Assembly: GCA_002591745.1 (NCBI GenBank)
Contig: PDLQ01000015.1
Location: 1 to 64,000 of the forward strand
Source: Lewinellaceae bacterium SD302
GTDB taxonomy: Bacteria > Bacteroidota > Bacteroidia > Chitinophagales > Saprospiraceae
Length of the DNA stretch: 64,000 nucleotides
Direction: 5' to 3'
Shown: piece after piece, positions 1 through 64,000 of the stretch
Layout of the letters: every line of letters begins with the position of its first letter
How positions within the stretch are numbered: position 1 is the stretch's first letter
Position numbers and translations under genes: made by a program
The notes under the pieces: generated by a model
Told to the model about the DNA's origin: nothing
What the model saw: the letters and a program-made list of their open reading frames with translations, nothing else
The model's database searches: none

Positions 1-90
1 GTTGATTATTTAAAAGCCAAAGTTCAGCACTTGCAGTATTTGCTGAGGAGAGCGGCGGCATGAAACAATCAATCACCGCTAAAGTCAAGT

Positions 91-250
91 TTAGAGCTTG
101 TTTGGGAATTGCTATGAACTGAAAAACAATGATTTATGGTTCTGACTATACCATAAAATCGTGAGCTTGGCGGGTCAAGCGATCTATTTTTGGTGACGCC
201 AGGTTCATAAATGCTTGTTTTTCAGAAAATAGAAATCCAAACAAGCTCTT
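91..250. repeat. Inverted-repeat (MITE-like) element at left edge
   Basis: The first 270 bases hold no gene. Two inverted arms (about 93-138 and 206-249) share AGAGCTTGTTTGG, CTGAAAAACAA and ATTTATG in the same order. The right arm read on the minus strand (249 down to 227) is identical over 23 bases to 63977-63999 at the other end of the window. The outer tip resembles ends of some IS5-type elements, but no transposase is present. A short non-autonomous element is the most likely reading; this is inference. Confidence 0.6.
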
Positions 251-270
251 AGTTTTAGTAATATCTGCTA

Positions 271-2286
271 CTAATCGATTGGCGGAACCGGTGGTGGTGG
301 AACCAGGCCATTAGAACCGTCCGGGTCCGTAGTATGGTTAACTACGCCTTCCCAGTCCTGGCTTTCGGTTTCCTTCACGCCAAAGGGACGTGGCCCGATT
401 AAAGCCTCAAGGTCCTTTCCACTAAGTACCTCTTTTTCCAAGAGTGCTTTAGCAAGTAGTTCAGTCTGTGCTTTCTTTTCAGTCAGCAACTCCTGGGCGC
501 GTTGGTACTGGCTGTCCAGCAGGGCACGGACCTGGTCGTCGATCAGGGTTGCCGTATCATCACTGTAAGGGCGCTGATAAGTATCCTTACTCATTCCGTA
601 GAAACTGACCTGACCAACTTGGGGATTCATCCCGTATATCGTCGTCATATCGTAGGCCATCTTGGTGACCTTATCCAGGTCATTCTGGGCACCGGTACTG
701 ATTTTCTGAAAGAAAACCTCCTCGGCGGCCCGGCCTCCAAAGGTCATGCACATCTGATCCAGCATCTGCTCGGTGCGGGTAATGTACTGTTCCTTGGGCA
801 GATATTGGGCGTAACCCAAAGCAGCTACACCGCGTGGCACAATGGTCACCTTTACCAATGGCATCGCGTGTTCCAAATACCAGCCGCAAATCGCGTGACC
901 GGCCTCGTGGTAGGCGATGATCTCTTTCTCTTCGGGAGAGATGAGTTTGTTCTTCTTCTCCAGACCACCGATTACTTTATCCAGAGCGTAATTGAAATCT
1001 TCCAACTCAATGTGGGCTTTGTTGCGGCGGGCGGCAATCAGGGCCGCTTCATTACAAACGTTGGCGATCTCGGCACCGGCAAAACCGGGCGTCATTTCGG
1101 CCAAAGTCTGTGCTTCGAGACCAGGAGCCACCTTGATGGTCTTCATATGTACCTTGAAGATGGCGGCGCGACCATTCAGGTCTGGCCGGTCAATACCGAT
1201 CTGTCGATCAAAACGTCCCGGGCGTAGCAGGGCCGAGTCCAGTACGTCAGGCCGGTTTGTGGCAGCCATCAGGATTACACCTTTATCGGTACTGAATCCG
1301 TCCATTTCTACCAGGAGCTGGTTGAGGGTGTTTTCTCTTTCGTCATTACCACCTTGCATACCACCACGACCACGGGCGCGGCCAATGGCATCAATCTCAT
1401 CGATGAAGATAATACAGGGTGCTTTTTCACGGGCCTGCTTGAACAGGTCACGCACCCGGCTGGCACCAACGCCCACGAACATCTCGACAAAATCCGAGCC
1501 GGACATGGTAAAGAACGGTACTCCGGCCTCACCGGCCACGGCTTTGGCCAAGAGCGTCTTACCGGTACCCGGAGGGCCTACCAAGAGCACACCCTTGGGA
1601 ATCTTACCACCCAGGGCGGTATATTTCTTGGGGTTTTTGAGGAAGTCGACAACCTCCATCACTTCTTCCTTGGCTTCATCCAGACCAGCCACGTCATTAA
1701 AGGTGATATTAACCTTACTGTTCTGGTCGAAAAGGGTCGCCTTGGACTTGCCGATGTTGAAGATTTGGCCGCCCGGCCCGCCCGGTCCACCGCTCATCCG
1801 GCGCATCAGGAAAATCCAGATAGCTGCCAATACCAATAGCGGCAGCACCCAACTGAGGATATCCCCCATGATGTTGGCGCGGCGCACGGCGTTAACGGGA
1901 ACCTGTTCCTTGAAAGGAATTTCGAGTTGCTCCTGCGAGCGGATCAGGTTGGTGTTGAAAGTAGTTGCATCCGTTACCTGCATGTAGTAATCGTAGCGGG
2001 CGCTACCAAAATCATGCTTGGTAGCATCCTGGTACTTACTATCTCCTTTCTTGTCTTCCTTGATGTAGATCTCGGCGGTCTCCCCGTTTACCAGATCGAT
2101 CTTGGCGATCGCCCGGTCTTCGAGCATATCGTAGAGTCGAGTCTGATTGATCTCGGCGTCACGTCCGCCGCCGATGCTGCTCATCACTACGATCAGCAGC
2201 AGCAACGACATAGCCGCGTAAATCCAGTAAGACTGGAATTTCGGCGTGCCACCTTCCGGCTTATTCTCTTGATTATTGTTGTCCAT
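271..2286 (-). CDS. ftsH: ATP-dependent zinc metalloprotease FtsH
   Basis: Membrane-anchored AAA+ protease that degrades misfolded membrane proteins and regulatory proteins. The 671-residue protein has an N-terminal transmembrane segment (about residues 20-37), an extracytoplasmic domain, a second transmembrane segment (about 142-162), Walker A GPPGTGKT (237-244), Walker [12 protein letters not shown], the AAA second region of homology ([20 protein letters not shown]) and the zinc-binding HEAGH (460-464). The C-terminus ends in a proline-rich tail (PPPPVPPID). Length is normal for the family and the start is ATG. It lies 66 bases downstream of rsfS on the same strand, a pairing common in Bacteroidota, so the two are probably co-transcribed. 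Confidence 0.97.
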
Positions 2287-2352
2287 ACTTAATTTCCGTA
2301 ACGCTTAGTAGCGAAATTCGTTCTTATGTCTCGACTAATTTGACGAAATGAT

Positions 2353-2739
2353 CTATAAAGACTCGTATTCCGTCAACTCAGCGTCGCTCCACAGGTCCTC
2401 CAACTGGTAAAAGGCCCGGGCTTCTTTGTGAAAGACGTGGATCACCACGTCAAAATAATCCAGGCAGATCCAGCGACTTTCCTTAGTCCCTTCGGTATTC
2501 TTGGCGTACTCGCCCAGTTCCGTTTTTAGGCGGTAACTCACGCGTTCGGCGATGGATTTTACCTGGGTGGAAGAGTCTCCTTCGCAGATGATGAACAAAT
2601 CCGTCGGGCGGTCGTGCAACTTCTGGAGATCCAGTTTAACGATGTTGTTGGCTTTGATGTCGCGCATGCTGTCGATGATCACGTCGATCATCTCGGCCCG
2701 CACATTGGTGCCCTGAGGCGCTTTTGTGATTGTACTCAA
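2353..2739 (-). CDS. rsfS: Ribosomal silencing factor RsfS (Iojap family)
   Basis: Binds ribosomal protein uL14 and blocks subunit joining when nutrients are scarce. The family pattern is visible: IIDSMRDIKANNIVKLDLQK, then DLFIICEGDSSTQVKSIAER, then WICLDYFDVVIHVF and the C-terminal FYQLEDLWSDAE. The frame given opens with TTG (128 residues); an in-frame stop lies just upstream. An in-frame GTG (codon 13) or ATG (codon 17) are alternatives, but the latter leaves almost nothing before the first helix. It precedes ftsH on the same strand and is divergent from birA. Confidence 0.9.
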   Translation of the reverse strand: MSTITKAPQGTNVRAEMIDVIIDSMRDIKANNIVKLDLQKLHDRPTDLFIICEGDSSTQVKSIAERVSYRLKTELGEYAKNTEGTKESRWICLDYFDVVIHVFHKEARAFYQLEDLWSDAELTEYESL

Positions 2740-2865
2740 ACTGATAGTTTATGTGAATGCGGTCATTCACCCCTCTTGAGGGGACAAGCGGACCGGCTTG
2801 ATCAAAGATAGGAAATCCACCAGCATTCGGCACTGCGGTCTGTGTAACTTGCAGCACTAAAATGC

Positions 2866-3765
2866 ATGGCTTTGTCCCTCGATTTAAACAACCCCAAGGA
2901 ACCAATAGTTGCTCAACGCTTTGTTGAATTGGACTCCACCAATACTGAGGCACTGCGACAATTACGCTCGGCTGACAATCGGCCCGCTCAGCGGTCTTTT
3001 ATCATTAGCGGTCACCAGACCGCCGGGCGGGGACAAGCGGGAAATGGTTGGCACGATACACCGGGCAACAACCTACTATCCACTCTCGTCTATTATCCCC
3101 AACAATTACGGGCCGCAGATTTGTTCGCTATCACCCAGGTTAGTAGTCTGGCCGTGGTAGAAACAGTGAAAATATTGACGGGAATTGATGCACTCATAAA
3201 GTGGCCCAACGATATCCTAGCAGCTCTACCGGATCGACCAAATAAAGTTCAGCAGACGGGGAATCCGGGGGGCTATCAAAGTAGCAGTGTTGATAATGAA
3301 AGTGATCAGATTGGCTTCGCGGCCAAACGGGGCAGTCAATATGCCAAACTTTGTGGATTACTCATCCAGAACAGTCTTTTCGGTAAGAACGTCCAGTGGA
3401 CCATCATCGGAGCGGGACTGAACGTCAATGAAAATAATTTTCCGGTAGAGTTAGAAAAGTCGGCCATCAGCCTGCGTAAATTGGTCGGTCACGAGTTGGA
3501 CCTTTCTACCTGCGAAGCTACTTACGCTGCTACTTTGCTAGCCAAAATAGACCAATATCTGACCCCATTGAACCGCATCGGCTTACAACGGGATTACCTG
3601 GCCCGCCTTCACCGCCTGCATGAAAAGTCGAATTACCTGAATGTAGCTACCGATACTGTTTTTGTAGGCACCATTCGCGATGTCGACTCTAGTGGACAAC
3701 TGGTAGTGGAGCACCGGGTGGGACGTTTACAACGATACGGGCTGAAGGAAATTCGATTTTTATAG
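2866..3765 (+). CDS. birA: Biotin--[acetyl-CoA-carboxylase] ligase
   Basis: Attaches biotin to the carrier lysine of biotin-dependent carboxylases. The ligase core shows GRGQAGNGWHDTPGNNLL (biotinyl-AMP binding) and KWPNDI (biotin pocket), with a small C-terminal domain. There is no N-terminal DNA-binding domain, so it is the catalytic-only type. Between KWPNDI and the CGLLIQ strand there is an extra segment of roughly 30 residues that other ligases lack, and it contains one copy of the dispersed 20-bp word (3271-3291). A second copy (3524-3543) encodes AATLLAK near the C-terminus. Divergent from rsfS. Confidence 0.93.
   Translation: MALSLDLNNPKEPIVAQRFVELDSTNTEALRQLRSADNRPAQRSFIISGHQTAGRGQAGNGWHDTPGNNLLSTLVYYPQQLRAADLFAITQVSSLAVVETVKILTGIDALIKWPNDILAALPDRPNKVQQTGNPGGYQSSSVDNESDQIGFAAKRGSQYAKLCGLLIQNSLFGKNVQWTIIGAGLNVNENNFPVELEKSAISLRKLVGHELDLSTCEATYAATLLAKIDQYLTPLNRIGLQRDYLARLHRLHEKSNYLNVATDTVFVGTIRDVDSSGQLVVEHRVGRLQRYGLKEIRFL
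3271..3291 (-). repeat. Dispersed TGCTACTTTG element, copy 1
   Basis: Core 3277-3286 on the minus strand, exact. Inside birA, read as GYQSSSV, in a segment absent from typical biotin ligases. Confidence 0.85.
3524..3543 (+). repeat. Dispersed TGCTACTTTG element, copy 2
   Basis: Core 3528-3537 exact, inside birA, read as AATLLA. Opposite in orientation to copy 1 in the same gene. Confidence 0.85.
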
Positions 3766-3822
3766 AGTCACTGGCTAGTAACTAGCAACTTCCAGGTCGC
3801 TCGAAAAAAGGCATACATAGCA

Positions 3823-3839
3823 CCGGGAGGTCGCTGGCC
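3823..3839. repeat. 17-bp repeat shared with 9572-9588
   Basis: CCGGGAGGTCGCTGGCC lies in the gap between birA and the GreA-like gene, which converge. Its exact reverse complement is at 9572-9588, just upstream of dacB. Function unknown. Confidence 0.6.
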
Positions 3840-3842
3840 GTA

Positions 3843-4295
3843 CTATTCCACCTTGATGATTGTCTGCTTCTTACCATTAAAGCTGATCGTATCTCCTTCT
3901 TTTTTACCCAAAATGGCTTCGGCCACCGGCGCGGCCTCGGAAACGCAGAAGTAATCTTTGCCTTCGAATTTTACGCGGCCCAGCCCGATGGAAACGTAAT
4001 ATACATTCCCTTTGTCGGTAGTGACCAAGCTACCCGGACCGACCTGGTCGGTCGCCATATTGCGGCCTATGGCCAGCAGTTCGGCTTGTTGAGCGAGGGC
4101 ATTGACGAGTTGACGGCCGTTTTGCTCTTCCTGACTCTGCAGCATGGAGCGCCCGGTTTCGAATTTATCGCCGGCGGAACTTTTGGTTTCCGTGGCCTTG
4201 GCTTCCGCTAACTGAGTCAGCACGACTCGCAGATCGGTGATCTTTGATTCGATGATTTGTTGGCAGTGTGCGTAAAGCGCGTCCTTTGTATTCAT
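3843..4295 (-). CDS. GreA/GreB-like small protein
   Basis: A 150-residue protein with a helical N-terminal half (Ala/Glu/Gln-rich, with the phrase KSSAGDKFETGRSMLQ) and a beta-rich C-terminal half ending LGKKEGDTISFNGKKQ. This layout resembles the coiled-coil plus C-terminal domain of GreA/GreB transcript cleavage factors. Similar Bacteroidota proteins are often mislabelled 3-oxoacyl-ACP synthase, for which there is no support here. The start was set at the ATG (MNTKDALYAHC), because the longer frame begins with TTG only three codons upstream. A direct role in RNA polymerase rescue is inference. Confidence 0.7.
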   Translation of the reverse strand: MNTKDALYAHCQQIIESKITDLRVVLTQLAEAKATETKSSAGDKFETGRSMLQSQEEQNGRQLVNALAQQAELLAIGRNMATDQVGPGSLVTTDKGNVYYVSIGLGRVKFEGKDYFCVSEAAPVAEAILGKKEGDTISFNGKKQTIIKVE

Positions 4296-4337
4296 GGTGT
4301 TCAAGTTTGTTCGGGGAAAAATGGTTTTGCAATCGGC

Positions 4338-5753
4338 CTAGGCGGCAGGTGGCGAATCTTTTGATTCGTTTTGCCCGATCCCGTACCAGTCGACGTTGCG
4401 CGTCAGGTACATGATTACCGCCAGAATCAGGAACAGGCCGATGGACCCGAATAATAGTGCATAGTCCTGTAACTGCAATAAGCTGAAGAAATATAAGTAT
4501 AAGATCATTAACATGGCCCCGATCAGGGCGGTCAATTTGGTGTTGCGCAAAATGAACCAACTATACATACTGATCAGTCCGGCTACGGCGACCGCACTGA
4601 TCCAGTAAGCCGTGTTGAAGGTCAGGTGTTCACTGATGCTCAATAACATCACGTAAAACAGCAAGATTGCCGCACCGATGAGCAAATACTGGATGGGGTG
4701 CACCCTTCGCCGGTTCAATACCTCAATAAAGAAGTAGGCTAAAAAGGTGATGAAGATGAAGAGGTAGGCGAAGTTGGTGCTGCGATAGATTTTCTTGTAT
4801 TCGTCCACCGGCAGGAGGAGACGAAGGCCGAAGCGGTCAGCACCATCATTATAACCAACCGACCCTTCATCATAGTAATAAGTGGAACTGCTGGTAAAAC
4901 CTTGACTCTTGGGTATGTAGGAGCCGGTTCCTTGCTGCGGGTAATTTCGGTTCAGTTGTAGTACTTCCCAGCTAGCACTAAATCCTTCGGTACTTACTTC
5001 CCGCTCCTTTGGCAGAAAAGTACCGTCAAAACTCGGGTCTCCCCAACCACCAGTGAGCTTAACGTTGGTTTGCTTACCGAATGGCCGGAAGTAAATCGCG
5101 GAACTTCCGTTCAGGTTCAGGTCGAAGTTAAAGATCAGACTGTCACCACTGCCATCCAAAGGAAGTGATTGACTGGCTCCACTGGCAAAAACCTCTCCGT
5201 TCGGTACCCCTGGCCCCATGCTGAAGAACTTACCATTCAAGTTCACATCGATGGCCGATTGTACACCGGTCATATCCGAAATGCCGACAATAAGTTTGGC
5301 TTTGCTCCACTGTAAGGCTTCGGCCGGAACACCTAAGGCAGCAGCATCAAAACCGTCAAAACGACCCTGAACCTTTAGCTGAGTATTGTAAAGCACCACC
5401 ACGAATAGCCCCCGGTATCGCTGCTCCGGATCCAGCTGGCCATCGATGTTGATCTCATCGGGCAGGAAGTGGGCGTAGCCCTCGCGATAGCTGATTTTCT
5501 GTTCATCATCTACGGTGACGATCACTTCTTCGCGGTAGGGGACGGAGATGACCGGTCCGCCGATCTCTTGCGTCAGTCCCCATTTGGAGGCGACCTCCAC
5601 CTGGGCATTGTCACGCAACCGTTGTCTACCCCTAATTAAATCATCCAGCAGGGCAGTGGGGATCAACAGAAACAGGATCAGTACCCCGATGATGATCAGC
5701 TTTAGGGTAACGGAGCGGCGAGCCCAGTCGTTTAGGCGGTCGAAGAAGGACAT
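4338..5753 (-). CDS. creD: CreD-family inner membrane protein
   Basis: Integral membrane protein of the CreD (cell envelope integrity) family. In Enterobacteria CreD belongs to the CreBC envelope-stress regulon; its biochemical activity is unknown. One N-terminal transmembrane helix (LKLIIIGVLILFLLIPTALL) is followed by a large periplasmic domain with the family's GxxxR and FLPxxxxxDGQ-like stretches. About five C-terminal transmembrane helices follow, including the FAYLFIFITFLAYFF segment. The start was placed at ATG (MSFFDRLNDW), 471 residues, because the longer frame begins with TTG. No creBC genes are nearby. Confidence 0.9.
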   Translation of the reverse strand: MSFFDRLNDWARRSVTLKLIIIGVLILFLLIPTALLDDLIRGRQRLRDNAQVEVASKWGLTQEIGGPVISVPYREEVIVTVDDEQKISYREGYAHFLPDEINIDGQLDPEQRYRGLFVVVLYNTQLKVQGRFDGFDAAALGVPAEALQWSKAKLIVGISDMTGVQSAIDVNLNGKFFSMGPGVPNGEVFASGASQSLPLDGSGDSLIFNFDLNLNGSSAIYFRPFGKQTNVKLTGGWGDPSFDGTFLPKEREVSTEGFSASWEVLQLNRNYPQQGTGSYIPKSQGFTSSSTYYYDEGSVGYNDGADRFGLRLLLPVDEYKKIYRSTNFAYLFIFITFLAYFFIEVLNRRRVHPIQYLLIGAAILLFYVMLLSISEHLTFNTAYWISAVAVAGLISMYSWFILRNTKLTALIGAMLMILYLYFFSLLQLQDYALLFGSIGLFLILAVIMYLTRNVDWYGIGQNESKDSPPAA

Positions 5754-5868
5754 AATGATCTTATAATCTAGTTGTCTGACAGACAAGTATATTGATGGCA
5801 GAGTCTTAAAGTAACGATATAAACTAATATACTGGTATCAGCCACCAAACCACCAGGCCGCAAGATCA

Positions 5869-7383
5869 TCACACCGACCAGGTCGCTCCCTCCTTACCGT
5901 CTTTCACCTTGATCCCCGCTTCACTCAGGGCATCACGGATCTGATCGGAAAGCCCCCAGTTTTTATCGGTCCGGGCTTGTTGGCGAATATCGAGAAGAAC
6001 ATCCATGACACCATCCAGGGCTTTGGTGTGGGCATTACTGCCACCGGCAGCCTCGTCCTGGAGACCGAGAACATCGAAGATCAGGGCGTGTAGATCGGTT
6101 TTAAGCCGGTCCAGCGTTGCTGGATTTACCTCATCAGTACTGAGTTGACCACCGGCCAGGGCGTTGATCTTGGTAACGATTTCGAAAACGCGGGCAAGGG
6201 CTTTGGGTGTATTGAAGTCATCGTCCATCTCTGCGAAGGCGGCGGCCATACCTTCGGCCAGTTCTTTACCGACGGTTTCATTCTGGGCCTTACCGCTTAC
6301 TTCCAGCTTACCCAGGGTACGGATAGCTTCCATCAGACGTAGATAGCCTTTCTCGGCAGCTTGCAGGGCTTCATCCGTCAGGTCCATCGTGCTGCTGTAA
6401 TGGGTTTGCAGCATGAAAAAGCGAATGGCCATCGGGCTGTAGCCCTTAGTGAGGTGGGGACTGTCGCCGGTGAATAGCTGGTCGGGCGTAACGGTGTTAC
6501 CGTCGCTCTTACTCATTTTGCGGCCGTTCATCAGCAGCATGTTGGTATGCAGCCAGTAGCGGGCACCACCCCGGTGGCAGCAACCGACGTTCTGGGCAAT
6601 TTCATTCTCGTGATGAGGGAACTTCAGGTCATTACCACCGCCGTGGATGTCGAACGTCTCGCCCAGATACTTGGTGCTCATGGCCGAACATTCCAGGTGC
6701 CAGCCGGGAAAACCGACGCCCCAGGGACTTTTCCATTTTTGCAGGTCTTCGGGTTTGGCTTTCATCCAAATAGCAAAATCGGAAGGGCTCTTTTTCTCTG
6801 CCTGGCTGTTCAGTTCGCGGGTTTCACTGAGTAGCTCGTCGATCTTGCGGCCGGAAAGGGCACCGTAACGGTGAGGGGCATTATCCCCTTTGGCTTCCAT
6901 ATCCTTTTCGTAGGCAGCTACGTCGAAGTAGACCGATCCGTTGACTTCGTAGCCGTAGCCATTGTCAATGATCTGTTGCACCATTTCGATCTGCTCGATG
7001 ATGTGGCCGCTGGCCTGGGGCTCAATACTGGGGTTCAGGTTATTGAAAATCCGCATCATGTCGTGGAAGTCATTGGCGTATTTAGCAGCGACCTCCATTG
7101 GCTCCAGCTTAGAAATGCGGGCCTCTTTGGCCATTTTATCCTCACCGCTGTCGGTCAGGTGTCCCACGTCGGTAATGTTGCGGACGTAACGAACCCGATA
7201 GCCCTTATACATCAGGTAGCGGTAGATCAAATCGAAACTGGTAAAGGTGCGGCAGTTCCCCAGGTGGACCGGGTTGTAAACGGTGGGCCCACAGACGTAC
7301 ATACCGACGAAGCCGGCTTCCAGTGGCTCGAAAATTTCCTTTTTACGGGAAAGGGTATTGTTAAGTTTGAGGGGAGTTGCCAT
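5869..7383 (-). CDS. cysS: Cysteinyl-tRNA synthetase
   Basis: Class I aminoacyl-tRNA synthetase charging tRNA-Cys. It has the N-terminal CGPTVYNPVHLGNCRT (HIGH-type signature plus the first zinc cysteine), the GWHLECSAMS and FPHHENEIAQ zinc/substrate regions, and KMSKSDGN (KMSKS loop). It ends in a helical anticodon-binding domain. Length (504) is normal. It lies 44 bases downstream of a lipoprotein methyltransferase on the same strand, in a probable dacB-methyltransferase-cysS transcript. Confidence 0.97.
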   Translation of the reverse strand: MATPLKLNNTLSRKKEIFEPLEAGFVGMYVCGPTVYNPVHLGNCRTFTSFDLIYRYLMYKGYRVRYVRNITDVGHLTDSGEDKMAKEARISKLEPMEVAAKYANDFHDMMRIFNNLNPSIEPQASGHIIEQIEMVQQIIDNGYGYEVNGSVYFDVAAYEKDMEAKGDNAPHRYGALSGRKIDELLSETRELNSQAEKKSPSDFAIWMKAKPEDLQKWKSPWGVGFPGWHLECSAMSTKYLGETFDIHGGGNDLKFPHHENEIAQNVGCCHRGGARYWLHTNMLLMNGRKMSKSDGNTVTPDQLFTGDSPHLTKGYSPMAIRFFMLQTHYSSTMDLTDEALQAAEKGYLRLMEAIRTLGKLEVSGKAQNETVGKELAEGMAAAFAEMDDDFNTPKALARVFEIVTKINALAGGQLSTDEVNPATLDRLKTDLHALIFDVLGLQDEAAGGSNAHTKALDGVMDVLLDIRQQARTDKNWGLSDQIRDALSEAGIKVKDGKEGATWSV

Positions 7384-7427
7384 AATGTTATTGCTAAAAT
7401 AGCCGCAAAGATAAGACTTCCTGCTTA

Positions 7428-8072
7428 CTACTTCTCAGCTACGACCAAGTATTGATAATCGAGCGTACTATCGTCGCTGCGCGATACTTTGAAGCCATCC
7501 GCTGCCAGCATCTCATGAAGTTTATTCAGGGGGATTCGCTCTTCCAGGGGCGGGCCGTAGGCGGTTTCCTGGCTTTTCCAGTCCACGATCACCAGGCGCC
7601 CTCCTGGCTTTATTTTCGGGTACAGTTTTTTGAGATAATCCGCCGGCTCGTCGATGTACATCAGGGTATTGACCAGCAAGACGACATCAGCCTCGGCGTC
7701 GTTCAAACCAGGCTGGTCCGGTACGGTAAGGCGGGCTTCCAGGCGCATTTGCTGGTTGGTCGGTAAAATAGCGGGGCGTAGGGTATCCTGGAGGTAATCC
7801 ACCAGCTTCGGGTCAATTTCAATGGCAATCATCCGGTCGCAGTAGGGAGCTACGTAAGGCACCAGAAAGCCCCGACCGGCACCAATATCCGCTACAACTT
7901 TTTCCTCCAGGTCACCCATTGCATCCAGCACGAAAGCGGGTTGCTGCCACACCTCACGTTGGGCGGGGTAAAAATCTTCGGGCACCTCGGCAATCTCCGG
8001 GCGGGCCGGTTTGCGCTCGCAGGAGGAAAAGACGAAAAGAGCCAAAAGGAAGTAAATCAGCTTGTAGTTCAT
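7428..8072 (-). CDS. Lipoprotein with SAM-methyltransferase fold
   Basis: A 214-residue protein with a lipoprotein signal (YFLLALFVFSSC, lipobox Cys about 18) followed by a class I methyltransferase fold: motif I VADIGAGRGFLVPYVA, motif II acid in MIAIEID, and the motif IV-like ADVVLLVNTLMYID with GGRLVIVDW. The methylated substrate cannot be told. The oddity is the export signal, since S-adenosylmethionine is a cytoplasmic cofactor. Either it is anchored with the domain outside, with an unknown ligand, or the prediction of export is wrong. It sits between dacB (31 bases upstream) and cysS (44 bases downstream). Confidence 0.8.
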   Translation of the reverse strand: MNYKLIYFLLALFVFSSCERKPARPEIAEVPEDFYPAQREVWQQPAFVLDAMGDLEEKVVADIGAGRGFLVPYVAPYCDRMIAIEIDPKLVDYLQDTLRPAILPTNQQMRLEARLTVPDQPGLNDAEADVVLLVNTLMYIDEPADYLKKLYPKIKPGGRLVIVDWKSQETAYGPPLEERIPLNKLHEMLAADGFKVSRSDDSTLDYQYLVVAEK

Positions 8073-8103
8073 GGAAGATCGTTAGAAGGGCGGATAATGA
8101 CTT

Positions 8104-9546
8104 TTATGGCTGGCAAAGTAGCAACAGGAACTGATTCATCATGCGGTTCAGTTCGCGTCCATCGGCCGTATAATTATTGATCATGATCGAAAACGCCAGT
8201 TTTTTGCCATCGGCCCGGAAAGCGTAACCGGCAAAACAGCGGGCACCATTTAACGATCCACTCTTAGCATACAGTCTGCCCTCGGCGGAAGTTCCCTTCA
8301 GGCGATTACGCATACTGCCGCTGCGGCCGGCTACCGGTATGGTTGAAAGGAATGATTCGTTGTCTTTCATGCTGCGCAGATAGGCCGTCATGAAAGCAGC
8401 GGGAAAATAGTTACGGGGACTCAGTCCGCTACCATCGAGCAATTGGACGGCCTCCAGGTTGAGGGCCAGTCCGTTTTCCAGTTCGTCCAGGAGCGTTTGC
8501 ATTGTATTGTTTTCAGCCACTGCTACTTTGTTAGCCACATTGATCTCCCGCAAAAGGGTTTCTGCGTAAAGATTGACACTCTTGAAGTTAGTGCGTTGGG
8601 CGATCTCGAGTAAGGTCGGGGAAGTGTGCTGATAAAGTTCGAGTTCCGGGCCGTCGGGGGCGATCAGCCTGGCCCGGCCGATGCCGCTGGCGGGTAAGGT
8701 CACATCGATTCCTGCTGCCTTCAGCGCCATTTCCAGCTCATGGGCTGCCTGACGCGCCGGATCGGGAAGACTACCTTTGATCGTGAAGCGGCCGGTGCCG
8801 GCGGGGATGGTACCCCGCAGAAAATTGCGGTAATTGAAAGGAGCGCCGTAGATGTAGGCATTATCGCCACTACCCCGGGCGGCGGTGCGCAGTTCGTTTT
8901 CGATGGTCAGGTCGGGAACATTTGGTCGGGTACCACGAATGGGGGGCGTACTGCCGAGGGTTTGTCGTTGGGTGAGGTCCAGATAGTAGAGATTATCGTG
9001 CCAGTTGAGGCCATAGCTGCCGGCGCCGTAGTAATTGCCCAAGTCGGCCCAGGGCCAGTCCATGGCAACTCCCGCCGTGCCGAAATGGCTGTCGTCTCCG
9101 ATCACCGCTCCGTTTACTTCCTGAATACCGGCAGCCTGAATTTGAGCGACGAAGGTCTTTAAAAGCCCGTCCCGGCGAGATGCGGCCGGCATCACCGGAG
9201 AGCCCAGGGTCGGGTCGCCGCCACCGACAATGATTATATCGCCGTATAGCACTCCGTTTTCAATCCTGCCTTGGGCCTTTAATCGGGTAGGAAAACGATG
9301 GTCGTCTCCGAGCAGTTTTAGGGCCACTCCGGTCGTGATCAATTTCTGGGTAGAGGCGGGAATGAGGCTGCGGCCGGGGTCATGGCTGGCAATTCTGGCT
9401 CCCGTTTCCAGGTCCATAACGTCAATACCGATGGACGCACCCGCCAGAAGTGGATCGCTGACGATGGCGTCGATACCGGGCTGAATAGACTGGGCGGTGA
9501 GCAAATAGGGGAGGAGCAGTAATGGTAAAAAGGATAAGGGACGCAT
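8104..9546 (-). CDS. dacB: D-alanyl-D-alanine carboxypeptidase/endopeptidase (PBP4 type, peptidase S13)
   Basis: Periplasmic penicillin-binding protein that trims or cleaves peptidoglycan peptides. The start was set at the ATG at 9546, which gives a clean signal peptide (FLPLLLLPYLLTAQS) and 480 residues; the 56 extra residues of the longer frame look unrelated. Catalytic motifs are SxxK (S65-TQ-K68 in IPASTQKLIT), SVN in FKSVNLYAETLL, and KSG in YAKSGSLNGAR. Two copies of the dispersed 20-bp word lie in it, one encoding NVANKVAV in mid-gene and one encoding the last residues (LLCQP). Confidence 0.93.
   Translation of the reverse strand: MRPLSFLPLLLLPYLLTAQSIQPGIDAIVSDPLLAGASIGIDVMDLETGARIASHDPGRSLIPASTQKLITTGVALKLLGDDHRFPTRLKAQGRIENGVLYGDIIIVGGGDPTLGSPVMPAASRRDGLLKTFVAQIQAAGIQEVNGAVIGDDSHFGTAGVAMDWPWADLGNYYGAGSYGLNWHDNLYYLDLTQRQTLGSTPPIRGTRPNVPDLTIENELRTAARGSGDNAYIYGAPFNYRNFLRGTIPAGTGRFTIKGSLPDPARQAAHELEMALKAAGIDVTLPASGIGRARLIAPDGPELELYQHTSPTLLEIAQRTNFKSVNLYAETLLREINVANKVAVAENNTMQTLLDELENGLALNLEAVQLLDGSGLSPRNYFPAAFMTAYLRSMKDNESFLSTIPVAGRSGSMRNRLKGTSAEGRLYAKSGSLNGARCFAGYAFRADGKKLAFSIMINNYTADGRELNRMMNQFLLLLCQP
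8108..8126 (-). repeat. Dispersed TGCTACTTTG element, copy 3
   Basis: Core 8114-8123 (minus strand), exact. It encodes the C-terminal LLCQP of DacB and ends next to the stop codon. Confidence 0.85.
8516..8536 (+). repeat. Dispersed TGCTACTTTG element, copy 4
   Basis: Core 8521-8530 exact. In dacB it is read from the other strand as VANKVAV. Confidence 0.85.
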
Positions 9547-9571
9547 GGGGCAAAGATAGGCGATCTTAACC

Positions 9572-9588
9572 GGCCAGCGACCTCCCGG
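9572..9588. repeat. 17-bp repeat shared with 3823-3839
   Basis: GGCCAGCGACCTCCCGG, the exact reverse complement of 3823-3839, in the 225-base gap upstream of dacB. Confidence 0.6.
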
Positions 9589-9711
9589 TCGCTCTATGGA
9601 GTACGCCGCTCTCCGAGCAATTAAAAAGCTAAGGGCAGCGGTTTCCAGCGGTAAATCGTGTTGTAGCCGCTTGGAGAGCGACGTGATCAAACGTGACCAA
9701 GTGGTAGCCAA

Positions 9712-9749
9712 CAAAAAAAGCTTCCCAACACTCGGTTGAGAAGCCTTTT
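9712..9749 (-). terminator. Rho-independent terminator of the S1 protease gene
   Basis: On the minus strand a GGCTTCTCAA / TTGGGAAGC stem with a short loop is followed by seven T residues. It begins about 20 bases after the protease stop codon. Confidence 0.75.
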
Positions 9750-9771
9750 AAACCGGTAATCAGTCAGCCTG

Positions 9772-12700
9772 CTAGTTCGGTAAGATCACCAAACGTTCCA
9801 CACTACGCTCACCACCATTACGAAGGTCGAGCAAATAAGTGCCGGCCGGTAATCCGCTTATATCTAGGGCTTTTCGACCACCGGCAGCCAGTTGCTGAGT
9901 GCTGATGACCCGCCCGCTGACGCTCATGATATTCACGTCCAGTTCGCCGCTCCAGTTGCCACGCATATCCAGGAAGACTGCACTGCTGGCCGGGTTGGGG
10001 AAGATCGATAACTCACGCCCCCCGGAGAAATCGTGGGTGGCGTTGGGATCGACCGTGAAATTGAAAGGAGAACTGGTGGCGTTACCACATTCATTGTTGG
10101 CCACTACGCGCCAGTAAAGCAGTCCTTCCAGCCCCAGATTATTGACCGTCAGACTGGTTCCGCCGGTATTTTCTTCGTAGTCAATGGAACTGAAATTTTC
10201 CTGGGTACTGACCTGGAGAGAGTAGTCATCCACGTTGTCTGCACTGTTCCAACTGAACTGGATGTTCTCATCGGATACTGTACTGCCATTTGAAGGACTC
10301 ACCTGCCCGGCAATACCGGGTACGGGAAGAATGGTCAGAGGGACTACCTGGGTCTGGCTTTCTCCTTCTTCCGTAGTGATGGTCACGATCATATCGTAGC
10401 TGCCGCTGGCCAGGGTCAGGAAGTTGTCTATTGTCAGGTCCAGGGTATTATTGGCGAAGGTTGACTCGAAGTCGAGACTTTGCCCACCCGCAGAGACGGC
10501 AACGGTAAAGTTGTTGCCGAAGCCTTCGCCGAGCAGCATGCTGACCTCTCCGTCATCATTAGAGCAACTCTCGATGGGGTCACTCAGCAGCTGAACACTC
10601 AAATCGCTGCCTGAACCATCGTCACCACAAAATTCGAGGCTCCAGGAAATCAGATTGCCATCGTCATTGGAAGCCTGGTCTTGTACGAACAAGCGCCACA
10701 AACCATTTTGCTCTTCACCGTTAAAAATGGTAAAGGGGCTTTCCGATTGGAAAGAACCCGTCAGGTTGTTGTTGCAGGTTGCCTGGAGGTCCGCGGCGGT
10801 ATTGGTTGCCCCGTCGTTGAAGTTCAGGTCAAAGTTTTCGGCATTGCAACCGCCACCACCAATTCGGTCCATGATCACCGCCACGCTACCGCCGGGGCTG
10901 ACCAGCCGGATGAACAGATCGCCAACCCACTCGTGGTCAATTTCCACGTTGAGTTCCATAAAACTGATGGCACCGGAAGAGGTGATTAAGTTATTGGAGA
11001 TCAGCGGGGGGCCGTTATCGGGAATGTTGCCACCAACGTCGTTACTCTCCTGAGCTGGGCCACAGACGATGTTGGCCGTAGTAAAGGAGTATACGTCAGA
11101 CCATTCACCCGTACCACAACTGTTTGTCGCACGTACGCGCCAGAAGTATTCAGTGTCCGCTTCCAGAAGCTCACCGTAGGCGAATTCCGTATTCGAAGTA
11201 TTACCACTGGCCAGCAGGTTGGTCAGGGTAGCATTGGTGCCGAATTCATAGTCGTAATTGGCCGCATTTACATCCGCCCAATCAAGTTCGATGATAATGG
11301 AGGCTCCCGAAGAGTTGTTCGCCGGACTAATAGCCAGCGGTGCGCTGGGAACGGTTCCCTGGATATCGAGCATCAATTCGGTGGATCCGGCATCATTTCC
11401 GTCGGTCGCATCAACGTCGAAAGTAGAGGTTCCGCTAAAGCCGTCGGCGTAGGTGATCGTCAGCGTTACGTTGGTATTTGGGTCAGCGGGATTTTGGGAG
11501 AAATTAGCCGTCAGTTCTGCCGGTAAATTAGGGATGGAAAGGGTGACGGGGCCGTTGAAGCCACCACCGACCAATAAGTCATAGGTAACATCCTCACCGG
11601 AGCAAACCGCTTGGGCTACGACATCGGGCGTTACGGAAATTTCACAGGCCAGTTGCTCGCGGCCATCGATGAACAGCAGATCGGTGCCGTCGGGGTCCAG
11701 CCAATCCCTGAGGCGACTATTGGGGGAACCGCCACCTTCCCAACTGACGTGGAAATAGCCGTAGGAGTCAAACGAGTTGTTACCGCAAGCAGCACCGCCG
11801 CCGTGCAGCTGACCGCGAACACGCTTGTTCTTATCGTAAACCGGAGAGCCGGAAGAGCCACCCTCAGTGGTGCCAATGTCCCAGTCCGGGATGGTGATGT
11901 GGGTGCCGTTGGTTGATGGAGTCGTGCTGATGCCATTAACCCGGTAAGTCTGCTGGAAGGTAAAAGAGATCCGCTTTTCGTCGGTAGACGGATGGTGGAT
12001 CGCAATGACCGTGTCGCCGGGAGCGGCTGCCTCCCGTGACCAACCGGCGAAAAAGGCATCGGCGTTGGGGTTCACCGGGTCATCCAGTTCCACGATTGTC
12101 ATATCGCTGGCCGGGTTACTGGCACGCCAAATGGCTCCGGTATTAAATACATTGAGCTGGCCGTTGCCATTCTGTCCACTGGGGCCGGAATTGGGCTGAC
12201 GGCAGAAGCTGTTTTCGAAATTCCAGTAAGTGACCAGTGAAGATGCATTACCGGAATTAATACCACAGTGGTTGGCGGTCATGAAATAAGGGGTACAATC
12301 CTGCCTGGCGTTGTTGACCAGGAAACCGGTGCAAAAAGTGCCACCACCGGTACCGATTACCGCTACGGAACGGATAATGTCGCGGTACTGATCCACGATG
12401 CCCCAGCCGTCGGCGGCGGAGCAGACCACATCGAGGTTACAGGAGCCGGAGGAAGCAGAATTGGCGCCAAAGCCAAGAAAATCGTGGTTGACACTGGTAA
12501 GGCGTAGGCGCAGATTGGCTTTTTCGCTGGTCGGTACCTGAGCTTCGATCACCAGATCATCGCCTTCGATCACCTGGGTCCAGAGCTGATTGTGGACCTC
12601 ATTGTCGGCCGGGGTGAAAGGACCGTAAATTTGCTTGGACTTGCTGCTGCCGGGATAAAGGAACAGCTCACCACCCTGGGGCATCCAGTACTCGGTGAAA

Positions 12701-13002
12701 CCCAGGTTGATGGAAATCGCGTTCTTACTGATGACCCGTAGCCGCCAGACGGATTTACCGCCGGGGTAGTCGGTCCAGGCACCGCCGGTAGCGGGCGAAA
12801 CATCTACGGACAGGGGAATCGCGTAGTGGGGGGCACGGCCCGGTGCGCGGGCGGCCAACTCAGCGGCCAGCAAAGCAGCGTTGTCTTGGGCGGGTAATTG
12901 AAGAACTGGAATCTTGTCGAGTTCGCCCGATCCCGGAAGCTGGGCGAAGAGCCCGCCGGCGAACAGGCAGCACAATAGCATTAACAGATAGTGACGTTGC
13001 AT
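9772..13002 (-). CDS. Secreted trypsin-like serine protease with P domain and T9SS sorting domain
   Basis: A large exported protease of 1076 residues. The start at ATG 13002 gives a signal peptide (YLLMLLCCLFAGGLFAQ). The lysyl-endopeptidase-like S1 domain shows His245 (TANHC), Asp300 (ASDMTIVEL) and Ser384 (GGSSGSP). Then come Ig/fibronectin-like repeats (SWNSADNVDDYSLQVS style), a proprotein-convertase P domain (about 640-800, with ISNNL, DHEWVGDLFIRLVSP, NGLWRLFVQD) and a C-terminal T9SS type A sorting domain (LSIFPNPASSAVFLDM to VILPN). It probably acts at the cell surface or outside in protein degradation. It is followed by its own terminator and looks monocistronic. Confidence 0.9.
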   Translation of the reverse strand: MQRHYLLMLLCCLFAGGLFAQLPGSGELDKIPVLQLPAQDNAALLAAELAARAPGRAPHYAIPLSVDVSPATGGAWTDYPGGKSVWRLRVISKNAISINLGFTEYWMPQGGELFLYPGSSKSKQIYGPFTPADNEVHNQLWTQVIEGDDLVIEAQVPTSEKANLRLRLTSVNHDFLGFGANSASSGSCNLDVVCSAADGWGIVDQYRDIIRSVAVIGTGGGTFCTGFLVNNARQDCTPYFMTANHCGINSGNASSLVTYWNFENSFCRQPNSGPSGQNGNGQLNVFNTGAIWRASNPASDMTIVELDDPVNPNADAFFAGWSREAAAPGDTVIAIHHPSTDEKRISFTFQQTYRVNGISTTPSTNGTHITIPDWDIGTTEGGSSGSPVYDKNKRVRGQLHGGGAACGNNSFDSYGYFHVSWEGGGSPNSRLRDWLDPDGTDLLFIDGREQLACEISVTPDVVAQAVCSGEDVTYDLLVGGGFNGPVTLSIPNLPAELTANFSQNPADPNTNVTLTITYADGFSGTSTFDVDATDGNDAGSTELMLDIQGTVPSAPLAISPANNSSGASIIIELDWADVNAANYDYEFGTNATLTNLLASGNTSNTEFAYGELLEADTEYFWRVRATNSCGTGEWSDVYSFTTANIVCGPAQESNDVGGNIPDNGPPLISNNLITSSGAISFMELNVEIDHEWVGDLFIRLVSPGGSVAVIMDRIGGGGCNAENFDLNFNDGATNTAADLQATCNNNLTGSFQSESPFTIFNGEEQNGLWRLFVQDQASNDDGNLISWSLEFCGDDGSGSDLSVQLLSDPIESCSNDDGEVSMLLGEGFGNNFTVAVSAGGQSLDFESTFANNTLDLTIDNFLTLASGSYDMIVTITTEEGESQTQVVPLTILPVPGIAGQVSPSNGSTVSDENIQFSWNSADNVDDYSLQVSTQENFSSIDYEENTGGTSLTVNNLGLEGLLYWRVVANNECGNATSSPFNFTVDPNATHDFSGGRELSIFPNPASSAVFLDMRGNWSGELDVNIMSVSGRVISTQQLAAGGRKALDISGLPAGTYLLDLRNGGERSVERLVILPN

Positions 13003-13358
13003 ATCTCTAGTTGTTGGTTTGAAAAACAGTAATGTCAAAAAGTAGGAAGTAAGAAAAATTCCGAGCGAACGGTCGACCGCGAAGCTTTGCGGTCAGCTTA
13101 AAAAGAATTAGTAGGCGCTTCTATGGACTTTTGGTGTAATAACTATGGTGCCTGAAAAAGTAACGGCAGCAACAGGCTGAAATTGAGTTTTGCTGGTTCG
13201 TAGCGGCGAATATAATGACTTTTAGCTCGTACGCTGAAACGGATGCCTGTGGCCCGGTGTGTCGGCTGGGCGGATTTTGATGGCTTCAAAGTAGCAAAGT
13301 GTCTAAATGAAAACATGGTTATCCCTTCCGAACGGGGGGCTAGTCGAGCGGTCAAAAT
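13003..13358. other. Intergenic region, 356 bases, no gene
   Basis: No convincing reading frame. It holds one dispersed-element copy (13282-13302) and presumably the promoter of the protease gene. No other structure was recognised. Confidence 0.6.
13282..13302 (-). repeat. Dispersed TGCTACTTTG element, copy 5
   Basis: Core 13287-13296 (minus strand), exact, with the AAGCC right end. Intergenic. Confidence 0.8.
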
Positions 13359-14024
13359 CTAAAAATGATACTTCAAGGCAATCAACTGACTGATGAAGCC
13401 AACGACGTAACCGGCGTATATCTCCAGCGGCACGTGGGCCTTTAATCTTAACCGGGAACTGCCCACCAGACCGGCAATTATAATTACCAGCAGCAAGAGT
13501 AAGGAAGTGCTGACCCGGTAGGTACCCAGGCCACCCAACACAAACTTCAGCCCCTGCGAATCAAAGAAGAGCATGGTGGCCAGCACCATCGCTACCAAGC
13601 CCCCCATGCCGACGGCGTGAGCGCTGATCTTGGAGAAAACGTTGATGAAAAAGCTGACGGACAGTGCGATCACCATTCCCAGCGTAAAGGCGGTATAGGC
13701 CGTCGGTACGGTGCCTCTTCTCGCAAAATTGAGGTACATCCAGATATAGAGGATCAGCACGACCAGGTAAGGGCCGATCCGTTCCATCCGGTCTTCGAGT
13801 TGAAAGCTGTCGATCATTTCCAGCCCCCGCATTACTGCCACCGCCACCAGGGGCAATACCAGCGTACTGGCCAATACGCTCAGGAAGATCAACCCGACGT
13901 CTTCCCGCCCGAACAGAAAGGGGTTGACCAACACGAGGATAACCAACATATAAGATGGAATCAGTAAAGGATGAAACACGCCGCTGACCAGCCAGGCGAT
14001 ACGTTCAGAGAAGGTGGTTTGCAT
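13359..14024 (-). CDS. PAP2-superfamily-like integral membrane protein
   Basis: A 221-residue protein with about seven hydrophobic helices. The segment FSKISAHAVGMGG and the later SRLRLKAHVPLEIYAGY recall the motifs of PAP2-type membrane phosphatases (SxxH, and R..AHxPxxxxAG), as in a family found across Bacteroidota. The substrate is unknown and activity is unproven. The start was set at ATG 14024 (MQTTFSERIAWL) because the longer frame begins with GTG inside nadB. It begins 10 bases after the nadB stop, so translation with nadB is probably linked. Confidence 0.7.
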   Translation of the reverse strand: MQTTFSERIAWLVSGVFHPLLIPSYMLVILVLVNPFLFGREDVGLIFLSVLASTLVLPLVAVAVMRGLEMIDSFQLEDRMERIGPYLVVLILYIWMYLNFARRGTVPTAYTAFTLGMVIALSVSFFINVFSKISAHAVGMGGLVAMVLATMLFFDSQGLKFVLGGLGTYRVSTSLLLLLVIIIAGLVGSSRLRLKAHVPLEIYAGYVVGFISQLIALKYHF

Positions 14025-14034
14025 GGGGGAGGTT

Positions 14035-15639
14035 TTATAGGATCGAGTATTGCAAAAACTCACTTTTCTCCGGGTAATCCGTGGTGAAGTGCAGGCCGCG
14101 ACTCTCGTGACGGAGATTGGCCGATTTGGTGACGGTATGGCCGATGGTGATCAAATTGCGCAACTCACAAAGCTGAGGACTGACCAGGTTGTCGCGGTAA
14201 AGTGTTTCGGTTTCATCGTGCAACAGTTCCATCCGCTTCTGGGCGCGTTGCAGTCGGCGGTCATTACGCACGATGCCCACGTAGCTACTCATGACTTCCT
14301 TGAGTTCCTTGATGCTTTGGGTGATGAGTACGAGTTCTTCCGGATTGGTGGTGCCGGTGCGGTTCCAGTTGGGGATATTTTCTTCCAGCTGGCAATCATC
14401 GATGGTCGGTGCGATGGTGTGGGCAATGCGGTGGCCAAAGACCAGAGCTTCCAGCAGGCTGTTACTGGCCAGCCGATTAGCACCGTGGAGGCCGGTACAG
14501 GTACATTCTCCGACGGCATAGAGGCGATTGATACTACTGCGACCCTGTTCGTCAACCTTGATCCCGCCACACAGATAGTGACAGGCCGGGGTGACGGGAA
14601 TGAGGTCTTTCATCGGGTCGATACCGGAATTGAGGCATTCCTCGTAGATGGTTGGAAAGTGAGCAATGAATTTTTCTTTGTCTAGGTGGGTGCAGTCCAG
14701 ACACATGAATTCCACCCCGTTTACTTTCATCTCATTGTCGATGGCGCGGGCTACGATATCGCGGGGTGCCAGGCTACCGCGTTCATCGTATTCCTGCATG
14801 AATTCGCTGCCATCTGGTCTTTTCAGGATGCCGCCGAACCCCCTTACAGCCTCACTGACCAAAAAGGCCTGGGGTTCTAATCCCGCCCGGTAAAGACTGG
14901 TGGGGTGAAACTGGACAAACTCCATGTTCTCCAGATGTCCCTTAGCCCGGTATACCATGGCGATGCCGTCTCCGGTGGCAATGACGGGATTGGTGGTGGA
15001 ACGATAGATTTGACCCGCACCGCCGGTGGCAACTACGGTGTTTTTGGCCAGGATGGTCGATATCTCTCCGGTTTCCTTATTAAGCACGTAGGAGCCGTAA
15101 CATTCGATGTCCGGTGTCAGCTTGGTGACAATCTGCCCGCGATGGTGTTGGGTCAGCAGATCCAGTGCAAAATAATGCTCGTGAACGACCAGATTACTCA
15201 GGGTGGCGGCCTTGGCGCTGAGGGCACGCTGAATTTCCCAGCCGGTCAGGTCCTTGTAGTGCAGGATACGGTGCTCGCTGTGGCCGCCTTCCAGACCAAG
15301 GTCGTATTTTTTGAATTGGTTGAGGTCGAAACGGGTTCCCCATTCAATGATTTCTTCTACCCGTAGCGGACCTTCTTCCACGACGATGCGGACGATCTCT
15401 TCGTCGCAAAGTCCGTCGCCGGCAATCAACGTATCCTGGATATGTTTTTCGTAATTATCCGAGGCGTGATCCCAGACTGCCGCCACCCCTCCCTGAGCGT
15501 ACCGGGTGTTGGATTCCCGCTCGTAAGTCTTGGTCAATACATCAATCTGAAGGTCGGGCCGTAGCATGGCCAACTTGATTCCGGTACTAAGACCGCCGAT
15601 CCCGGAGCCGATGATGAGAACGTCGGTGGTGGAGGGCAT
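14035..15639 (-). CDS. nadB: L-aspartate oxidase
   Basis: FAD enzyme oxidising L-aspartate to iminoaspartate in de novo NAD synthesis. It has an N-terminal Rossmann motif GSGIGGLSTGIKLA, the NTRYAQGGVAAVW loop, the second FAD stretch VVATGGAGQIYRSTTNP, the EFVQFHPTSL active-site region, CGGIKVDEQGR and GANRLASNSLLEALVFG. The 534-residue length is normal. nadA and nadC are not in the window. It is followed closely by the PAP2-like gene. Confidence 0.96.
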   Translation of the reverse strand: MPSTTDVLIIGSGIGGLSTGIKLAMLRPDLQIDVLTKTYERESNTRYAQGGVAAVWDHASDNYEKHIQDTLIAGDGLCDEEIVRIVVEEGPLRVEEIIEWGTRFDLNQFKKYDLGLEGGHSEHRILHYKDLTGWEIQRALSAKAATLSNLVVHEHYFALDLLTQHHRGQIVTKLTPDIECYGSYVLNKETGEISTILAKNTVVATGGAGQIYRSTTNPVIATGDGIAMVYRAKGHLENMEFVQFHPTSLYRAGLEPQAFLVSEAVRGFGGILKRPDGSEFMQEYDERGSLAPRDIVARAIDNEMKVNGVEFMCLDCTHLDKEKFIAHFPTIYEECLNSGIDPMKDLIPVTPACHYLCGGIKVDEQGRSSINRLYAVGECTCTGLHGANRLASNSLLEALVFGHRIAHTIAPTIDDCQLEENIPNWNRTGTTNPEELVLITQSIKELKEVMSSYVGIVRNDRRLQRAQKRMELLHDETETLYRDNLVSPQLCELRNLITIGHTVTKSANLRHESRGLHFTTDYPEKSEFLQYSIL

Positions 15640-15781
15640 GATTGTGGGTTTGTTTAGGGAGCAAGATAAGTAATTAGAACGCCTTCGCCTTTAGAGCAAC
15701 TCTGGCCATCTAAAGCGCAGCGTCCTGAAGCGAGGCACGGTCATTCTAAAGGGCGAAGCCCGTTCTAAAGCCGGAGGCATC
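15640..15781. repeat. Intergenic GGGCGAAGCCC-type repeats
   Basis: Short self-complementary units (for example CTAAAGGGCGAAGCCCGTTCTAAAG near 15750, given here only in part as GGGCGAAGCCC) fill the gap between the ABC-F gene and nadB. Similar GGGCT/AGCCC and CTAAA or TTTAGA words recur at 50285-50400 and 56878-57000. Confidence 0.5.
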
Positions 15782-17656
15782 TTACCCCACCATCTCCATC
15801 CACTCCATCTCCTTCTCCTCGATCTGCTCATTGAGGTCATTCAGCTCACGGCCTAGTTTGGCGATCTCGTCGGGGGAGAGCTTTTCGGCATCGGCGAATT
15901 TGGCGCTTACACTGGCTTTTCGTTTTTCCAGCTTAGCAATCTGGCTTTCCAGTCGGTTGATGGCTTTGCGCTGGTCCTGGGAGATCTGGTTCTCGGTCTT
16001 CGCTTCCGGCACTGCTACTTTGCTAGCCACCTCCTCTTTTCCAGCCTCTCGTTTCTCTTCTAACTGACGCGCTTTAAGGTCAGTACGGTACTCGCTGAAA
16101 GTGCCGTTCCAGTCGCGGATGACACCATTTCCTTCGAAAACGAAGATGTGTTGGGCGAGCTTGTCCAGGAAAAAGCGATCGTGACTGACAATGAGTACAC
16201 AGCCGGGGAAATCGAGTAGAAATTCTTCGAGGACGTTGATCGTGACGATGTCGAGGTCGTTCGTCGGCTCATCAAGAATGAGGAAGTTGGGGTTCTTCAT
16301 CAAAATGGTGAGCAGATAGAGGCGGCGCTTTTCTCCCCCGCTGAGCTGACTGACGTAAACCTGCTGTTGCTTGCGGTTGAACAGGAATTTTTCGAGCAGG
16401 CTGGCTGCCGTCAGCTTCAGCCCTTTTTCCAGGGGAATATATTCGGCGATGGCCCGGATAACTTCGATGACGCGTTTGTCGCCATCCAGTTTCATCCCTT
16501 CCTGGTTGTAGTAGCCGAAGACCGTATTGTCGCCCACAACGACCTTGCCGGTGTCCGGTCGGATCTCCTTGGTGAGCATGCCCAGGAAGGTGGATTTGCC
16601 CACTCCATTGGGGCCGATGATACCCACTCGTTCACGCCGGCGGAATTTGTAGTCGAAATTTTCGACCAGGTTCAAGTCGCCGTAGCTTTTACTAATGTTG
16701 TGGCTTTCCAGAATTTTTTTGCCTAACCGCTGGCCTTTGATTTCGATGGTCAGCTCGTCCTGACTTTTATGGCTGCCGACTTTATCCTGCAACTGGTCCA
16801 CCTTGTCGAGTCGGCTCTTTGATTTAGTGGTACGGGCCGAAGGCATTCGTCTGGCCCAGGCTAGTTCCTTCTTGAGGCGTTTTTTGTCTTTCTCGTGCTC
16901 GGCTCCGGAAATCTCGTAGCGCAGGGCTTTTTTGTTGAGGTAATCGCTGTAATTGCCGGAGTACTTGTAAAGTTCGCCGCCGTCCAACTCGGTAATGGTG
17001 TCACAGACACGTTCCAGGAAATAGCGGTCGTGAGTGACCATCAGCAGGGTAAGCTTACTGTCCTGTAACCAATCTTCGAGCCATTCGATCATGTCGAGGT
17101 CGAGGTGGTTGGTCGGCTCATCCATAATGATCAGATCGGGAGCGTCGATGACCAGTTTGGCCAGCGCCACTCGCTTGCGTTGTCCACCGGATAGGGTAGC
17201 CACCTGCTGATTAATATCCTTGATGTTCAGTTTACTCAGCGTTTCCTTGATCTTGGCTTCGGTATCCCAGGCCTGGAGGCGGTCCATTTTGGTCAGGGCC
17301 TTTTGCAGCCGCTCGCCATTTTCGCCACCCAGGATCAGGGCTTCCTCGTACTCACGTACGGTGCGGATGATCTCGTTGTCACTGTCAAAGACCGCTTCCA
17401 GTACCGTTTGGTTATTACCAAAATCGGGTTCCTGGGGCAGGTAAGCCAAGCGGGCGTCGCGGTGGACGTAGCATTCCGATCCTACGCCTTCGGGATTGTC
17501 GATGCCGGCGGCTACGCGCAGCAGGGTAGATTTACCCGTACCGTTTTTGGCAACCAGGGCCATTTTCGCTCCCTTATTCACGGGCAGGTCTACGCCGTTG
17601 AACAGTACCTTTTCACCGTAGGACTTGGAAACGTTTTTAAGTTCTAAGTAGATCAT
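15782..17656 (-). CDS. ABC-F family ATPase, Uup-like
   Basis: Soluble tandem ABC ATPase of 624 residues. NBD1 has GTGKST and the signature LSGGQRKRVALAKL with IIMDEPTNHLD; NBD2 has GPNGVGKST, LSGGEKRRLYLL and LILDEPTNDLD. A charged linker (ELAWARRMPSARTTKSKSR) joins them, and a C-terminal Lys/Glu-rich coiled coil follows, as in Uup. ABC-F proteins act on ribosomes; Uup also affects transposon excision. The linker before the coiled coil (residues 543-550, VASKVAVP) is encoded by a dispersed-element copy. Confidence 0.92.
   Translation of the reverse strand: MIYLELKNVSKSYGEKVLFNGVDLPVNKGAKMALVAKNGTGKSTLLRVAAGIDNPEGVGSECYVHRDARLAYLPQEPDFGNNQTVLEAVFDSDNEIIRTVREYEEALILGGENGERLQKALTKMDRLQAWDTEAKIKETLSKLNIKDINQQVATLSGGQRKRVALAKLVIDAPDLIIMDEPTNHLDLDMIEWLEDWLQDSKLTLLMVTHDRYFLERVCDTITELDGGELYKYSGNYSDYLNKKALRYEISGAEHEKDKKRLKKELAWARRMPSARTTKSKSRLDKVDQLQDKVGSHKSQDELTIEIKGQRLGKKILESHNISKSYGDLNLVENFDYKFRRRERVGIIGPNGVGKSTFLGMLTKEIRPDTGKVVVGDNTVFGYYNQEGMKLDGDKRVIEVIRAIAEYIPLEKGLKLTAASLLEKFLFNRKQQQVYVSQLSGGEKRRLYLLTILMKNPNFLILDEPTNDLDIVTINVLEEFLLDFPGCVLIVSHDRFFLDKLAQHIFVFEGNGVIRDWNGTFSEYRTDLKARQLEEKREAGKEEVASKVAVPEAKTENQISQDQRKAINRLESQIAKLEKRKASVSAKFADAEKLSPDEIAKLGRELNDLNEQIEEKEMEWMEMVG
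16008..16028 (+). repeat. Dispersed TGCTACTTTG element, copy 6
   Basis: Core 16013-16022 exact, read from the other strand in the ABC-F gene as VASKVAV. Confidence 0.85.
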
Positions 17657-17884
17657 CGTGGCGAAGGTAATGCATATCCCGCCAATCTTGCCAGGGAGTA
17701 AATGCCGGCAAGGTTGGAAGGAACCTCTGGATGTTCATTAGGGGTAAGCCTGAATAAAAATTCGAGCTTCAACCGTTTTTTTGGCTAACAACTCCGAGGA
17801 GCCTGCGACGATCACTAATGGAAACCCTGACGCAAGGTTGTCGACCAGCATAGCCGAAGTTGCTAACTGTCCGGGAGGATTAGG
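17657..17884. other. Intergenic region with a 34-bp dispersed repeat
   Basis: No gene was seen. 17782-17815 is the reverse complement of 21235-21268 with two mismatches in 34 bases (shared part TCGTCGCAGGCTCCTCG). One end, TTGGCTAACAA, matches an end of the dispersed TGCTACTTTG element. Confidence 0.6.
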
Positions 17885-18427
17885 TCATCCTTCGAATGGC
17901 AGTGAACCGTCTTCTGGGCGCTCTCGCTCCACCGCGCTGGGCAATACACCCGTCATTTCCTGAAACTTTTTCGCGAAATAACTGAGGTTACTGAAGCCTA
18001 CCCGGTAAGCGATTTCCGATACGGAGCCCCGGCCCTTTTCCAACTGCCTGCGCGCTTCATTCAGGCGCATGTATAATACTAGCTTATTTGGAGTGTAGCC
18101 GGTGAGGGCCTTTAGTTTACGGGTAAGCTGACTACGACTGTAACCCACTGCCTGAGCGATATTGTCCACGCCCAGCAGCTCATCGCCGAGATGTTCGGTG
18201 ATCACGGCGGCTACCTTTTGTACGAACTGGTCTTCCGGCGAACGAGCGTCTACTTCGGGCAATAGTGTAAGGTCAAGGGATTGAAAATGCGCCCAAAGCT
18301 GTTCGCGCCGCGCCAGGAGGTTACGAATCCTGAGTTGCAGCTCATCGGCATCAAAAGGCTTGGTGAGGTAGTCGTCAGCTCCCTGCATAAGAAAGGAATC
18401 ACTCAGCGCTTGCCTCATCTGGCGCAA
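17885..18427 (-). pseudogene. Truncated response regulator with AraC-type DNA-binding domain
   Basis: The surviving frame encodes the last third of a receiver domain (GADDYLTKPFDADELQLRIRNLL, with the conserved lysine loop). A linker and an AraC-type helix-turn-helix pair follow (GVDNIAQAVGYSRSQLTRKLKALTGYTP and VSEIAYRVGFSNLSYFAKKFQEMTG). The phosphoacceptor Asp and the rest of the receiver are missing: a TGA lies directly upstream and no receiver sequence was found further out. The frame opens with TTG; the first ATG is at 18418. Bacteroidota fuse such output domains to two-component regulators or hybrid kinases. This is most likely a remnant, though a free DNA-binding domain could still be made. 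Confidence 0.7.
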
Positions 18428-18753
18428 TCATTAACGGAATTGGCGCACATGGCGGCTATTGCGCCTATCGTGGCAGCGAATACGGAGAAATGAACTATTG
18501 ATGTAGTGGTTACGAATATTGCAGGTTTTGTACGAACGTAGTCGCGCAACGGCCTACGGACTGACCGCCCTCTACCAAATATATACCTTTTTCTAATTTA
18601 ATTGCCTCCTGTTAGGCCAGGGAATTTCCGTGTTTTACATTGTGTACGCTTCTACCACGCTGTGAGCAGTATCAACAAGGAAGCGGCGAGCGACTATTTA
18701 CCTTCCAACCGATTGTTAAAAAACTACACGAACTATCACATTAGCTCCCCTTT

Positions 18754-18790
18754 CCGTCGATCATTCATTATGATGATCGGCGGATTTTTT
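18754..18790 (+). terminator. Orphan Rho-independent terminator
   Basis: CCGTCGATCAT / ATGATCGGCGG stem (one G-T pair, 8-base loop) followed by ATTTTTT on the plus strand. No plus-strand gene precedes it. Confidence 0.6.
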
Positions 18791-18801
18791 AAATTCACTC
18801 A

Positions 18802-18885
18802 AACGATTTCCGTGCTTTGATACAGACCAGGCTTGCCAGCAACGGGCAAAGTCAATGGTATTGCCTCTTATCCACGGAAATCGTT
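18802..18885. repeat. 13-bp perfect inverted repeat
   Basis: AACGATTTCCGTG (18802-18814) and CACGGAAATCGTT (18873-18885) flank a 58-base interval that holds a smaller TTGCC/GGCAA hairpin. It lies 25 bases beyond the DUF5606 stop codon, so it may shape the 3' end of that transcript. Confidence 0.6.
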
Positions 18886-18910
18886 AGACAAATACTCGGG
18901 GCAGCTGAAA

Positions 18911-19315
18911 TTACTCTTCCTCATCCGTGGCGCTGAACCCATCGTTGTCTTTCAGAAAGTGGTACCACTTAAGCAGTTTCTTCAAGTCACTATGGTGTAC
19001 ACGCTCGGTGTCGTAATTAGGTAGTACGTCAGCCAGGTATTCGAAAACTTCGTCCTTAGCGGCATTCGCAGCCGGGGCAGGATTATCTTCCTGTTGCTCC
19101 AGCATTCGAGAAAAGACTTTGCGTAGTGGCTCGGCGTCTCCGTCGTCGGTATAGATCGCCATGCTGTCCAGAGGAGCGAACTGGTGCTTGCGTGAAGGAG
19201 CGAAACGGCGTTTACCGTCGGCCATGTTTTCTACGATAAGCCCGCCTTTGCGTTCATTGACCATTGTATAGAGTCCGGGTAATCCGGTAACGGCCAGGAT
19301 GTGATCGATTTTCAT
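18911..19315 (-). CDS. DUF5606 family protein
   Basis: A 134-residue protein typical of Bacteroidota. The N-terminal part (ILAVTGLPGLYTMVNERKGG, VENMADGKRRFAP, DSMAIYTDDG) matches the DUF5606 pattern: a small beta domain followed by a linker and a C-terminal helical part (VLPNYDTERVHHSDLKKLLK). The acidic C-terminus ends DEEE. Its function is unknown, and no membrane segment or signal is present. The start is ATG. Confidence 0.85.
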   Translation of the reverse strand: MKIDHILAVTGLPGLYTMVNERKGGLIVENMADGKRRFAPSRKHQFAPLDSMAIYTDDGDAEPLRKVFSRMLEQQEDNPAPAANAAKDEVFEYLADVLPNYDTERVHHSDLKKLLKWYHFLKDNDGFSATDEEE

Positions 19316-19434
19316 TGGTTTATTTTTTTGTGGCGCGAAGGTATGGTTTTAGTCGGTTAGTAATTGGGGGCGTGATAGTATGGTAGTAGCCGTCCTAACG
19401 TGTTCTAGCATACTATCACGACTTCTATACTAAA

Positions 19435-21105
19435 TTACTCCCTCAACTTTCTCCGTAAGATTTTACCCACGTTGCTCTTCGGTAGTTCATCCCGAAACTC
19501 CACGGCTTTGGGGATTTTGTAGCCGGTCAGTCCTTCGCGGGCAAAGTCGATGACATCCTGTTCTTTAAGCTTGTTGCCCTTACGAACGACGAATACCTTG
19601 ACGACCTCACCAGACTTTTCACTAGGAATGCCGACAGCGGCCACTTCCAGGATGTCGGGATGAGCGGCCAGTACATCTTCTATTTCATTAGGGTAAACGT
19701 TGAAGCCGGAAACCAGGATCATATCTTTCATACGGTCTACAATGCTGAAGTAGCCGGTTTCGTCCATGATGCCAACGTCACCGGTACATAGCCAACCGTC
19801 CTTGATCGTCTTGGCCGTTTCTTCGGGGCGGTTGTAGTAGCCTTTCATCACCTGGGGGCCTTTAATCTGAATTTCCCCGCGTTCTCCGGGTTGGCCGGCG
19901 CGGTTTTCCTCTTCCAGCCAAATGCGCATATCCGTGTTGGGTAATGGAAGCCCGATGGTGCCGATCCGCCCCTTATTTTCGGAAAGCGGATTCATGGAGG
20001 CCACCGGGCTGGACTCGGTAAGGCCGTAGCCTTCACTCAGTGGTACACCGGTCAGTTTTTGCCAGGCTTCGGCCACGGGTTTCTGTACGGCCATTCCTCC
20101 GCCGATGGCGGCCTTGAGGAAACGGAAGTCGAGCTTCTGGAAAGTAGAGTCATTGATCAGGGCGTTGTATAAGGTGTTAACACCGGATAGCACGCCGATC
20201 TTATGGTCTTTGAATGCCTTCGTTACAGTAGAAAGATCACGTGGGTTGGTAATCAGTACGTTCTCGATCCCCATTCCGAAAAGGGCCAGTCCGTTGAAGT
20301 TAAAGGCGAAAATGTGGTACAAGGGGAGTGGACAGAGTGCGGAATAGTCCGGCGCTTCTTCCAGAATCTGGTAGCAGAGCGCCCGCACCATCTGTACGTT
20401 GCTGGCCAGATTACGGTTAGTCAGCATGGCACCCTTGGAGACGCCGGTGGTCCCGCCGGTGTATTGCAGGGCGATTACGGCTTCAGGGTCACGGTTGAAA
20501 TCGGGTAGTGGTTTGCCTTTTCCCTCACTGATGGCGGTGGTGAAATTCACGCTTTCCGGCAAATTATAGGTCGGCACCATACCTTTTACCTTACGTACCA
20601 CGAAATTAACGAGGTGCTTTTTGGCAAAAGATAGCATTTCCCCCAGGCTGGTCACAATCACCGTATGTATGTCGGTGTCCTTGATGATCTCTTCCAGATT
20701 GGACGCAAAGTTTTCGGCAATAATGATCGCCTTAGCGCCGCTGTCGGTAAACTGATGCTTCATTTCCCGCGGGGTGTATAGCGGGTTGGTATTTACAATA
20801 GTGATTCCAGCTTTCAGTGCACCAAACAAGGCGATGGGATACTGCGTCAGATTGGGCATCATCAGCGCCAGTTTATCTCCGGGCTGTAGGCCCCGGTAAT
20901 GCAGGTAGGCTCCAAAGGCGGTCGACAGATCATCCAGTTCCCGGTAAGTGACGTTACGTCCCATACAACTGAAAGCCGTACGCTTGGCATACTTTTTCAG
21001 GGCTTCCTCCACGTAATCGATTAATGACGGATACTTGTCCGGGTCGATGTTGGCGGGAACGCCTTGGGGATATTGGGCTAGCCAGGGGCGCTGGTCGGTT
21101 GTCAT
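19435..21105 (-). CDS. fadD: Long-chain fatty acid--CoA ligase
   Basis: Adenylate-forming enzyme activating fatty acids to acyl-CoA. The 556 residues include the AMP-binding P-loop YTGGTTGVSKGAMLTNRN, the aromatic GYGLTESSPVA motif, TGDVG and DRMKDMILVSGFNVYPNEIE (hinge and A8), and the C-terminal catalytic lysine region PKSNVGKILRRKLRE. Length and motif order fit FadD. It appears to stand alone, with DUF5606 about 120 bases downstream on the same strand. Confidence 0.93.
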   Translation of the reverse strand: MTTDQRPWLAQYPQGVPANIDPDKYPSLIDYVEEALKKYAKRTAFSCMGRNVTYRELDDLSTAFGAYLHYRGLQPGDKLALMMPNLTQYPIALFGALKAGITIVNTNPLYTPREMKHQFTDSGAKAIIIAENFASNLEEIIKDTDIHTVIVTSLGEMLSFAKKHLVNFVVRKVKGMVPTYNLPESVNFTTAISEGKGKPLPDFNRDPEAVIALQYTGGTTGVSKGAMLTNRNLASNVQMVRALCYQILEEAPDYSALCPLPLYHIFAFNFNGLALFGMGIENVLITNPRDLSTVTKAFKDHKIGVLSGVNTLYNALINDSTFQKLDFRFLKAAIGGGMAVQKPVAEAWQKLTGVPLSEGYGLTESSPVASMNPLSENKGRIGTIGLPLPNTDMRIWLEEENRAGQPGERGEIQIKGPQVMKGYYNRPEETAKTIKDGWLCTGDVGIMDETGYFSIVDRMKDMILVSGFNVYPNEIEDVLAAHPDILEVAAVGIPSEKSGEVVKVFVVRKGNKLKEQDVIDFAREGLTGYKIPKAVEFRDELPKSNVGKILRRKLRE

Positions 21106-21182
21106 ATGTAGGCAGAGTTGTTAGAAGTGTTAAGGTATGAAGTTATTGGTTAGTTCGTTATCCGCTTCGCGGGTTTCGTTGG

Positions 21183-21200
21183 TATTGCTACTTTAGCTGA
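21183..21200 (+). repeat. Dispersed element, degenerate copy 7
   Basis: TTGCTACTTTAGCTGA: core 21186-21195 with one mismatch (final A). It runs into CGCTGATCGTC, like the second box seen at 55463-55491. Confidence 0.5.
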
Positions 21201-21234
21201 CGCTGATCGTCCTTCGTCCTCGGAGTTAACTGCG

Positions 21235-21268
21235 GTGATCGTCGCAGGCTCCTCGTAGTTGCTAGCCA
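21235..21268 (+). repeat. 34-bp dispersed repeat, partner of 17782-17815
   Basis: Two mismatches in 34 bases relative to the reverse complement of 17782-17815. It is preceded by a degenerate tandem copy (about 21204-21232), so the fadD-lpxD gap is mostly repeat. Confidence 0.7.
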
Positions 21269-21290
21269 GAATGACTTTTTAAAGGACCTG

Positions 21291-22217
21291 CTATCTCGCC
21301 AGTCTTCTCAAGGTCAGCATTTCCCGGTAGGCTACTCGCTTTTCTACGCATGGCGAGCCAAAGTACACCTTGCCGCCTTCCAGATCATTGCCCACCCCGC
21401 TCTGGCCCAGGATCACCGCGCCGTCGCCGATGGTCACGTTTTGGATCACGCCAACCTGTCCGTAGAGAATACAGTTTGCACCCAGGGTGGTATTGCCGGC
21501 GATGCCGACCTGGGAAGTTAACAGACAATTAGGGCCGATTTTACAGTCGTGGCCGATTTGTACCAGGGCATCCAGTTTGGTTCCTTTTCCGATGACGGTG
21601 GCCGAGGAAACGCCTTTGGCAATACTGCAATTTGGCCCGATTTCCACCTGGTCTTCGAGGATTACGTAGCCACCGCTGGTCCAGGGGATGCGACCTTCCG
21701 GAGTGCTTTTGAAATAGAAGGCCTCGCTGCCAATTGCGGCACCGGGATGTACTATCACACCGTCGCCGATTACCGTGTGTTCACCGATAAAGGCACCTGG
21801 ATAAATATGGCAGTTTTTGCCAATGGTCACATGCTCACTCAGGTGGGCGCCGGCTTCAATGATGGTGCCTTCGCCCACTTGCTGGGTCGCCGAAAATGTA
21901 CCGGATGCCAACGCACGGCTATTCCGCAGCCCCCGATACTTCTTCACGAGTTCATTGTAAACGAAAAATGGCTCGTCCACTACGATGAGTGCCTTGCCGG
22001 CGGGACAAACCTGCTCCTGGTCGATCAAAATGACCGAAGCGGCAGACTCGAGGGTTGGGCGGTAGTACTTATGAAAATCGACGAAGCAGAGATCTCCCTT
22101 CTCTACGTGGTGAATTTCGTTTGCTCCGGTAATCAACAGGCTACCGTCACCGATAAGCCGGCCACCGGCTTGTGCGGCCAGGGCGGCGGCGGTGAGTTGG
22201 GGGTCCTTAATTTTCAA
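21291..22217 (-). CDS. UDP-3-O-acylglucosamine N-acyltransferase (LpxD-type, paralogue form)
   Basis: Left-handed beta-helix acyltransferase of 308 residues with hexapeptide repeats ([40 protein letters not shown]-like) and the active-site region [16 protein letters not shown] with its histidine. The N-terminal domain carries [20 protein letters not shown], typical of a second LpxD-like family in Bacteroidota that is separate from the lpxD of the lpxC-lpxA cluster. It is probably involved in lipid A acylation. The start TTG at 22217 overlaps the end of the SH3 gene by 11 bases, which suggests coupled translation. Confidence 0.85.
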
Positions 22218-22800
22218 CGCCTTCCAGTTTACGTTTGTAATAATCCACCCCGGCGCCGAATACCCAGCCTTCCTTGCCTTTCGGGGTCTTGATTTTTATC
22301 CAGGGTTCAGTGGGGGTGATCTGCCCCAGGCTGATGGTGTAGGAGGAATCCGTAACTTCATTGAGGAATTCCACGGCGGTATAAAGATCCAGCCGATCCA
22401 CTTTTCCAAAATTCAGACCGGGACCGGAGCGCACGTTCAGTCCGTCGAAAGTGACGTATAATTTCGTGACCTCCTGACGGATAATTCTTTCTCCCGGCGC
22501 GCGCACGATGCTGTCGCCCAGGGCGGGGATGGTATTGGCGCGTTGCAGCGCTTCGGCACGCAGGCGAGCTTCCTCCTGAGCTGCGCTGACGGCATTGATT
22601 GCCGCTATGCTATCTTCTACCCGCTGTATGCTGTCCAGGTAACTCTGTCTGGCTGCGGCCTCCTGGACCATCGCGTACTCGGCAGCGTCTTCCGCAGAAC
22701 TACAACTGCGCAATGCCCAAATCATGAAGACCAGGGTGCAAAAAGATAGAATGACCAGGCTGACGCGTGAAGTATTAAGTTTTTTGGCTGGTTGTGACAT
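22207..22800 (-). CDS. Membrane-anchored SH3-domain protein
   Basis: A 197-residue protein with an N-terminal transmembrane anchor ([20 protein letters not shown]), an alanine/glutamate-rich helical stretch likely to form a coiled coil (about 50-100) and a C-terminal bacterial SH3 domain ([21 protein letters not shown] to GKEGWVFG). Such domains bind peptidoglycan or partner proteins. The start was set at ATG 22800 (MSQPAKKLN); the longer frame opens with TTG. It overlaps the LpxD-like gene and is divergent from dprA. Confidence 0.85.
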
Positions 22801-22871
22801 AGCACAAAGGTCGATGAAAGAGTAAAAACAAAAATTGAATAAAAATAAAAACAAATACTGACAAAATGATG

Positions 22872-22879
22872 TATCTTTG
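22872..22879 (+). promoter_or_regulatory. Possible dprA promoter -7 element
   Basis: TATCTTTG fits the Bacteroidota consensus TAnnTTTG and lies about 97 bases before the dprA ATG. No clear TTG -33 box is present at the usual distance. Confidence 0.35.
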
Positions 22880-22975
22880 GGGTAGTGCCGGACTATAATT
22901 ATCTCTTTGTGCTCCCCGCCCGTCTCACGGGCTTTGTCTCTTCCCGGCCGTATTTATCTATTCTTGGTATTTTTT

Positions 22976-24073
22976 ATGCATCCCGATACATTACACCGGG
23001 TAGCCCTTAGCCGGGTACCTGGAGTTGGCCCCATTCTAGGAAGAGCGCTCTACACCCATTTTGGCAATGCCGAAGCTGTATTCCAAGCCAGCCCCAAAGA
23101 ATTGAAAGCCCTGGAGGGCGTAGGTGACGGCTTGGTTCGCCAGATCATAGGTGCCCAGACCCTACGCGAGGCAGAAGGCATTTGCCGCTTCGCTGAGCGG
23201 CACCTGATCCGGATTCGTCATTTTTCGGATGTAGACTACCCCGGCCGTTTTGCACGTCGCCCCGGGGCGCCAGCCTTGTTCTACTCTAAAGGTGTTGCTG
23301 ATTTAAATGTGCCGCGTAGTGTCGCGGTCATCGGTACCCGCAAGCCCTCGGCCAGGGGACTTCAGCAAACAGAATTACTACTTTCAGGTCTCCGGGATTA
23401 TGGCCCAACCATTTTCAGTGGACTGGCTTACGGCATTGATATTTGTGCCCACCGTGAAGCCATGCGGGTAGGGCTGCCAACGGTAGGTGTACTCGGCAGC
23501 GGCTTGAACCAGATTTACCCGAGTAGCCACCGGAATACTGCTCACCAAATGCTGGAAAATGGTGGACTGTTAACCACTTATCCTCACTTCACTGGCCCGG
23601 AGCGGGAGCATTTTCCGGCTCGTAATCGATTGGTAGCACTGTTGTCGGATGTAGTAATAGTAATCGAAAGTGAAGAGAAGGGAGGCAGCATCATAACCGC
23701 CAATATGGCCCTGGAACTGGGGAAACCAGTGGGGGCTTTCCCAGGGCGCTTCGATGATCCCAAGTCAGCGGGCTGCAATCGTTTAATCCGCCGGGTAAAT
23801 GGCCATTTGATCGAAGGTGCGTCCGACGTGGCAGCTATTTTGGGCTGGCAAAGTAGCAAGGTGGGCAACCGCCAGGGCAGCTTGTTTACACAACTTAGTG
23901 AACCGGAGCAGCTAATTGTCTCCGAAATCGCTGAAGCCGAAGAACTGGCCCTGGACGAACTGGGCCGAAAACTCTCCTGGCCTAGTGGTCAATTGGCTAG
24001 CCGGCTACTAAGTATGGAATGTAAAGGTTTGATTAAGGTACTCCCTGGTCATCGCTACCGGCTGGCTTATTAA
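22976..24073 (+). CDS. dprA: DNA processing protein DprA (competence recombination mediator)
   Basis: Loads RecA onto incoming single-stranded DNA during natural transformation. The start at ATG 22976 gives 365 residues: an N-terminal helix-hairpin-helix region (LSRVPGVGPILGRALYTHFG, LEGVGDGLVRQII) and the Rossmann-like DprA core (VAVIGTRKPSARGLQQ, SGLAYGIDICAHREAM, VGVLGSGLNQIYPSSH, EHFPARNRLVALLSDVVIVIESEEKGGSIITANMALE split across the fold, GRFDDPKSAGCNRLI). A C-terminal winged helix (LALDELGRKLSWPSGQLAS) closes it. The linker before the winged helix (GWQSSKVG) is a dispersed-element copy. Divergent from the SH3 gene. Confidence 0.95.
   Translation: MHPDTLHRVALSRVPGVGPILGRALYTHFGNAEAVFQASPKELKALEGVGDGLVRQIIGAQTLREAEGICRFAERHLIRIRHFSDVDYPGRFARRPGAPALFYSKGVADLNVPRSVAVIGTRKPSARGLQQTELLLSGLRDYGPTIFSGLAYGIDICAHREAMRVGLPTVGVLGSGLNQIYPSSHRNTAHQMLENGGLLTTYPHFTGPEREHFPARNRLVALLSDVVIVIESEEKGGSIITANMALELGKPVGAFPGRFDDPKSAGCNRLIRRVNGHLIEGASDVAAILGWQSSKVGNRQGSLFTQLSEPEQLIVSEIAEAEELALDELGRKLSWPSGQLASRLLSMECKGLIKVLPGHRYRLAY
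23843..23864 (-). repeat. Dispersed TGCTACTTTG element, copy 8 (in dprA)
   Basis: Core 23849-23858 (minus strand), exact, read as GWQSSKVG in the interdomain linker of DprA. Confidence 0.85.
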
Positions 24074-24074
24074 T

Positions 24075-24082
24075 TATCTTTG
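24075..24082 (+). promoter_or_regulatory. Possible -7 element for alkaline phosphatase gene
   Basis: TATCTTTG directly after the dprA stop codon and 18 bases before the next ATG. It fits TAnnTTTG, but no convincing -33 element was seen. Confidence 0.3.
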
Positions 24083-24099
24083 AGCAAAACTTAGATACT

Positions 24100-25311
24100 A
24101 TGCGTCTTATATCCCTCTTTTATTTTTTCATCATCATCCTTTTTACCAGTTGTCCACCGGCACCTGCTGTAGTCGATAATGACAATGGACAACACGCTGA
24201 GGAGGTAGTTACGGATCTCCCTCCCGTCATTTCCCCCGAAGAAATCGAGAAGCGGATCGAGCGAGAAAAAGCACGCCGGGAAGCAAAAGCTCCCCGGAAC
24301 GTGATCCTGATGATCGGCGACGGAATGGGGGTCAGCCAGATCACTGCCGGCTTGTACAGCAACGGCAACAAACTACAATTGGAGCGCTTCCCGGTTCTCG
24401 GGCTGCACAAATCCTACAGTGGTGATAACCTGGTTACCGATAGTGCCGCCGGAGCAACGGCTTTTAGCGCAGGTGTAAAAACTTACAACGGCGCCATTGG
24501 CGTGGGCATGGATACTATGCCGGTGGAAACCATTCTGGAGAGCGCGGAGGCTAAGGGCATGGCCAGTGGTTTAGTAGCCACTTCGTCCATCGTACACGCT
24601 ACCCCGGCCTCCTTCATTGCCCATAATCCCTACCGGAAGAATTACGAGGCCATTGCCACCGATTTTATGGATACTGAATTCGACCTGCTGATTGGTGGCG
24701 GCAAAAAATTTTTCGATCGCCGGGAAACGGATGAGCGCGATCTGAGTCAGGAATTGAGAAACAAGGGTTATGTTGTCAGCTCTTATTTCGACGAAGAAAT
24801 AGAGGATTTTAAGCCGGAGCCTGGTAGCAACTTTGCTTATTTCACGGCTGACGGTGAGCCATTACCTTACGCTCAGGGCCGTCGCTATCTGGAAACAGCT
24901 ACTCAACTGGCCATCAAGCATCTGGACGAGAAAGGTGGAGAACGCGGCTTCTTTCTGACCATCGAAGGTTCCCAGATCGACTGGGGCGGCCACGCTAATG
25001 AAAGTGAGTATATCATCAGTGAAATGCTGGAATTTGATCGGGCCGTCGGTCAAGCTCTTGATTTCGCGGAGAAGGATGGCAATACCCTGGTCATTGTTAC
25101 AGCTGATCATGAAACTGGCGGCTACGCGATCAATAATGGCTCAAAAATGGGGAAGATCGAACCGGGTTTCAGTTCTGATTACCATACGGCCGACCTGATT
25201 CCTGTCTTCGCCTACGGACCCGGCCAAAGCCTGTTTAGCGGGATTTACGAAAACACCGCTATCTACGCCAGGATGATGGATTTGTTATTCCTGAATCGGA
25301 GTGACCGTTAA
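24100..25311 (+). CDS. Alkaline phosphatase (PhoA family), probable lipoprotein
   Basis: Exported phosphomonoesterase of 403 residues. The signal sequence ends in a lipobox (FIIILFTSC, Cys18). The metal site IGDGMG, the nucleophile in VTDSAAGATAFSAG (Ser115), the IEGSQIDWGGHAN metal-binding segment and VTADHETGGY are all present, as is HTADLIPVFAYGPG with the distal histidine. It releases phosphate from organic compounds at the cell surface. It starts 26 bases after dprA, but the two are functionally unrelated. Confidence 0.93.
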   Translation: MRLISLFYFFIIILFTSCPPAPAVVDNDNGQHAEEVVTDLPPVISPEEIEKRIEREKARREAKAPRNVILMIGDGMGVSQITAGLYSNGNKLQLERFPVLGLHKSYSGDNLVTDSAAGATAFSAGVKTYNGAIGVGMDTMPVETILESAEAKGMASGLVATSSIVHATPASFIAHNPYRKNYEAIATDFMDTEFDLLIGGGKKFFDRRETDERDLSQELRNKGYVVSSYFDEEIEDFKPEPGSNFAYFTADGEPLPYAQGRRYLETATQLAIKHLDEKGGERGFFLTIEGSQIDWGGHANESEYIISEMLEFDRAVGQALDFAEKDGNTLVIVTADHETGGYAINNGSKMGKIEPGFSSDYHTADLIPVFAYGPGQSLFSGIYENTAIYARMMDLLFLNRSDR

Positions 25312-25357
25312 ACCTTCTTGTTCTGGGAGTATCCAAGTAGGGAACAAATGAATAACT

Positions 25358-26296
25358 ATGAAACTCAAATTGCTGGCCCTGTTGGCCCTGATGTTTACTA
25401 GTAGCACTGCTACTTTGTTAGCCCAAAAAGATCACTCCCCTGAACGAGCGGCCCACAAGGAAGCCAGGCAGGAAGTTCGCGAAGAACTGAAAGCGTATCG
25501 CAAAGAGGTCATTCGCCCGGAGATATTGAAAGCCCGACTCAGCCTGGAAACTGAATTGAACGCAGAGGACCGAGCCGAACTCGACCGACTACGTAAAATT
25601 ATGAAAACCCGCCCCCGCCCAGACCGCGAAAATAAATCAGCCGAACGAGCGGATAGAAAAGCCCAACGGGAGGCTCTGCGGGAAAAAACAGCTCAGTGGA
25701 AAGAAGAACACGCCGCTGATCTGCAAACCTTGGATCGTCTGGTAACGAAGTACGACCAGGAGATCACGGCTGCCCAGACAAAACTGAAAGCGTTACAACC
25801 CGAATGGGATGCCCACCGCAAATCCGTCATGGAAAAGCACGGAGTGGATCGTAAGGAAAAAGGAGAGCGTCGTCATCATCGTCACCCCAAACATCGTCAC
25901 GCCGCAGAGGGCCAGGAAGCCGACGATCAGCTGTCCCACGAAGAGAGACATGAACTGCACCGCCGCCGCCGGTTCCTGTTGATGAACCCCGCCAAGAAAG
26001 AAGATAAAGAAGCACAAAAGGCCGTAACTGTATCGGAGTTGCCCATTCAGATGGAGATATTCCCTAACCCGGCCTCGGGCAAAGCTTCCCTTGGTTTGGA
26101 TCTGCCTGAGGAAACGAATTTGCGCTTGTCCGTAATCGACGAAAATGGGCGAACCGTTCTTTCTCTCGGGCGACAAAAATTTGTTGCCGGACAACAGAAT
26201 ATTGACCTAGACCTCAGTGGTTTTAAATCCGGGCGTTATACCGTCCTGGCTACGAATCGAAGCGGTAAGAAATCCGCTTTGCTGATTGTCAATTAA
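25358..26296 (+). CDS. Secreted coiled-coil protein with T9SS sorting domain
   Basis: A 312-residue protein with a signal peptide (LLALLALMFTSSTATLLAQ), a long Lys/Arg/Glu-rich helical region (about 25-210) likely to be a coiled coil, a histidine-rich patch (RRHHRHPKHRHA) and a C-terminal T9SS type A domain (MEIFPNPASGKASLGLDL to SALLIVN). The helical part recalls Spy/CpxP-like proteins, but no specific function can be given. Most of the signal peptide hydrophobic core (STATLLA) is encoded by a dispersed-element copy. Confidence 0.8.
   Translation: MKLKLLALLALMFTSSTATLLAQKDHSPERAAHKEARQEVREELKAYRKEVIRPEILKARLSLETELNAEDRAELDRLRKIMKTRPRPDRENKSAERADRKAQREALREKTAQWKEEHAADLQTLDRLVTKYDQEITAAQTKLKALQPEWDAHRKSVMEKHGVDRKEKGERRHHRHPKHRHAAEGQEADDQLSHEERHELHRRRRFLLMNPAKKEDKEAQKAVTVSELPIQMEIFPNPASGKASLGLDLPEETNLRLSVIDENGRTVLSLGRQKFVAGQQNIDLDLSGFKSGRYTVLATNRSGKKSALLIVN
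25403..25423 (+). repeat. Dispersed TGCTACTTTG element, copy 9
   Basis: Core 25408-25417 exact, read as STATLLA inside a signal peptide. Confidence 0.85.
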
Positions 26297-26338
26297 AACG
26301 GTTTAATCTCCGTTAATCGTCAAAAAGCGACGCTTCGG

Positions 26339-26378
26339 GTCGGCCGGGCTGCATAATTGTGGCCCGGCCGACGTTGTT
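26339..26378 (+). terminator. Hairpin terminator after the coiled-coil gene
   Basis: GTCGGCCGGGC (26339-26349) and GCCCGGCCGAC (26362-26372) form a perfect 11-bp stem followed by GTTGTTTTG. Confidence 0.6.
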
Positions 26379-26454
26379 TTGTACCTTCAACTTGCTTTAT
26401 GGTCGGTTGTATTAACTTAGTGCCGCCAAAATGAGCTAGACAATAGAGATTGAG

Positions 26455-27495
26455 ATGAAAAAAATTGATAAGGAAATGCGCGAAAACCTGGCGAACTGGA
26501 AGTCCATCGTCGGGAAATACCAGAAAGCCGATACGGCGCGCGCAATCGGACAGATGTTCACCAGCTTCGGGCCTTTCCTGGCTTTGTGGGCGGTCATGTA
26601 TCTGAGCTACATTTGGGACTATTCGATCTGGATCACCCTGGGACTTGGAGCGATCAACGCCTTTTTCCTGGTCAGGATATTTATTATTCAGCACGATTGT
26701 GGCCACTATTCTTTCCTGAAGAAGAGAAAGGTAAATGACGCTATCGGCTTTGCCTGTAGCTTTTTTAGTTCCATCCCCTACACTTACTGGTCGCGGGTGC
26801 ACAGCTATCACCACGGTCACACCGGACAGTTAGAGCACCGCGATATCGGTGACATCGACTTTCTTACCGTAAACGAGTATCGTGATCTCGGCAAATGGGG
26901 GCGCCTGAAATACCGTATTTTCCGTCACCCACTGGTACTCTTTGCCATCGTGCCGGCCATCTACCTCGGTGTAGTATTGCGGATGCCCCGCATTTCTTTC
27001 CCGGGCTGGAAGCCGATTCACCGCAAACAGCTGATCAATAACCTGACCTTGCTGGCGGTCTACGTCGGACTCGGATTCTTATTTGGCTGGAAAGCGTTCC
27101 TGATCATCCAGGGTAGCATTCTGTTCTTCTTCGGCATCATCGCCTTCTGGTTCTTCTACGTACAGCACCAACACGAGCACACCTACATGCAGTGGAGCCG
27201 CAACTGGGATTACCTGACCGCTGCCATTAAAGGAGCTACTTTCTACAAGCTGCCTCGTTTTGCTCACTTTTTGACTGGCAACATCGGCTATCATCACATT
27301 CATCACTTGTCCAGCCGCATCCCGAATTACAACCTGCGTCGTTGTGCCAAGGAGAACCCGATCCTGCAACGCTACGTGACTTCCATGACCTTCTTCCAAA
27401 GCTTGCCCATGATGTTCCTGAAACTCTGGGATGAGGAGAAGCAACGGATGATCTCTTTCCGCGAGTTTTACCGGAATGAGGCACGTCTTGCCTAA
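26455..27495 (+). CDS. Fatty acid desaturase (membrane diiron type)
   Basis: Integral membrane desaturase of 346 residues introducing a double bond into acyl chains. The three histidine boxes are HDCGH (80-84), HSYHHGH (116-122) and HHIHH near residue 280, with an additional QHQHEHT. They are spaced by four or more hydrophobic helices. ATG start. Regioselectivity cannot be told from the sequence. It is transcribed toward the YdjM-like gene, with an inverted pair of dispersed elements between them. Confidence 0.92.
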   Translation: MKKIDKEMRENLANWKSIVGKYQKADTARAIGQMFTSFGPFLALWAVMYLSYIWDYSIWITLGLGAINAFFLVRIFIIQHDCGHYSFLKKRKVNDAIGFACSFFSSIPYTYWSRVHSYHHGHTGQLEHRDIGDIDFLTVNEYRDLGKWGRLKYRIFRHPLVLFAIVPAIYLGVVLRMPRISFPGWKPIHRKQLINNLTLLAVYVGLGFLFGWKAFLIIQGSILFFFGIIAFWFFYVQHQHEHTYMQWSRNWDYLTAAIKGATFYKLPRFAHFLTGNIGYHHIHHLSSRIPNYNLRRCAKENPILQRYVTSMTFFQSLPMMFLKLWDEEKQRMISFREFYRNEARLA

Positions 27496-27553
27496 GTAAG
27501 CATTACGCTCTTAGGCTGATCTTACTGGAAAGCACACTTTAGTTTTTCATATA

Positions 27554-27572
27554 CACTGCTACTTTGAAGTCC
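27554..27572 (+). repeat. Dispersed TGCTACTTTG element, copy 10 (left arm of hairpin)
   Basis: Core 27557-27566 exact. Forms a perfect 16-bp stem with copy 11. Confidence 0.9.
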
Positions 27573-27582
27573 AAATAATTAT

Positions 27583-27600
27583 GGCTTCAAAGTAGCAGTG
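27583..27600 (-). repeat. Dispersed TGCTACTTTG element, copy 11 (right arm of hairpin)
   Basis: Core 27588-27597 (minus strand), exact. Confidence 0.9.
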
Positions 27601-27651
27601 TTCGTTTATAGCTGGTGTGGAGATGAGGCTCACATAAATAAAGCCTACCCA

Positions 27652-28887
27652 CTATCTACCCTTCATTCGTTCCCAGAGACCGCCAAACATATCCCCCATG
27701 TCCACATCCTCGCTGGGGCCAGCTTCCTGATAAATGCTCATCGGAGTTGTTGTGGTATCAATAATCCAGTGAAAAATATACTGGTTAGGATCCAGAGGGT
27801 CTTCCCCGATCAAACCGTAACGGAGGTCATTGACCTGTACTTTACCCTCTCCCCTGGGAAGATAGCCGATGTAGCCCTTGGTAAACCAATTCAGAATTTT
27901 TAGTTCACGGGTTTCCTGGTAATTGGCCAGTATTTCGTGGTTGCCTGCAATCGGCTTAAAGGTTTCGAAATGTCGTTCGTTATCGAGGATAGAGTATCGG
28001 CTGAAATAGTAGTCATCTGCCTGCCCTTGTACAGTTCCGGACCACAGGATATTATTCAGGATCGTTGGCGAGATCAGGTGACGACTGGCCTGAATATTTT
28101 CTTTTTGGATAGTTGACTTCATTACGGCATCTACGTTAAAGTAGTTGACGATAGTTAGCAACAAGTAAGCTGAGCTGATGACGAGCCCCGCCAGGTTGAG
28201 CCGCTTTCTGATTCGACTGCCCTTTATGCGTCGTCCCGCGAGAATAAGCAGCAGCAGAAACGGGAGAGTGTACAGCGGGTCCGCTACCGAAATGGTATTC
28301 CAGGCGATCCTATGATCTGAAAAGGGCTGCAGGAATTGAGTGCCGTAAGCGGTAAAGCAATCAAGTAAGGGATGAGTGGCTATCGCGGCAAAAAATAACA
28401 GGTACCATTCCTTGACCGATGCATTGCCGTTGGTACTTGGCTTGCTGCGAAAGCGCTCACGCAGGCCGTAAAAAATATAGAGCGCTGTAACGACTACAGT
28501 TATTGTCGCCGTGATAAGTGGAATGTTCAATACTTCAATGGGCATGAAGTAGCTGCCCAGAAATAGAAGGATAAGAAAATTGAGGAAATACTGTGACCAC
28601 TCCAGCCAGGGAGGGGCTTTCCCAAACAACTGGATGCGGCCGCCGTACAAACGGTGGGTAGCCGCTGCCAGTATTATGGGTGCTAAAAGCGCAAATGGCA
28701 AGCTATGGGTAAAAGCCCGGTGGTAGGCCAGCGAGCTCATGGGGTCGGTCGCGAGATTGGCGAAAACGTCGAGGTCCGGTATTGTTCCGGCAATACCACC
28801 CCAAAGCATGGCGCGATTGCCAACTTTTCTGCCCAACACGGCTTCGCCAACGGCCGCCCCGAGTACGATTTGAGTAAGTGAATCCAT
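27652..28887 (-). CDS. YdjM/DUF457-family membrane-bound metal-dependent hydrolase
   Basis: A 411-residue protein whose N-terminus (MDSLTQIVLGAAVGEAVLG, then IAGTIPDLDVF and HRAFTHSLPFA) carries the conserved His/Asp residues of the YdjM (LexA-regulated, predicted metal-dependent hydrolase) family. HPLLDCFTAYGTQFLQPFSD is a second conserved block. About six hydrophobic helices lie in the first 270 residues, and the C-terminal 150 residues form a soluble domain. The substrate is unknown. The start is ATG. Confidence 0.88.
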   Translation of the reverse strand: MDSLTQIVLGAAVGEAVLGRKVGNRAMLWGGIAGTIPDLDVFANLATDPMSSLAYHRAFTHSLPFALLAPIILAAATHRLYGGRIQLFGKAPPWLEWSQYFLNFLILLFLGSYFMPIEVLNIPLITATITVVVTALYIFYGLRERFRSKPSTNGNASVKEWYLLFFAAIATHPLLDCFTAYGTQFLQPFSDHRIAWNTISVADPLYTLPFLLLLILAGRRIKGSRIRKRLNLAGLVISSAYLLLTIVNYFNVDAVMKSTIQKENIQASRHLISPTILNNILWSGTVQGQADDYYFSRYSILDNERHFETFKPIAGNHEILANYQETRELKILNWFTKGYIGYLPRGEGKVQVNDLRYGLIGEDPLDPNQYIFHWIIDTTTTPMSIYQEAGPSEDVDMGDMFGGLWERMKGR

Positions 28888-28914
28888 TGTTTTTCAAGAC
28901 ACCTTAGTAGTATC

Positions 28915-30423
28915 TTAGAAATACAACCCTCCGCTCAGCAATAAGTTATGGCGATTGAAATTGACCTCTACTTCCTGGCCAGGAATGGCAAAAGTGCTGT
29001 AGGGAAGGAAAGAAAATTCGTTGCGGCGGGTAAACTGGTAGGCCAGGTCAAAAAATACCCGGCCGGTTCGATAACCGAGTCCGCCAGATAAAGTCAGGAA
29101 ACTCTGGTCGACGCCTGCTTGCGGAAAGGTTTGTAATCCGGCACCGGCCCGGGCCTGGAATTTACCGAGATTGTATTCTCCACCACCTTTTATATTAAGA
29201 CCACTGGTCAGAACCGAATCAATTTGTTCATTCAGGGCGTCGGCTTCTTCGGTAAAGTCATCGTAGCTGAATTTGTTGCCGGCGTAGTTGACGTACTCCA
29301 GGTCAAGGGCTACAAAACCTTTCTTGCCGACTACGGAACCGGCCCCCAGCAGAAAACGCCATGGAGACTGGAGGTTGTAGCCGAACTCTCCGAGTGGGCT
29401 TTCGGCAGTTCCCCCAAAGGCGCGGCCAAAATCGGTGTAGTTGTAAGTAAAGGTCGATTCAAACTCTTCGTCGATCGACCAGAAAGTCGGGGAATGGGCT
29501 GCCACGCTTACTCGCAGTGCCTGGGTAGGACGGAAGATCAATCCCAGTTTAAAGTTTACTCCACTACCACTTACGTCCAGATTTTCCTCAAAACGCAGGT
29601 CATCGAAGGCCGCTAGGGAGTTATCCCGGTCGATTTCTTCGTAAATCTTGTTCTCTTCGTAGTTCATGAAGGGAATCCCTAGCGTAAGCCCCCACATGAC
29701 CTTTTCGCGGTAATTGCCACCAAAGGAAAAGACAAGTTCGTTGATGCCGCCGCTGCGAGTGACTACACCCTGGCGATCCAGCAGGATCTGGTCGGAAAGA
29801 AACGGGTAGTCACTTTCGAAAAGCTGGGTCTCTTCATTAAAGAATATGGCGTCACCAGTTCTGGTCTCATCTCCGAGTTCGCCAAAGATCAAATTGCCGT
29901 TCAGGTCCAGTGCGAGGTCATTTCTAAACTGATTGAAGACGTTATCGTTGGCGTCCTCTACGAAAGACTCGAGGATGCTACCCAGGGAGCGCCCCTGATA
30001 GGTAATTGTCTCGTTAAAATCGGCAAGTCGATTGATTCCGATTCCGAAATTGAAAGTCGACCAGTGGAGGGAACGGGTCTGGCTAGTAAAAACTACACCG
30101 ATATTCGGCAAGGTTAGCTGACCATCGCTTTCATCAAAAGTGCCGTTAGTAGCCGTCTCTGCTAATAGTTGAGCGTTAGAGCTTTCCAACTTGAACCCCG
30201 GGGTGATCACGAAATAGCCATTCCTTGCCCAGCCTATACCAGCTGGGTTAGTGCTTAAAGTCGTAAAGTCTACGCCGAGGGCAGACATAGAACCGCCAGT
30301 ACCGGCAAAACGTGCTGTTCCCTGCGGCTGCAATAAAGAATAGCGCAAAGCATCATCTACCGTCTGTGCTTGCAGATTGAACAGGAGTAGAAATAAGGAA
30401 AGTGAAAATATTTGCTTGGTCAT
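28915..30423 (-). CDS. Outer membrane transport protein, OmpP1/FadL/TodX type
   Basis: A 502-residue beta-barrel protein. The start at ATG 30423 gives a signal peptide (IFSLSLFLLLFNLQAQ). The segment GTARFAGTGGSMSALGVDFTTLSTNPAGIGW is the N-terminal hatch signature of the FadL family (the NPA motif). Alternating aromatic strands follow, ending LLLSGGLYF. It probably moves hydrophobic substrates across the outer membrane; given fadD and a desaturase nearby, fatty acids are possible but not shown. It is 27 bases upstream of the YdjM-like gene on the same strand. Confidence 0.88.
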   Translation of the reverse strand: MTKQIFSLSLFLLLFNLQAQTVDDALRYSLLQPQGTARFAGTGGSMSALGVDFTTLSTNPAGIGWARNGYFVITPGFKLESSNAQLLAETATNGTFDESDGQLTLPNIGVVFTSQTRSLHWSTFNFGIGINRLADFNETITYQGRSLGSILESFVEDANDNVFNQFRNDLALDLNGNLIFGELGDETRTGDAIFFNEETQLFESDYPFLSDQILLDRQGVVTRSGGINELVFSFGGNYREKVMWGLTLGIPFMNYEENKIYEEIDRDNSLAAFDDLRFEENLDVSGSGVNFKLGLIFRPTQALRVSVAAHSPTFWSIDEEFESTFTYNYTDFGRAFGGTAESPLGEFGYNLQSPWRFLLGAGSVVGKKGFVALDLEYVNYAGNKFSYDDFTEEADALNEQIDSVLTSGLNIKGGGEYNLGKFQARAGAGLQTFPQAGVDQSFLTLSGGLGYRTGRVFFDLAYQFTRRNEFSFLPYSTFAIPGQEVEVNFNRHNLLLSGGLYF

Positions 30424-30517
30424 AGCTAAAGAAGGTTTGTCTAAAGCACGCGAACTATACACGCCTCAGTCTAATATTTAATACGGATAATCGGCTAAAT
30501 TGTTAAACAACGGCATC

Positions 30518-30556
30518 AAAAAAAGGCGAGAATGCACTGGGTACATCCTCGCCTTT
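30518..30556 (-). terminator. Rho-independent terminator of the Ser/Arg-rich gene
   Basis: On the minus strand AAGGCGAG / CTCGCCTT form a stem followed by TTTTTGATG, about 25 bases after the stop codon. Confidence 0.7.
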
Positions 30557-30580
30557 CAGAGCTAATTGAAGTAGCTAAGG

Positions 30581-31819
30581 CTATTTTCCACCCCGGCCTC
30601 CACGACTACTGGAAGAACTGCGGCTGGAACCACCACCACTGCGACTGGAAGAGCTGCTGCGGCTTGGACTGGCACTACGGCTGGAACTGCTGCTGCGGCT
30701 CGGGCTGGCGCTGCGGGTCCGACTGGAGCTACTGGAACGCGTTGAAGAAGAACGCGAGCTACTGGAGCTACTGCTCGGGCTGTAACCACTTGGGCGACGC
30801 GTGCTGCTGCTGGAGCGGGTAGAGGTACTAGGACGGCGCGTGCTCGTGCTTGGACGAGTCGTGGTAGAGCGACGCGTTGAAGAAGAGGACGGACGTACTG
30901 TGGTACGGCTATTGTCAATCCGACTGCTGTTTCCACGAGCGGTGCTGGAACGAGTGCCACGGGTACCCTGAGTGGAAGGGCGTGTACGTGATACGCTGGC
31001 GCCACTATTGCTGCTACCACGACGAGAAATGACCGCAGAGTTGCTCCGGCTACTCGGCTGGCGAGCGATCCGGTTAGCAATTGAAGTCGTACCAGTGCGT
31101 GGTGCGGTGACCCGTGGTCGGTTGTTATTATTGATTACCGTTGTGTTATTTACGTAGGTGTTGCCACCGCCCCAACTGGGTGGGCAGTAATAGCCGCCAC
31201 CACCGATAGGCGATCCGAAGCCGTTGTTGAATCCACCGCCCCAGCCACGATTGTAGCCGAAAGCAGTACGGTTGCCCCAGGGATTTGCCCAAGGGTTAGC
31301 CCATGGATTGTTGAATCCACGGTTGAAGCCGTAAAGTGGACGTCCCCAGGCATCGACCGGCCCAAAACTGTTAAAACGATTCCAACGATTGAATCGGTTG
31401 AACCGACGGGCGGTGTAATAAGACGCAGGTCCCCAGGAATCATAAATCAGTACAGTCGTAACACCGGGGGTGTAGTAAGGGTCGTAGTAGTTTACGTCTA
31501 CGTAAACGGGATCATAGTAATTGAAGCCGGTATAAGGACGGCGGAAACGACGGACACGAGAACTGTAGTAGTAGTCGTAGTAATCATCGTCGTAGTTATA
31601 ATCATCGTTACTGGCCAGGTCATCATTGTAACCATCATCGTAGAACTCGTCATCATAATCGGAAGACGACTCATTAGTGCCGTAATCGTAAGGTGAAGAG
31701 TTATCGTAATCCTGGTCGGGATTGTAGTATACGTCGTCATACTGGGCAACCAGCGTGCTCACGGAGAACAGCAGGGCCAAAGTTGCGACGAGAGCGGGAA
31801 AGAGCCTCTTGTTAGTCAT
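30581..31819 (-). CDS. Exported low-complexity protein: Tyr/Asp-rich then Ser/Arg-rich
   Basis: A 412-residue protein of no recognised family. The start at ATG 31819 gives a signal peptide (LFPALVATLALLFSVSTLVAQ). Residues 22-85 are almost only Tyr, Asp, Asn and Ser (YDDVYYNPDQDYDNSS). A middle part is rich in Asn/Gly/Trp with repeats such as WANPWANPWGN. The last 170 residues are Ser/Arg/Thr repeats (SSSSRSSSTRSSSSSRTRS) ending RGGRGGK. The charge runs from acidic to strongly basic, which could favour phase separation, self-association or binding to polysaccharide or DNA. It is divergent from proS and has its own terminator. Confidence 0.75.
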   Translation of the reverse strand: MTNKRLFPALVATLALLFSVSTLVAQYDDVYYNPDQDYDNSSPYDYGTNESSSDYDDEFYDDGYNDDLASNDDYNYDDDYYDYYYSSRVRRFRRPYTGFNYYDPVYVDVNYYDPYYTPGVTTVLIYDSWGPASYYTARRFNRFNRWNRFNSFGPVDAWGRPLYGFNRGFNNPWANPWANPWGNRTAFGYNRGWGGGFNNGFGSPIGGGGYYCPPSWGGGNTYVNNTTVINNNNRPRVTAPRTGTTSIANRIARQPSSRSNSAVISRRGSSNSGASVSRTRPSTQGTRGTRSSTARGNSSRIDNSRTTVRPSSSSTRRSTTTRPSTSTRRPSTSTRSSSSTRRPSGYSPSSSSSSSRSSSTRSSSSSRTRSASPSRSSSSSRSASPSRSSSSSRSGGGSSRSSSSSRGGRGGK

Positions 31820-32018
31820 ATCGTTTGAATTTATTGTAATCAGCGGGTCTGTCACCATTACAACCGCTAAATTATTACTTTTGTGCCGGTTATTTAGTTA
31901 AGGCAGATTTAAAAGGAACTAAGCTTCCCGTTAAAAACCTTAACATTCGGCGATTGAAGGTATTTTTTACCGTCGATCACTATATATAACACCTTGTTAA
32001 TCAAATAAGTTGTGCCCC

Positions 32019-33488
32019 ATGGCCAAGGCGATTACCCCCCGCTCCGAAGACTATTCCCAGTGGTATCTGGATATTGTAAAACGTGCCCAACTGGCAGATA
32101 ACAGCGCCGTGCGTGGCTGTATGGTCATTAAGCCCTACGGCTTCGGTATCTGGGAGCGCATGCAACGGCAACTGGACGATATGTTCAAGGAAACCGGCCA
32201 CGTGAATGCTTACTTTCCACTCTTCATTCCCAAATCCTTCCTCAGCAAGGAGGCCGAGCACGTAGATGGTTTTGCCAAAGAGTGTGCCGTAGTTACTCAT
32301 CACCGACTGATGAACGACCCCAACGGAGGTGGAGTAGTAGTGGACCCTTCCGCCAAGCTGGAGGAAGAGTTGATTGTACGGCCCACCTCGGAAACCATTA
32401 TCTGGAACACTTACCGCGACTGGATCAACAGCTACCGCGACCTGCCCCTGCTGGTCAACCAATGGGCTAACGTCGTACGCTGGGAGCTGCGTACCCGCCT
32501 TTTCCTGCGTACCGCCGAATTCCTCTGGCAAGAAGGCCATACGGCCCACGCTACCGCCGAGGAAGCCGTAGAAGAAACCTTGCGCATGCAGGACGTTTAC
32601 GCCAAATTCGCCGAAGAGTACATGGCCATGCCCGTAGTAAAGGGTTTTAAAACTGCCAACGAACGCTTCGCCGGGGCCGTGGATACTTACACTATCGAAG
32701 CATTAATGCAGGATGGCAAGGCACTGCAGGCTGGTACCAGTCACTTCCTCGGCCAGAATTTTGCTAAAGCTTTCGACGTCAAATTCAGCAATAAAGAGAA
32801 CCGGGAAGAGTACGTATGGGCCACCAGTTGGGGCGTTTCCACCCGGCTCATGGGCGGACTCATCATGACCCACAGTGATGATGAGGGTCTCATTGTACCA
32901 CCCAAACTGGCCCCCATTCAGGTGGTTATTATTCCCATTCCCAAGCCAAAAGAGGCGCTCGACGCCAAGGCCAAAGAACTGATGGATGCCCTCAAAGCCC
33001 GTGGCGTAAGAGTATCCTATGACAATGACGATCAAAAACGTCCCGGATTTAAATTCGCCGAAAATGAGTTGAAGGGCATTCCCGTTCGTCTCGGCCTCGG
33101 CCAGCGTGATCTGGACAAAGGCGTCATCGAAGTTGCTCGTCGGGATACGAAAGAAAAATCGAGTGTACCGATGGAAGGCATCGTAGACCACATTGTAAAT
33201 CTGCTCGATGAAATTCAGGATAACCTCTTCCAGCGCGCCCTGAAATTCCGGGAGGAAAAGACTACCCGCGTTGATACTTTCGAAGAGTTTCAAAAAGTCA
33301 TCGAAGGCGATAAGCCCGGCTTCATCAGCGCTCACTGGGATGGAACCAGCGAATCGGAACTCAAGATCAAGGAACTCACCAAAGCCACCATTCGCTGTAT
33401 CCCCAACGATGCTCCGGAAGAAGACGGCGTGGACCTGATCAGCGGCCAGCCGAGTAAGCGGCGGGTACTGTTTGCAAAGGCCTACTAG
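32019..33488 (+). CDS. proS: Prolyl-tRNA synthetase, archaeal/eukaryotic type (ProS type 3)
   Basis: Class II synthetase charging tRNA-Pro. It is 489 residues with the ATG at 32019; the longer frame opens with TTG. Motif 1 region [17 protein letters not shown], motif 2 [23 protein letters not shown] with [24 protein letters not shown], and motif 3 [28 protein letters not shown] are clear. The editing domain of bacterial-type ProRS is absent. The anticodon-binding domain ([12 protein letters not shown] onward) and the C-terminal extension ending [10 protein letters not shown] fit type 3. Confidence 0.96.
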
Positions 33489-33495
33489 ATTTATT

Positions 33496-33518
33496 GGCTA
33501 ACAAAGTAGCAGTGCTGG
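33496..33518 (-). repeat. Dispersed TGCTACTTTG element, copy 12
   Basis: Core 33502-33511 (minus strand), exact, full-length consensus with CCAG at its 5' end. Confidence 0.9.
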
Positions 33519-33528
33519 TTTTTTAAGT

Positions 33529-33693
33529 TATACTCCCTTCTGGCACAAGAGGTGAAAATTTGACGAGCTGATTTTTTCGGCTGGCAAACTGGCGAGATGA
33601 AGGCATAGCCATAGCTACGGCAAGACTCGGCGGTGAAGTCAGGCGGAAAAAGCGGCCGTCAAAAATCACCAGGTGTGCCCGAGGGGAGTATAA
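33529..33693. repeat. Long imperfect fold-back (about 69-base arms)
   Basis: The arms start TTATACTCCC (33529) and end GGGAGTATAA (33693). Matches continue inward with GGCACA, GGTGA and GACG blocks. An RNA from here would form a long hairpin. It could be a non-autonomous mobile element or a structured 3' end of proS. Confidence 0.55.
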
Positions 33694-33840
33694 AAGCGAC
33701 TCTCTACGGACAATTTCCAGGAGCTGGCGGCGACCGGTGAAGCTTAAGGATACTGCTGGTCGGGTAAGAAATATAAAACACCGGACCCAAACCAGGGCTC
33801 TTTCGATCGTTTCGATAGCAGCAGCATATTCCTTTCAACC

Positions 33841-33861
33841 CGCACTGCTACTTTGCCAGCC
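33841..33861 (+). repeat. Dispersed TGCTACTTTG element, copy 13
   Basis: Core 33846-33855 exact, 45 bases before the lpxK ATG. Confidence 0.9.
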
Positions 33862-33899
33862 AAAACCCAAACCGCCTCTCGTAACGTTCTTATTGCCAG

Positions 33900-34967
33900 A
33901 TGTTACAAACCACCCTCGCAAAAATACTTCTGGCTCCCTTTTCTCTCCTTTATGGATTGGGGGTCAGTCTGCGTAACTGGTTCTACCGCAGGGAACTGCT
34001 GAAGAGTATTTCTTTTAATCTGCCGGTGATCAGTGTGGGAAATTTATCGGTAGGCGGAGCCGGGAAGACGCCGCACATCGAGTACCTGATCAGGAGTCTG
34101 GATCCTTACATCAATATTGCTACTCTGAGCCGGGGCTACCGTCGGAAGACGAAAGGCTTCTTGCGGATCCAGCCGAATATGAACGCCGAGCAAAGTGGTG
34201 ATGAGCCGTTGCAATACAAGCGGAAGTTTCCCGATGTGGAGGTAACGGTAGCGGAAGAACGTGCCTTCGCTATTCCACAGATCGTGGCCACCCGACCGGA
34301 TATTCAACTGGTATTACTGGACGATGCCTTCCAGCACCGGGCAGTAAAACCGGGTCTAAATATCTTGCTGACGGAATTTAGCAACCCGTTTACCCGTGAT
34401 TACCTGCTACCCAGCGGCAGGCTGCGCGAATGGCGGAGTGCCTACGCCCGAGCCGATGTAATTATCGTCAGCAAATGCCCTAAAGTACTGGACCGCGCCG
34501 CTGCGGATAAGTTGATCGAGGAGATCGATCCGTTGCCACACCAAAAAGTATTTTTTAGCTACTATGATTACGCGGCGCCTTATTATATGCTGGATAATCG
34601 CTACAGACTGCAACTGGACGAGGAACTGGATGTGCTGCTGATTAGCGCCATTGCCAATACTGACTACCTACTGGATTACCTGAATGGTAAAGCCAGGAGC
34701 GTACGTAGCCTCGACTACGAAGACCATCACTACTTCGACCGCCGTGACCTGGGCAACCTGCAACGCCGGTTTGAAGAACTTCCGAGTGAGCGCAAAGCTA
34801 TCATCACTACGGAAAAAGATGCTACACGGCTGGAGTTGCACCGTGATTTTATCCGTGAACAGCGGCTGCCAATCTTCGTACTTCCGCTGGCCGTTCGCTT
34901 TCATTTTGAAGAAGGTGCCACTTTCGATACCTTAGTTCGGGATTTTATGCTCAACTTTCGGGCATGA
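33900..34967 (+). CDS. lpxK: Tetraacyldisaccharide 4'-kinase
   Basis: Inner-membrane P-loop kinase that phosphorylates the lipid A precursor at the 4' position. The 355 residues begin with an N-terminal membrane-associated helix, then the P-loop VGNLSVGGAGKTPHIEYL. LSRGYRRKTKG, GDEPLQYKRKFP and LLDDAFQHR follow, all family hallmarks. Its stop codon overlaps the ATG of the acyltransferase gene by four bases (ATGA), so the two are translationally coupled and probably both serve lipid assembly. Confidence 0.95.
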   Translation: MLQTTLAKILLAPFSLLYGLGVSLRNWFYRRELLKSISFNLPVISVGNLSVGGAGKTPHIEYLIRSLDPYINIATLSRGYRRKTKGFLRIQPNMNAEQSGDEPLQYKRKFPDVEVTVAEERAFAIPQIVATRPDIQLVLLDDAFQHRAVKPGLNILLTEFSNPFTRDYLLPSGRLREWRSAYARADVIIVSKCPKVLDRAAADKLIEEIDPLPHQKVFFSYYDYAAPYYMLDNRYRLQLDEELDVLLISAIANTDYLLDYLNGKARSVRSLDYEDHHYFDRRDLGNLQRRFEELPSERKAIITTEKDATRLELHRDFIREQRLPIFVLPLAVRFHFEEGATFDTLVRDFMLNFRA

Positions 34968-36247
34968 ATTTCATTTCCGATCTGGTTTACCGTGGCCTGC
35001 GTTTGATGAGCCGTGGTTTCTTACGAATCTTATACCCCGCCATGATGGTGGAGGGCCAGGAGTATGTGACTCGCAAAGGTCCTTTCATCCTGGCCGGCAA
35101 CCACCCGAATACACTGATTGATCCGTTGATCCAGGGCATTTATGTCTCGGAACGGATTCACTTTATGGCCAATGCCGGAATGTTTGCCAATCCGATTGCC
35201 CATAAAATACTGATGTTTTTGGGCGTTATTCCCATCGTACGTCCCGGTAAGGATGACGACAAAGGGGGACGAATCGATAACCAAAGCAGTTTCGAGTACG
35301 CCTATCGTCATTTCGAGGAAGGCGGCATTATGTTCGTTGCTCCGGAAGGTGGTAGTGAACTGGAACGGCGACTCCGCGGCCCGGTGAAGATGGGAACGGC
35401 AAAAATGGCCTTGACGGTAGAAAGTCGCAACGACTGGAAACTGGGATTGGACATCGTGCCCGCCGGCGGTAATTATGAGGCGCCAACCCAGTGTTTCAGC
35501 CGGGCTTTCGTACGCTTTGGTCCACCGATTCACGTGCAGGATTACCGGGAATCTTACGAAAAGAATCCCCGCCGTGCCACCGTGGAATTGACCCGTGAGA
35601 TTGGTAATCGCATGGTCAAACTCGTAATCGATACCAAAGACAAGGAAGAAGAGTATCTGCTGCGCCCACTGGACCGAACGCTGCAAAACGATCGGCCGAT
35701 GATCGTTGGCGAACATCACTACCGTTTGCAAAAACTATTGGTCGCTCTGCGCGCTATGCCGGAAAATGAGCGGGAGGAACTACGCATTAAGGCTACCCGT
35801 TATGAGGACTTGCTGAAAGAAGCAGCCATCACTGATCGTGTGTTGAGCGACAGCCCCCAAGAAAAACAGCGGGCTGGTCTCTGGCTCGGCTTACCCATTT
35901 TTCTCTATGGTGCGCTGAATCACTTGCCCTTGTTATTCTTAACCAACAAAGCCTATGGTGTATTGGGCGTAGAAAAAAACTACGCGGCTACGGTGAAGGG
36001 ATTGGTGGGCTCGATTAGTTTGCCTATTCTATACCTGTTGCAGTCACTGATTGTAGGGCTGATCTTCGGCAGTGGCTGGGGATGGATATACTTCTTCACA
36101 CTTCCGGCGGCGGGTCTGTTTGCATTGGCGTACCATACGCACTATCGGTCTTTTTGGGCGACTAAGCTATACGGAGGAAGGGTGAGCGAAGAGATGCGTC
36201 AGCTGCGTGGAGAACTACGAACAACAACGGATAAATTGTTGGGATAG
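34964..36247 (+). CDS. PlsC-like lysophospholipid/glycerolipid acyltransferase
   Basis: A 427-residue membrane acyltransferase. The catalytic block is GNHPNTLIDPL (the family's His...Asp pair), followed by the VAPEGGSE substrate-binding motif and KMGTAKMAL. The C-terminal third has three or four hydrophobic helices (LWLGLPIFLYGALNH, GSISLPILYLLQSLIVGLIF, FFTLPAAGLFALAYH). It probably acylates glycerol-phosphate or lysophosphatidate; the acyl donor and acceptor cannot be told. It is coupled to lpxK by a four-base overlap. Confidence 0.88.
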   Translation: MNFISDLVYRGLRLMSRGFLRILYPAMMVEGQEYVTRKGPFILAGNHPNTLIDPLIQGIYVSERIHFMANAGMFANPIAHKILMFLGVIPIVRPGKDDDKGGRIDNQSSFEYAYRHFEEGGIMFVAPEGGSELERRLRGPVKMGTAKMALTVESRNDWKLGLDIVPAGGNYEAPTQCFSRAFVRFGPPIHVQDYRESYEKNPRRATVELTREIGNRMVKLVIDTKDKEEEYLLRPLDRTLQNDRPMIVGEHHYRLQKLLVALRAMPENEREELRIKATRYEDLLKEAAITDRVLSDSPQEKQRAGLWLGLPIFLYGALNHLPLLFLTNKAYGVLGVEKNYAATVKGLVGSISLPILYLLQSLIVGLIFGSGWGWIYFFTLPAAGLFALAYHTHYRSFWATKLYGGRVSEEMRQLRGELRTTTDKLLG

Positions 36248-36466
36248 GGTTCATGCGGAGGGCGCAGAAGAGCAGAAGTAGAGATTCCAGCTACGAAACG
36301 CCGCGCCGAGGGGCGCTACTTTTCAGGAAACATTATTGAGCCCAAGAATTGACAACCTGATTCGTGGACAATTCAGCGAACTCTGGATTTTAAAATCCAG
36401 GGCCCTTCGGCCCGACTTGACGAAGAATGAGAAGGCCTCTGCTCTTCTGCGCCCTCCGCATGAACC
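36248..36466. repeat. 219-bp element with 29-bp perfect terminal inverted repeats
   Basis: The arms 36248-36276 and 36438-36466 are perfectly complementary over 29 bases (outer end GGTTCATGCGGAGGGCGCAG). The element starts directly after the acyltransferase stop codon and ends 9 bases before the ctpA stop codon, so it fills this convergent gap. Inside is a palindrome CTGGATTTTAAAATCCAG. It fits a MITE-like insertion that can also end transcription from both sides. Confidence 0.75.
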
Positions 36467-36475
36467 AACTTAGTA

Positions 36476-38113
36476 TTAGGGGCGTAACAACTTCTCGTAC
36501 CGCGCCCGATCGGTCAGTACTGCAATGGCTTCCTGCACCTCTTTATCATTACGCAGGCCCATTTGTACTTTTCCACGCTGGTAGTAGTAACGGCCGGCAA
36601 TCTCTTTTTCGATCACCTTGATAATTTCCTCCTTCTGTGCGTCGATGGCGGCGGATTGCTCGGCGTCGATACGGGCCTGAATGGCCTTTAACTGATCATC
36701 GATGGCGTAACCTTCCGCTTCGGCTTTTTTGGCGGCTTTTTCCAATAGCTTTTCAGCCTGACTGGTGAAGGCAAAATCGCTCTGGTTGAGGAAAGACTGG
36801 AAGTCGGCCCAATCGGTAAAGCGGAATTCGGTGACGGTATCAATGGTTGGATGATCTTGCACCCATTGGTTGACGTAGTCGAAGATGATGTGCTCATCCA
36901 GCAGTCCTTTGGAGATACGGTCGCCACCGAGTACGGGAAGTTTGATGTCGGGGGAGACGCCACCACCATCCAGTACGGTACGGCCGGCTACGGTCTTGAA
37001 CTCACCGCGTTCGTCGTCGGGAATGTCTACCGGTTCACCGTTTTCGTAGCGTACGCTCTGGATACAGCGCTGGCTGGGAATGTAGTATTTCGCCGTAGTG
37101 ATCTTAACGCGGCTGCTGTAACCGGTTTCCATAATGTTTTGCACCAGGCCTTTACCGTAACTGCGCTGGCCGATGAGCACACCACGGTCGTAATCCTGGA
37201 GGGCACCGCTCACAATCTCGGAAGCGGAGGCAGATTTACCGTTGATGAGCACGGCGACGGGCAGTTCCAGGTCTACGGGGTTATTCTTGGTCTTGTAAGC
37301 GCGGTCCCAGTCCTTGACTTTACCACGAGTTGTTACTACGACCTTTTCTTTAGGGATGAAAATATTGACAATATCTACGGCCTCATTCAGCAAACCACCG
37401 CCGTTGCCACGCAGATCCAGTACGACACCAGCAAGCTTAGGGTTTTCAGCGCGGAGTTTTTCTACGGCGTTCTTGACGTTTGCCCCGGCGCGTCGGGTAA
37501 AAGTAGTAAGGGCTACGTAGCCCACGTCGTTCGCCAGCATACCATAATAGGGAACATTGGGTCGCTCTACTTTACCCCGCGTCAGATCGATTTTGACTTC
37601 ACCCTTACCGGGCCGTTCTACTTTCAGTTCCATTGTAGTGCCCGGGAAGCCGCGCATGATGCCGTCTAATTGTTCCAGGTTTTTATTCAGGGCGTCCTGA
37701 CCATCTACTTCCAGGATACGGTCACCGACCATTAGCCCGGCGGCATCGGCTGGTTGGTCGCGGAATAGCTGCATGATGGTGGCCTTGCCTTCCAGAAATT
37801 CGATCTCTGCTCCGATGCCCTCGTATTCACCACTCATGCGCAGGCGGGCACCTTCGACGTCGGCTTCACTGATGTAGTTGGTATAGGGGTCAAGGCTGCC
37901 GACCATAGCTTCGATACCCGTACGCATCAACTGGCTGGGCTCGATCTCGTCTACGTAGTAGGTATTAACCTCCTTGTAAACGTTGGTGTAGATTTCAATA
38001 GCCTTCATGATCTCGAAGAACTTGTCGTTGTTCGGGAGCACAGTAGCGGCAATGGTGGTGAAGAGCAGTAACCCGCCGGCGATAAAGGCGGTCATTTTTT
38101 TCCAGGTAGGCAT
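36476..38113 (-). CDS. ctpA: C-terminal processing peptidase (S41 family)
   Basis: Periplasmic PDZ-containing serine protease of 545 residues. It has an N-terminal membrane anchor or signal (MTAFIAGGLLLFTTIAATVL) and a PDZ domain (about 90-170, with GIGAEIEFLEGKATIM and AAGLMVGDRILEVDG). The S41 core includes VVLDLRGNGGGLLNEAVDI, the nucleophile in INGKSASASEIVSGALQD and the lysine in RSYGKGLVQ. A helical Ala/Glu/Lys-rich C-terminal region follows. It probably trims or degrades periplasmic proteins. Confidence 0.94.
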   Translation of the reverse strand: MPTWKKMTAFIAGGLLLFTTIAATVLPNNDKFFEIMKAIEIYTNVYKEVNTYYVDEIEPSQLMRTGIEAMVGSLDPYTNYISEADVEGARLRMSGEYEGIGAEIEFLEGKATIMQLFRDQPADAAGLMVGDRILEVDGQDALNKNLEQLDGIMRGFPGTTMELKVERPGKGEVKIDLTRGKVERPNVPYYGMLANDVGYVALTTFTRRAGANVKNAVEKLRAENPKLAGVVLDLRGNGGGLLNEAVDIVNIFIPKEKVVVTTRGKVKDWDRAYKTKNNPVDLELPVAVLINGKSASASEIVSGALQDYDRGVLIGQRSYGKGLVQNIMETGYSSRVKITTAKYYIPSQRCIQSVRYENGEPVDIPDDERGEFKTVAGRTVLDGGGVSPDIKLPVLGGDRISKGLLDEHIIFDYVNQWVQDHPTIDTVTEFRFTDWADFQSFLNQSDFAFTSQAEKLLEKAAKKAEAEGYAIDDQLKAIQARIDAEQSAAIDAQKEEIIKVIEKEIAGRYYYQRGKVQMGLRNDKEVQEAIAVLTDRARYEKLLRP

Positions 38114-38285
38114 GGTGGATATAGTTTCGTCGGGCGTGGAAGGACGCCGGTCTTATAGTTAACGCGTTGAGTGGCGGATAGATTATTATGGGTTTTGTTG
38201 AATAAGTCTAGCGAGTGGTAAGACTTGGAAATATCGGACATACGGATATTTCCGTGTAGCCGATATTTCTACGAATCAATCTTTC

Positions 38286-38301
38286 TACGAATTTTTTCGT
38301 A
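38286..38301. promoter_or_regulatory. Operator 1 upstream of blaI
   Basis: TACGAATTTTTTCGTA: perfect palindromic half sites TACGAA/TTCGTA with a four-base spacer, about 55 bases before the blaI start. Confidence 0.75.
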
Positions 38302-38340
38302 AATAATTTGCGGGTCTCAAAATTTGCCCCTTACTTTGTC

Positions 38341-38356
38341 TACGAAATAATTCGTA
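38341..38356. promoter_or_regulatory. Operator 2 overlapping the blaI start codon
   Basis: TACGAAATAATTCGTA has the same half sites and spacing as operator 1. Its last base is the A of the first ATG. A -7-like TTACTTTG lies at 38331-38338 between the two operators. Confidence 0.75.
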
Positions 38357-38739
38357 TGATGAATAAGCCCACCGATTCCGAGCTCAATATCCTGCGGCTC
38401 CTCTTCGAACAAGGACCCCAGACAGTCCGCCAGCTCAATGACCGCCTCAACGAGCAGTCTTCCAAGGCCATCGGCTACACGACTACACTTAAGTTCCTGC
38501 AGATCATGCTGGAGAAAGGGTTGGTCAGTTCCGATAAATCCAGCCGCACCCACGTGTATGCTGCAGCCGTAGCGGAAAATGAAGTCAGAGCCGGTTTGCT
38601 GGATCGCATCGTAGACCAGGCCTTCAGAGGCTCGGCCACCGAACTGATCATCCAAGCACTCGGTCAGGCGGATACCAACGCCGAGGAATTAGCGGCCATC
38701 AAAGCATTGATCGAGCAAAAAGAACGCGAAAACCAATGA
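38356..38739 (+). CDS. blaI: BlaI/MecI-family transcriptional repressor
   Basis: Winged-helix repressor of 127 residues. LTxxE-type N-terminal TDSELNILRLLFEQGPQTVRQLNDRL and TTLKFLQIMLEKGLVSSDKSSRTHVY match the BlaI DNA-binding domain, and the C-terminus is a helical dimerisation region. The start was set at ATG 38356 (or 38359); the longer frame runs through the promoter and operators. Two identical-arm palindromes upstream indicate autorepression. It overlaps the M56 gene by four bases, the classic repressor-sensor pair. Confidence 0.92.
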   Translation: MMNKPTDSELNILRLLFEQGPQTVRQLNDRLNEQSSKAIGYTTTLKFLQIMLEKGLVSSDKSSRTHVYAAAVAENEVRAGLLDRIVDQAFRGSATELIIQALGQADTNAEELAAIKALIEQKERENQ

Positions 38740-41063
38740 CCCACCTCATCTACGACCCCCTCATCCAGGCCCTGGGCTCTACTGTCCTGCACAGTTTCTG
38801 GCAGGCGACGCTGCTGGCCATACTACTTTGGCTGGTTTCCCGGAGTGCCAAACTCAGTGCCGCCCATCGTTATTGGCTCGGGATGGGTGCCTTAGCAAGC
38901 CAGTTGTTTATCAGCCTTGCTACTTTGAAGTCACTCTACGTGCCTGCCAGCAAAGCCGTATTTACGGAAGCTACGATCATGACCTGGATCGACGATAATC
39001 CTACCCCCGTCCTGACTAATTACACGGCCGGTGAATTGGGTTTCGATCTCACTTTGCTGGAAAAACTATATTTCGGCCTTGCTCTGGTCTGGCTACTCGG
39101 CCTGGTTTTTGGTGCTCTGCGCCTCATCGGTGGCCACCTTTATATACGTAGCCGCTACCGTAAAAAATTATTGCCGATACCCGTGCTGTGGGAGGAAATG
39201 AGTTTATCCATCGCTACAAAACTGAAGATTTCCGGCGACGAATTGCTCGACAAAATTCGCATCTCGGCCCGCATTGCCAGCCCCGCTATGATCGGTTTAT
39301 TTCGACCATTAATTCTCTTCCCCCTCTCCGTTGTCAATCAATTGGAACCCGAAGAAGTTGAAGCCCTGCTGGCCCACGAAATTGTACACTACGCCAGTAA
39401 AGACCACTGGTGGAATTTCTGCCAGAGCTGTGTGGAAATTCTGTTTTACTTCAATCCGGCTATCCACTGGATTGGCAAGCGTATCCGCGAAGAGCGTGAG
39501 TTTCGCTGCGACCGCCGGGTAGCCGAGTTGGGTATCGACCCCATCGTTTACGCAAAATCCCTTTACCGCGTTGAGGAGCAACGTCTCGTATCCACCCGCC
39601 ATGCCCTGGCCGCCCGTTCGGGATCTTTACTGGGCCGGATCGAGCAACTCCTGCGCAATACCCCAAATTATTACCATATGAAACCTGGACTTCTTTTATT
39701 TCTGTTACTTCTCGTCGGCACACTTTTTTCTTCGAAAGCCGTGTTGCCCGATCTGCTCAAGGGTTCCGAATCCGAGCTTGAATCTCCTGCGCTGGTTGAC
39801 GATCTTGACTATCAAGGTAGCAATGTTGACGCTCCGACCATAATGCGCGACACCATCGACCCAAACCGCACAACCACAACTCGAACCAGGTCCACTACCC
39901 GGAGTATGATGAGTACCACCCGCAACGGTGAGGACATTGAACTGGAAAAAGTAAACGGCCGGATCACTAAATTCAAGATCAACGGCAAGACTATCCCACC
40001 AAGTGAGTACGAAGAGCACACTCAATTGCTGAACGAACTGGACAACATCCCCAAACCACCAGCGCCACCAGCCCCGCCCGCGCCACCAATTCGCCCGGGA
40101 TTTCCAACTCCGCCCGCACCACCAGCTCCGCCCGCACCACCGGTTCCCGGCGATGGCGACCGCTTCGGTTACCGGATTGAGCGTTACGAAAGCAGCGATT
40201 TTCCTGGCGAACGCTTTGAGTTCAATATCAACGAAGACAGAATGTTGTTCAACCTCCCTGGGACCGACAGCATTTTTAATCTCGACTTCAGCGAATTGCA
40301 AAACCTGGCCCGCCACCGGGGAATGCTCGACGAAGACGGAGAACTCCTCCCGGAATACGAAATGGAAATGGAAAAGATCGCTGATGAATGGGCCGAGAGT
40401 CTGTTCCGCTTGCGGGACGAGGTAAGTGAGTTGGATAAAAGCCTCTTCCGAATGAGCATTGAAACTGATGACGACGAAGAAACTTTCCGCCTGCGGATGC
40501 AAACCGAAGATGGTGAGTACGATGTGCTGGACCTCTCCGGCGGCGGCGAATTCCCCCTTCGCTTCCAGTGGCAAGATGAGGACGGAGAAACCCACAATCT
40601 GGGCGACTACCTCCGCGGCTCCATCTTCGGCGAAGGCAGCTTCGATCTGGACTGGACCGATGAGAATGGGGATACCACCTACAATGACCGCGGAGAGATC
40701 ACCGGATTTGTTGATCGCAACAATGATCGCCGCGTCACGATTACCCGCGATAAGGATATGGAATCACTGCGCGACGACAGAACCGCCGATCTGTTCGCCC
40801 GGGTAGACCGTGATGATAATCGCCCACACAAAATTTCCAGTGCTCGCTTTTTAAGGCTGGTAAAAGATTTCCAAAGACGTGGTCTGATTGAAGGAGGAAA
40901 GATCGATCGTTTTCAGATTAACGAAAAACGGATGAAGATCAACGGCAAGAAAGTTTCCTCTTCCGTTTTTAACCGATTTGCCCGGGAATACGCCGCCAAC
41001 AACCGCATCGAATGGTCGGAGCTGAATGAATTTGACATCAGCTACGAGAAGGGAGATTTTTAA
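38736..41063 (+). CDS. BlaR1/MecR1-type M56 membrane metallopeptidase
   Basis: A 775-residue partner of the adjacent BlaI repressor. Four or five N-terminal transmembrane helices surround the zinc motif HEIVH (214-218). The C-terminal half is not a penicillin-binding sensor domain. It has a proline-rich stretch (about 438-470, APPAPPAPP) and then a very acidic region with repeated blocks such as FKINGKTIPPSEYEEH and MKINGKKVSSSVFNRF. The signal sensed is therefore unlikely to be a beta-lactam bound by a PBP fold. Two dispersed-element copies are inside (SLATLKS and DYQGSNVD). Confidence 0.88.
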   Translation: MTHLIYDPLIQALGSTVLHSFWQATLLAILLWLVSRSAKLSAAHRYWLGMGALASQLFISLATLKSLYVPASKAVFTEATIMTWIDDNPTPVLTNYTAGELGFDLTLLEKLYFGLALVWLLGLVFGALRLIGGHLYIRSRYRKKLLPIPVLWEEMSLSIATKLKISGDELLDKIRISARIASPAMIGLFRPLILFPLSVVNQLEPEEVEALLAHEIVHYASKDHWWNFCQSCVEILFYFNPAIHWIGKRIREEREFRCDRRVAELGIDPIVYAKSLYRVEEQRLVSTRHALAARSGSLLGRIEQLLRNTPNYYHMKPGLLLFLLLLVGTLFSSKAVLPDLLKGSESELESPALVDDLDYQGSNVDAPTIMRDTIDPNRTTTTRTRSTTRSMMSTTRNGEDIELEKVNGRITKFKINGKTIPPSEYEEHTQLLNELDNIPKPPAPPAPPAPPIRPGFPTPPAPPAPPAPPVPGDGDRFGYRIERYESSDFPGERFEFNINEDRMLFNLPGTDSIFNLDFSELQNLARHRGMLDEDGELLPEYEMEMEKIADEWAESLFRLRDEVSELDKSLFRMSIETDDDEETFRLRMQTEDGEYDVLDLSGGGEFPLRFQWQDEDGETHNLGDYLRGSIFGEGSFDLDWTDENGDTTYNDRGEITGFVDRNNDRRVTITRDKDMESLRDDRTADLFARVDRDDNRPHKISSARFLRLVKDFQRRGLIEGGKIDRFQINEKRMKINGKKVSSSVFNRFAREYAANNRIEWSELNEFDISYEKGDF
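38914..38932 (+). repeat. Dispersed TGCTACTTTG element, copy 14
   Basis: Core 38918-38927 exact, read as LATLKS in the M56 protein. Confidence 0.8.
39807..39830 (-). repeat. Dispersed element, copy 15 (one core mismatch)
   Basis: Reverse complement reads CATTGCTACCTTGATAGTC: one mismatch in the core. Read as DYQGSNVD in the M56 protein. Confidence 0.7.
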
Positions 41064-41084
41064 GGACTAAAGGTTGGAAGGATT

Positions 41085-41173
41085 GAGGGAATGAAGAAGG
41101 AAAGATTGAAGGTGGAAGCAGACCGCTCCTCTTCCCTTACTACTTTTTTATTCCCTTTATTCTTCATTCCCTC
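41085..41173. repeat. GA-rich 14-bp inverted repeat
   Basis: GAGGGAATGAAGAA (41085-41098) and TTCTTCATTCCCTC (41160-41173) are perfectly complementary. The whole gap between the M56 gene and the next gene is purine-rich on the left and pyrimidine-rich on the right. Confidence 0.6.
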
Positions 41174-41218
41174 CGCCCCTCATTCCTTCTGCCTTTCATA
41201 ATTCAAAATTTTAAAAAA

Positions 41219-42100
41219 ATGCGCTTTCTCTTTTTCCTCTGGCTCCTGGCCGGAACCACTCCTCTATTCTCTCAATTACCCCAATTGAACCACGAAAACT
41301 TCGAAACCCAAGTCCTGACTTACCGCCCCGAAGCTCGTTCGGAGATTACGGACAAAAACTTTGCCTACGGTAATATGATCCTGCGGGAAACCCGTGCGAC
41401 TACCGGAGCCAAAGCCAGTAATTTTAACCGAGCCGATTACTTCAATATTCTTTCTGCTTTCCTAACACTAAAGGAGTCTTCAGCGAACATCAACCTGGCG
41501 TTTACCAAACTTCTGGCTGCCGATGCCGACGACTGTGAATACCTGCACGCATTTTCTGAAAAGGCCTTTAAAAACGATAAGTACGCGCCCGTCTGGGATC
41601 TTTGGCGGGCCGCACTGACCAAGTGCCCGGATGTGGTCAGTGAAACGTTTGATGCCAGAGATTACGCCCAAGCAGGTGGCTTCGACCCCGAATTAATCAT
41701 TGAATTGGATGCCATTAGACAAGACGATCAGCGTCATCGTGCTCACGATAGCTATGTCGCCGAAAAGCAAAACCCGTTAGACGAGCGTAACTTGCAACGT
41801 ATCGAATCACTCTCCGAAAAATACGGGGGCTATTTGGGGCGAAGTCTGGTGGGAAAAGAATTAGAAGGTGTGATGTGGCAGGTCATTCAACACAGTAAGC
41901 CGGCAACGATGCGTCTTTATTTGCCAACCATTCACCGGGCGGTTCAGGCGGAGGAACTTCACCCCACTCCCCTCAAAATGCTGCTGGATCGCATCTGCGC
42001 CTCCGAGCACGGTTGGCAGGTCTTTGGCAGTCAGCCGGGCGTTCCGCTGGCTAGTGAAGCGGAGCAAAACAGGATCAGGGATAAGTATGGTTTTCAGTGA
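41219..42100 (+). CDS. Secreted DUF6624-like protein
   Basis: A 293-residue protein with a signal peptide (FLFFLWLLAGTTPLFSQ). The C-terminal half (about 165-293) has the pattern DDQRHRAH, ESLSEKYGGYLGRSLVGKELEGVMWQVIQHS, MRLYLPTIHRAVQAEE and LLDRICASEHGWQVFGSQ, which fits DUF6624. The N-terminal half has no recognised domain. Function unknown. It follows the blaI-M56 pair on the same strand after 155 bases of repeat, so it is probably a separate unit. Confidence 0.65.
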   Translation: MRFLFFLWLLAGTTPLFSQLPQLNHENFETQVLTYRPEARSEITDKNFAYGNMILRETRATTGAKASNFNRADYFNILSAFLTLKESSANINLAFTKLLAADADDCEYLHAFSEKAFKNDKYAPVWDLWRAALTKCPDVVSETFDARDYAQAGGFDPELIIELDAIRQDDQRHRAHDSYVAEKQNPLDERNLQRIESLSEKYGGYLGRSLVGKELEGVMWQVIQHSKPATMRLYLPTIHRAVQAEELHPTPLKMLLDRICASEHGWQVFGSQPGVPLASEAEQNRIRDKYGFQ

Positions 42101-42145
42101 ATGAGGTTACGGAAAACACCGCCTGAACCCTGGGTTCGGGCAGTG

Positions 42146-43342
42146 TTAATCTGTCTTGATAAATTTCTTTGTCAAAGATCTTCCATTAGGCCCATACAGG
42201 ATAAGTGAATAGACGCCTGCCGGCAAATTACTCACCTCCCGCATTTGAGCCGAAGCATTCACTTGCCCATCAAATACCGGCTCACCTCCAATTGTCAGTA
42301 TCCGGTAACTCCAGCTGCTTCCTGGCTCCGTTGGCAATTCAATCGTCAGCCAGCTTTGAACTGGATTGGGATAAAGATTAACGGCTGAAGCAACCATCAA
42401 CTCTTCGGTAGCCACGTCGATTCCCGACAACTCGAAAAAACCATCGCCGAAAGCTCCCCGGTACCCGCCTAGCCGTAGTAGATAACTTTCGCCCTCAATG
42501 GCTTCGAAGGAAAGCCGGCTACTAAAATCGGCACAGCCTTCGATAAAATCGTTGCAACTGATCAGGTCAGCCGCATCCGGGGGGCAATTCCCGGCAGGGT
42601 AGACGGCTAGGTCAGAATCGTAATCCACCAGATCACAAGTCTCCCAGGTGATCGGGCCACTGAAGGGGGCTTCGAACAGATACCAGACGTCCGCTTCGAT
42701 TTCCAGGGGGAAGGTATCGTTACACGGCAGGCCGGGATGAAAAGGCCCGTCCGTAGTGGCGAATAAATTGGTGAAGGCCGTAGAGCCCAACTCCACGGAA
42801 ATGGCGTTATCGCAGGCATCGTTTGGTGGCCCTACGATCACCCGCAGGCGGGAGGTGCCGCTACCGGTTTCGAATTGGGCGTTATCATTGCCCCAACTGC
42901 CCAATCGTAAAAAATAAGTCTGCCCTTCCTCGACGAAGAAGGTAAGCTCGGAGGAAAAATCGGGGCAACCGTCCACGTCGTCGTTGCAAGCGATCAGGTT
43001 ATCTGCACTGGCCAGGCAGGCATCGCCGACGGCGTATACGGCCAGGCGGGTATCAAAGTCCACCGTTCCGCAGGTCGTCCATTCCAGCGGGCCGTCGGCG
43101 ATAGCGGTAAACGAATACCAAATGTCAGCGTGGATACTGTCCGTTCCGCTGAAAAAGCATTCTTCGTTGGGGTGGGCCGGGCCATCGGTGGTCGCTTCGT
43201 TCGTGGTGAACTCCACGTCAGTGAAGATCGGCATTACAATGGCGTTGCTGCAATCATCGTTGGCTGGCTGAGCGGCCAGGGAGCTTATGGCTAGCAAAGT
43301 AGCACAGCTGGTTATAAACTGAAGGTTGAGTCTTTTGAGCAT
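42146..43342 (-). CDS. Secreted two-repeat protein with T9SS sorting domain
   Basis: A 398-residue exported protein. After the signal peptide (FITSCATLLAISSLAAQ) come two copies of a 140-residue module. Each has NDDCSNAI or NDACDNAI, ATTDGP.HP, ADIWYSF or ADVWYLF, a LAVY strand, a CND..xGC.DFSS loop and YFLRLG or YLLRLG. This resembles bacterial pre-peptidase C-terminal-type beta domains. The C-terminus is a T9SS type A domain (VNLYPNPVQSWLTIEL to KKFIKTD). The signal peptide core SCATLLA is encoded by a dispersed-element copy. Confidence 0.85.
   Translation of the reverse strand: MLKRLNLQFITSCATLLAISSLAAQPANDDCSNAIVMPIFTDVEFTTNEATTDGPAHPNEECFFSGTDSIHADIWYSFTAIADGPLEWTTCGTVDFDTRLAVYAVGDACLASADNLIACNDDVDGCPDFSSELTFFVEEGQTYFLRLGSWGNDNAQFETGSGTSRLRVIVGPPNDACDNAISVELGSTAFTNLFATTDGPFHPGLPCNDTFPLEIEADVWYLFEAPFSGPITWETCDLVDYDSDLAVYPAGNCPPDAADLISCNDFIEGCADFSSRLSFEAIEGESYLLRLGGYRGAFGDGFFELSGIDVATEELMVASAVNLYPNPVQSWLTIELPTEPGSSWSYRILTIGGEPVFDGQVNASAQMREVSNLPAGVYSLILYGPNGRSLTKKFIKTD
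43289..43311 (-). repeat. Dispersed TGCTACTTTG element, copy 16
   Basis: Core 43295-43304 (minus strand), exact, read as CATLLA inside a signal peptide, like copy 9. Confidence 0.85.
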
Positions 43343-43383
43343 GAGCGGTCATCTTGCCAACAAGATAACAAGCCTTATACCCA

Positions 43384-43424
43384 AAGAAAAATGGCCGACG
43401 ATCAGAGAAGATCATCGGCCATCA
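43384..43424 (-). terminator. Rho-independent terminator of thrS
   Basis: A 13-bp stem (ATGGCCGATGATC / GATCGTCGGCCAT on the minus strand, one G-T pair) is followed by TTTTTCTTT, about 22 bases after the thrS stop. Confidence 0.8.
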
Positions 43425-43445
43425 TTCTCATTGTAGGATCATTGA

Positions 43446-45374
43446 CTAATATTCCAGCTTCGACTGAAAATAGGTCACGAATTCTTCGATCGTCATTGCT
43501 CCCTGATCGCCTTCTCCTTGCAAGCGCACTGCTACTTTGTTAGCCTCCGCTTCTTGCTCTCCGATAATGAGCATAAAGGGTACACGCTTGAGTTCGGTAT
43601 CACGAATTTTACGGCCGATGGTTTCGTTACGGTCATCGATAAAGCCACGGATGTCGTGCTTGGCCAGTTCTTTCTCCAGGCCTGCACAGTAATCGTTGAA
43701 GCGGTCACTGATCGGCAGAATCGCGATCTGGTCAGGAGCCAGCCAGAGGGGAAATTTCCCCCCGGTATGCTCGATTAGGATGGAGGTAAAGCGCTCCAAT
43801 GAACCAAAGGGCGCACGGTGCAGCATCACGGGGCGATGAGGCTTGTTGTCTTTACCGATGTACTCCAGTTCGAAGCGTTCGGGTAAGTTGTAATCCACTT
43901 GTACGGTACCCAGCTGCCAACTGCGGCCGAGGGCATCGCGGACCATGAAGTCGAGTTTTGGGCCATAAAAGGCTGCTTCGCCGTAGGCCGTGACCGTCTT
44001 CATATCGATCTCGCGGCAGGCATCGATGATGGCTTGTTCGGCGATGTTCCAGTTCTCATCGTCGCCGATGTATTTTTCTGGTGTATCCGGATCACGCAGG
44101 CTGATCTGGGCCGTTACATCATCGAAACCGATGAGCTTGAGAACATCCTTTACGATGTCGACCACCGCGATGAATTCTCCTTTCACCTGCTCGGGCATAC
44201 AAAAGATGTGGGCATCATCCTGGGTAAAGCCACGTACCCGGCTCAGGCCGTGCAGTTCACCGGTTTGCTCGTAGCGGTACACGGTTCCGAATTCCGCGAA
44301 GCGCAAGGGTAGCTCCCGGTAGGAACGTGGGCGGAACTTGTACATCTCGCAGTGGTGGGGACAATTCATCGGCTTGAGCATAAACTCCTCGTCTACCCGC
44401 GGCGTCTTGATGGGCTGGAAACTGTCTTCTCCGTATTTGTCCCAGTGGCCACTGGTGACGTACAGTTCTTTCTTGCCAATGTGGGGAGTGGTCACCTGCT
44501 GGTAACCGGCGTTCTCCTGCTTCACTTTCAGGAAATTGATCAGCCGTTCCCGCAACTGGGTTCCCTTGGGTAACCACATCGGCAGACCGGCACCGACCTT
44601 GTCGCTAAACATGAACAGCTCCAGTTCCTTACCCAGTTTGCGGTGGTCACGCTTCTTGGCCTCTTCCAGCATTTCCAGGTAAGCCTTCAGTTCTTTGGCT
44701 TTAGGGAAGGAGATGCCGGAAATTCGGGTCAACTGAGGATTGCTTTCGTCACCGCGCCAAAAGGCACCGCCTACTTTCATCAGCTTGATGGCCTTGATCG
44801 CTCCGGTATTTGGGATGTGTGGTCCCCGGCAAAGGTCGGTAAATCCGCCCTGAGTATAGAAAGTAATGGTCCCGTCTTCCAGGTCCTCAATGAGTTCCAG
44901 TTTGTATTGATCGCCCTTTTCCTGGAAATAAGCAATAGCGTCGGCTTTGCTGACTTCCTTACGGACGTAGTCATTTTTTTGCCGCGCCAGTTCAATCATT
45001 TTGGCTTCGATCTTCGGAAAGTCGTCGGAGCTGATTACCGTTCCTTCCGGCGGCTCCACATCGTAGAAAAATCCGTTTTCTCCAGCCGGGCCGTAGCCGA
45101 ACTTGATACCGGGGTAGAGAGCTTCCAGAGCTTCGGCCATCAGGTGGGCCGTGGAGTGCCAGAAGGTTTCCTTGCCTGTCTGGTCATTCCAGGTGTGGAG
45201 GGCCAGGGTAGCATCTTGTTGAATAGGGAGTTCGCGGTCGGTCAGTTGACCGTTGACGGTGGCCGAAACCACGTTACGGGCCAGGCCCTCGCTGATACTC
45301 TTGGCAACGTCCATGGCGGATACGCCGGACTCGTACTGACGGACATTACCGTCAGGGAAAGTGATGTTGATCAT
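43446..45374 (-). CDS. thrS: Threonyl-tRNA synthetase
   Basis: Class II synthetase of 642 residues, the usual bacterial length. It has an N-terminal TGS domain ([16 protein letters not shown]), the editing domain with HWSTAHLM-like [13 protein letters not shown] and [14 protein letters not shown], and the catalytic core ([61 protein letters not shown]). The C-terminal anticodon-binding domain follows. Near the C-terminus ANKVAVR is encoded by a dispersed-element copy, at a position where other ThrRS have a similar KVAVR segment, so no insertion was needed. Confidence 0.98.
43525..43545 (+). repeat. Dispersed TGCTACTTTG element, copy 17
   Basis: Core 43530-43539 exact, read from the other strand in thrS as ANKVAV within a conserved part of the protein. 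Confidence 0.85.
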
Positions 45375-45425
45375 TTGATCAAAGTTTAGACCCCACCATA
45401 CGAACGACGGGGCCGGTAAATAAAT

Positions 45426-45460
45426 CGCGTCTCATTTTGCCAACGACAAAATGAGACGCG
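45426..45460. promoter_or_regulatory. 14-bp perfect hairpin upstream of thrS
   Basis: CGCGTCTCATTTTG (45426-45439) and CAAAATGAGACGCG (45447-45460) pair perfectly around a 7-base loop. It lies 52 bases upstream of the thrS ATG and 50 bases after the GH16 stop, all on the minus strand. It may be the 3' end of the GH16 transcript (no clear T tract) or a leader structure of thrS. Confidence 0.6.
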
Positions 45461-45510
45461 CGAAATAGAGGCACAAAGGTAATTGATAGGGACTAAAAGA
45501 AAGTTCCTGA

Positions 45511-46371
45511 TTATTGGTAAATTCTTACCCAGTCCACTTCCATCGTCTGGGGGAAAATACGCTCGTCCACACCTTTTACACCACCCCAGTTACCGCCTAC
45601 GGCGACGTTGAGCAGCAGGTAATGTGGGGTGTCGAACGGCCATTCGGCCTGAGTAGCGTCAGCAACCTTATTGAAGGTAAAATAGACTTCTTCATCAATA
45701 CCAAAATCAATTTTGTTCTCCGTCCAGTCAATGAAGTAAGTGTGAAAGGCGGTTTCCAGGTCGGGCCGAGATGTCTGGTCACCTACCTGGGTACCGATAA
45801 CGTGGTTGAAAGCCTTGGTATGAACCGTTCCGTACAAGGAATCCGGGGCATAACCGACGTGTTCCATAATGTCGATCTCCCCGCAATCCGGCCAGCTGAC
45901 CTCACCGATGTTTTCACCCAGCATCCAGATGGCGGGCCAGGTTCCCCGGCCCGAGGGCAACTTGGCATTCACCTCTACCCGAACGTGTTTCCAGGTCTGG
46001 CGATCCCTGGTCACTAGTCTGGCGGAGGTGTAATCCCGGTTTTCGTAGCCATCTTTTCGTGCGGTGATCACCAGTTTGCCAGCTACCCGTTCAGCATTGT
46101 CCATGCGGTTGGTGTAGTACTGTAATTCATTATTTCCCCAACCCTGGCCACCGATGTCGTAGGCCCATTTTTTTGGGTCCGGGGCACCGTTTCCATCGAA
46201 TTCGTCGGACCAGACGAGTTTTCTTTTTTTGCTGAATATCTCCTTAGGCTCCGTCGTAGCGGCATCACTGGAAGACCCTGGTTTTCCTGCTTCCGGGCGA
46301 GCGGCCTGCTGGACGTTACAGGCGAGTAAGCAAGTGATCACCGCGAAAACGGGTAATTGTTTTAAAGTCAT
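45511..46371 (-). CDS. Glycoside hydrolase family 16 lipoprotein (beta-glucanase/laminarinase type)
   Basis: A 286-residue exported enzyme. The lipoprotein signal is VFAVITCLLAC (Cys18). The GH16 fold shows LVWSDEFDG at its start, YTSARLVTRDRQTW, GRGTWPAIWMLG and the catalytic ExDxxE in GEIDIMEHVG (Glu165, Asp167, Glu170). FHTYFIDWTENKIDFGIDEE and YLLLNVAVGGNWGG complete it. It likely hydrolyses beta-1,3(-1,4)-glucans such as laminarin, consistent with a marine or aquatic heterotroph (inference). Confidence 0.93.
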   Translation of the reverse strand: MTLKQLPVFAVITCLLACNVQQAARPEAGKPGSSSDAATTEPKEIFSKKRKLVWSDEFDGNGAPDPKKWAYDIGGQGWGNNELQYYTNRMDNAERVAGKLVITARKDGYENRDYTSARLVTRDRQTWKHVRVEVNAKLPSGRGTWPAIWMLGENIGEVSWPDCGEIDIMEHVGYAPDSLYGTVHTKAFNHVIGTQVGDQTSRPDLETAFHTYFIDWTENKIDFGIDEEVYFTFNKVADATQAEWPFDTPHYLLLNVAVGGNWGGVKGVDERIFPQTMEVDWVRIYQ

Positions 46372-46408
46372 TGTTTTGGAAATCTATTCCCCGGTGAATG
46401 AAGTCTAA

Positions 46409-49315
46409 TTATCTCCGACTCACTTGCCCCCGGTAAACCTCACCAGTGGCGGTCTGCAAGCGGTAGAAGTAGTTTCCGGCGCTCAGATTGGTCGGCAGCA
46501 GCGTCCATTGAGTTGGAGTGGCAGCGGCTAAATCTTTTTGCTCCTGCAATACTATCCGTCCGTCCGCAGCGTAAAGCTCCAGGGTGGCCGGGCCTCCAAT
46601 CAGCTGATTAGGGACAGCGAAACTGATCTGGTCGACGAAGGGATTTGGATAGGCTGGCAAAGTAGCAGTGGTCCGGCTTACCATACTGCCAACATTGCTA
46701 CTTTGATAGTCCAAACCGATTGCTTCTTCCAGAACTGTGTCGTCTAGCGTAAGTACGGCCATAGCTGGAATACGTCGGGTGCTGATTTCCAGTAAATCGG
46801 AAATTGATCCGCCACGCTCATCACTGAGTGTAAGGGTGAAGTGCTGGCTACTGCCATTAACAATCTGACCGCAGAAATTCAAGGCGCCCCATTCGTTCAA
46901 GTGGGCGTATTCCGTGGCACCAGATGAAGAAGTGACTTTATTGATATTCAGCCCGGCGAGAGAAAATTGATAATCAGCCTGCTCGGCGGCTTGGTGCTGG
47001 AAATTGACGCTCAGGTCGACTTCCGTCGGTTGACCCGCACTCAATACCAAGTCTTCGATGATGATATTGACGGATGCATCGTTGCTGCGCGCTAATACAT
47101 CAGTAGTTCCCTGGAAGTCTTCACCATCGAATTCGGCATTGCCATTTACGTCACCACGCTTGTAAGCGACGAAGTCCTGGTTGATCAACATCATGGCAGG
47201 TGTTGGCAGTGTGATGCTGGTAGGGTAGTTGTCTAACCAAGGCGCTTCGGGGTTGGCAAATACGTAGTCGGCTGGGATGAAATTCCACATCGGCTCATCA
47301 GTCGGCAGCGCCTGGTCGAGGTCCAGGATCAACCGGCGAATGGCGATGATATCGGTGATCATAATATTGCCGTCCACGTTGGCGTCGGCAGCCAGGTATT
47401 CGTAGGGGCTGTCGAAGGTTTCGATACCCAGAATATGGCGGGAGATCAGCACGATGTCCTGAACACTGACGCCATTGATCCAGTCATCATTTTCAAAAGC
47501 GGGGGCCAGGGTACCGGCTTCACATACGGGGATACCCTCAAAATTAAAGTTACCTTCCGGGTCAGTGAAAAGGTTGGTCTGCATTTCACCGTCAACGAGG
47601 TAGTCGATCTGCACCTCGTTCATCTGGTTGTTGCTTTCGTGGATGGTTACGTTGCCAGTCACCGTACTGGTAGCACTACCGCAAATGTCGGCGTAGGGCA
47701 TAGCCAGGAAGACGTTGTCTTGCATCAAACTGATGCCGGTGTTGTGCATGATAATATCGCGGAAAGTGGTGTTGTGGATGTCTGCTTTCTGGTCCTCAGT
47801 CAGTACGGGGTCGTTGAGGTAGAAGAAGCGATCGCCGTCCCGCAGGCGAGTAAATTGCTGGGAGAGAATAGTGAGTAATGTCTGACCAAAAAGCGCATCA
47901 GGCATTGGTGATTCGGCGAGCATGCCGATCCAGGGGTCGACCTCGTTGACGTTGCCGAAATAAGCCTGAAAAAGTAAACTGTAAACACTTACGTCAGCAT
48001 TGATCTGCTCCAGGAAGAAGTAAGGAGCAAGACCGTGAGCCTGGCGGATGGCATTGAAGCTAGGTAAGCCGCGTTCCCGCCCCCTGGCGATATTGATGGA
48101 GGCCAGGTCCGTCCCACCGGCACCGGGAGGGCCAAAGAGAAAGTTGCGTACGTCGTCGACAATCCGGCTATCCATGGTTTGTTGTACCTGCTGTCCCATT
48201 CCGGCCAGGTAGGGGTCGATTCCGCCAACTTCCGGAAGAGCATTAACGTTGAAAAAGCCGTTGCGCAACAGCATATGCCCTTCTGGAAGTTCGTTGCCAT
48301 TGTTGTCAACGCGCAGGATCAGGCTGTTTAAAAGCGTATGCCCCACCCGGAAACCGGCGGCCGTGAAAGTGTTGGAAAGCTGGGGGTGGATGGTTTCGTC
48401 ATAACCGCTGTAGTCTGCGATCGGCACGCCCATGGCTGGCAGCCACTCGTTGTATGTAATGGCGGCGATGTGTCCGCCAACGTACTTACGCGCCAGCTGA
48501 TAAATTTCTTCGTCCGTCCAATCCGGATGCTCGGTTTTAATGATCTCGGCACGGCGGTTATGTTCACGAACGAACAGGGTGTGAAAGGAGGTCAATAAAG
48601 GATTTTCGTTGGCGCGCACGTCACCAGCTACAAAAAGACGCGGCGAAAAACCCACGTCATCACCCATGTGGGGAGCATCCGGGTCTATCGGGCTGTCAAA
48701 CTCTCCGTCGATGGTGTTGTAAGGCAGCAGGTTGCCGGTGGAGACTTTCATCTTGCCGTCTTCGAATGAGCGTAGCCAGGCGGCTCGTTCCTCGTCGGAG
48801 CCATAGACGGCCGAGCCGTCGATAAATGCCGTGATCTCGTTGGCGTACTGGGCGGGGTTATCCACGTCCAGCCCGGTTCCATCCATGAATTTGGTGCGGT
48901 TTACGCTGATCTCGACGTTGCCGAAACCGAGTGGATCCAGATCGGGATCACCCTGGGGTACCGGTACGTTAAAAGGTTCTTCGGTACCTTCAGTAAGGCC
49001 CAGATCGTGGTCCATGAACTGGCCAAAGACCCAGGTGAAATCACTCAGGGTCATGGGGTCTGGCAATAGGTCCGGTTGGTCGAAGATGAGGTTAGAGAGG
49101 TAGCGGGCGTTGGGGCGATCCGCACCGGCAGGGCTGGAAAAACCATCGGCAAAACCCACGCCGGCAATTTGCAGCAAAGCAGTGTGAGCCGCTCCCCATT
49201 CAGGGTTGTTTACGTTGTTTTGAGTGCCGTCGATGGTGCGGTAAAGTGCCGGGTCCTGGGCAAAGATGGCCACACAGAAAGTGGCGGCCATAAATGTGAG
49301 TAGCTTTCTTTTCAT
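46409..49315 (-). CDS. Secreted animal-type heme peroxidase with dockerin-like repeats and T9SS domain
   Basis: A 968-residue exported protein; the start at ATG 49315 (MKRKLLTFMAAT) gives a signal peptide. The peroxidase domain (about 20-560) has the distal histidine in FGQFMDHDLGLTE (His103), SFHTLFVREHNRRAE, YVGGHIAAITYNEWLP and the proximal-side region FRVGHTLLNSLI. Calcium-loop dockerin-like units follow (DANVDGNIMITDIIAIRRLIL, GDVNGNAEFDGEDF). The T9SS type A domain (LPAYPNPFVDQISFAVP to GQVSRR) ends it. Two opposed dispersed-element copies encode the linker before the sorting domain. Confidence 0.9.
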   Translation of the reverse strand: MKRKLLTFMAATFCVAIFAQDPALYRTIDGTQNNVNNPEWGAAHTALLQIAGVGFADGFSSPAGADRPNARYLSNLIFDQPDLLPDPMTLSDFTWVFGQFMDHDLGLTEGTEEPFNVPVPQGDPDLDPLGFGNVEISVNRTKFMDGTGLDVDNPAQYANEITAFIDGSAVYGSDEERAAWLRSFEDGKMKVSTGNLLPYNTIDGEFDSPIDPDAPHMGDDVGFSPRLFVAGDVRANENPLLTSFHTLFVREHNRRAEIIKTEHPDWTDEEIYQLARKYVGGHIAAITYNEWLPAMGVPIADYSGYDETIHPQLSNTFTAAGFRVGHTLLNSLILRVDNNGNELPEGHMLLRNGFFNVNALPEVGGIDPYLAGMGQQVQQTMDSRIVDDVRNFLFGPPGAGGTDLASINIARGRERGLPSFNAIRQAHGLAPYFFLEQINADVSVYSLLFQAYFGNVNEVDPWIGMLAESPMPDALFGQTLLTILSQQFTRLRDGDRFFYLNDPVLTEDQKADIHNTTFRDIIMHNTGISLMQDNVFLAMPYADICGSATSTVTGNVTIHESNNQMNEVQIDYLVDGEMQTNLFTDPEGNFNFEGIPVCEAGTLAPAFENDDWINGVSVQDIVLISRHILGIETFDSPYEYLAADANVDGNIMITDIIAIRRLILDLDQALPTDEPMWNFIPADYVFANPEAPWLDNYPTSITLPTPAMMLINQDFVAYKRGDVNGNAEFDGEDFQGTTDVLARSNDASVNIIIEDLVLSAGQPTEVDLSVNFQHQAAEQADYQFSLAGLNINKVTSSSGATEYAHLNEWGALNFCGQIVNGSSQHFTLTLSDERGGSISDLLEISTRRIPAMAVLTLDDTVLEEAIGLDYQSSNVGSMVSRTTATLPAYPNPFVDQISFAVPNQLIGGPATLELYAADGRIVLQEQKDLAAATPTQWTLLPTNLSAGNYFYRLQTATGEVYRGQVSRR
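46652..46670 (-). repeat. Dispersed TGCTACTTTG element, copy 18
   Basis: Core 46658-46667 (minus strand), exact, read as TATLPA in the peroxidase just before the sorting domain. Inverted pair with copy 19. Confidence 0.85.
46693..46712 (+). repeat. Dispersed TGCTACTTTG element, copy 19
   Basis: Core 46696-46705 exact, read from the other strand as DYQSSNV. The 22-base spacing to copy 18 would allow a hairpin in the mRNA. Confidence 0.85.
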
Positions 49316-49489
49316 GAAGTCTGGTATCTTACCCAAGTGATGTGGCTCGGGAATGTTCTTGAGATTATAATACAAAAAGTCCGTGGGGTGCTGATTACAA
49401 ATATAAGCAAGCCAAACCTTTAGGTCCCGTCCTAACTCCTAAATTAACAGTACGTTGACCAGAATCATTTGTGCCAATGACCGATATCT

Positions 49490-50275
49490 TCATTCTCCGG
49501 CCAGGCCTTCTCCTTTCATAACGCCTAGCCCGAAGAGCGCAAAATCGTAGCGGGCGGGATCTTCGGCGTCAAAGCTTCGCAGATTGGCGGTCAGTTCTTT
49601 GACCGCCAGCCAATCGCACTGTTTTCGGGTGAGCAGGCCGAACTGACGGGCGACCCGCTCTACGTGTACGTCCAGCGGCAGGCAGAGTTGGGCGGGTGAG
49701 ATATTGCTCCAGTCACCAAAATCGACTCCATTCTCATCCCGGCGGACCATCCAGCGCAGGAACATACACAGTCGTTTGCAGCGGCTCTTGCGGGTGGGCG
49801 TGGCAATGTGCTTGCGGGTCCGCCGGGGAGCATCCGGCAGTGAGAAAAAATCATCGTGGAAACCGCGGAGGGCGTTTTCAATATCTTCGTCCTCTGGCGT
49901 CAGGTGACGGGCGAAGGCCTCTTCCAGACTGTCGTGCTCGCGGTAATAGCGCTGCAACCATTCGAGGAAATAACGGGTGTCTTCAAAGTTGAAAGTTCGG
50001 TGCTTCCAGTCGGCAAATCGGTCGCGATCCTCCGGATGGTGCTCGGTGATAAAACGGTAGGGTTCACCGCCCATCAACTCGACCAGTTCAAGACTCTTGT
50101 TGAGGATCGTTTTGCGTTGCCCCCAGGCTAGTACGGCGGTCCAGAAACCGATGATCTCACGATCCCGCCGATCCTCAAAGGCATGCGGCAGGCTGATCGG
50201 GTCATGGGGGATGAAGGCGGGGCGGTTGTAGCGGTCGGCGAGTGCGTCGAGTTGAGCTTTGGTGACGGAGATCAT
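49490..50275 (-). CDS. TIGR02757/DUF2400 family protein
   Basis: A 261-residue cytoplasmic protein matching the DUF2400 (TIGR02757) family, which is widespread in Bacteroidota and Spirochaetes and has no known function. Hallmarks are FIPHDPISLPHAFEDRRDREIIGFWTAVLAWGQRKTI (in part), RRDENGVDFGDWSNISPAQLCLPLDVHVERVARQFGLL and the C-terminal DAEDPARYDFALFGLGV. A helix-hairpin-helix/base-excision-like fold has been suggested for such patterns (inference). ATG start. Confidence 0.88.
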   Translation of the reverse strand: MISVTKAQLDALADRYNRPAFIPHDPISLPHAFEDRRDREIIGFWTAVLAWGQRKTILNKSLELVELMGGEPYRFITEHHPEDRDRFADWKHRTFNFEDTRYFLEWLQRYYREHDSLEEAFARHLTPEDEDIENALRGFHDDFFSLPDAPRRTRKHIATPTRKSRCKRLCMFLRWMVRRDENGVDFGDWSNISPAQLCLPLDVHVERVARQFGLLTRKQCDWLAVKELTANLRSFDAEDPARYDFALFGLGVMKGEGLAGE

Positions 50276-50284
50276 TTGCAGGGA

Positions 50285-50400
50285 TTTTTTAGGACGGGCT
50301 GCGCCTTCTTGGACGCCTTCGGCTTTTAGACGGGCTACACCCTCTTGGACGCCTTCGGCTTTTAGACGGGCTGCGCCCTTTTAGATGATCGCTGAAGCGA
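50285..50400. repeat. Tandem intergenic repeat (about 36-bp units) with a GATCGCT/AGCGATC hairpin
   Basis: Units start TTTTAGACGGGCT at 50324 and 50360 (a variant at 50287) and two of them end GGACGCCTTCGGC. The third breaks off into a GATCGCTGAAGCGATC hairpin (50387-50402), which recurs at 56931-56946. The gap lies between two co-oriented minus-strand genes. Confidence 0.65.
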
Positions 50401-50482
50401 TCTTTTGGGTGAGCTAATAGCAAAAACTAAAAAAATCTGATCATAGAACGGGCTCCCACAAAAGCGAGGCGAAGCCGAGCGT

Positions 50483-51235
50483 CTAAACGTGCGTCACCAT
50501 CTCCTCCTCCAGCAATGGCTTTAGCTGGTAACGGAGAAACAATTGAGTAGTTGCCAAAACGTCCTTTTCACAGTAATGTGCGATGCGTTCCACGTTATTA
50601 TCTTCCCAGAAAACGCGACCGACCATACTGCCATCTATATCGTCCTTTGGGCTGGGAAAGCCGAGGACGGCGGCCAGCAATTTGAGGGAAGTGAAATTTT
50701 TACGATCGCCGAATTTCCAAAGCTCCAGGGTGTCCAGGAGGTGTTTGGTCTCCCATGGTTTTTTACCGGAGATGTCCAGCATACGTGGAAAAGGCAGAGA
50801 ATTGACCACCATACGCCGGCACATATAGGGCACGTCGAATTCCTTGATGTTGTGGCCGCAGATGAAGAAGCGGTTCGGGTCGCCGTAATACTGGTTCAGC
50901 AGTTCGTTGAATTCGCTGAGTAGTTTATGTTCGTCAGCGCTGGCGTAGGATTTCAGGCGAATACCCAGTTTTTTGCTGTCCTTATCCCGGTATACTACCC
51001 CTACGCTGATACAGACAATTTTGCCAAACTCAGCGAAAATGCCGGCGGCGTCCAGGTAACTCTGGGCGTATTCTTCGTCGGTAATTTCTTCGCCGTTCCA
51101 GCGCTTTAGCACACTCCGGGCTTTATGCTGCCAGAGAGCTTGCATGGTTTCGTCCAGATCGGCGTAGGTAGCCGCTCCGCTTACGGTCTCGATATCCAGG
51201 AAGAGAATCTTGGTGGCGTCTAACTGTTGTACCAT
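50483..51235 (-). CDS. DEDDy-type 3'-5' exonuclease (PolB-exonuclease-like)
   Basis: A 250-residue protein with the exonuclease motifs LFLDIETVSG (Exo I), FICGHNIKEFDVPYMCRR (Exo II) and IAHYCEKDVLATTQLFLRY (Exo III with the Tyr of DEDDy). It matches predicted 3'-5' exonucleases related to the proofreading domain of B-family polymerases, without a polymerase domain. It probably acts in DNA repair or RNA trimming; the substrate is not evident. ATG start. Confidence 0.88.
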   Translation of the reverse strand: MVQQLDATKILFLDIETVSGAATYADLDETMQALWQHKARSVLKRWNGEEITDEEYAQSYLDAAGIFAEFGKIVCISVGVVYRDKDSKKLGIRLKSYASADEHKLLSEFNELLNQYYGDPNRFFICGHNIKEFDVPYMCRRMVVNSLPFPRMLDISGKKPWETKHLLDTLELWKFGDRKNFTSLKLLAAVLGFPSPKDDIDGSMVGRVFWEDNNVERIAHYCEKDVLATTQLFLRYQLKPLLEEEMVTHV

Positions 51236-51256
51236 CGGTAGATTTTGATTTTTTAT

Positions 51257-51274
51257 GACTTCAAAGTAGCAGGG
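51257..51274 (-). repeat. Dispersed TGCTACTTTG element, copy 20
   Basis: Core 51262-51271 (minus strand), exact. Left boundary of the nested repeat block. Confidence 0.85.
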
Positions 51275-51295
51275 ATTTGAGCTCGTCCGCCGAAA

Positions 51296-51463
51296 CGGAC
51301 CGCAGGGCTTGGTTCGTCGGCCGAGCGGAATTCAAAGTCAAGTCGCGAAGCCCAGGGTCGAGGACCTCCGGTCCGAGGTACTCGTTAGAGCGGCCAAGGT
51401 GACATGATCGGACCGCAGGGCCTGGTTCGTCGGCCGAGTGGAATTCAAAGTCAAGTCGCTAAG
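51296..51463 (+). repeat. 55-bp direct repeat pair
   Basis: 51296-51350 and 51409-51463 differ at three of 55 positions (shared blocks GGTTCGTCGGCCGAG and GGAATTCAAAGTCAAGTCGC). The reverse complement of TCGTCGGCCGAGCGGA recurs at 51483-51498. Confidence 0.75.
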
Positions 51464-51536
51464 TCAGAATTACAAATGATATCCGCTCGGCCGACGAGTC
51501 AGCTCCAAACGTCGTGCCTCGGCGGACGAGTCCACA

Positions 51537-51557
51537 CTCACTGCTACTTTGTTAGCC
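51537..51557 (+). repeat. Dispersed TGCTACTTTG element, copy 21
   Basis: Core 51542-51551 exact. Right boundary of the nested repeat block, 70 bases before the next gene. Confidence 0.85.
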
Positions 51558-51626
51558 AAAATTATGAGCTCAAGTTAACACATAAAATCTCCTTACCTTA
51601 ACTCCTCCAACCCATAGTCTAAGCCC

Positions 51627-52658
51627 ATGCCCAGAATATTTACTTTACTCTGCCTGCTGACCCTGTTTGCGTGTGAGCAACCCACAAAAAATCCGCCACC
51701 CGTGGCAGACGAGCCACGGAATGGATATTTTGATAATACCGGCCGCGACGACGTTTACACCGGCGGGGTAAAAATGATCCCGATCGAAACGCCATCGGGT
51801 ACCTTCAACGTCTACACCAAACGGACGGGCAATAACCCCAAGATCAAGGTACTGCTATTGCACGGTGGACCGGGGGTGAGTTCCCTCTATTTCGAGCCGG
51901 CCGACAGCTATTTCCCCGGCGCGGCCATCGAGTACTATTATTACGACCAATTGGGCAGCTACCGTAGTGACCATCCCGGCGATACCAGCCTTTGGAACAC
52001 GCCCCGCTTCGTAGAAGAAGTAGAGCAGGTCCGTCAGGCACTTGATCTGGGACCTGATAATTTCTACGTTCTGGGTCACAGTTGGGGAGGGATCCTCGGT
52101 ATTGAATATGCCCTTAAATACCAGGACAAAATGAAGGGACTGATCATCAGTAACATGATGAGCAGCTGCCCGGCTTACGGCCGCTATGCCCACGAGGTGC
52201 TGGGGCCGGGACTGGGGGAGGAGACCTACCGGAAAATTCTGGCCTACGAGGACGCTGAGGATTTCTCTAACCCGGATTACGTGAACCTGATGACCACCGA
52301 ACACTATACGAAACATGTGTTGCGGCGGCCGCTGGGGGAGTGGCCCCGGGCAGTCAACGTTGCTTTTGAGAATACCAACCCGGATATCTACGTGCCGATG
52401 CAAGGGCCCAGCGAATTTGGTATCCGCGGCAAGTTGGCCAACTGGGATCGCACCGAAGACTTGGCGAAGATTGAAATTCCTACCCTGGTCATCGGTGCCC
52501 AACACGATACGATGGACCCGGCCTTTATGAAAATGATGTCTGAAAAACTGCCCAAAGGCGAATACCTTCACTGCCCCGACGGCAGCCATATGGCGATGTG
52601 GGATGACCAGGAGGTTTACTTTATGGGTATTATTGATTGGCTGAAGAGACAGAAGTAG
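51627..52658 (+). CDS. Proline iminopeptidase-like alpha/beta hydrolase, lipoprotein
   Basis: A 343-residue exported hydrolase. The lipobox is FTLLCLLTLFAC (Cys16). The fold has the oxyanion HGGPGVSS, the nucleophile elbow VLGHSWGG, the acid in VIGAQHDTMDP and the catalytic histidine in CPDGSHMAMWDD. The overall layout with a helical cap fits the prolyl aminopeptidase (S33) group. It probably removes N-terminal proline from peptides in the periplasm, but other ester or amide substrates cannot be excluded. Confidence 0.9.
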   Translation: MPRIFTLLCLLTLFACEQPTKNPPPVADEPRNGYFDNTGRDDVYTGGVKMIPIETPSGTFNVYTKRTGNNPKIKVLLLHGGPGVSSLYFEPADSYFPGAAIEYYYYDQLGSYRSDHPGDTSLWNTPRFVEEVEQVRQALDLGPDNFYVLGHSWGGILGIEYALKYQDKMKGLIISNMMSSCPAYGRYAHEVLGPGLGEETYRKILAYEDAEDFSNPDYVNLMTTEHYTKHVLRRPLGEWPRAVNVAFENTNPDIYVPMQGPSEFGIRGKLANWDRTEDLAKIEIPTLVIGAQHDTMDPAFMKMMSEKLPKGEYLHCPDGSHMAMWDDQEVYFMGIIDWLKRQK

Positions 52659-52712
52659 TTCTTTAGCAACTTGTAATCGCTTAACTCCGTTTCATAATTA
52701 AAACCTGATGTC

Positions 52713-52937
52713 ATGACTTACCAGATCAAAGTTCCGGATGCCGTGCAGCTGTCCGAATTCGAACTTACTATGAACATCGCCGCACTGCTTTTTGACCGTG
52801 GAATCCTTTCTTCTGGCCAAGCTGCTGAAATGGTAGGTTTGTCAAAGAGAAGCTTTCTTGAGGTTGTGGGAAAATACGGGGTGTCTATTTTTCAATATGA
52901 CGAAGATGAATTCCAGGAGGAGTTAGATGCAATCTAG
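52713..52937 (+). CDS. UPF0175-family antitoxin
   Basis: A 74-residue protein matching UPF0175: LTMNIAALLFDRGILSSGQAAEMVGLSKRSFLEVVGKYGVSI, a small helix-turn-helix-like fold, with an acidic C-terminus (DEDEFQEELD). UPF0175 genes typically lie directly upstream of DUF3368 genes as the antitoxin half of a toxin-antitoxin pair. Here the stop overlaps the DUF3368 start by 11 bases. This pair is visibly more AT-rich than its neighbours, which suggests transfer. Confidence 0.88.
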   Translation: MTYQIKVPDAVQLSEFELTMNIAALLFDRGILSSGQAAEMVGLSKRSFLEVVGKYGVSIFQYDEDEFQEELDAI

Positions 52938-53406
52938 AATGACTATAGTATCTGACGCCAGCCCAATTATAGCCCTTAACGATATCGGCCATTTAGAGAT
53001 CCTTTATGATTTATATGGAGAGATTTTAATTACCGATGTTGTAGCCAAAGAGGTTGAACTCACTACTCCGGAATGGATAACGATCACTGACGAATACGAT
53101 AATAATTTGTACAAATCTTATTTAAAATCGCTCGACCCCGGAGAGGCAAGTTCGATTGCTTACAGCCTTGGCAAAAGTGAATTGACGCTGATCATAGATG
53201 AAAGAAAAGGAAGGAAAATAGCCAAAGACAGCGGAATTAAAATTATAGGATTGTTAGGCGTAATTGTAGTAGCTCAACGGGAAGGCAAAATTGAGCGAGG
53301 AGAAGCGATAATCGATCGTTTGGTCAAAAATGGGTTTCGCGTATCTGATAAGATTTTAGATTTGGTAAAAGCAAAGCTTGAACTATTGAGAACATGGACA
53401 ACCTAG
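52927..53406 (+). CDS. DUF3368 PIN-like toxin
   Basis: A 159-residue PIN-fold protein, probably a ribonuclease. It has VSDASPIIALNDIGHLEIL at the N-terminus (first acidic residue), EVE and SLDPGEASSIAYSLG (second acidic cluster), and TLIIDERKGRKIAKDSGIKIIGLLGVIVVAQ (third acidic site), all typical of DUF3368. It overlaps the antitoxin by 11 bases and the patatin gene by 13. The start used is ATG 52927; MTIVSDAS four codons later is an alternative. Confidence 0.9.
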   Translation: MQSRMTIVSDASPIIALNDIGHLEILYDLYGEILITDVVAKEVELTTPEWITITDEYDNNLYKSYLKSLDPGEASSIAYSLGKSELTLIIDERKGRKIAKDSGIKIIGLLGVIVVAQREGKIERGEAIIDRLVKNGFRVSDKILDLVKAKLELLRTWTT

Positions 53407-55445
53407 AACTCCGCCAAGTACTGGAAGCCGAGCAAAAAATCCTTGCCGCCCGCCGCAAAAAGCACTTCAGTGAGGACTTCGCTGATGCTCTGGATGAAAA
53501 CCGTTTCGGTATCGCGCTCAGTGGCGGTGGCATTCGTTCGGCGGTCATTAACCTGGGGGTACTCAAGACCCTGCAGCGTTTCAATATTCTGAAGCAGGCG
53601 GACTACCTCAGTTCGGTCAGTGGGGGTGGCTACACCAACAGCTACATCCAGGCTATATTGCAAGGGGACGGCGGATACGACGATCTCTTTCAGGACGATC
53701 ACATCGACTATCTCCGCAAACGGGGCCGCTATCTTTTTCCCGGCGAAGGCTGGCACAAAATTTGGAATATCATCACCCTCGTCGTCGCCTATGTGGTCAG
53801 TCTGGCGATGAGCCTGGTGAGCCCGGCGATTATCCTGGGGGTGGGCTACGTATTGCACCTGATCCTGTGGGATGTTTTTGATTTTTCCATTAATCAGATT
53901 TCCAGTTTCGTCAATGATTTGCTGCTCAATGGTGGTATCGTGCTGGCCGTCATCATCGGAATCCACTATTTGTTCAATACGATATTCGTCTACCGGCTGC
54001 ACATCTCCAGTTGGTACAATCGGCTGGAAGCGGCTGCGGTGCTGCTACTCATGTTAGGGGTGGCGGGTAGTCTGTTCTGGGGATTCCGGGGCGTGCGTGG
54101 GCTGGATGCCAACAGTCTGCTACCCATGCTGGCCGTCATTTTCTTTCTGATCGTAATGGGCTTTATCACCAACCCCAATGCCACCAGTTTTCACCGCTTT
54201 TATCGCAAGCAGTTGGCAGATGCATTTTTGCATTTTGCCGAAGGAGATAAAAACGTTCTGCTCCACAAAATGCAGCATACCGGGGAGGAGAGGGAATTAG
54301 CTCCTTACCCGCTGATCAATACGACTTTGAATCTGCAAAGTAGCAGTGATCCCAATTTTCAGGGCAGCAAGGCCAGCGATTATTTTCTGCTCTCGCCCAA
54401 TTACTGCGGCTCCAAGTTGGTCGGCTACGTACCCACGAACGAAGCTAAGGGTTATCGCGACCTCACCCTGCCCTCGGCCATTACGATCAGTGCGGCGGCG
54501 GTTAACCCGGGCATGGGTGCTTATAGCAGCAAAATCCTGAGTATTCTCACTACTTTATTCAACCTCCGGCTCGGCTTCTGGATCTGGAACCCCATGAAAC
54601 TGGTGAGCAAATACCCCGTAGTCTGGTGGCCGGCCTACTTCTTTTACGAGTTGTTCAGCCGGATCAGCACGGATAAATTGATGGTCAACATTTCCGATGG
54701 CGGGCACATCGAAAATCTGGGCGTGATGGAACTACTCCGCCGCCGCTGCCGCCTCATTCTGGCCGTAGATGCTGAGGCAGACCCGTTTTACATTTTTGGG
54801 GCTTTGGAAAACCTGACGGTCCGGGCCCGCAATGAATTGGGCATCGATATCCGCTTCCGCGACGACCAGGTGCCAGAAAGGGTTATCCGCCCCCGCCCCA
54901 GTCATGGCTACAGCCAGCAACGCTACGCCATCGCGGATATGTATCAGCTATGGGATAAGGTGGAAACGCCCCGGGGAGAGGAGATCGTCCACTACGACGA
55001 CTATAAAATCGGCACTTTCGTCTACCTCAAATCCAGTGTAACCGCCCCCGTGGGCCGACCGGAAATTTCGCGTGACGATGTACTGCGCTATGGCACCTAC
55101 AAGTACAAAATTTATAATCCCTCCTTCCCCCACGAAAGTACGGCCGACCAGTTTTTTGATCCCATTCAGTGGGAAAGCTACTTCCAGCTCGGGCAGTGGT
55201 TGGCTGCTGATTTGTTACACTGTGACGATCCCGAACATTACTCGGGTGACAACCGATACATGATCAGTCTGGAAGAATTACAGGATTTTTTCCAGCACGG
55301 TACGCCACTTACCTTCCCTCACGATCCGGTGGCCGATTTTGAAGCCAGCTTTGAGAAAAAATTAAGCGAGACACCACACGACGAAACCGAAGAACTCGTA
55401 GACGAAAGCCGTACCACCGGAAGGCCGACGTCATATAAAATGTAG
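53394..55445 (+). CDS. Membrane-embedded patatin-like phospholipase
   Basis: A 683-residue protein with a patatin fold split by membrane helices. The oxyanion loop is ALSGGGIRSAVINLGVL, the nucleophile Ser is in LSSVSGGGYTN and the catalytic Asp is in NISDGGHIENLGVMELL. Between nucleophile and Asp (about 120-270) are four or five hydrophobic helices (WNIITLVVAYVVSLAMSL, AIILGVGYVLHLILW and others). It probably hydrolyses membrane lipids from within the bilayer. Its ATG lies inside the toxin gene (13-base overlap). One dispersed-element copy is read as LQSSSD. Confidence 0.85.
   Translation: MDNLELRQVLEAEQKILAARRKKHFSEDFADALDENRFGIALSGGGIRSAVINLGVLKTLQRFNILKQADYLSSVSGGGYTNSYIQAILQGDGGYDDLFQDDHIDYLRKRGRYLFPGEGWHKIWNIITLVVAYVVSLAMSLVSPAIILGVGYVLHLILWDVFDFSINQISSFVNDLLLNGGIVLAVIIGIHYLFNTIFVYRLHISSWYNRLEAAAVLLLMLGVAGSLFWGFRGVRGLDANSLLPMLAVIFFLIVMGFITNPNATSFHRFYRKQLADAFLHFAEGDKNVLLHKMQHTGEERELAPYPLINTTLNLQSSSDPNFQGSKASDYFLLSPNYCGSKLVGYVPTNEAKGYRDLTLPSAITISAAAVNPGMGAYSSKILSILTTLFNLRLGFWIWNPMKLVSKYPVVWWPAYFFYELFSRISTDKLMVNISDGGHIENLGVMELLRRRCRLILAVDAEADPFYIFGALENLTVRARNELGIDIRFRDDQVPERVIRPRPSHGYSQQRYAIADMYQLWDKVETPRGEEIVHYDDYKIGTFVYLKSSVTAPVGRPEISRDDVLRYGTYKYKIYNPSFPHESTADQFFDPIQWESYFQLGQWLAADLLHCDDPEHYSGDNRYMISLEELQDFFQHGTPLTFPHDPVADFEASFEKKLSETPHDETEELVDESRTTGRPTSYKM
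54333..54348 (-). repeat. Dispersed TGCTACTTTG element, copy 22
   Basis: Core 54336-54345 (minus strand), exact, read as LQSSSD in the patatin protein. The 3' half of the consensus is poorly conserved. Confidence 0.75.
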
Positions 55446-55462
55446 CCTGGGCCAGACCTTTA

Positions 55463-55537
55463 CTGCTGCTTTAGCTTTGCTGATCGTCGTCGAAAAATTA
55501 GTGCTCATTCCTGGCCAGCACTGCTACTTTGTTAGTC
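55463..55537 (+). repeat. Composite repeat: second box plus dispersed element copy 23
   Basis: Box B (55464-55491, starts TGCTGCTTTAGCTTTGCTGA) is followed after 23 bases by element 55515-55537 (core 55522-55531 exact). The same B-then-element order occurs on the minus strand at 59058-59002. It lies 20 bases before the ATG of the next gene. Confidence 0.75.
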
Positions 55538-55557
55538 AAAATACTTACCTTGAACCT

Positions 55558-56874
55558 ATGGATTTTTTTAACGACCTCCAGGACTACTTCGCCACCCTCA
55601 GCAGCCAGCAAATGTTGTTTTTCTGGCTGGTGGCCGGATTACTGTTCATTATCGGTCTACTCATTGGCCTGCTCATTCGAGGCAGTGCCCTGAAACGCTA
55701 TAAAGCGCAATATCTGATCGTTGATAAGGAAAGAGCAGACCTCCAGGCGAGTTACGATCGGGCCAGTGCGAGGGAAAAGGCATTGGAAAAAGAAGTGGCC
55801 GCCCTGAGCCGCGAAAAAGTTGCCGCTCTGGAACGTTTGGAAGAAGTGGAATCCGTCCAGCCGGGATCGACTGAAGAAGAAGGTGATGAAGTACGCACAC
55901 TTCAGGATCAGTTACAACTTTTACGCAGTGAAAATCAGCGGTTATTGGCCCAGGTGAATGATGGGGACTACCAAAGTAGCAATGCTGGTAGCTCCGCAGG
56001 CACTGACTCGACAGTACCGGGTGACCTGCAGGATTACCTGGACGCGGCCGAAGCAAGATTCCAGGCTTTCGAGCAGCGCCTGAGTGAGTTGTCTTCCGAG
56101 AATCAACGCTTAGAGGCAGGCATTAATAGTTCGGCCGGCAATAATGGTAATGACCGAAGTATCGACGCTCCTTACGGCACGCCTCATCAGCCCATCATCG
56201 GCAGCCCTACTCCCGTGCAAGAAACTGACGGAGAACCATTGGTTATCCGTGCCGACATCACCGAAGCAGGCGTTCGTACAGACCAGGACGGCGGTATGGA
56301 AGTTATCGTTGATACCACGCCCAGCCTCGTGGTACCCGTCCTTCCCCCGGATGGGGTAGTAGCGGACGACCTGAAAATGATCAAAAATATCGGCCCTTTT
56401 CTCGAAAAACAGCTCAATGAGCAAGGGGTTTATACCTACGCCCAGATTGCCGGTTGGTCCGAAGAGGATGTGGTCGAAATCACTAAGAAGATCGGTTACC
56501 TCCCCGGTGTGATCGCCAAGGCTGACTGGACGGGACAAGCGAGAAGATTGCAGTCCGCCGCAAAGGATTCTGCCGCTACGCAACAAGAGCGAAGCATTCA
56601 GCCGGCCACGAAGAAGATAAAAGACAATCCGATCAAGATGAGCAATTTACAGGTCATCGAGGGCATCGGCCCGAAGATCGAATCTATCCTGAAAGCCGGT
56701 GGCGTTGATAGCTTAATTGAATTGGCGGCAAGTTCCGAAGACAAACTGCGCAGCATCCTGGCTGAGGCGGGGAATCGCTACAAGTCTCATAACCCGAGCA
56801 GTTGGCCAAAACAGGCGACCTTGGCAAAGGATGGAAAACTGGAGGAATTGAAGAAACTACAAGACAGTATGTAA
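55558..56874 (+). CDS. Membrane-anchored coiled-coil protein with two helix-hairpin-helix domains
   Basis: A 439-residue protein. The start at ATG 55558 (MDFFNDLQDYF) puts a transmembrane helix (MLFFWLVAGLLFIIGLLIGLLI) at 18-42. A long coiled coil follows (about 45-200, KERADLQASYDRASAREKAL and similar), then two HhH-type segments: DDLKMIKNIGPFLEKQLNEQGV and LQVIEGIGPKIESILKAGGV. Such GIGP motifs bind DNA or occur in small scaffold domains fused to NuoE or ribosomal proteins. The combination suggests a membrane tether for nucleic acid, but this is inference. A dispersed element encodes DYQSSNAG in the linker. Confidence 0.75.
   Translation: MDFFNDLQDYFATLSSQQMLFFWLVAGLLFIIGLLIGLLIRGSALKRYKAQYLIVDKERADLQASYDRASAREKALEKEVAALSREKVAALERLEEVESVQPGSTEEEGDEVRTLQDQLQLLRSENQRLLAQVNDGDYQSSNAGSSAGTDSTVPGDLQDYLDAAEARFQAFEQRLSELSSENQRLEAGINSSAGNNGNDRSIDAPYGTPHQPIIGSPTPVQETDGEPLVIRADITEAGVRTDQDGGMEVIVDTTPSLVVPVLPPDGVVADDLKMIKNIGPFLEKQLNEQGVYTYAQIAGWSEEDVVEITKKIGYLPGVIAKADWTGQARRLQSAAKDSAATQQERSIQPATKKIKDNPIKMSNLQVIEGIGPKIESILKAGGVDSLIELAASSEDKLRSILAEAGNRYKSHNPSSWPKQATLAKDGKLEELKKLQDSM
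55966..55988 (-). repeat. Dispersed TGCTACTTTG element, copy 24
   Basis: Core 55972-55981 (minus strand), exact, read as DYQSSNAG. Confidence 0.85.
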
Positions 56875-56877
56875 GCG

Positions 56878-57000
56878 GGCGAAGCCCCGATAGACGCTTC
56901 GCTTGTGGACGGGCTAAAGCCCTTGTGGATGATCGCTAAAGCGATCTTGCGGGGCCACCAATCAAAGATAAAAGCTTTAATCTTCGATTAATCGCCCCAC
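56878..57000. repeat. Intergenic palindromic repeats between convergent genes
   Basis: Contains GGGCTAAAGCCC, GATCGCTAAAGCGATC (56931-56946, also at 50387-50402 with one change) and a larger stem AATCAAAGAT / ATCTTCGATT (about 56960-56990). It could end transcription of both the HhH gene and the E2 gene. Confidence 0.6.
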
Positions 57001-57044
57001 ACATACGCAAGCGAGGCACCAGCGTCCACAAGCGCGGAGTTTGT

Positions 57045-58382
57045 CTAAACGTCTGCCGCAGAAAAGGCTTCTAAGTAATCCCCAATTTTTCTCAGGAAAG
57101 TTCCGCCCAGGGCACCGTCTACCACCCGGTGGTCATAGCTCAGGCTCATAAACATGAGTTGACGAACGGCGATGACATCGCCATATTCCGTTTCCACCAC
57201 GGCGGGTTTTTTCTTGATGGTCCCCACGGCCAAAATGGCGACTTGCGGCTGATTGATGATGGGAGTACCCATGACATTACCGAAAGTACCCACGTTGGTG
57301 AGGGTGAAGGTTCCTCCCTGAGTTTCGTCCGGTTTGAGTTTGCCGGCGCGGGCGCGTGCTGCCAGGTCGTTAACGGTTTTGGACAGGCCCAAAAGGTTTT
57401 TCTCGTCGGCGTTCTTGATCACCGGTACGATCAGATTTCCACTGGGCAGTGCTGCGGCCATACCAATGTTAATGTCGCGTTTTTTGATGATTTTAGTACC
57501 ATCTACGGAAACATTGATTCCGGGAAAATCCACGATGGCTTTGGCTACGGCCTCAACGAAGATAGGCGTAAAGGTAATTTTTTCACCGTGTTGCTCCTGG
57601 AAGGCTTTTTTGTTGCGGTTACGCCAGTTGACGATGTTTGTGACGTCCACCTCGATAAAGGAGGTAACGTGAGGCGAAGTATGCTTTGACTTCACCATGT
57701 GGTCGGCGATAAGGCGGCGCATACGATCCATTTCCACGATCTCCTCACCGGCCTGGGGACGGTAGGGGGCGGCAGCCGGCTTATCTGATTTCGGAGCAGC
57801 GGCAGCAACGGGCTTCGGCGCGGAATTGCCGTTCAGGAAACTATTGTCGCGGCGCTTTAGATAAGCGGCCATGTCCTTTTTAGTTACCCGGCCGTTTTTG
57901 CCGGTGCCGGGGATGGACTCCAGCTCGGCGGTACCAATATTTTCTTTCTCGGCGATGGAGCGTACCAGGGGACTGTAAAAACGGTCGTCGTCTGGCGAAA
58001 CGGTATGACCAGTGCTGGTTGCGGGAGCAGCTACTGCCGGAGCTTTTGCAGCTGTAGGAGCCTCTTTTTTCTCCGCCTCCTGGGTAGGGGCTTGCTCACC
58101 GGCGGATGCTACCGTAGGAGAAGGGGAAACTTCCGCTCCTGCTTCGGTTTCAATGATGGCGATGACTTGGCCAATAGCTACAACATCGTCTACCTGGAAG
58201 AGAATTTCTTTCAGTGTGCCGGCTACGGGGGAGGGCACTTCACTGTCTACTTTATCAGTAGCGATCTCAAGAATGGTATCGTCTACCTCTACTTGTTCTC
58301 CTTCTTGCTTGACCCAATTAAGGATCGTCGCTTCCATGATACTTTCGCCCATCTTGGGCATGATCAGTTCTACTTGGGCCAT
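57045..58382 (-). CDS. 2-oxo acid dehydrogenase E2 (dihydrolipoyl acyltransferase)
   Basis: Core acyltransferase of a 2-oxo acid dehydrogenase complex, 445 residues. It has an N-terminal lipoyl domain with the lipoylated lysine in EIATDKVDSEVPSPVAG (Lys44), an Ala/Pro-rich linker, an E3-binding domain (YSPLVRSIAEKENIGTAELESIPGTGKNGR in part), a second linker and the catalytic domain ending SYDHRVVDGALGGTFL (His and Asp of the active site). One lipoyl domain and the sequence style suit a branched-chain or 2-oxoglutarate type rather than a typical PDH E2, but the substrate is not certain. No E1 or E3 genes are adjacent. Confidence 0.92.
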   Translation of the reverse strand: MAQVELIMPKMGESIMEATILNWVKQEGEQVEVDDTILEIATDKVDSEVPSPVAGTLKEILFQVDDVVAIGQVIAIIETEAGAEVSPSPTVASAGEQAPTQEAEKKEAPTAAKAPAVAAPATSTGHTVSPDDDRFYSPLVRSIAEKENIGTAELESIPGTGKNGRVTKKDMAAYLKRRDNSFLNGNSAPKPVAAAAPKSDKPAAAPYRPQAGEEIVEMDRMRRLIADHMVKSKHTSPHVTSFIEVDVTNIVNWRNRNKKAFQEQHGEKITFTPIFVEAVAKAIVDFPGINVSVDGTKIIKKRDINIGMAAALPSGNLIVPVIKNADEKNLLGLSKTVNDLAARARAGKLKPDETQGGTFTLTNVGTFGNVMGTPIINQPQVAILAVGTIKKKPAVVETEYGDVIAVRQLMFMSLSYDHRVVDGALGGTFLRKIGDYLEAFSAADV

Positions 58383-58480
58383 TATTAAGCTGGTTTATCG
58401 CGCCGGAATATTAAAAAAGTGGTGGCATTCCGGTCGCTGTTAGGCCCTGCAAAGGTACTGCTTTTGTCGAATCCTTTTCG

Positions 58481-58900
58481 CTAATATTGAATATCTCCGT
58501 TGCGAACTTGTTTAACGGAAGTGGCTATCAGTTCCCGTAGTACATCCATATCCACGTCGCTCAGTCGCTTTATGTACAAACAGCTTTTACCGGTCTTGTA
58601 TTTACCAAGTTTTTCCAACAGATCGGCCTGACGCCCGATACCACCCATCAGGTAAAGAGAAATAGCAGATTTGCGAGGACTAAAGCCGGTTTCCATCCAA
58701 TCGCCTTCCCGGCCACTGGCGTAAGTATAGTGGTATTTGCCAAAGCCAATTATACTCGGACCCCACATTACTGGTGACTCGCCGGTGATTTCCTGCATCA
58801 AATCGATGATCGTTTGTGCATCGGCTCTTTTCTGTTCGTTGTCAACCGTAGCCAGAAAATCGGAAACGGAGACGTTAGTAGGGGTGGTTTTATTAGCCAT
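58481..58900 (-). CDS. DUF1801 family protein
   Basis: A 139-residue cytoplasmic protein of the DUF1801 (YdhG-like) family. SVSDFLATVDNEQKRADAQTIIDLMQEITGE, MWGPSIIGFGKYHYTYASGREGDW, FSPRKSAISLYLMGG and GKYKTGKSCLYIKRLSDVD follow the family's order. Function unknown. The start was set at ATG 58900 (MANKTTPTN); 13 more residues precede it in the longer frame. Confidence 0.87.
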   Translation of the reverse strand: MANKTTPTNVSVSDFLATVDNEQKRADAQTIIDLMQEITGESPVMWGPSIIGFGKYHYTYASGREGDWMETGFSPRKSAISLYLMGGIGRQADLLEKLGKYKTGKSCLYIKRLSDVDMDVLRELIATSVKQVRNGDIQY

Positions 58901-59001
58901 TAGAAGTTGTTTTGATTGGTGATTTTGAGGAACACCCAAATATTTTGAAGTATTTCAATTAGCTACTCCGCAAGGTTTTAAGATCACTAGGGAGACTATT
59001 A

Positions 59002-59058
59002 CTGACAAAGTAGCAATGCTGGCTGCGGTTGACAACGATCAGCAAAGCCAAAGCAGCA
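59002..59058 (-). repeat. Composite repeat: dispersed element copy 25 plus second box
   Basis: Element core 59006-59015 (minus strand) is exact. Box B is 59031-59058, differing at two of 28 positions from 55464-55491. Only 8 bases separate them. Lies in the 291-base gap between DUF1801 and the NTF2-like gene, which are divergent. Confidence 0.75.
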
Positions 59059-59191
59059 AATGGATCATTCAACAGAAATATTTCCTCTTCTGCTGGTATG
59101 CAGAGATGCCTGAATGGCAATATCGGAAAACAAATTTGCATTTATGGAAAAATGTTTTTAATTTTATGAAAACAAACAAAAAAGTTCAAAT

Positions 59192-59551
59192 ATGACAACT
59201 CAGCAAGTTGCCGACCGTTTGGTCGAAATGGGCCGTAGCGGAAAACTCGACCAGTGCTACGATGAATTATTCGCTCAAGACGCCGAATCTCATGAAATGG
59301 CCGGCGTGCCAAATGGTAGTGCCAAGGGACTGGACAACCTCAAGAAAAAGTCCGAAGCTTGGGCCCGGGATGTCAAACAAGTTCACGAACTCCGTATCTC
59401 CGACCCGGTAATTGGTGGCGGTTACTTCTCCGTTTCGATGTTCATCGACGTTGAGAAAAATGATGGCACCCGCACTGCCGATGCCGAAATCTGCGTCTAC
59501 AAAGTAGTGGATGGCAAGATTGCCGAAGAACGCTTTTTCTATACCATGTAG
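59192..59551 (+). CDS. SnoaL/NTF2-like domain protein
   Basis: A 119-residue cone-shaped alpha+beta protein of the NTF2/SnoaL superfamily: MTTQQVADRLVEMGRSGKLDQCYDELFAQDAESHEM, KGLDNLKKKSEAWARDVKQVHELRI, the central sheet GGGYFSVSMFIDVEKNDGT and the end EICVYKVVDGKIAEERFFYTM. The superfamily includes isomerases, cyclases and non-enzymatic proteins, so a function cannot be named. A very AT-rich 50 bases precede the ATG and may form its promoter. Confidence 0.85.
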   Translation: MTTQQVADRLVEMGRSGKLDQCYDELFAQDAESHEMAGVPNGSAKGLDNLKKKSEAWARDVKQVHELRISDPVIGGGYFSVSMFIDVEKNDGTRTADAEICVYKVVDGKIAEERFFYTM

Positions 59552-59880
59552 AGTTACTGGTTTACGTGCGTAGTGAAAGTTCTCGCGCAAAAGGTGTATA
59601 GCAGGAAAAGGTGACCATTCGTTATTGTCCGTCCTGCCAATAGGCAGGTTGGTTTGCGGCATCTATGCCCTAAGGAATATGGAGTCCTGTCGCTGCCTGG
59701 CTGGAATAAACTTTTTTGCTAAATAAAAGCAGGGCTTTTGGTCTGGCACAACGAAACTAACTGTCACCTTTTCCTATTCTGTATTCTTGGGAATCCCCTC
59801 GTCCTGCTTACCCAGAACAATCCGCCCAACGAAGACTTATTTATCGAAGAGACTATTTTCCGTCAAAACCGATAATTAAG
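59552..59880. other. Intergenic region, 329 bases, with an inverted repeat
   Basis: No gene was seen. GGAAAAGGTGAC (59605-59616) and GTCACCTTTTCC (59763-59774) are perfectly complementary and bound a 146-base interval that holds a CCTGCC-AATA-GGCAGG hairpin (59634-59649). A small non-autonomous element or a structured RNA are possible. Confidence 0.5.
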
Positions 59881-60327
59881 ATGCAGGAAGCCGATACTTG
59901 GGTATGCCCCAATTGCCAACGCGCTTTTTTTAAGAAGAATCAAAGTCATTACTGTAGCCCGGAAACGATTGATGACGTTCTGGCTGGTAAACCCGATAAT
60001 GTTTTATTGGTCTTTGATGAACTACTGGTTGCCGTAGCCGACTGGGAGCCACAGATCATCGGTGCCGGCAAAAAAGCCATTATCTTCAATAATGGCAAGG
60101 CCTGGATGGTGGTCCGCCCCATGAAAGATCAACTGGACGTTGCCTTCTTCTACGATAAAAAGCTGAGTCACCCTTCCATATTTCGTGCTCGTTTGGACAA
60201 CATGGGCAAGAACAAGTACATCCACCATTTTCGCCTCAAACAACCCGGTGATCTGACGCCGGAGATGATTGATATGTTGCGAAAGGGTTTCAATTATGTA
60301 CTGGGAAGCATCAAAAAGCGGAAGTAG
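59881..60327 (+). CDS. Zinc-ribbon DUF5655-like protein
   Basis: A 148-residue protein. The N-terminus holds a zinc-binding pattern (WVCPNCQRAFFKKNQSHYC: Cys-x2-Cys, then His and Cys). The rest matches DUF5655: LVFDELLVAVADWEP, KKAIIFNNGKAWMVVRPMKDQLDVAFFYDK, and YIHHFRLKQPGDLTPEMIDMLRKGF. DUF5655 proteins are thought to be small cytoplasmic proteins of unknown function. The start is ATG. Confidence 0.8.
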   Translation: MQEADTWVCPNCQRAFFKKNQSHYCSPETIDDVLAGKPDNVLLVFDELLVAVADWEPQIIGAGKKAIIFNNGKAWMVVRPMKDQLDVAFFYDKKLSHPSIFRARLDNMGKNKYIHHFRLKQPGDLTPEMIDMLRKGFNYVLGSIKKRK

Positions 60328-60361
60328 AAAAACGCTCGTACCACACCAAGTGGCGCATATT

Positions 60362-62071
60362 TTAACCCTTACTATTGAGATAACGCCGTTTAAACCAGCT
60401 GTGCTCAGTTCTGCCTCTGACAATATAGGTTCCCATGGGTAATAGGCCGAGATTCCAGACGTGCTGTATTGGTCCGGGATGGCGGCGCAGTAACTTTCCA
60501 GAGATATCTAATAACTGAAGGTCAAAGAGCGGTTGGTCCGTCTGGAAAAAGAGTTGATTTGTTCCCGGATTCGGGTAGAGTCTCACCTCCTTGGCTGACA
60601 ACCAACTGTCATTTGCCGAAGAGGGTAAAAGAAAATCATTCAGGCCAATGATGAAGCCAGGGTAGCTTGTACGAAAATTGTACTCAAGCCGGGTCAAAGT
60701 AACCTCTTCGGGACCAGGAGAAACCAAAGTGGGGCCGAAGGCGAAACTCGACATGATCAGTTTTTCGGTTTCCGTAACCGTAAATTCCGGCCAGCTGAGT
60801 GGCGTATAAAAAGGAGGATCAAAAAAGGTTCCCTCGGCACAGACCACGGCTCTTGAAAACTCAGAATCGAAGTCTAGTTCTCCAACAAACAATGCCGAAA
60901 GGCTATCCGTCGTCAGACTAGTGCCGTTCACTAATGGTAGTGATCCAGAGAATCTACCAAACAATAGTGTATTTCCCTGGGGGCCGATATTTACGTCAAA
61001 TAATTGCACATTTCCTAAAGCATCTATTACGGCGCTATTGGTTGGTTGTGCATTAATGGAATGTTGTAGTAAAAATCCGGCTTTCTCAGAAGAAGGGTCT
61101 AAAGTCACCTCTTCTCCAGCGTATTCGAAATCAGCAGTGAAACTGCCGGAGATCAATATTTCGGTTGGGCTTTGGTTGGTGAAAATAGCATCGTGGGCAA
61201 TCTCTGACCCTGGCCCTCCGTAGGTTTCATACCATAGCCAGTTGGATCCACTGGGGTGGTGTTTGGCGATGAATATATCAGTTCCTCCGGCGGCCGCGGT
61301 AGGTTCTTCATCAAAATCAATCTCACCGGAGAAATCCCCAACAAGGTATGCGTGACCGTCGTCGTCAGCTAGGATAGATCTAACGGAGATGTTACTGGAA
61401 GTCCACCCTATGGATTCTGCCCAGTCCAGATTAAAATCAGCATCATACTTAGCTGCAAATAGATTCCTGTCAACTGCTGAAAGAAGAAAATCTCCACTTC
61501 CCGGGGTCGGGTCCAGGTCTACGTCTATTTTGTCTTCGTAAAAACCAGCAACGTAAAGGTTGCCTTCAGCATCGGTCGTGATCCTGGTAGCAGCTGCCTG
61601 ATCAAGAAATGAACGGTATACTCGGACATCAATTATGTCTCCGGCCTCATTGAGCTTCCAGACGAAGCCGGTATCATATTCTCCTCCATTCCTGGTAAAT
61701 CCCTGACCAAAATCGACTATTCCTTTAAAGCTTCCGACTATAAACAGATCACCAGTGCTACTTCGGTGAATATCGAAGACCCTTGAAGTCTCGTTTTGAA
61801 CTACCCTTATCCAGTCGAGTTCATCGTTAGCCGTAAAACGGCAAACAAAGGCCACTACTTCCGATTGTACAAAAGTGGTATCTCCTGCCATTCCTCCTGG
61901 GAACGTAATGGAGTCTCGAAATGATCCGGCTACGTAGTAGCTTCCTGCTTCGCCGGCTTCGAGACTGAAAACTTCCCCGTTGGTATTGTACGGAAATACC
62001 GTGGGCGAAGAAAATGACTGGCTGCCTAATTGAACAACGAAAAAGAGTAAAGGGAGTAATAGGAGTTTCAT
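60362..62071 (-). CDS. Secreted beta-propeller (SBBP-repeat) protein with T9SS sorting domain
   Basis: A 569-residue exported protein with a signal peptide (LLLLPLLFFVVQLGSQSF). Repeats of the form GDLFIVGSFKGIVDFG, GNLYVAGFYEDKIDVDLDP, GHAYLVGDFSGEIDFD and TEILISGSFTADFEY fit the SBBP beta-propeller repeat. The C-terminus is a T9SS type A domain (VRLYPNPGTNQLFFQTD to KRRYLNSKG). The role is unknown; such proteins are often surface-associated. Confidence 0.85.
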   Translation of the reverse strand: MKLLLLPLLFFVVQLGSQSFSSPTVFPYNTNGEVFSLEAGEAGSYYVAGSFRDSITFPGGMAGDTTFVQSEVVAFVCRFTANDELDWIRVVQNETSRVFDIHRSSTGDLFIVGSFKGIVDFGQGFTRNGGEYDTGFVWKLNEAGDIIDVRVYRSFLDQAAATRITTDAEGNLYVAGFYEDKIDVDLDPTPGSGDFLLSAVDRNLFAAKYDADFNLDWAESIGWTSSNISVRSILADDDGHAYLVGDFSGEIDFDEEPTAAAGGTDIFIAKHHPSGSNWLWYETYGGPGSEIAHDAIFTNQSPTEILISGSFTADFEYAGEEVTLDPSSEKAGFLLQHSINAQPTNSAVIDALGNVQLFDVNIGPQGNTLLFGRFSGSLPLVNGTSLTTDSLSALFVGELDFDSEFSRAVVCAEGTFFDPPFYTPLSWPEFTVTETEKLIMSSFAFGPTLVSPGPEEVTLTRLEYNFRTSYPGFIIGLNDFLLPSSANDSWLSAKEVRLYPNPGTNQLFFQTDQPLFDLQLLDISGKLLRRHPGPIQHVWNLGLLPMGTYIVRGRTEHSWFKRRYLNSKG

Positions 62072-62117
62072 GGCAGCAGCTACTAGTTTAGGTAACTCAT
62101 CGTGATCGAAAGTTGGT

Positions 62118-63830
62118 TTACAGCTCCCCGGCCTGCACCAACTGGTGCATCTTATCCACTGCCCGGGCCGTCATCGCCATGTAGGTGATACTAGGGTTCT
62201 GGGTAGCAGAACTGGTCATGAAGCTACCATCAGTTACGAAGACATTTTTTACCGCGTGTACCTGGTTCCACTTATTCAGTACGCTGGTCTTAGGGTCGCG
62301 GCCCATCCGGGCGGTTCCCATTTCGTGGATAGCGGCACCGGGGGCCGTTTCGTTATTGGTAGTCTGAATATTAACTCCTCCGGCTGCGTCCAGCATTTCG
62401 GCGGCACAGTTAACACCGTCCTTACGCAGAGCCATCTCGTTTTCTCGGAGCTTGGCATCAAAAACCAGAGTAGGTTGCCCGTGTTGATCCAACTTCTCAA
62501 AGTTGAGGTACATCTTGTTCTCGTGATAAGGCAGTAACTCGCCGAAACAGGTCATCCAGACTCGCCAGGGACCGGGTTGAGCTGCACTCTTTTTTAGCTG
62601 TTCTCCAATGCCATCGGCCCCAAAGTTGAGTCCCCGGCTCGCGCCACCCTGGTAACCAAAACCCCGACGGTAGTCTTTGCGCTGGGTTTCCTTGTTAATA
62701 TTACGGAAACGAGGAATGTAAAATCCACCATTGGGTCGCCGTCCTTTGTAGTATTGATCCTTCATGCCCGGTAATTCAGCCGAAGCACCCATGCCGTAGT
62801 GGTGATCCATCAGGTTATGACCCAACTCTCCGCTATCGTTGCCTAGTCCGTCGGGGAACCGTTCGCTACGACTGTTCAGTAAGATCGCCGTCGATCCTAC
62901 CGTACTGGCGTTGCAGAACACGATCCGGCTGTAGAATTCGAGCTCTTCTCCGGTGTTCCGGTCTTTTACTCGTACGCCGGTGGCTTTTTGAGTTTTGTCG
63001 TCAAAAATGATCGTATGCACAATGCTGTCGGCCCGTAAGGTCAGGTTTCCGGTGTCCATCGCTACCGGCAGCGTAGCTGAGACACTACTAAAATAACCAC
63101 CATAGGGGCAGCCACGCCAGCAACGGTCACGAGCCTGGCACTGCCCACGGAGCCCTTTATGAACATCGGGATTGTACTGGCTAAGGTTGGCCGTTCGGCC
63201 CGGTGTTAGCAGGCGGTAGGGGTATTTGGCGTTGATTTTCTCCCGCATCATCTGCTCGGCACAGTTGAGCTGGAAGGGAGGTAGGAATTCACCGTCCGGC
63301 ACCTGTGGTAGTCCTTCTTTCTGTCCCTGTACACCCACGAATTTTTCCACGTAGCTGTACCAGGGCTCGATGTCCGCGTAGCGGATCGGCCAATCTACCC
63401 CGATACCTTCCTTGGCGTTGGCTTCGAAATCCAGGTCACTCCAGCGGTAACAATGGCGACCCCACATGATGGAGCGGCCACCGACGTGGTGCCCCCTGAT
63501 CCAGTCGAAGCGATTCACCTCATCGTAATCGTATTCGTCATCTTTGGCGATCCAGTGCTTATTGTCCTGGTTTACCCACCACGACAGCCGATTTTGCTTA
63601 GAGTAATGACGGGCAATCTCCTCCTTAGGCACCTTGTTGTTGTACTCCAGTTCCCAGTTATCCATGTTCGCCGTAGGGTAATCACCGTGTTTGACATCCC
63701 TGCCACGCTCCAGGATCAGGGTCTTATAGCCTTTTTTACATAGCTCCATCGCGGCATAGCCGCCGCTTATACCAGTGCCGATGACGATGGCATCGAAGGT
63801 GTTTTCGTTGGTTTTGGGTTGTATGTACAT
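62118..63830 (-). CDS. GMC-family FAD oxidoreductase
   Basis: A 570-residue flavoprotein of the glucose-methanol-choline family. The start at ATG 63830 (MYIQPKTNENTF) places the dinucleotide-binding motif IVIGTGISGGYAAMELC near residue 15. HHVGGRSIMWGRHCYRW and a ferredoxin-like or cysteine-rich stretch (GQCQARDRCWRGCPYGGYF) follow. The C-terminal GMC block has HEMGTARMGRDP and VFVTDGSFMTSSATQNPSITYMAMTARA with the active-site His/Asn. It resembles the large subunit of gluconate-2-dehydrogenase-type enzymes, and a small subunit gene would be expected just beyond the window. Substrate unknown. Confidence 0.9.
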   Translation of the reverse strand: MYIQPKTNENTFDAIVIGTGISGGYAAMELCKKGYKTLILERGRDVKHGDYPTANMDNWELEYNNKVPKEEIARHYSKQNRLSWWVNQDNKHWIAKDDEYDYDEVNRFDWIRGHHVGGRSIMWGRHCYRWSDLDFEANAKEGIGVDWPIRYADIEPWYSYVEKFVGVQGQKEGLPQVPDGEFLPPFQLNCAEQMMREKINAKYPYRLLTPGRTANLSQYNPDVHKGLRGQCQARDRCWRGCPYGGYFSSVSATLPVAMDTGNLTLRADSIVHTIIFDDKTQKATGVRVKDRNTGEELEFYSRIVFCNASTVGSTAILLNSRSERFPDGLGNDSGELGHNLMDHHYGMGASAELPGMKDQYYKGRRPNGGFYIPRFRNINKETQRKDYRRGFGYQGGASRGLNFGADGIGEQLKKSAAQPGPWRVWMTCFGELLPYHENKMYLNFEKLDQHGQPTLVFDAKLRENEMALRKDGVNCAAEMLDAAGGVNIQTTNNETAPGAAIHEMGTARMGRDPKTSVLNKWNQVHAVKNVFVTDGSFMTSSATQNPSITYMAMTARAVDKMHQLVQAGEL

Positions 63831-63973
63831 GCTGGGAAAACTGAGGAGTTGAGAAATAAAAGGTTGAGGTAAGCAAGGGAGAAAGATTAAGGAAAGAGGC
63901 ATTTGAGATCAAGAGCTAAAATCCGCAGTAATCCTAACCAGGCCGCTGGCAACTTGAACTCTTCAATCACTTC

Positions 63974-64000
63974 TTTAGAGCTTGTTTGGATTTCTATTTC
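63974..64000 (+). repeat. Tip of a second left-edge-type element
   Basis: 63977-63999 (starting AGAGCTTGTTTGGATTTC) is identical to the reverse complement of 227-249. The window cuts the element. Confidence 0.7.

Follow-up and report, generated by a model that had tools for sequence, protein, structure and literature searches.

A dispersed ten-base word in the genome of Lewinellaceae bacterium SD302, most likely a DNA-uptake sequence, and its differently spelled counterparts in congeners

What is the ten-base word that recurs, inside and between genes, along a stretch of 64,000 nucleotides from Lewinellaceae bacterium SD302 (the window; the whole stretch of DNA that was analysed)? The recount of TGCTACTTTG in the window gave 23 exact copies, as claimed in the initial annotation, against a mean of 0.07 and a maximum of 2 in 100 dinucleotide shuffles. 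The copies were balanced between the strands as had been reported, although the figures of 12 and 13 included two variants and the exact copies number 11 on the plus and 12 on the minus strand. Six one-mismatch copies were also listed, of which that at 39813 (minus strand) carries the right downstream flank. A simple gene caller of our own placed 15 of the exact copies in genes and 8 between genes, against 15 and 10 of 25 in the first claim, in a window with 11.6% intergenic DNA. The copies, together with the transformation-associated gene dprA, are as follows:

3277..3286, minus: exact copy, antisense in biotin/lipoate-ligase-family gene 2866-3765
3528..3537, plus: exact copy, sense in the same gene, 2866-3765
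8114..8123, minus: exact copy, 3' end of Peptidase_S13 gene
8521..8530, plus: exact copy, antisense in Peptidase_S13 gene
13287..13296, minus: exact copy, intergenic
16013..16022, plus: exact copy, antisense in ABC_tran/ABC_tran_CTD gene, between domain matches
22907..24073, plus: dprA, carrying a word copy (Pfam PF02481, 4.4e-63; TIGR00732 just over cut-off)
23849..23858, minus: exact copy in dprA, between DprA domain and winged helix
25408..25417, plus: exact copy, codon 17 of a gene with T9SS sorting tail
27557..27597, no single strand: two inverted exact copies, hairpin, between convergent genes
33502..33511, minus: exact copy, intergenic
33846..33855, plus: exact copy, intergenic
38918..38927, plus: exact copy, sense in Peptidase_M56 gene
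39813..39822, minus: one-mismatch copy TGCTACCTTG, downstream flank intact
43295..43304, minus: exact copy, codon 13 of a gene with T9SS sorting tail
43530..43539, plus: exact copy, antisense in thrS
46658..46667, minus: exact copy in gene 46409-49375
46696..46705, plus: exact copy, inverted partner of 46658
51262..51271, minus: exact copy, intergenic
51542..51551, plus: exact copy, intergenic
54336..54345, minus: exact copy, antisense in gene 53394-55445
55522..55531, plus: exact copy, codon 16 of gene 55477-56874
55972..55981, minus: exact copy, antisense in gene 55477-56874
59006..59015, minus: exact copy, intergenic

Across the draft assembly of the SD302 genome (G000; 5,478,864 bases, 5.48 Mb), TGCTACTTTG was found 675 times in forward and 669 times in reverse orientation, 1,344 in total and about one per 4 kb, whereas the reversed pattern, which served as the control, was found 9 and 7 times (16). 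Because of these counts, neither of the two outcomes set against the claim at the outset, a genome count near the shuffled expectation or confinement to this region, was observed, and the near equality of the strands agrees with the description of the word as non-polar. The word is genuine and genome-wide.

The extended consensus was CA(C/T)TGCTACTTTG-N(1-2)-AG(C/T)C-AAA, in which core and conserved flanks span about 25-30 bases and conservation fades beyond about -20 to +25. Among 188 SD302 copies, C at position -3 was present in 94%, and the spacer before AGYC comprised two bases in 110 copies and one base in 50. The flanks are thus conserved, as had been noticed, but the fixed 20-base form in which they were first given is too rigid. 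Mismatches were tolerated at the first and seventh letters, which account for 35 of the 38 one-mismatch copies with intact flanks; the same letters vary among congener sites, with the fourth letter in addition in G017.

In an SD302 sample of 222 copies, 129 were intergenic, against 13.8% intergenic DNA, and the 93 genic copies comprised 49 in sense and 44 in antisense orientation. The cores were read in several frames and on both gene strands, in line with the earlier view that selection or spread acts on the DNA. Copies were enriched near gene starts, 15 of 83 genic ones falling within the first 30 codons, where about 6.4 were expected; signal-peptide coding was rejected as the cause, since sense and antisense copies are balanced in number and the majority are located elsewhere. 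An aligned congener was available for 12 of the 93 genic copies, most alignments being too diverged or noisy to judge insertion. The one clear case of origin by substitution is the site in thrS, where SD302 reads EANKVAV and the seven nearest congeners read (E/D)(A/S)GGVA(V/L), a change from GG to NK with no indel.

The copies were spaced more evenly than random (CV 0.60; lowest value among 1,000 random sets, 0.66), and neighbouring copies alternated locally in orientation. Seven of 181 neighbour pairs, including one in tandem, were separated by 60 bases or fewer, and the inverted pair at 27557..27597 gave a hairpin of -30.9 kcal/mol (z -10). Copies of the same orientation were rare within 2-3 kb of each other, while opposite copies do occur there. 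This same-strand exclusion was seen again in 140 kb of SD302 beyond the first set and in nine pooled congeners, and no description of it was found in the cited parts of the uptake-word literature; it may betray a polar (one-directional) step. A 3'-side "shadow" in the first SD302 set (26 divergent and 6 convergent pairs at 0.5-2 kb, p 0.0005) was rejected, as the pooled congeners had 18 pairs of each kind; the second SD302 set contained no such pairs (0 and 0). Inspection by eye of the six largest word-free gaps revealed no obvious foreign island.

The comparison with related genomes that the initial annotation had proposed showed that, within the genus, TGCTACTTTG is confined to SD302's species, with 12 copies or fewer in other members. 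A word of similar build, TGCACCTGCG, occurs in congeners in up to 1,193 copies; some congener species prefer other spellings, and G001 has a shortened form. Between the SD302 core and that of the congeners, four of the ten letters differ, and so does the 3' half. Judging from their similar build, the congener spellings would descend as dialects from a single ancestral system. None of 397 other family genomes had more than two extended copies of the SD302 word. No convincing word was found in 20-66 kb each of the other genera G021, G023, G033, G034 and G035, where a sparser word would escape; 60 kb of G000 or G014 was enough to recover the genome's own word. The candidate TAAGTGCC in G034 was rejected because it was without conserved flanks. 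Single word matches were present in 32 viral contigs, and none had two.

An uptake sequence or a dispersed binding site was the kind of element first proposed, and that proposal is supported by the abundance, strand balance, reading frames, intergenic excess, even spacing and species-specific spellings. With a probability of roughly 0.77, the word would be a DNA-uptake sequence whose copies have built up through molecular drive, most likely serving as a self-recognition tag for uptake of own-kind DNA. A surface reader of the species would preferentially bind DNA with the extended word; entering strands would pass via ComEC, receive protection from DprA and then recombine. Word-carrying alleles would be propagated by molecular drive and come to rest in places under little protein constraint. 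Reading of the word at uptake, by some surface protein, is our inference.

The even spacing and the same-strand exclusion of about 3 kb would also suit a structural or replication-linked role, in which the word is the binding site of an intracellular chromosome-organising, segregation or recombination protein and its spacing is kept by selection; such a role for the evenly spaced Haemophilus word was proposed by Karlin et al., as cited in PMC1939737. This nucleoid or segregation alternative is weakened, however, by the lack of net strand polarity (675/669), the local alternation of orientation, the different spelling between species and the length of the motif, and we consider it improbable. 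Close inverted pairs bear on two further explanations. Some of them form strong intergenic hairpins, as a regulatory or terminator element might, but with so few close neighbour pairs (7 of 181, one tandem) and 93 of 222 copies inside genes on either strand, such an element is very unlikely. Together with the intergenic excess, they would likewise suit remnants of a REP/MITE-like mobile repeat inserted about 1,300 times. That origin is hardly credible in view of the thrS site, which arose without an indel (the one clear case), the cores in several frames on both gene strands, the even spacing, the fading of conservation outside about -20 to +25 and the near absence of extended copies (at most two per genome) from the 397 other family genomes.

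For the uptake-sequence reading, the machinery and a possible reader were considered. ComEC was present in all 21 genus genomes, but it also matched 10 of 14 control genomes, including E. coli, and is therefore not diagnostic; DprA was present in 20 of 21, the sole miss being a 55%-complete genome, and the presence of the two proteins is not diagnostic. The closest named match of the SD302 DprA was in Flavilitoribacter nigricans (Lewinellaceae), at 46%. The secretin PF00263 matched none of the 21 genus genomes and 6 of the 14 controls, and its absence makes a classical type IV pilus reader appear unlikely in the genus. PF00437 gave matches in 20 of 21 genomes, 11 of them over the cut-off, each covering at most 84 of 370 positions; from this short coverage we take them to be other ATPases.

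A protein with three DUF5689 domains (2.8e-111) is encoded in SD302 at L261 8514-10601, and the adjoining porin (5673-8474) showed CarboxypepD_reg and Plug matches below the Pfam cut-offs. Porin and DUF5689 lipoprotein together are a candidate word reader, in SD302 only. DUF5689 stood beside the porin in 26 of the 29 best family porin loci outside SD302, and the other three end just past the porin. The pair was found in none of the 20 congeners, though they have words. Neither the DUF5689 protein sequence nor its alignment retrieved any PDB sequence at E up to 1. A link between receptor and dialect was attractive, as SD302 alone of 21 genomes has the pair, but was rejected: on the tree, the pair would have been lost along the same branch on which the dialects split, a single event. 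Moreover, 233 of 298 family genomes contain porin matches at E up to 1e-30 (the less strong ones perhaps only distant relatives), and a close porin relative is present in G021, G033 and G034, although 49-66 kb of each yielded no convincing word.

A pilus-independent, sequence-specific and polar uptake system in Bacteroidota, with an outer-membrane porin and a surface lipoprotein gripping the word, is put forward as a tentative possibility. The lipoprotein would be of the DUF5689 type in SD302's species and something else in congeners. DNA would be fed one way, and words would in consequence serve opposite flanks according to their strand and be driven independently; independent drive on each strand would yield the 2-3 kb exclusion zone, and a change of reader would bring a change of dialect.

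Chi and KOPS are polar with respect to replication; the SD302 word is likewise frequent, short and dispersed, but strand-balanced (675/669) and locally alternating. The DUS of Neisseriaceae is described as short, very numerous, intragenic and intergenic, with inverted hairpin pairs and species spellings (PMC3630211). The SD302 word is similarly numerous, in and between genes, with hairpin pairs and congener spellings, but differs in the genus without detected secretin (0/21), a density of about one per 4 kb, a core of which four letters in ten, and the 3' half, diverge from the congener form, and the rarity of same-strand copies within about 3 kb. For the USS of Pasteurellaceae, a relatively even distribution and close opposite pairs acting as terminators are described (PMC7811141, PMC1939737), and uptake in Haemophilus is given as independent of word orientation (PMC1939737). 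The SD302 word is also evenly spread with close inverted pairs, at a mean spacing of about 4 kb against about 1 kb in Haemophilus.

In Riemerella anatipestifer/R. columbina, ComEC and DprA occur and no pilus homologues are reported in the cited part of PMC8459023, and a predicted beta-barrel protein with a carboxypeptidase-regulatory domain and a DUF5689 protein are essential for transformation (PMC8459023). R. columbina prefers its own DNA; in the cited part of that work, no uptake word is established and the commonest 10-mers shown are A-rich (PMC7965970). SD302 likewise belongs to Bacteroidota and has ComEC, DprA and a DUF5689 protein, its porin/DUF5689 pair resembling the Riemerella pair by domain kinds alone. 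The established uptake words in the literature cited are those of Neisseriaceae and Pasteurellaceae, both type IV pilus users. Against these, genus-wide dialects in Saprospiria with no detectable secretin would indicate another kind of machinery and show word-based preference for self-DNA to be wider than thought; the dialect set would make the reader findable through species comparison, and same-strand exclusion would be a quantitative trace of the mechanism, which can be sought in the classical systems.

The window contains 23 copies of the ten-base word TGCTACTTTG (plus strand 11, minus strand 12), whereas the mean of 100 shuffles was 0.07, which bears out the initial annotation's claim of many exact copies. 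In the whole genome of the same organism (G000; 5,478,864 bases in 147 contigs), where a count against expectation had been proposed as a check, 675 forward and 669 reverse copies were found, compared with 9 and 7 for the same letters written backwards; the density is about 1 per 4 kb genome-wide. The extended form TGCTACTTTGNNAGYC was present 351 + 363 times, with 0 + 0 for its control.

The anatomy of the word was determined from 833 kb of G000 (~15% of the genome) containing 222 exact copies, 188 of them in the first 693 kb. The 188 copies share a conserved block from about -5 to +21 around the core, with C at -3 in 94%, a pyrimidine at -1, and an A-rich stretch downstream of an AGYC motif; among the 86 fully flanked copies of the first stretches sampled, conservation wanes past about -20 and +25. 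Two spacer forms coexist, AGYC being separated from the core by two bases in 110 of the 188 copies and by one base in 50, and the remaining 28 show neither form. The 38 one-mismatch cores with intact flanks deviate at the first letter (18), at the seventh (17), or elsewhere (3). Another repeat, TCGGCGGACGAG, lies in the window at 51284(-) and 51519(+), flanking a pair of inverted word copies, and it is also repeated in the congener G017 (L045 8862-9061).

Within the genus, the spelling is specific to G000: none of the 20 congeners has more than 12 copies of TGCTACTTTG. Among another 39 relatives the maximum is 38, and a small number of these exceed their reversed control two- to fourfold, far below 1,344. 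No genome among 397 others of the family has more than two copies of TGCTACTTTGNNAGYC, and 27 have one or two. K-mer searches of congener stretches revealed a different word, TGCACCTGCG, with TTGCTC upstream and NCCSCGCCCAAA downstream. Its counts were 1,193 (G005), 1,134 (G014), 1,098 (G002), 756 (G003), 640 (G006), 617 (G010), 594 (G008), 578 (G018), 518 (G011), and 364 (G015), with 61-252 in nine further congeners and 28 in G001; outside the genus, it reached at most 35 in 39 genomes, some above their own control. A matrix built from G005 and G014 detected sites in 7 of 8 other sampled congeners (0-1 per genome in the Markov control) and none in the sampled G001 DNA, in which a shortened form, TTACCTGCGC..CCGYCGCC, occurs 17 times in 149 kb (at most 4 in other samples). 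Other samples showed differing spellings: GGCACCTGCG was commonest in G015 (14 vs 5 for the standard word) and TGCACCCGCG in G019 (8 vs 4), TGCACCCGCG and CGCACCTGCG occurred 7 times each in G020 (vs 2), and TGCTCCTGCG equalled the standard word approximately in G017 (7 and 6). The samples of G004, G007, G012, G013, and G016 (9-29 kb) were too short for naming a dialect.

A gapless alignment of the G000 and congener words, made by eye and carrying no statistic against chance, gave nGCnnCnnnG, and the first and seventh letters are relaxed in both. In a ThrS and DprA tree covering 20 of the 21 species, with outgroups from DprA only, G000 was sister to the other congeners (support 87 for the rest and 98 for the genus). 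Short tandem mini-repeat arrays, with units such as CTACCGCCTA, CTAACAGA, and ACTCCCGACT, differ from one relative to the next:

L047 8789-8806 and 17818-17912, mini-repeat arrays
L036 1432-1457, mini-repeat array
L042 6031-6350, mini-repeat array
L043 278-535, mini-repeat array
L250 3695-3788, mini-repeat array

The copies in G000 are spaced more evenly than random (CV 0.60; mean 0.84 and lowest 0.66 in 1,000 random placements), and only 45 of 181 neighbouring pairs share orientation (p 8e-12). Counted in 500-bp bins up to 4 kb, the first 693 kb yielded 2, 0, 0, 3, 5, 5, 10, and 11 same-strand pairs (about 12 expected), whereas opposite-strand pairs within 500 bp were in excess (31 vs 12.8). 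This exclusion was stated as a prediction before C115:20001-120000 was sampled. In the resulting 140 kb, which include two 20-kb stretches sampled earlier outside the first count (the sites of one had been seen before the prediction), the 34 copies gave 0 same-strand pairs within 2 kb (8.4 expected) and 8 opposite pairs within 500 bp (2.0 expected). Same-strand exclusion recurs under another spelling: nine congeners pooled (960 kb, 210 matrix sites) gave 11 same-strand pairs within 2 kb (47 expected) and 11 at 2-3 kb (22.9 expected), with normal numbers farther out. This is a pooled result, each species being too small for its own verdict, and it was not blind, as much of the DNA had been examined likewise with a simpler pattern. 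An additional G000 asymmetry, with divergent exceeding convergent pairs at 0.5-2 kb, failed to reproduce. Avoided deletion between direct repeats might also deplete same-strand neighbours, but it is probably a weak explanation for words so short at distances of 2-3 kb.

According to a simple purpose-made gene caller rather than a curated annotation, 129 of the 222 copies are intergenic, although intergenic DNA makes up 13.8% of the sample; the genic copies comprise 49 sense and 44 antisense. Among the first set's 83 genic copies, the prevailing frames read ATL in sense and KVA or QSS in antisense orientation; the antisense frame yielding a stop is never used. Genic copies in the window are placed as follows:

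dprA, between the DprA domain and the winged helix
ABC protein gene, between domain matches
three genes, near the start, at or before codon 17
within Pfam domains, e.g. Peptidase_S13, Peptidase_M56, and the ThrS anticodon domain

Congener alignments were obtained for 12 of the 93 genic copies, most being too diverged to judge. The alignments point clearly to point change as the origin of a copy once, in thrS, where EANKVAV in G000 corresponds to (E/D)(A/S)GGVA(V/L) in the seven nearest congeners, with no indel.

DprA, whose gene lies in the window and itself carries a word copy, was detected in 20 of the 21 genomes of the genus (the one miss is 55% complete), and ComEC in all 21 as well as in 10 of 14 control genomes. 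The secretin PF00263 matched 0 of 21 and 6 of 14 controls. PF00437 matched in 20 of 21 genomes, 11 above the cut-off, each match covering at most 84 of 370 positions, and we take these to be other ATPases. In a study of Riemerella anatipestifer, no pilus homologues were found, and RS04915 (a predicted beta-barrel with a carboxypeptidase-regulatory domain) and the DUF5689 protein RS04920 were essential for transformation (PMC8459023). A domain pair of the same kind is present on contig C115 of G000:

L261 5673-8474, porin-like protein, domain matches under Pfam cut-offs
L261 8514-10601, triple-DUF5689 protein with a lipoprotein-like start, right after the porin

Within the genus the pair was found in G000 alone, neither DUF5689 (E up to 0.001) nor the porin (E up to 1e-30) being detected in the 20 congeners. 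The porin matched in 233 of 298 family genomes, and the two genes are adjacent in 26 of the 29 best porin loci outside G000, the other 3 ending just beyond the porin. In NCBIfam the DUF5689 lipoprotein lies near the M949_1556 family, far under the cut-off; since that family has been linked to lipopolysaccharide (PMC6557517), its name gives uptake no support. The pair is a candidate reader for G000 alone.

The word is best read as an uptake sequence that would accumulate through molecular drive, with dialects by species. If the uptake step is polar, same-strand words would be redundant for the DNA served and opposite-strand words would not, which may account for the same-strand exclusion. Among the titles and abstract openings listed from the mainly open-access literature, no such word was found for Bacteroidetes/Bacteroidota or Saprospiraceae; self-preference in R. 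columbina was reported without an established word, as far as the consulted excerpt extends (PMC7965970). The orientation-blind drive described for Haemophilus (PMC1939737) does not predict the same-strand exclusion observed here.
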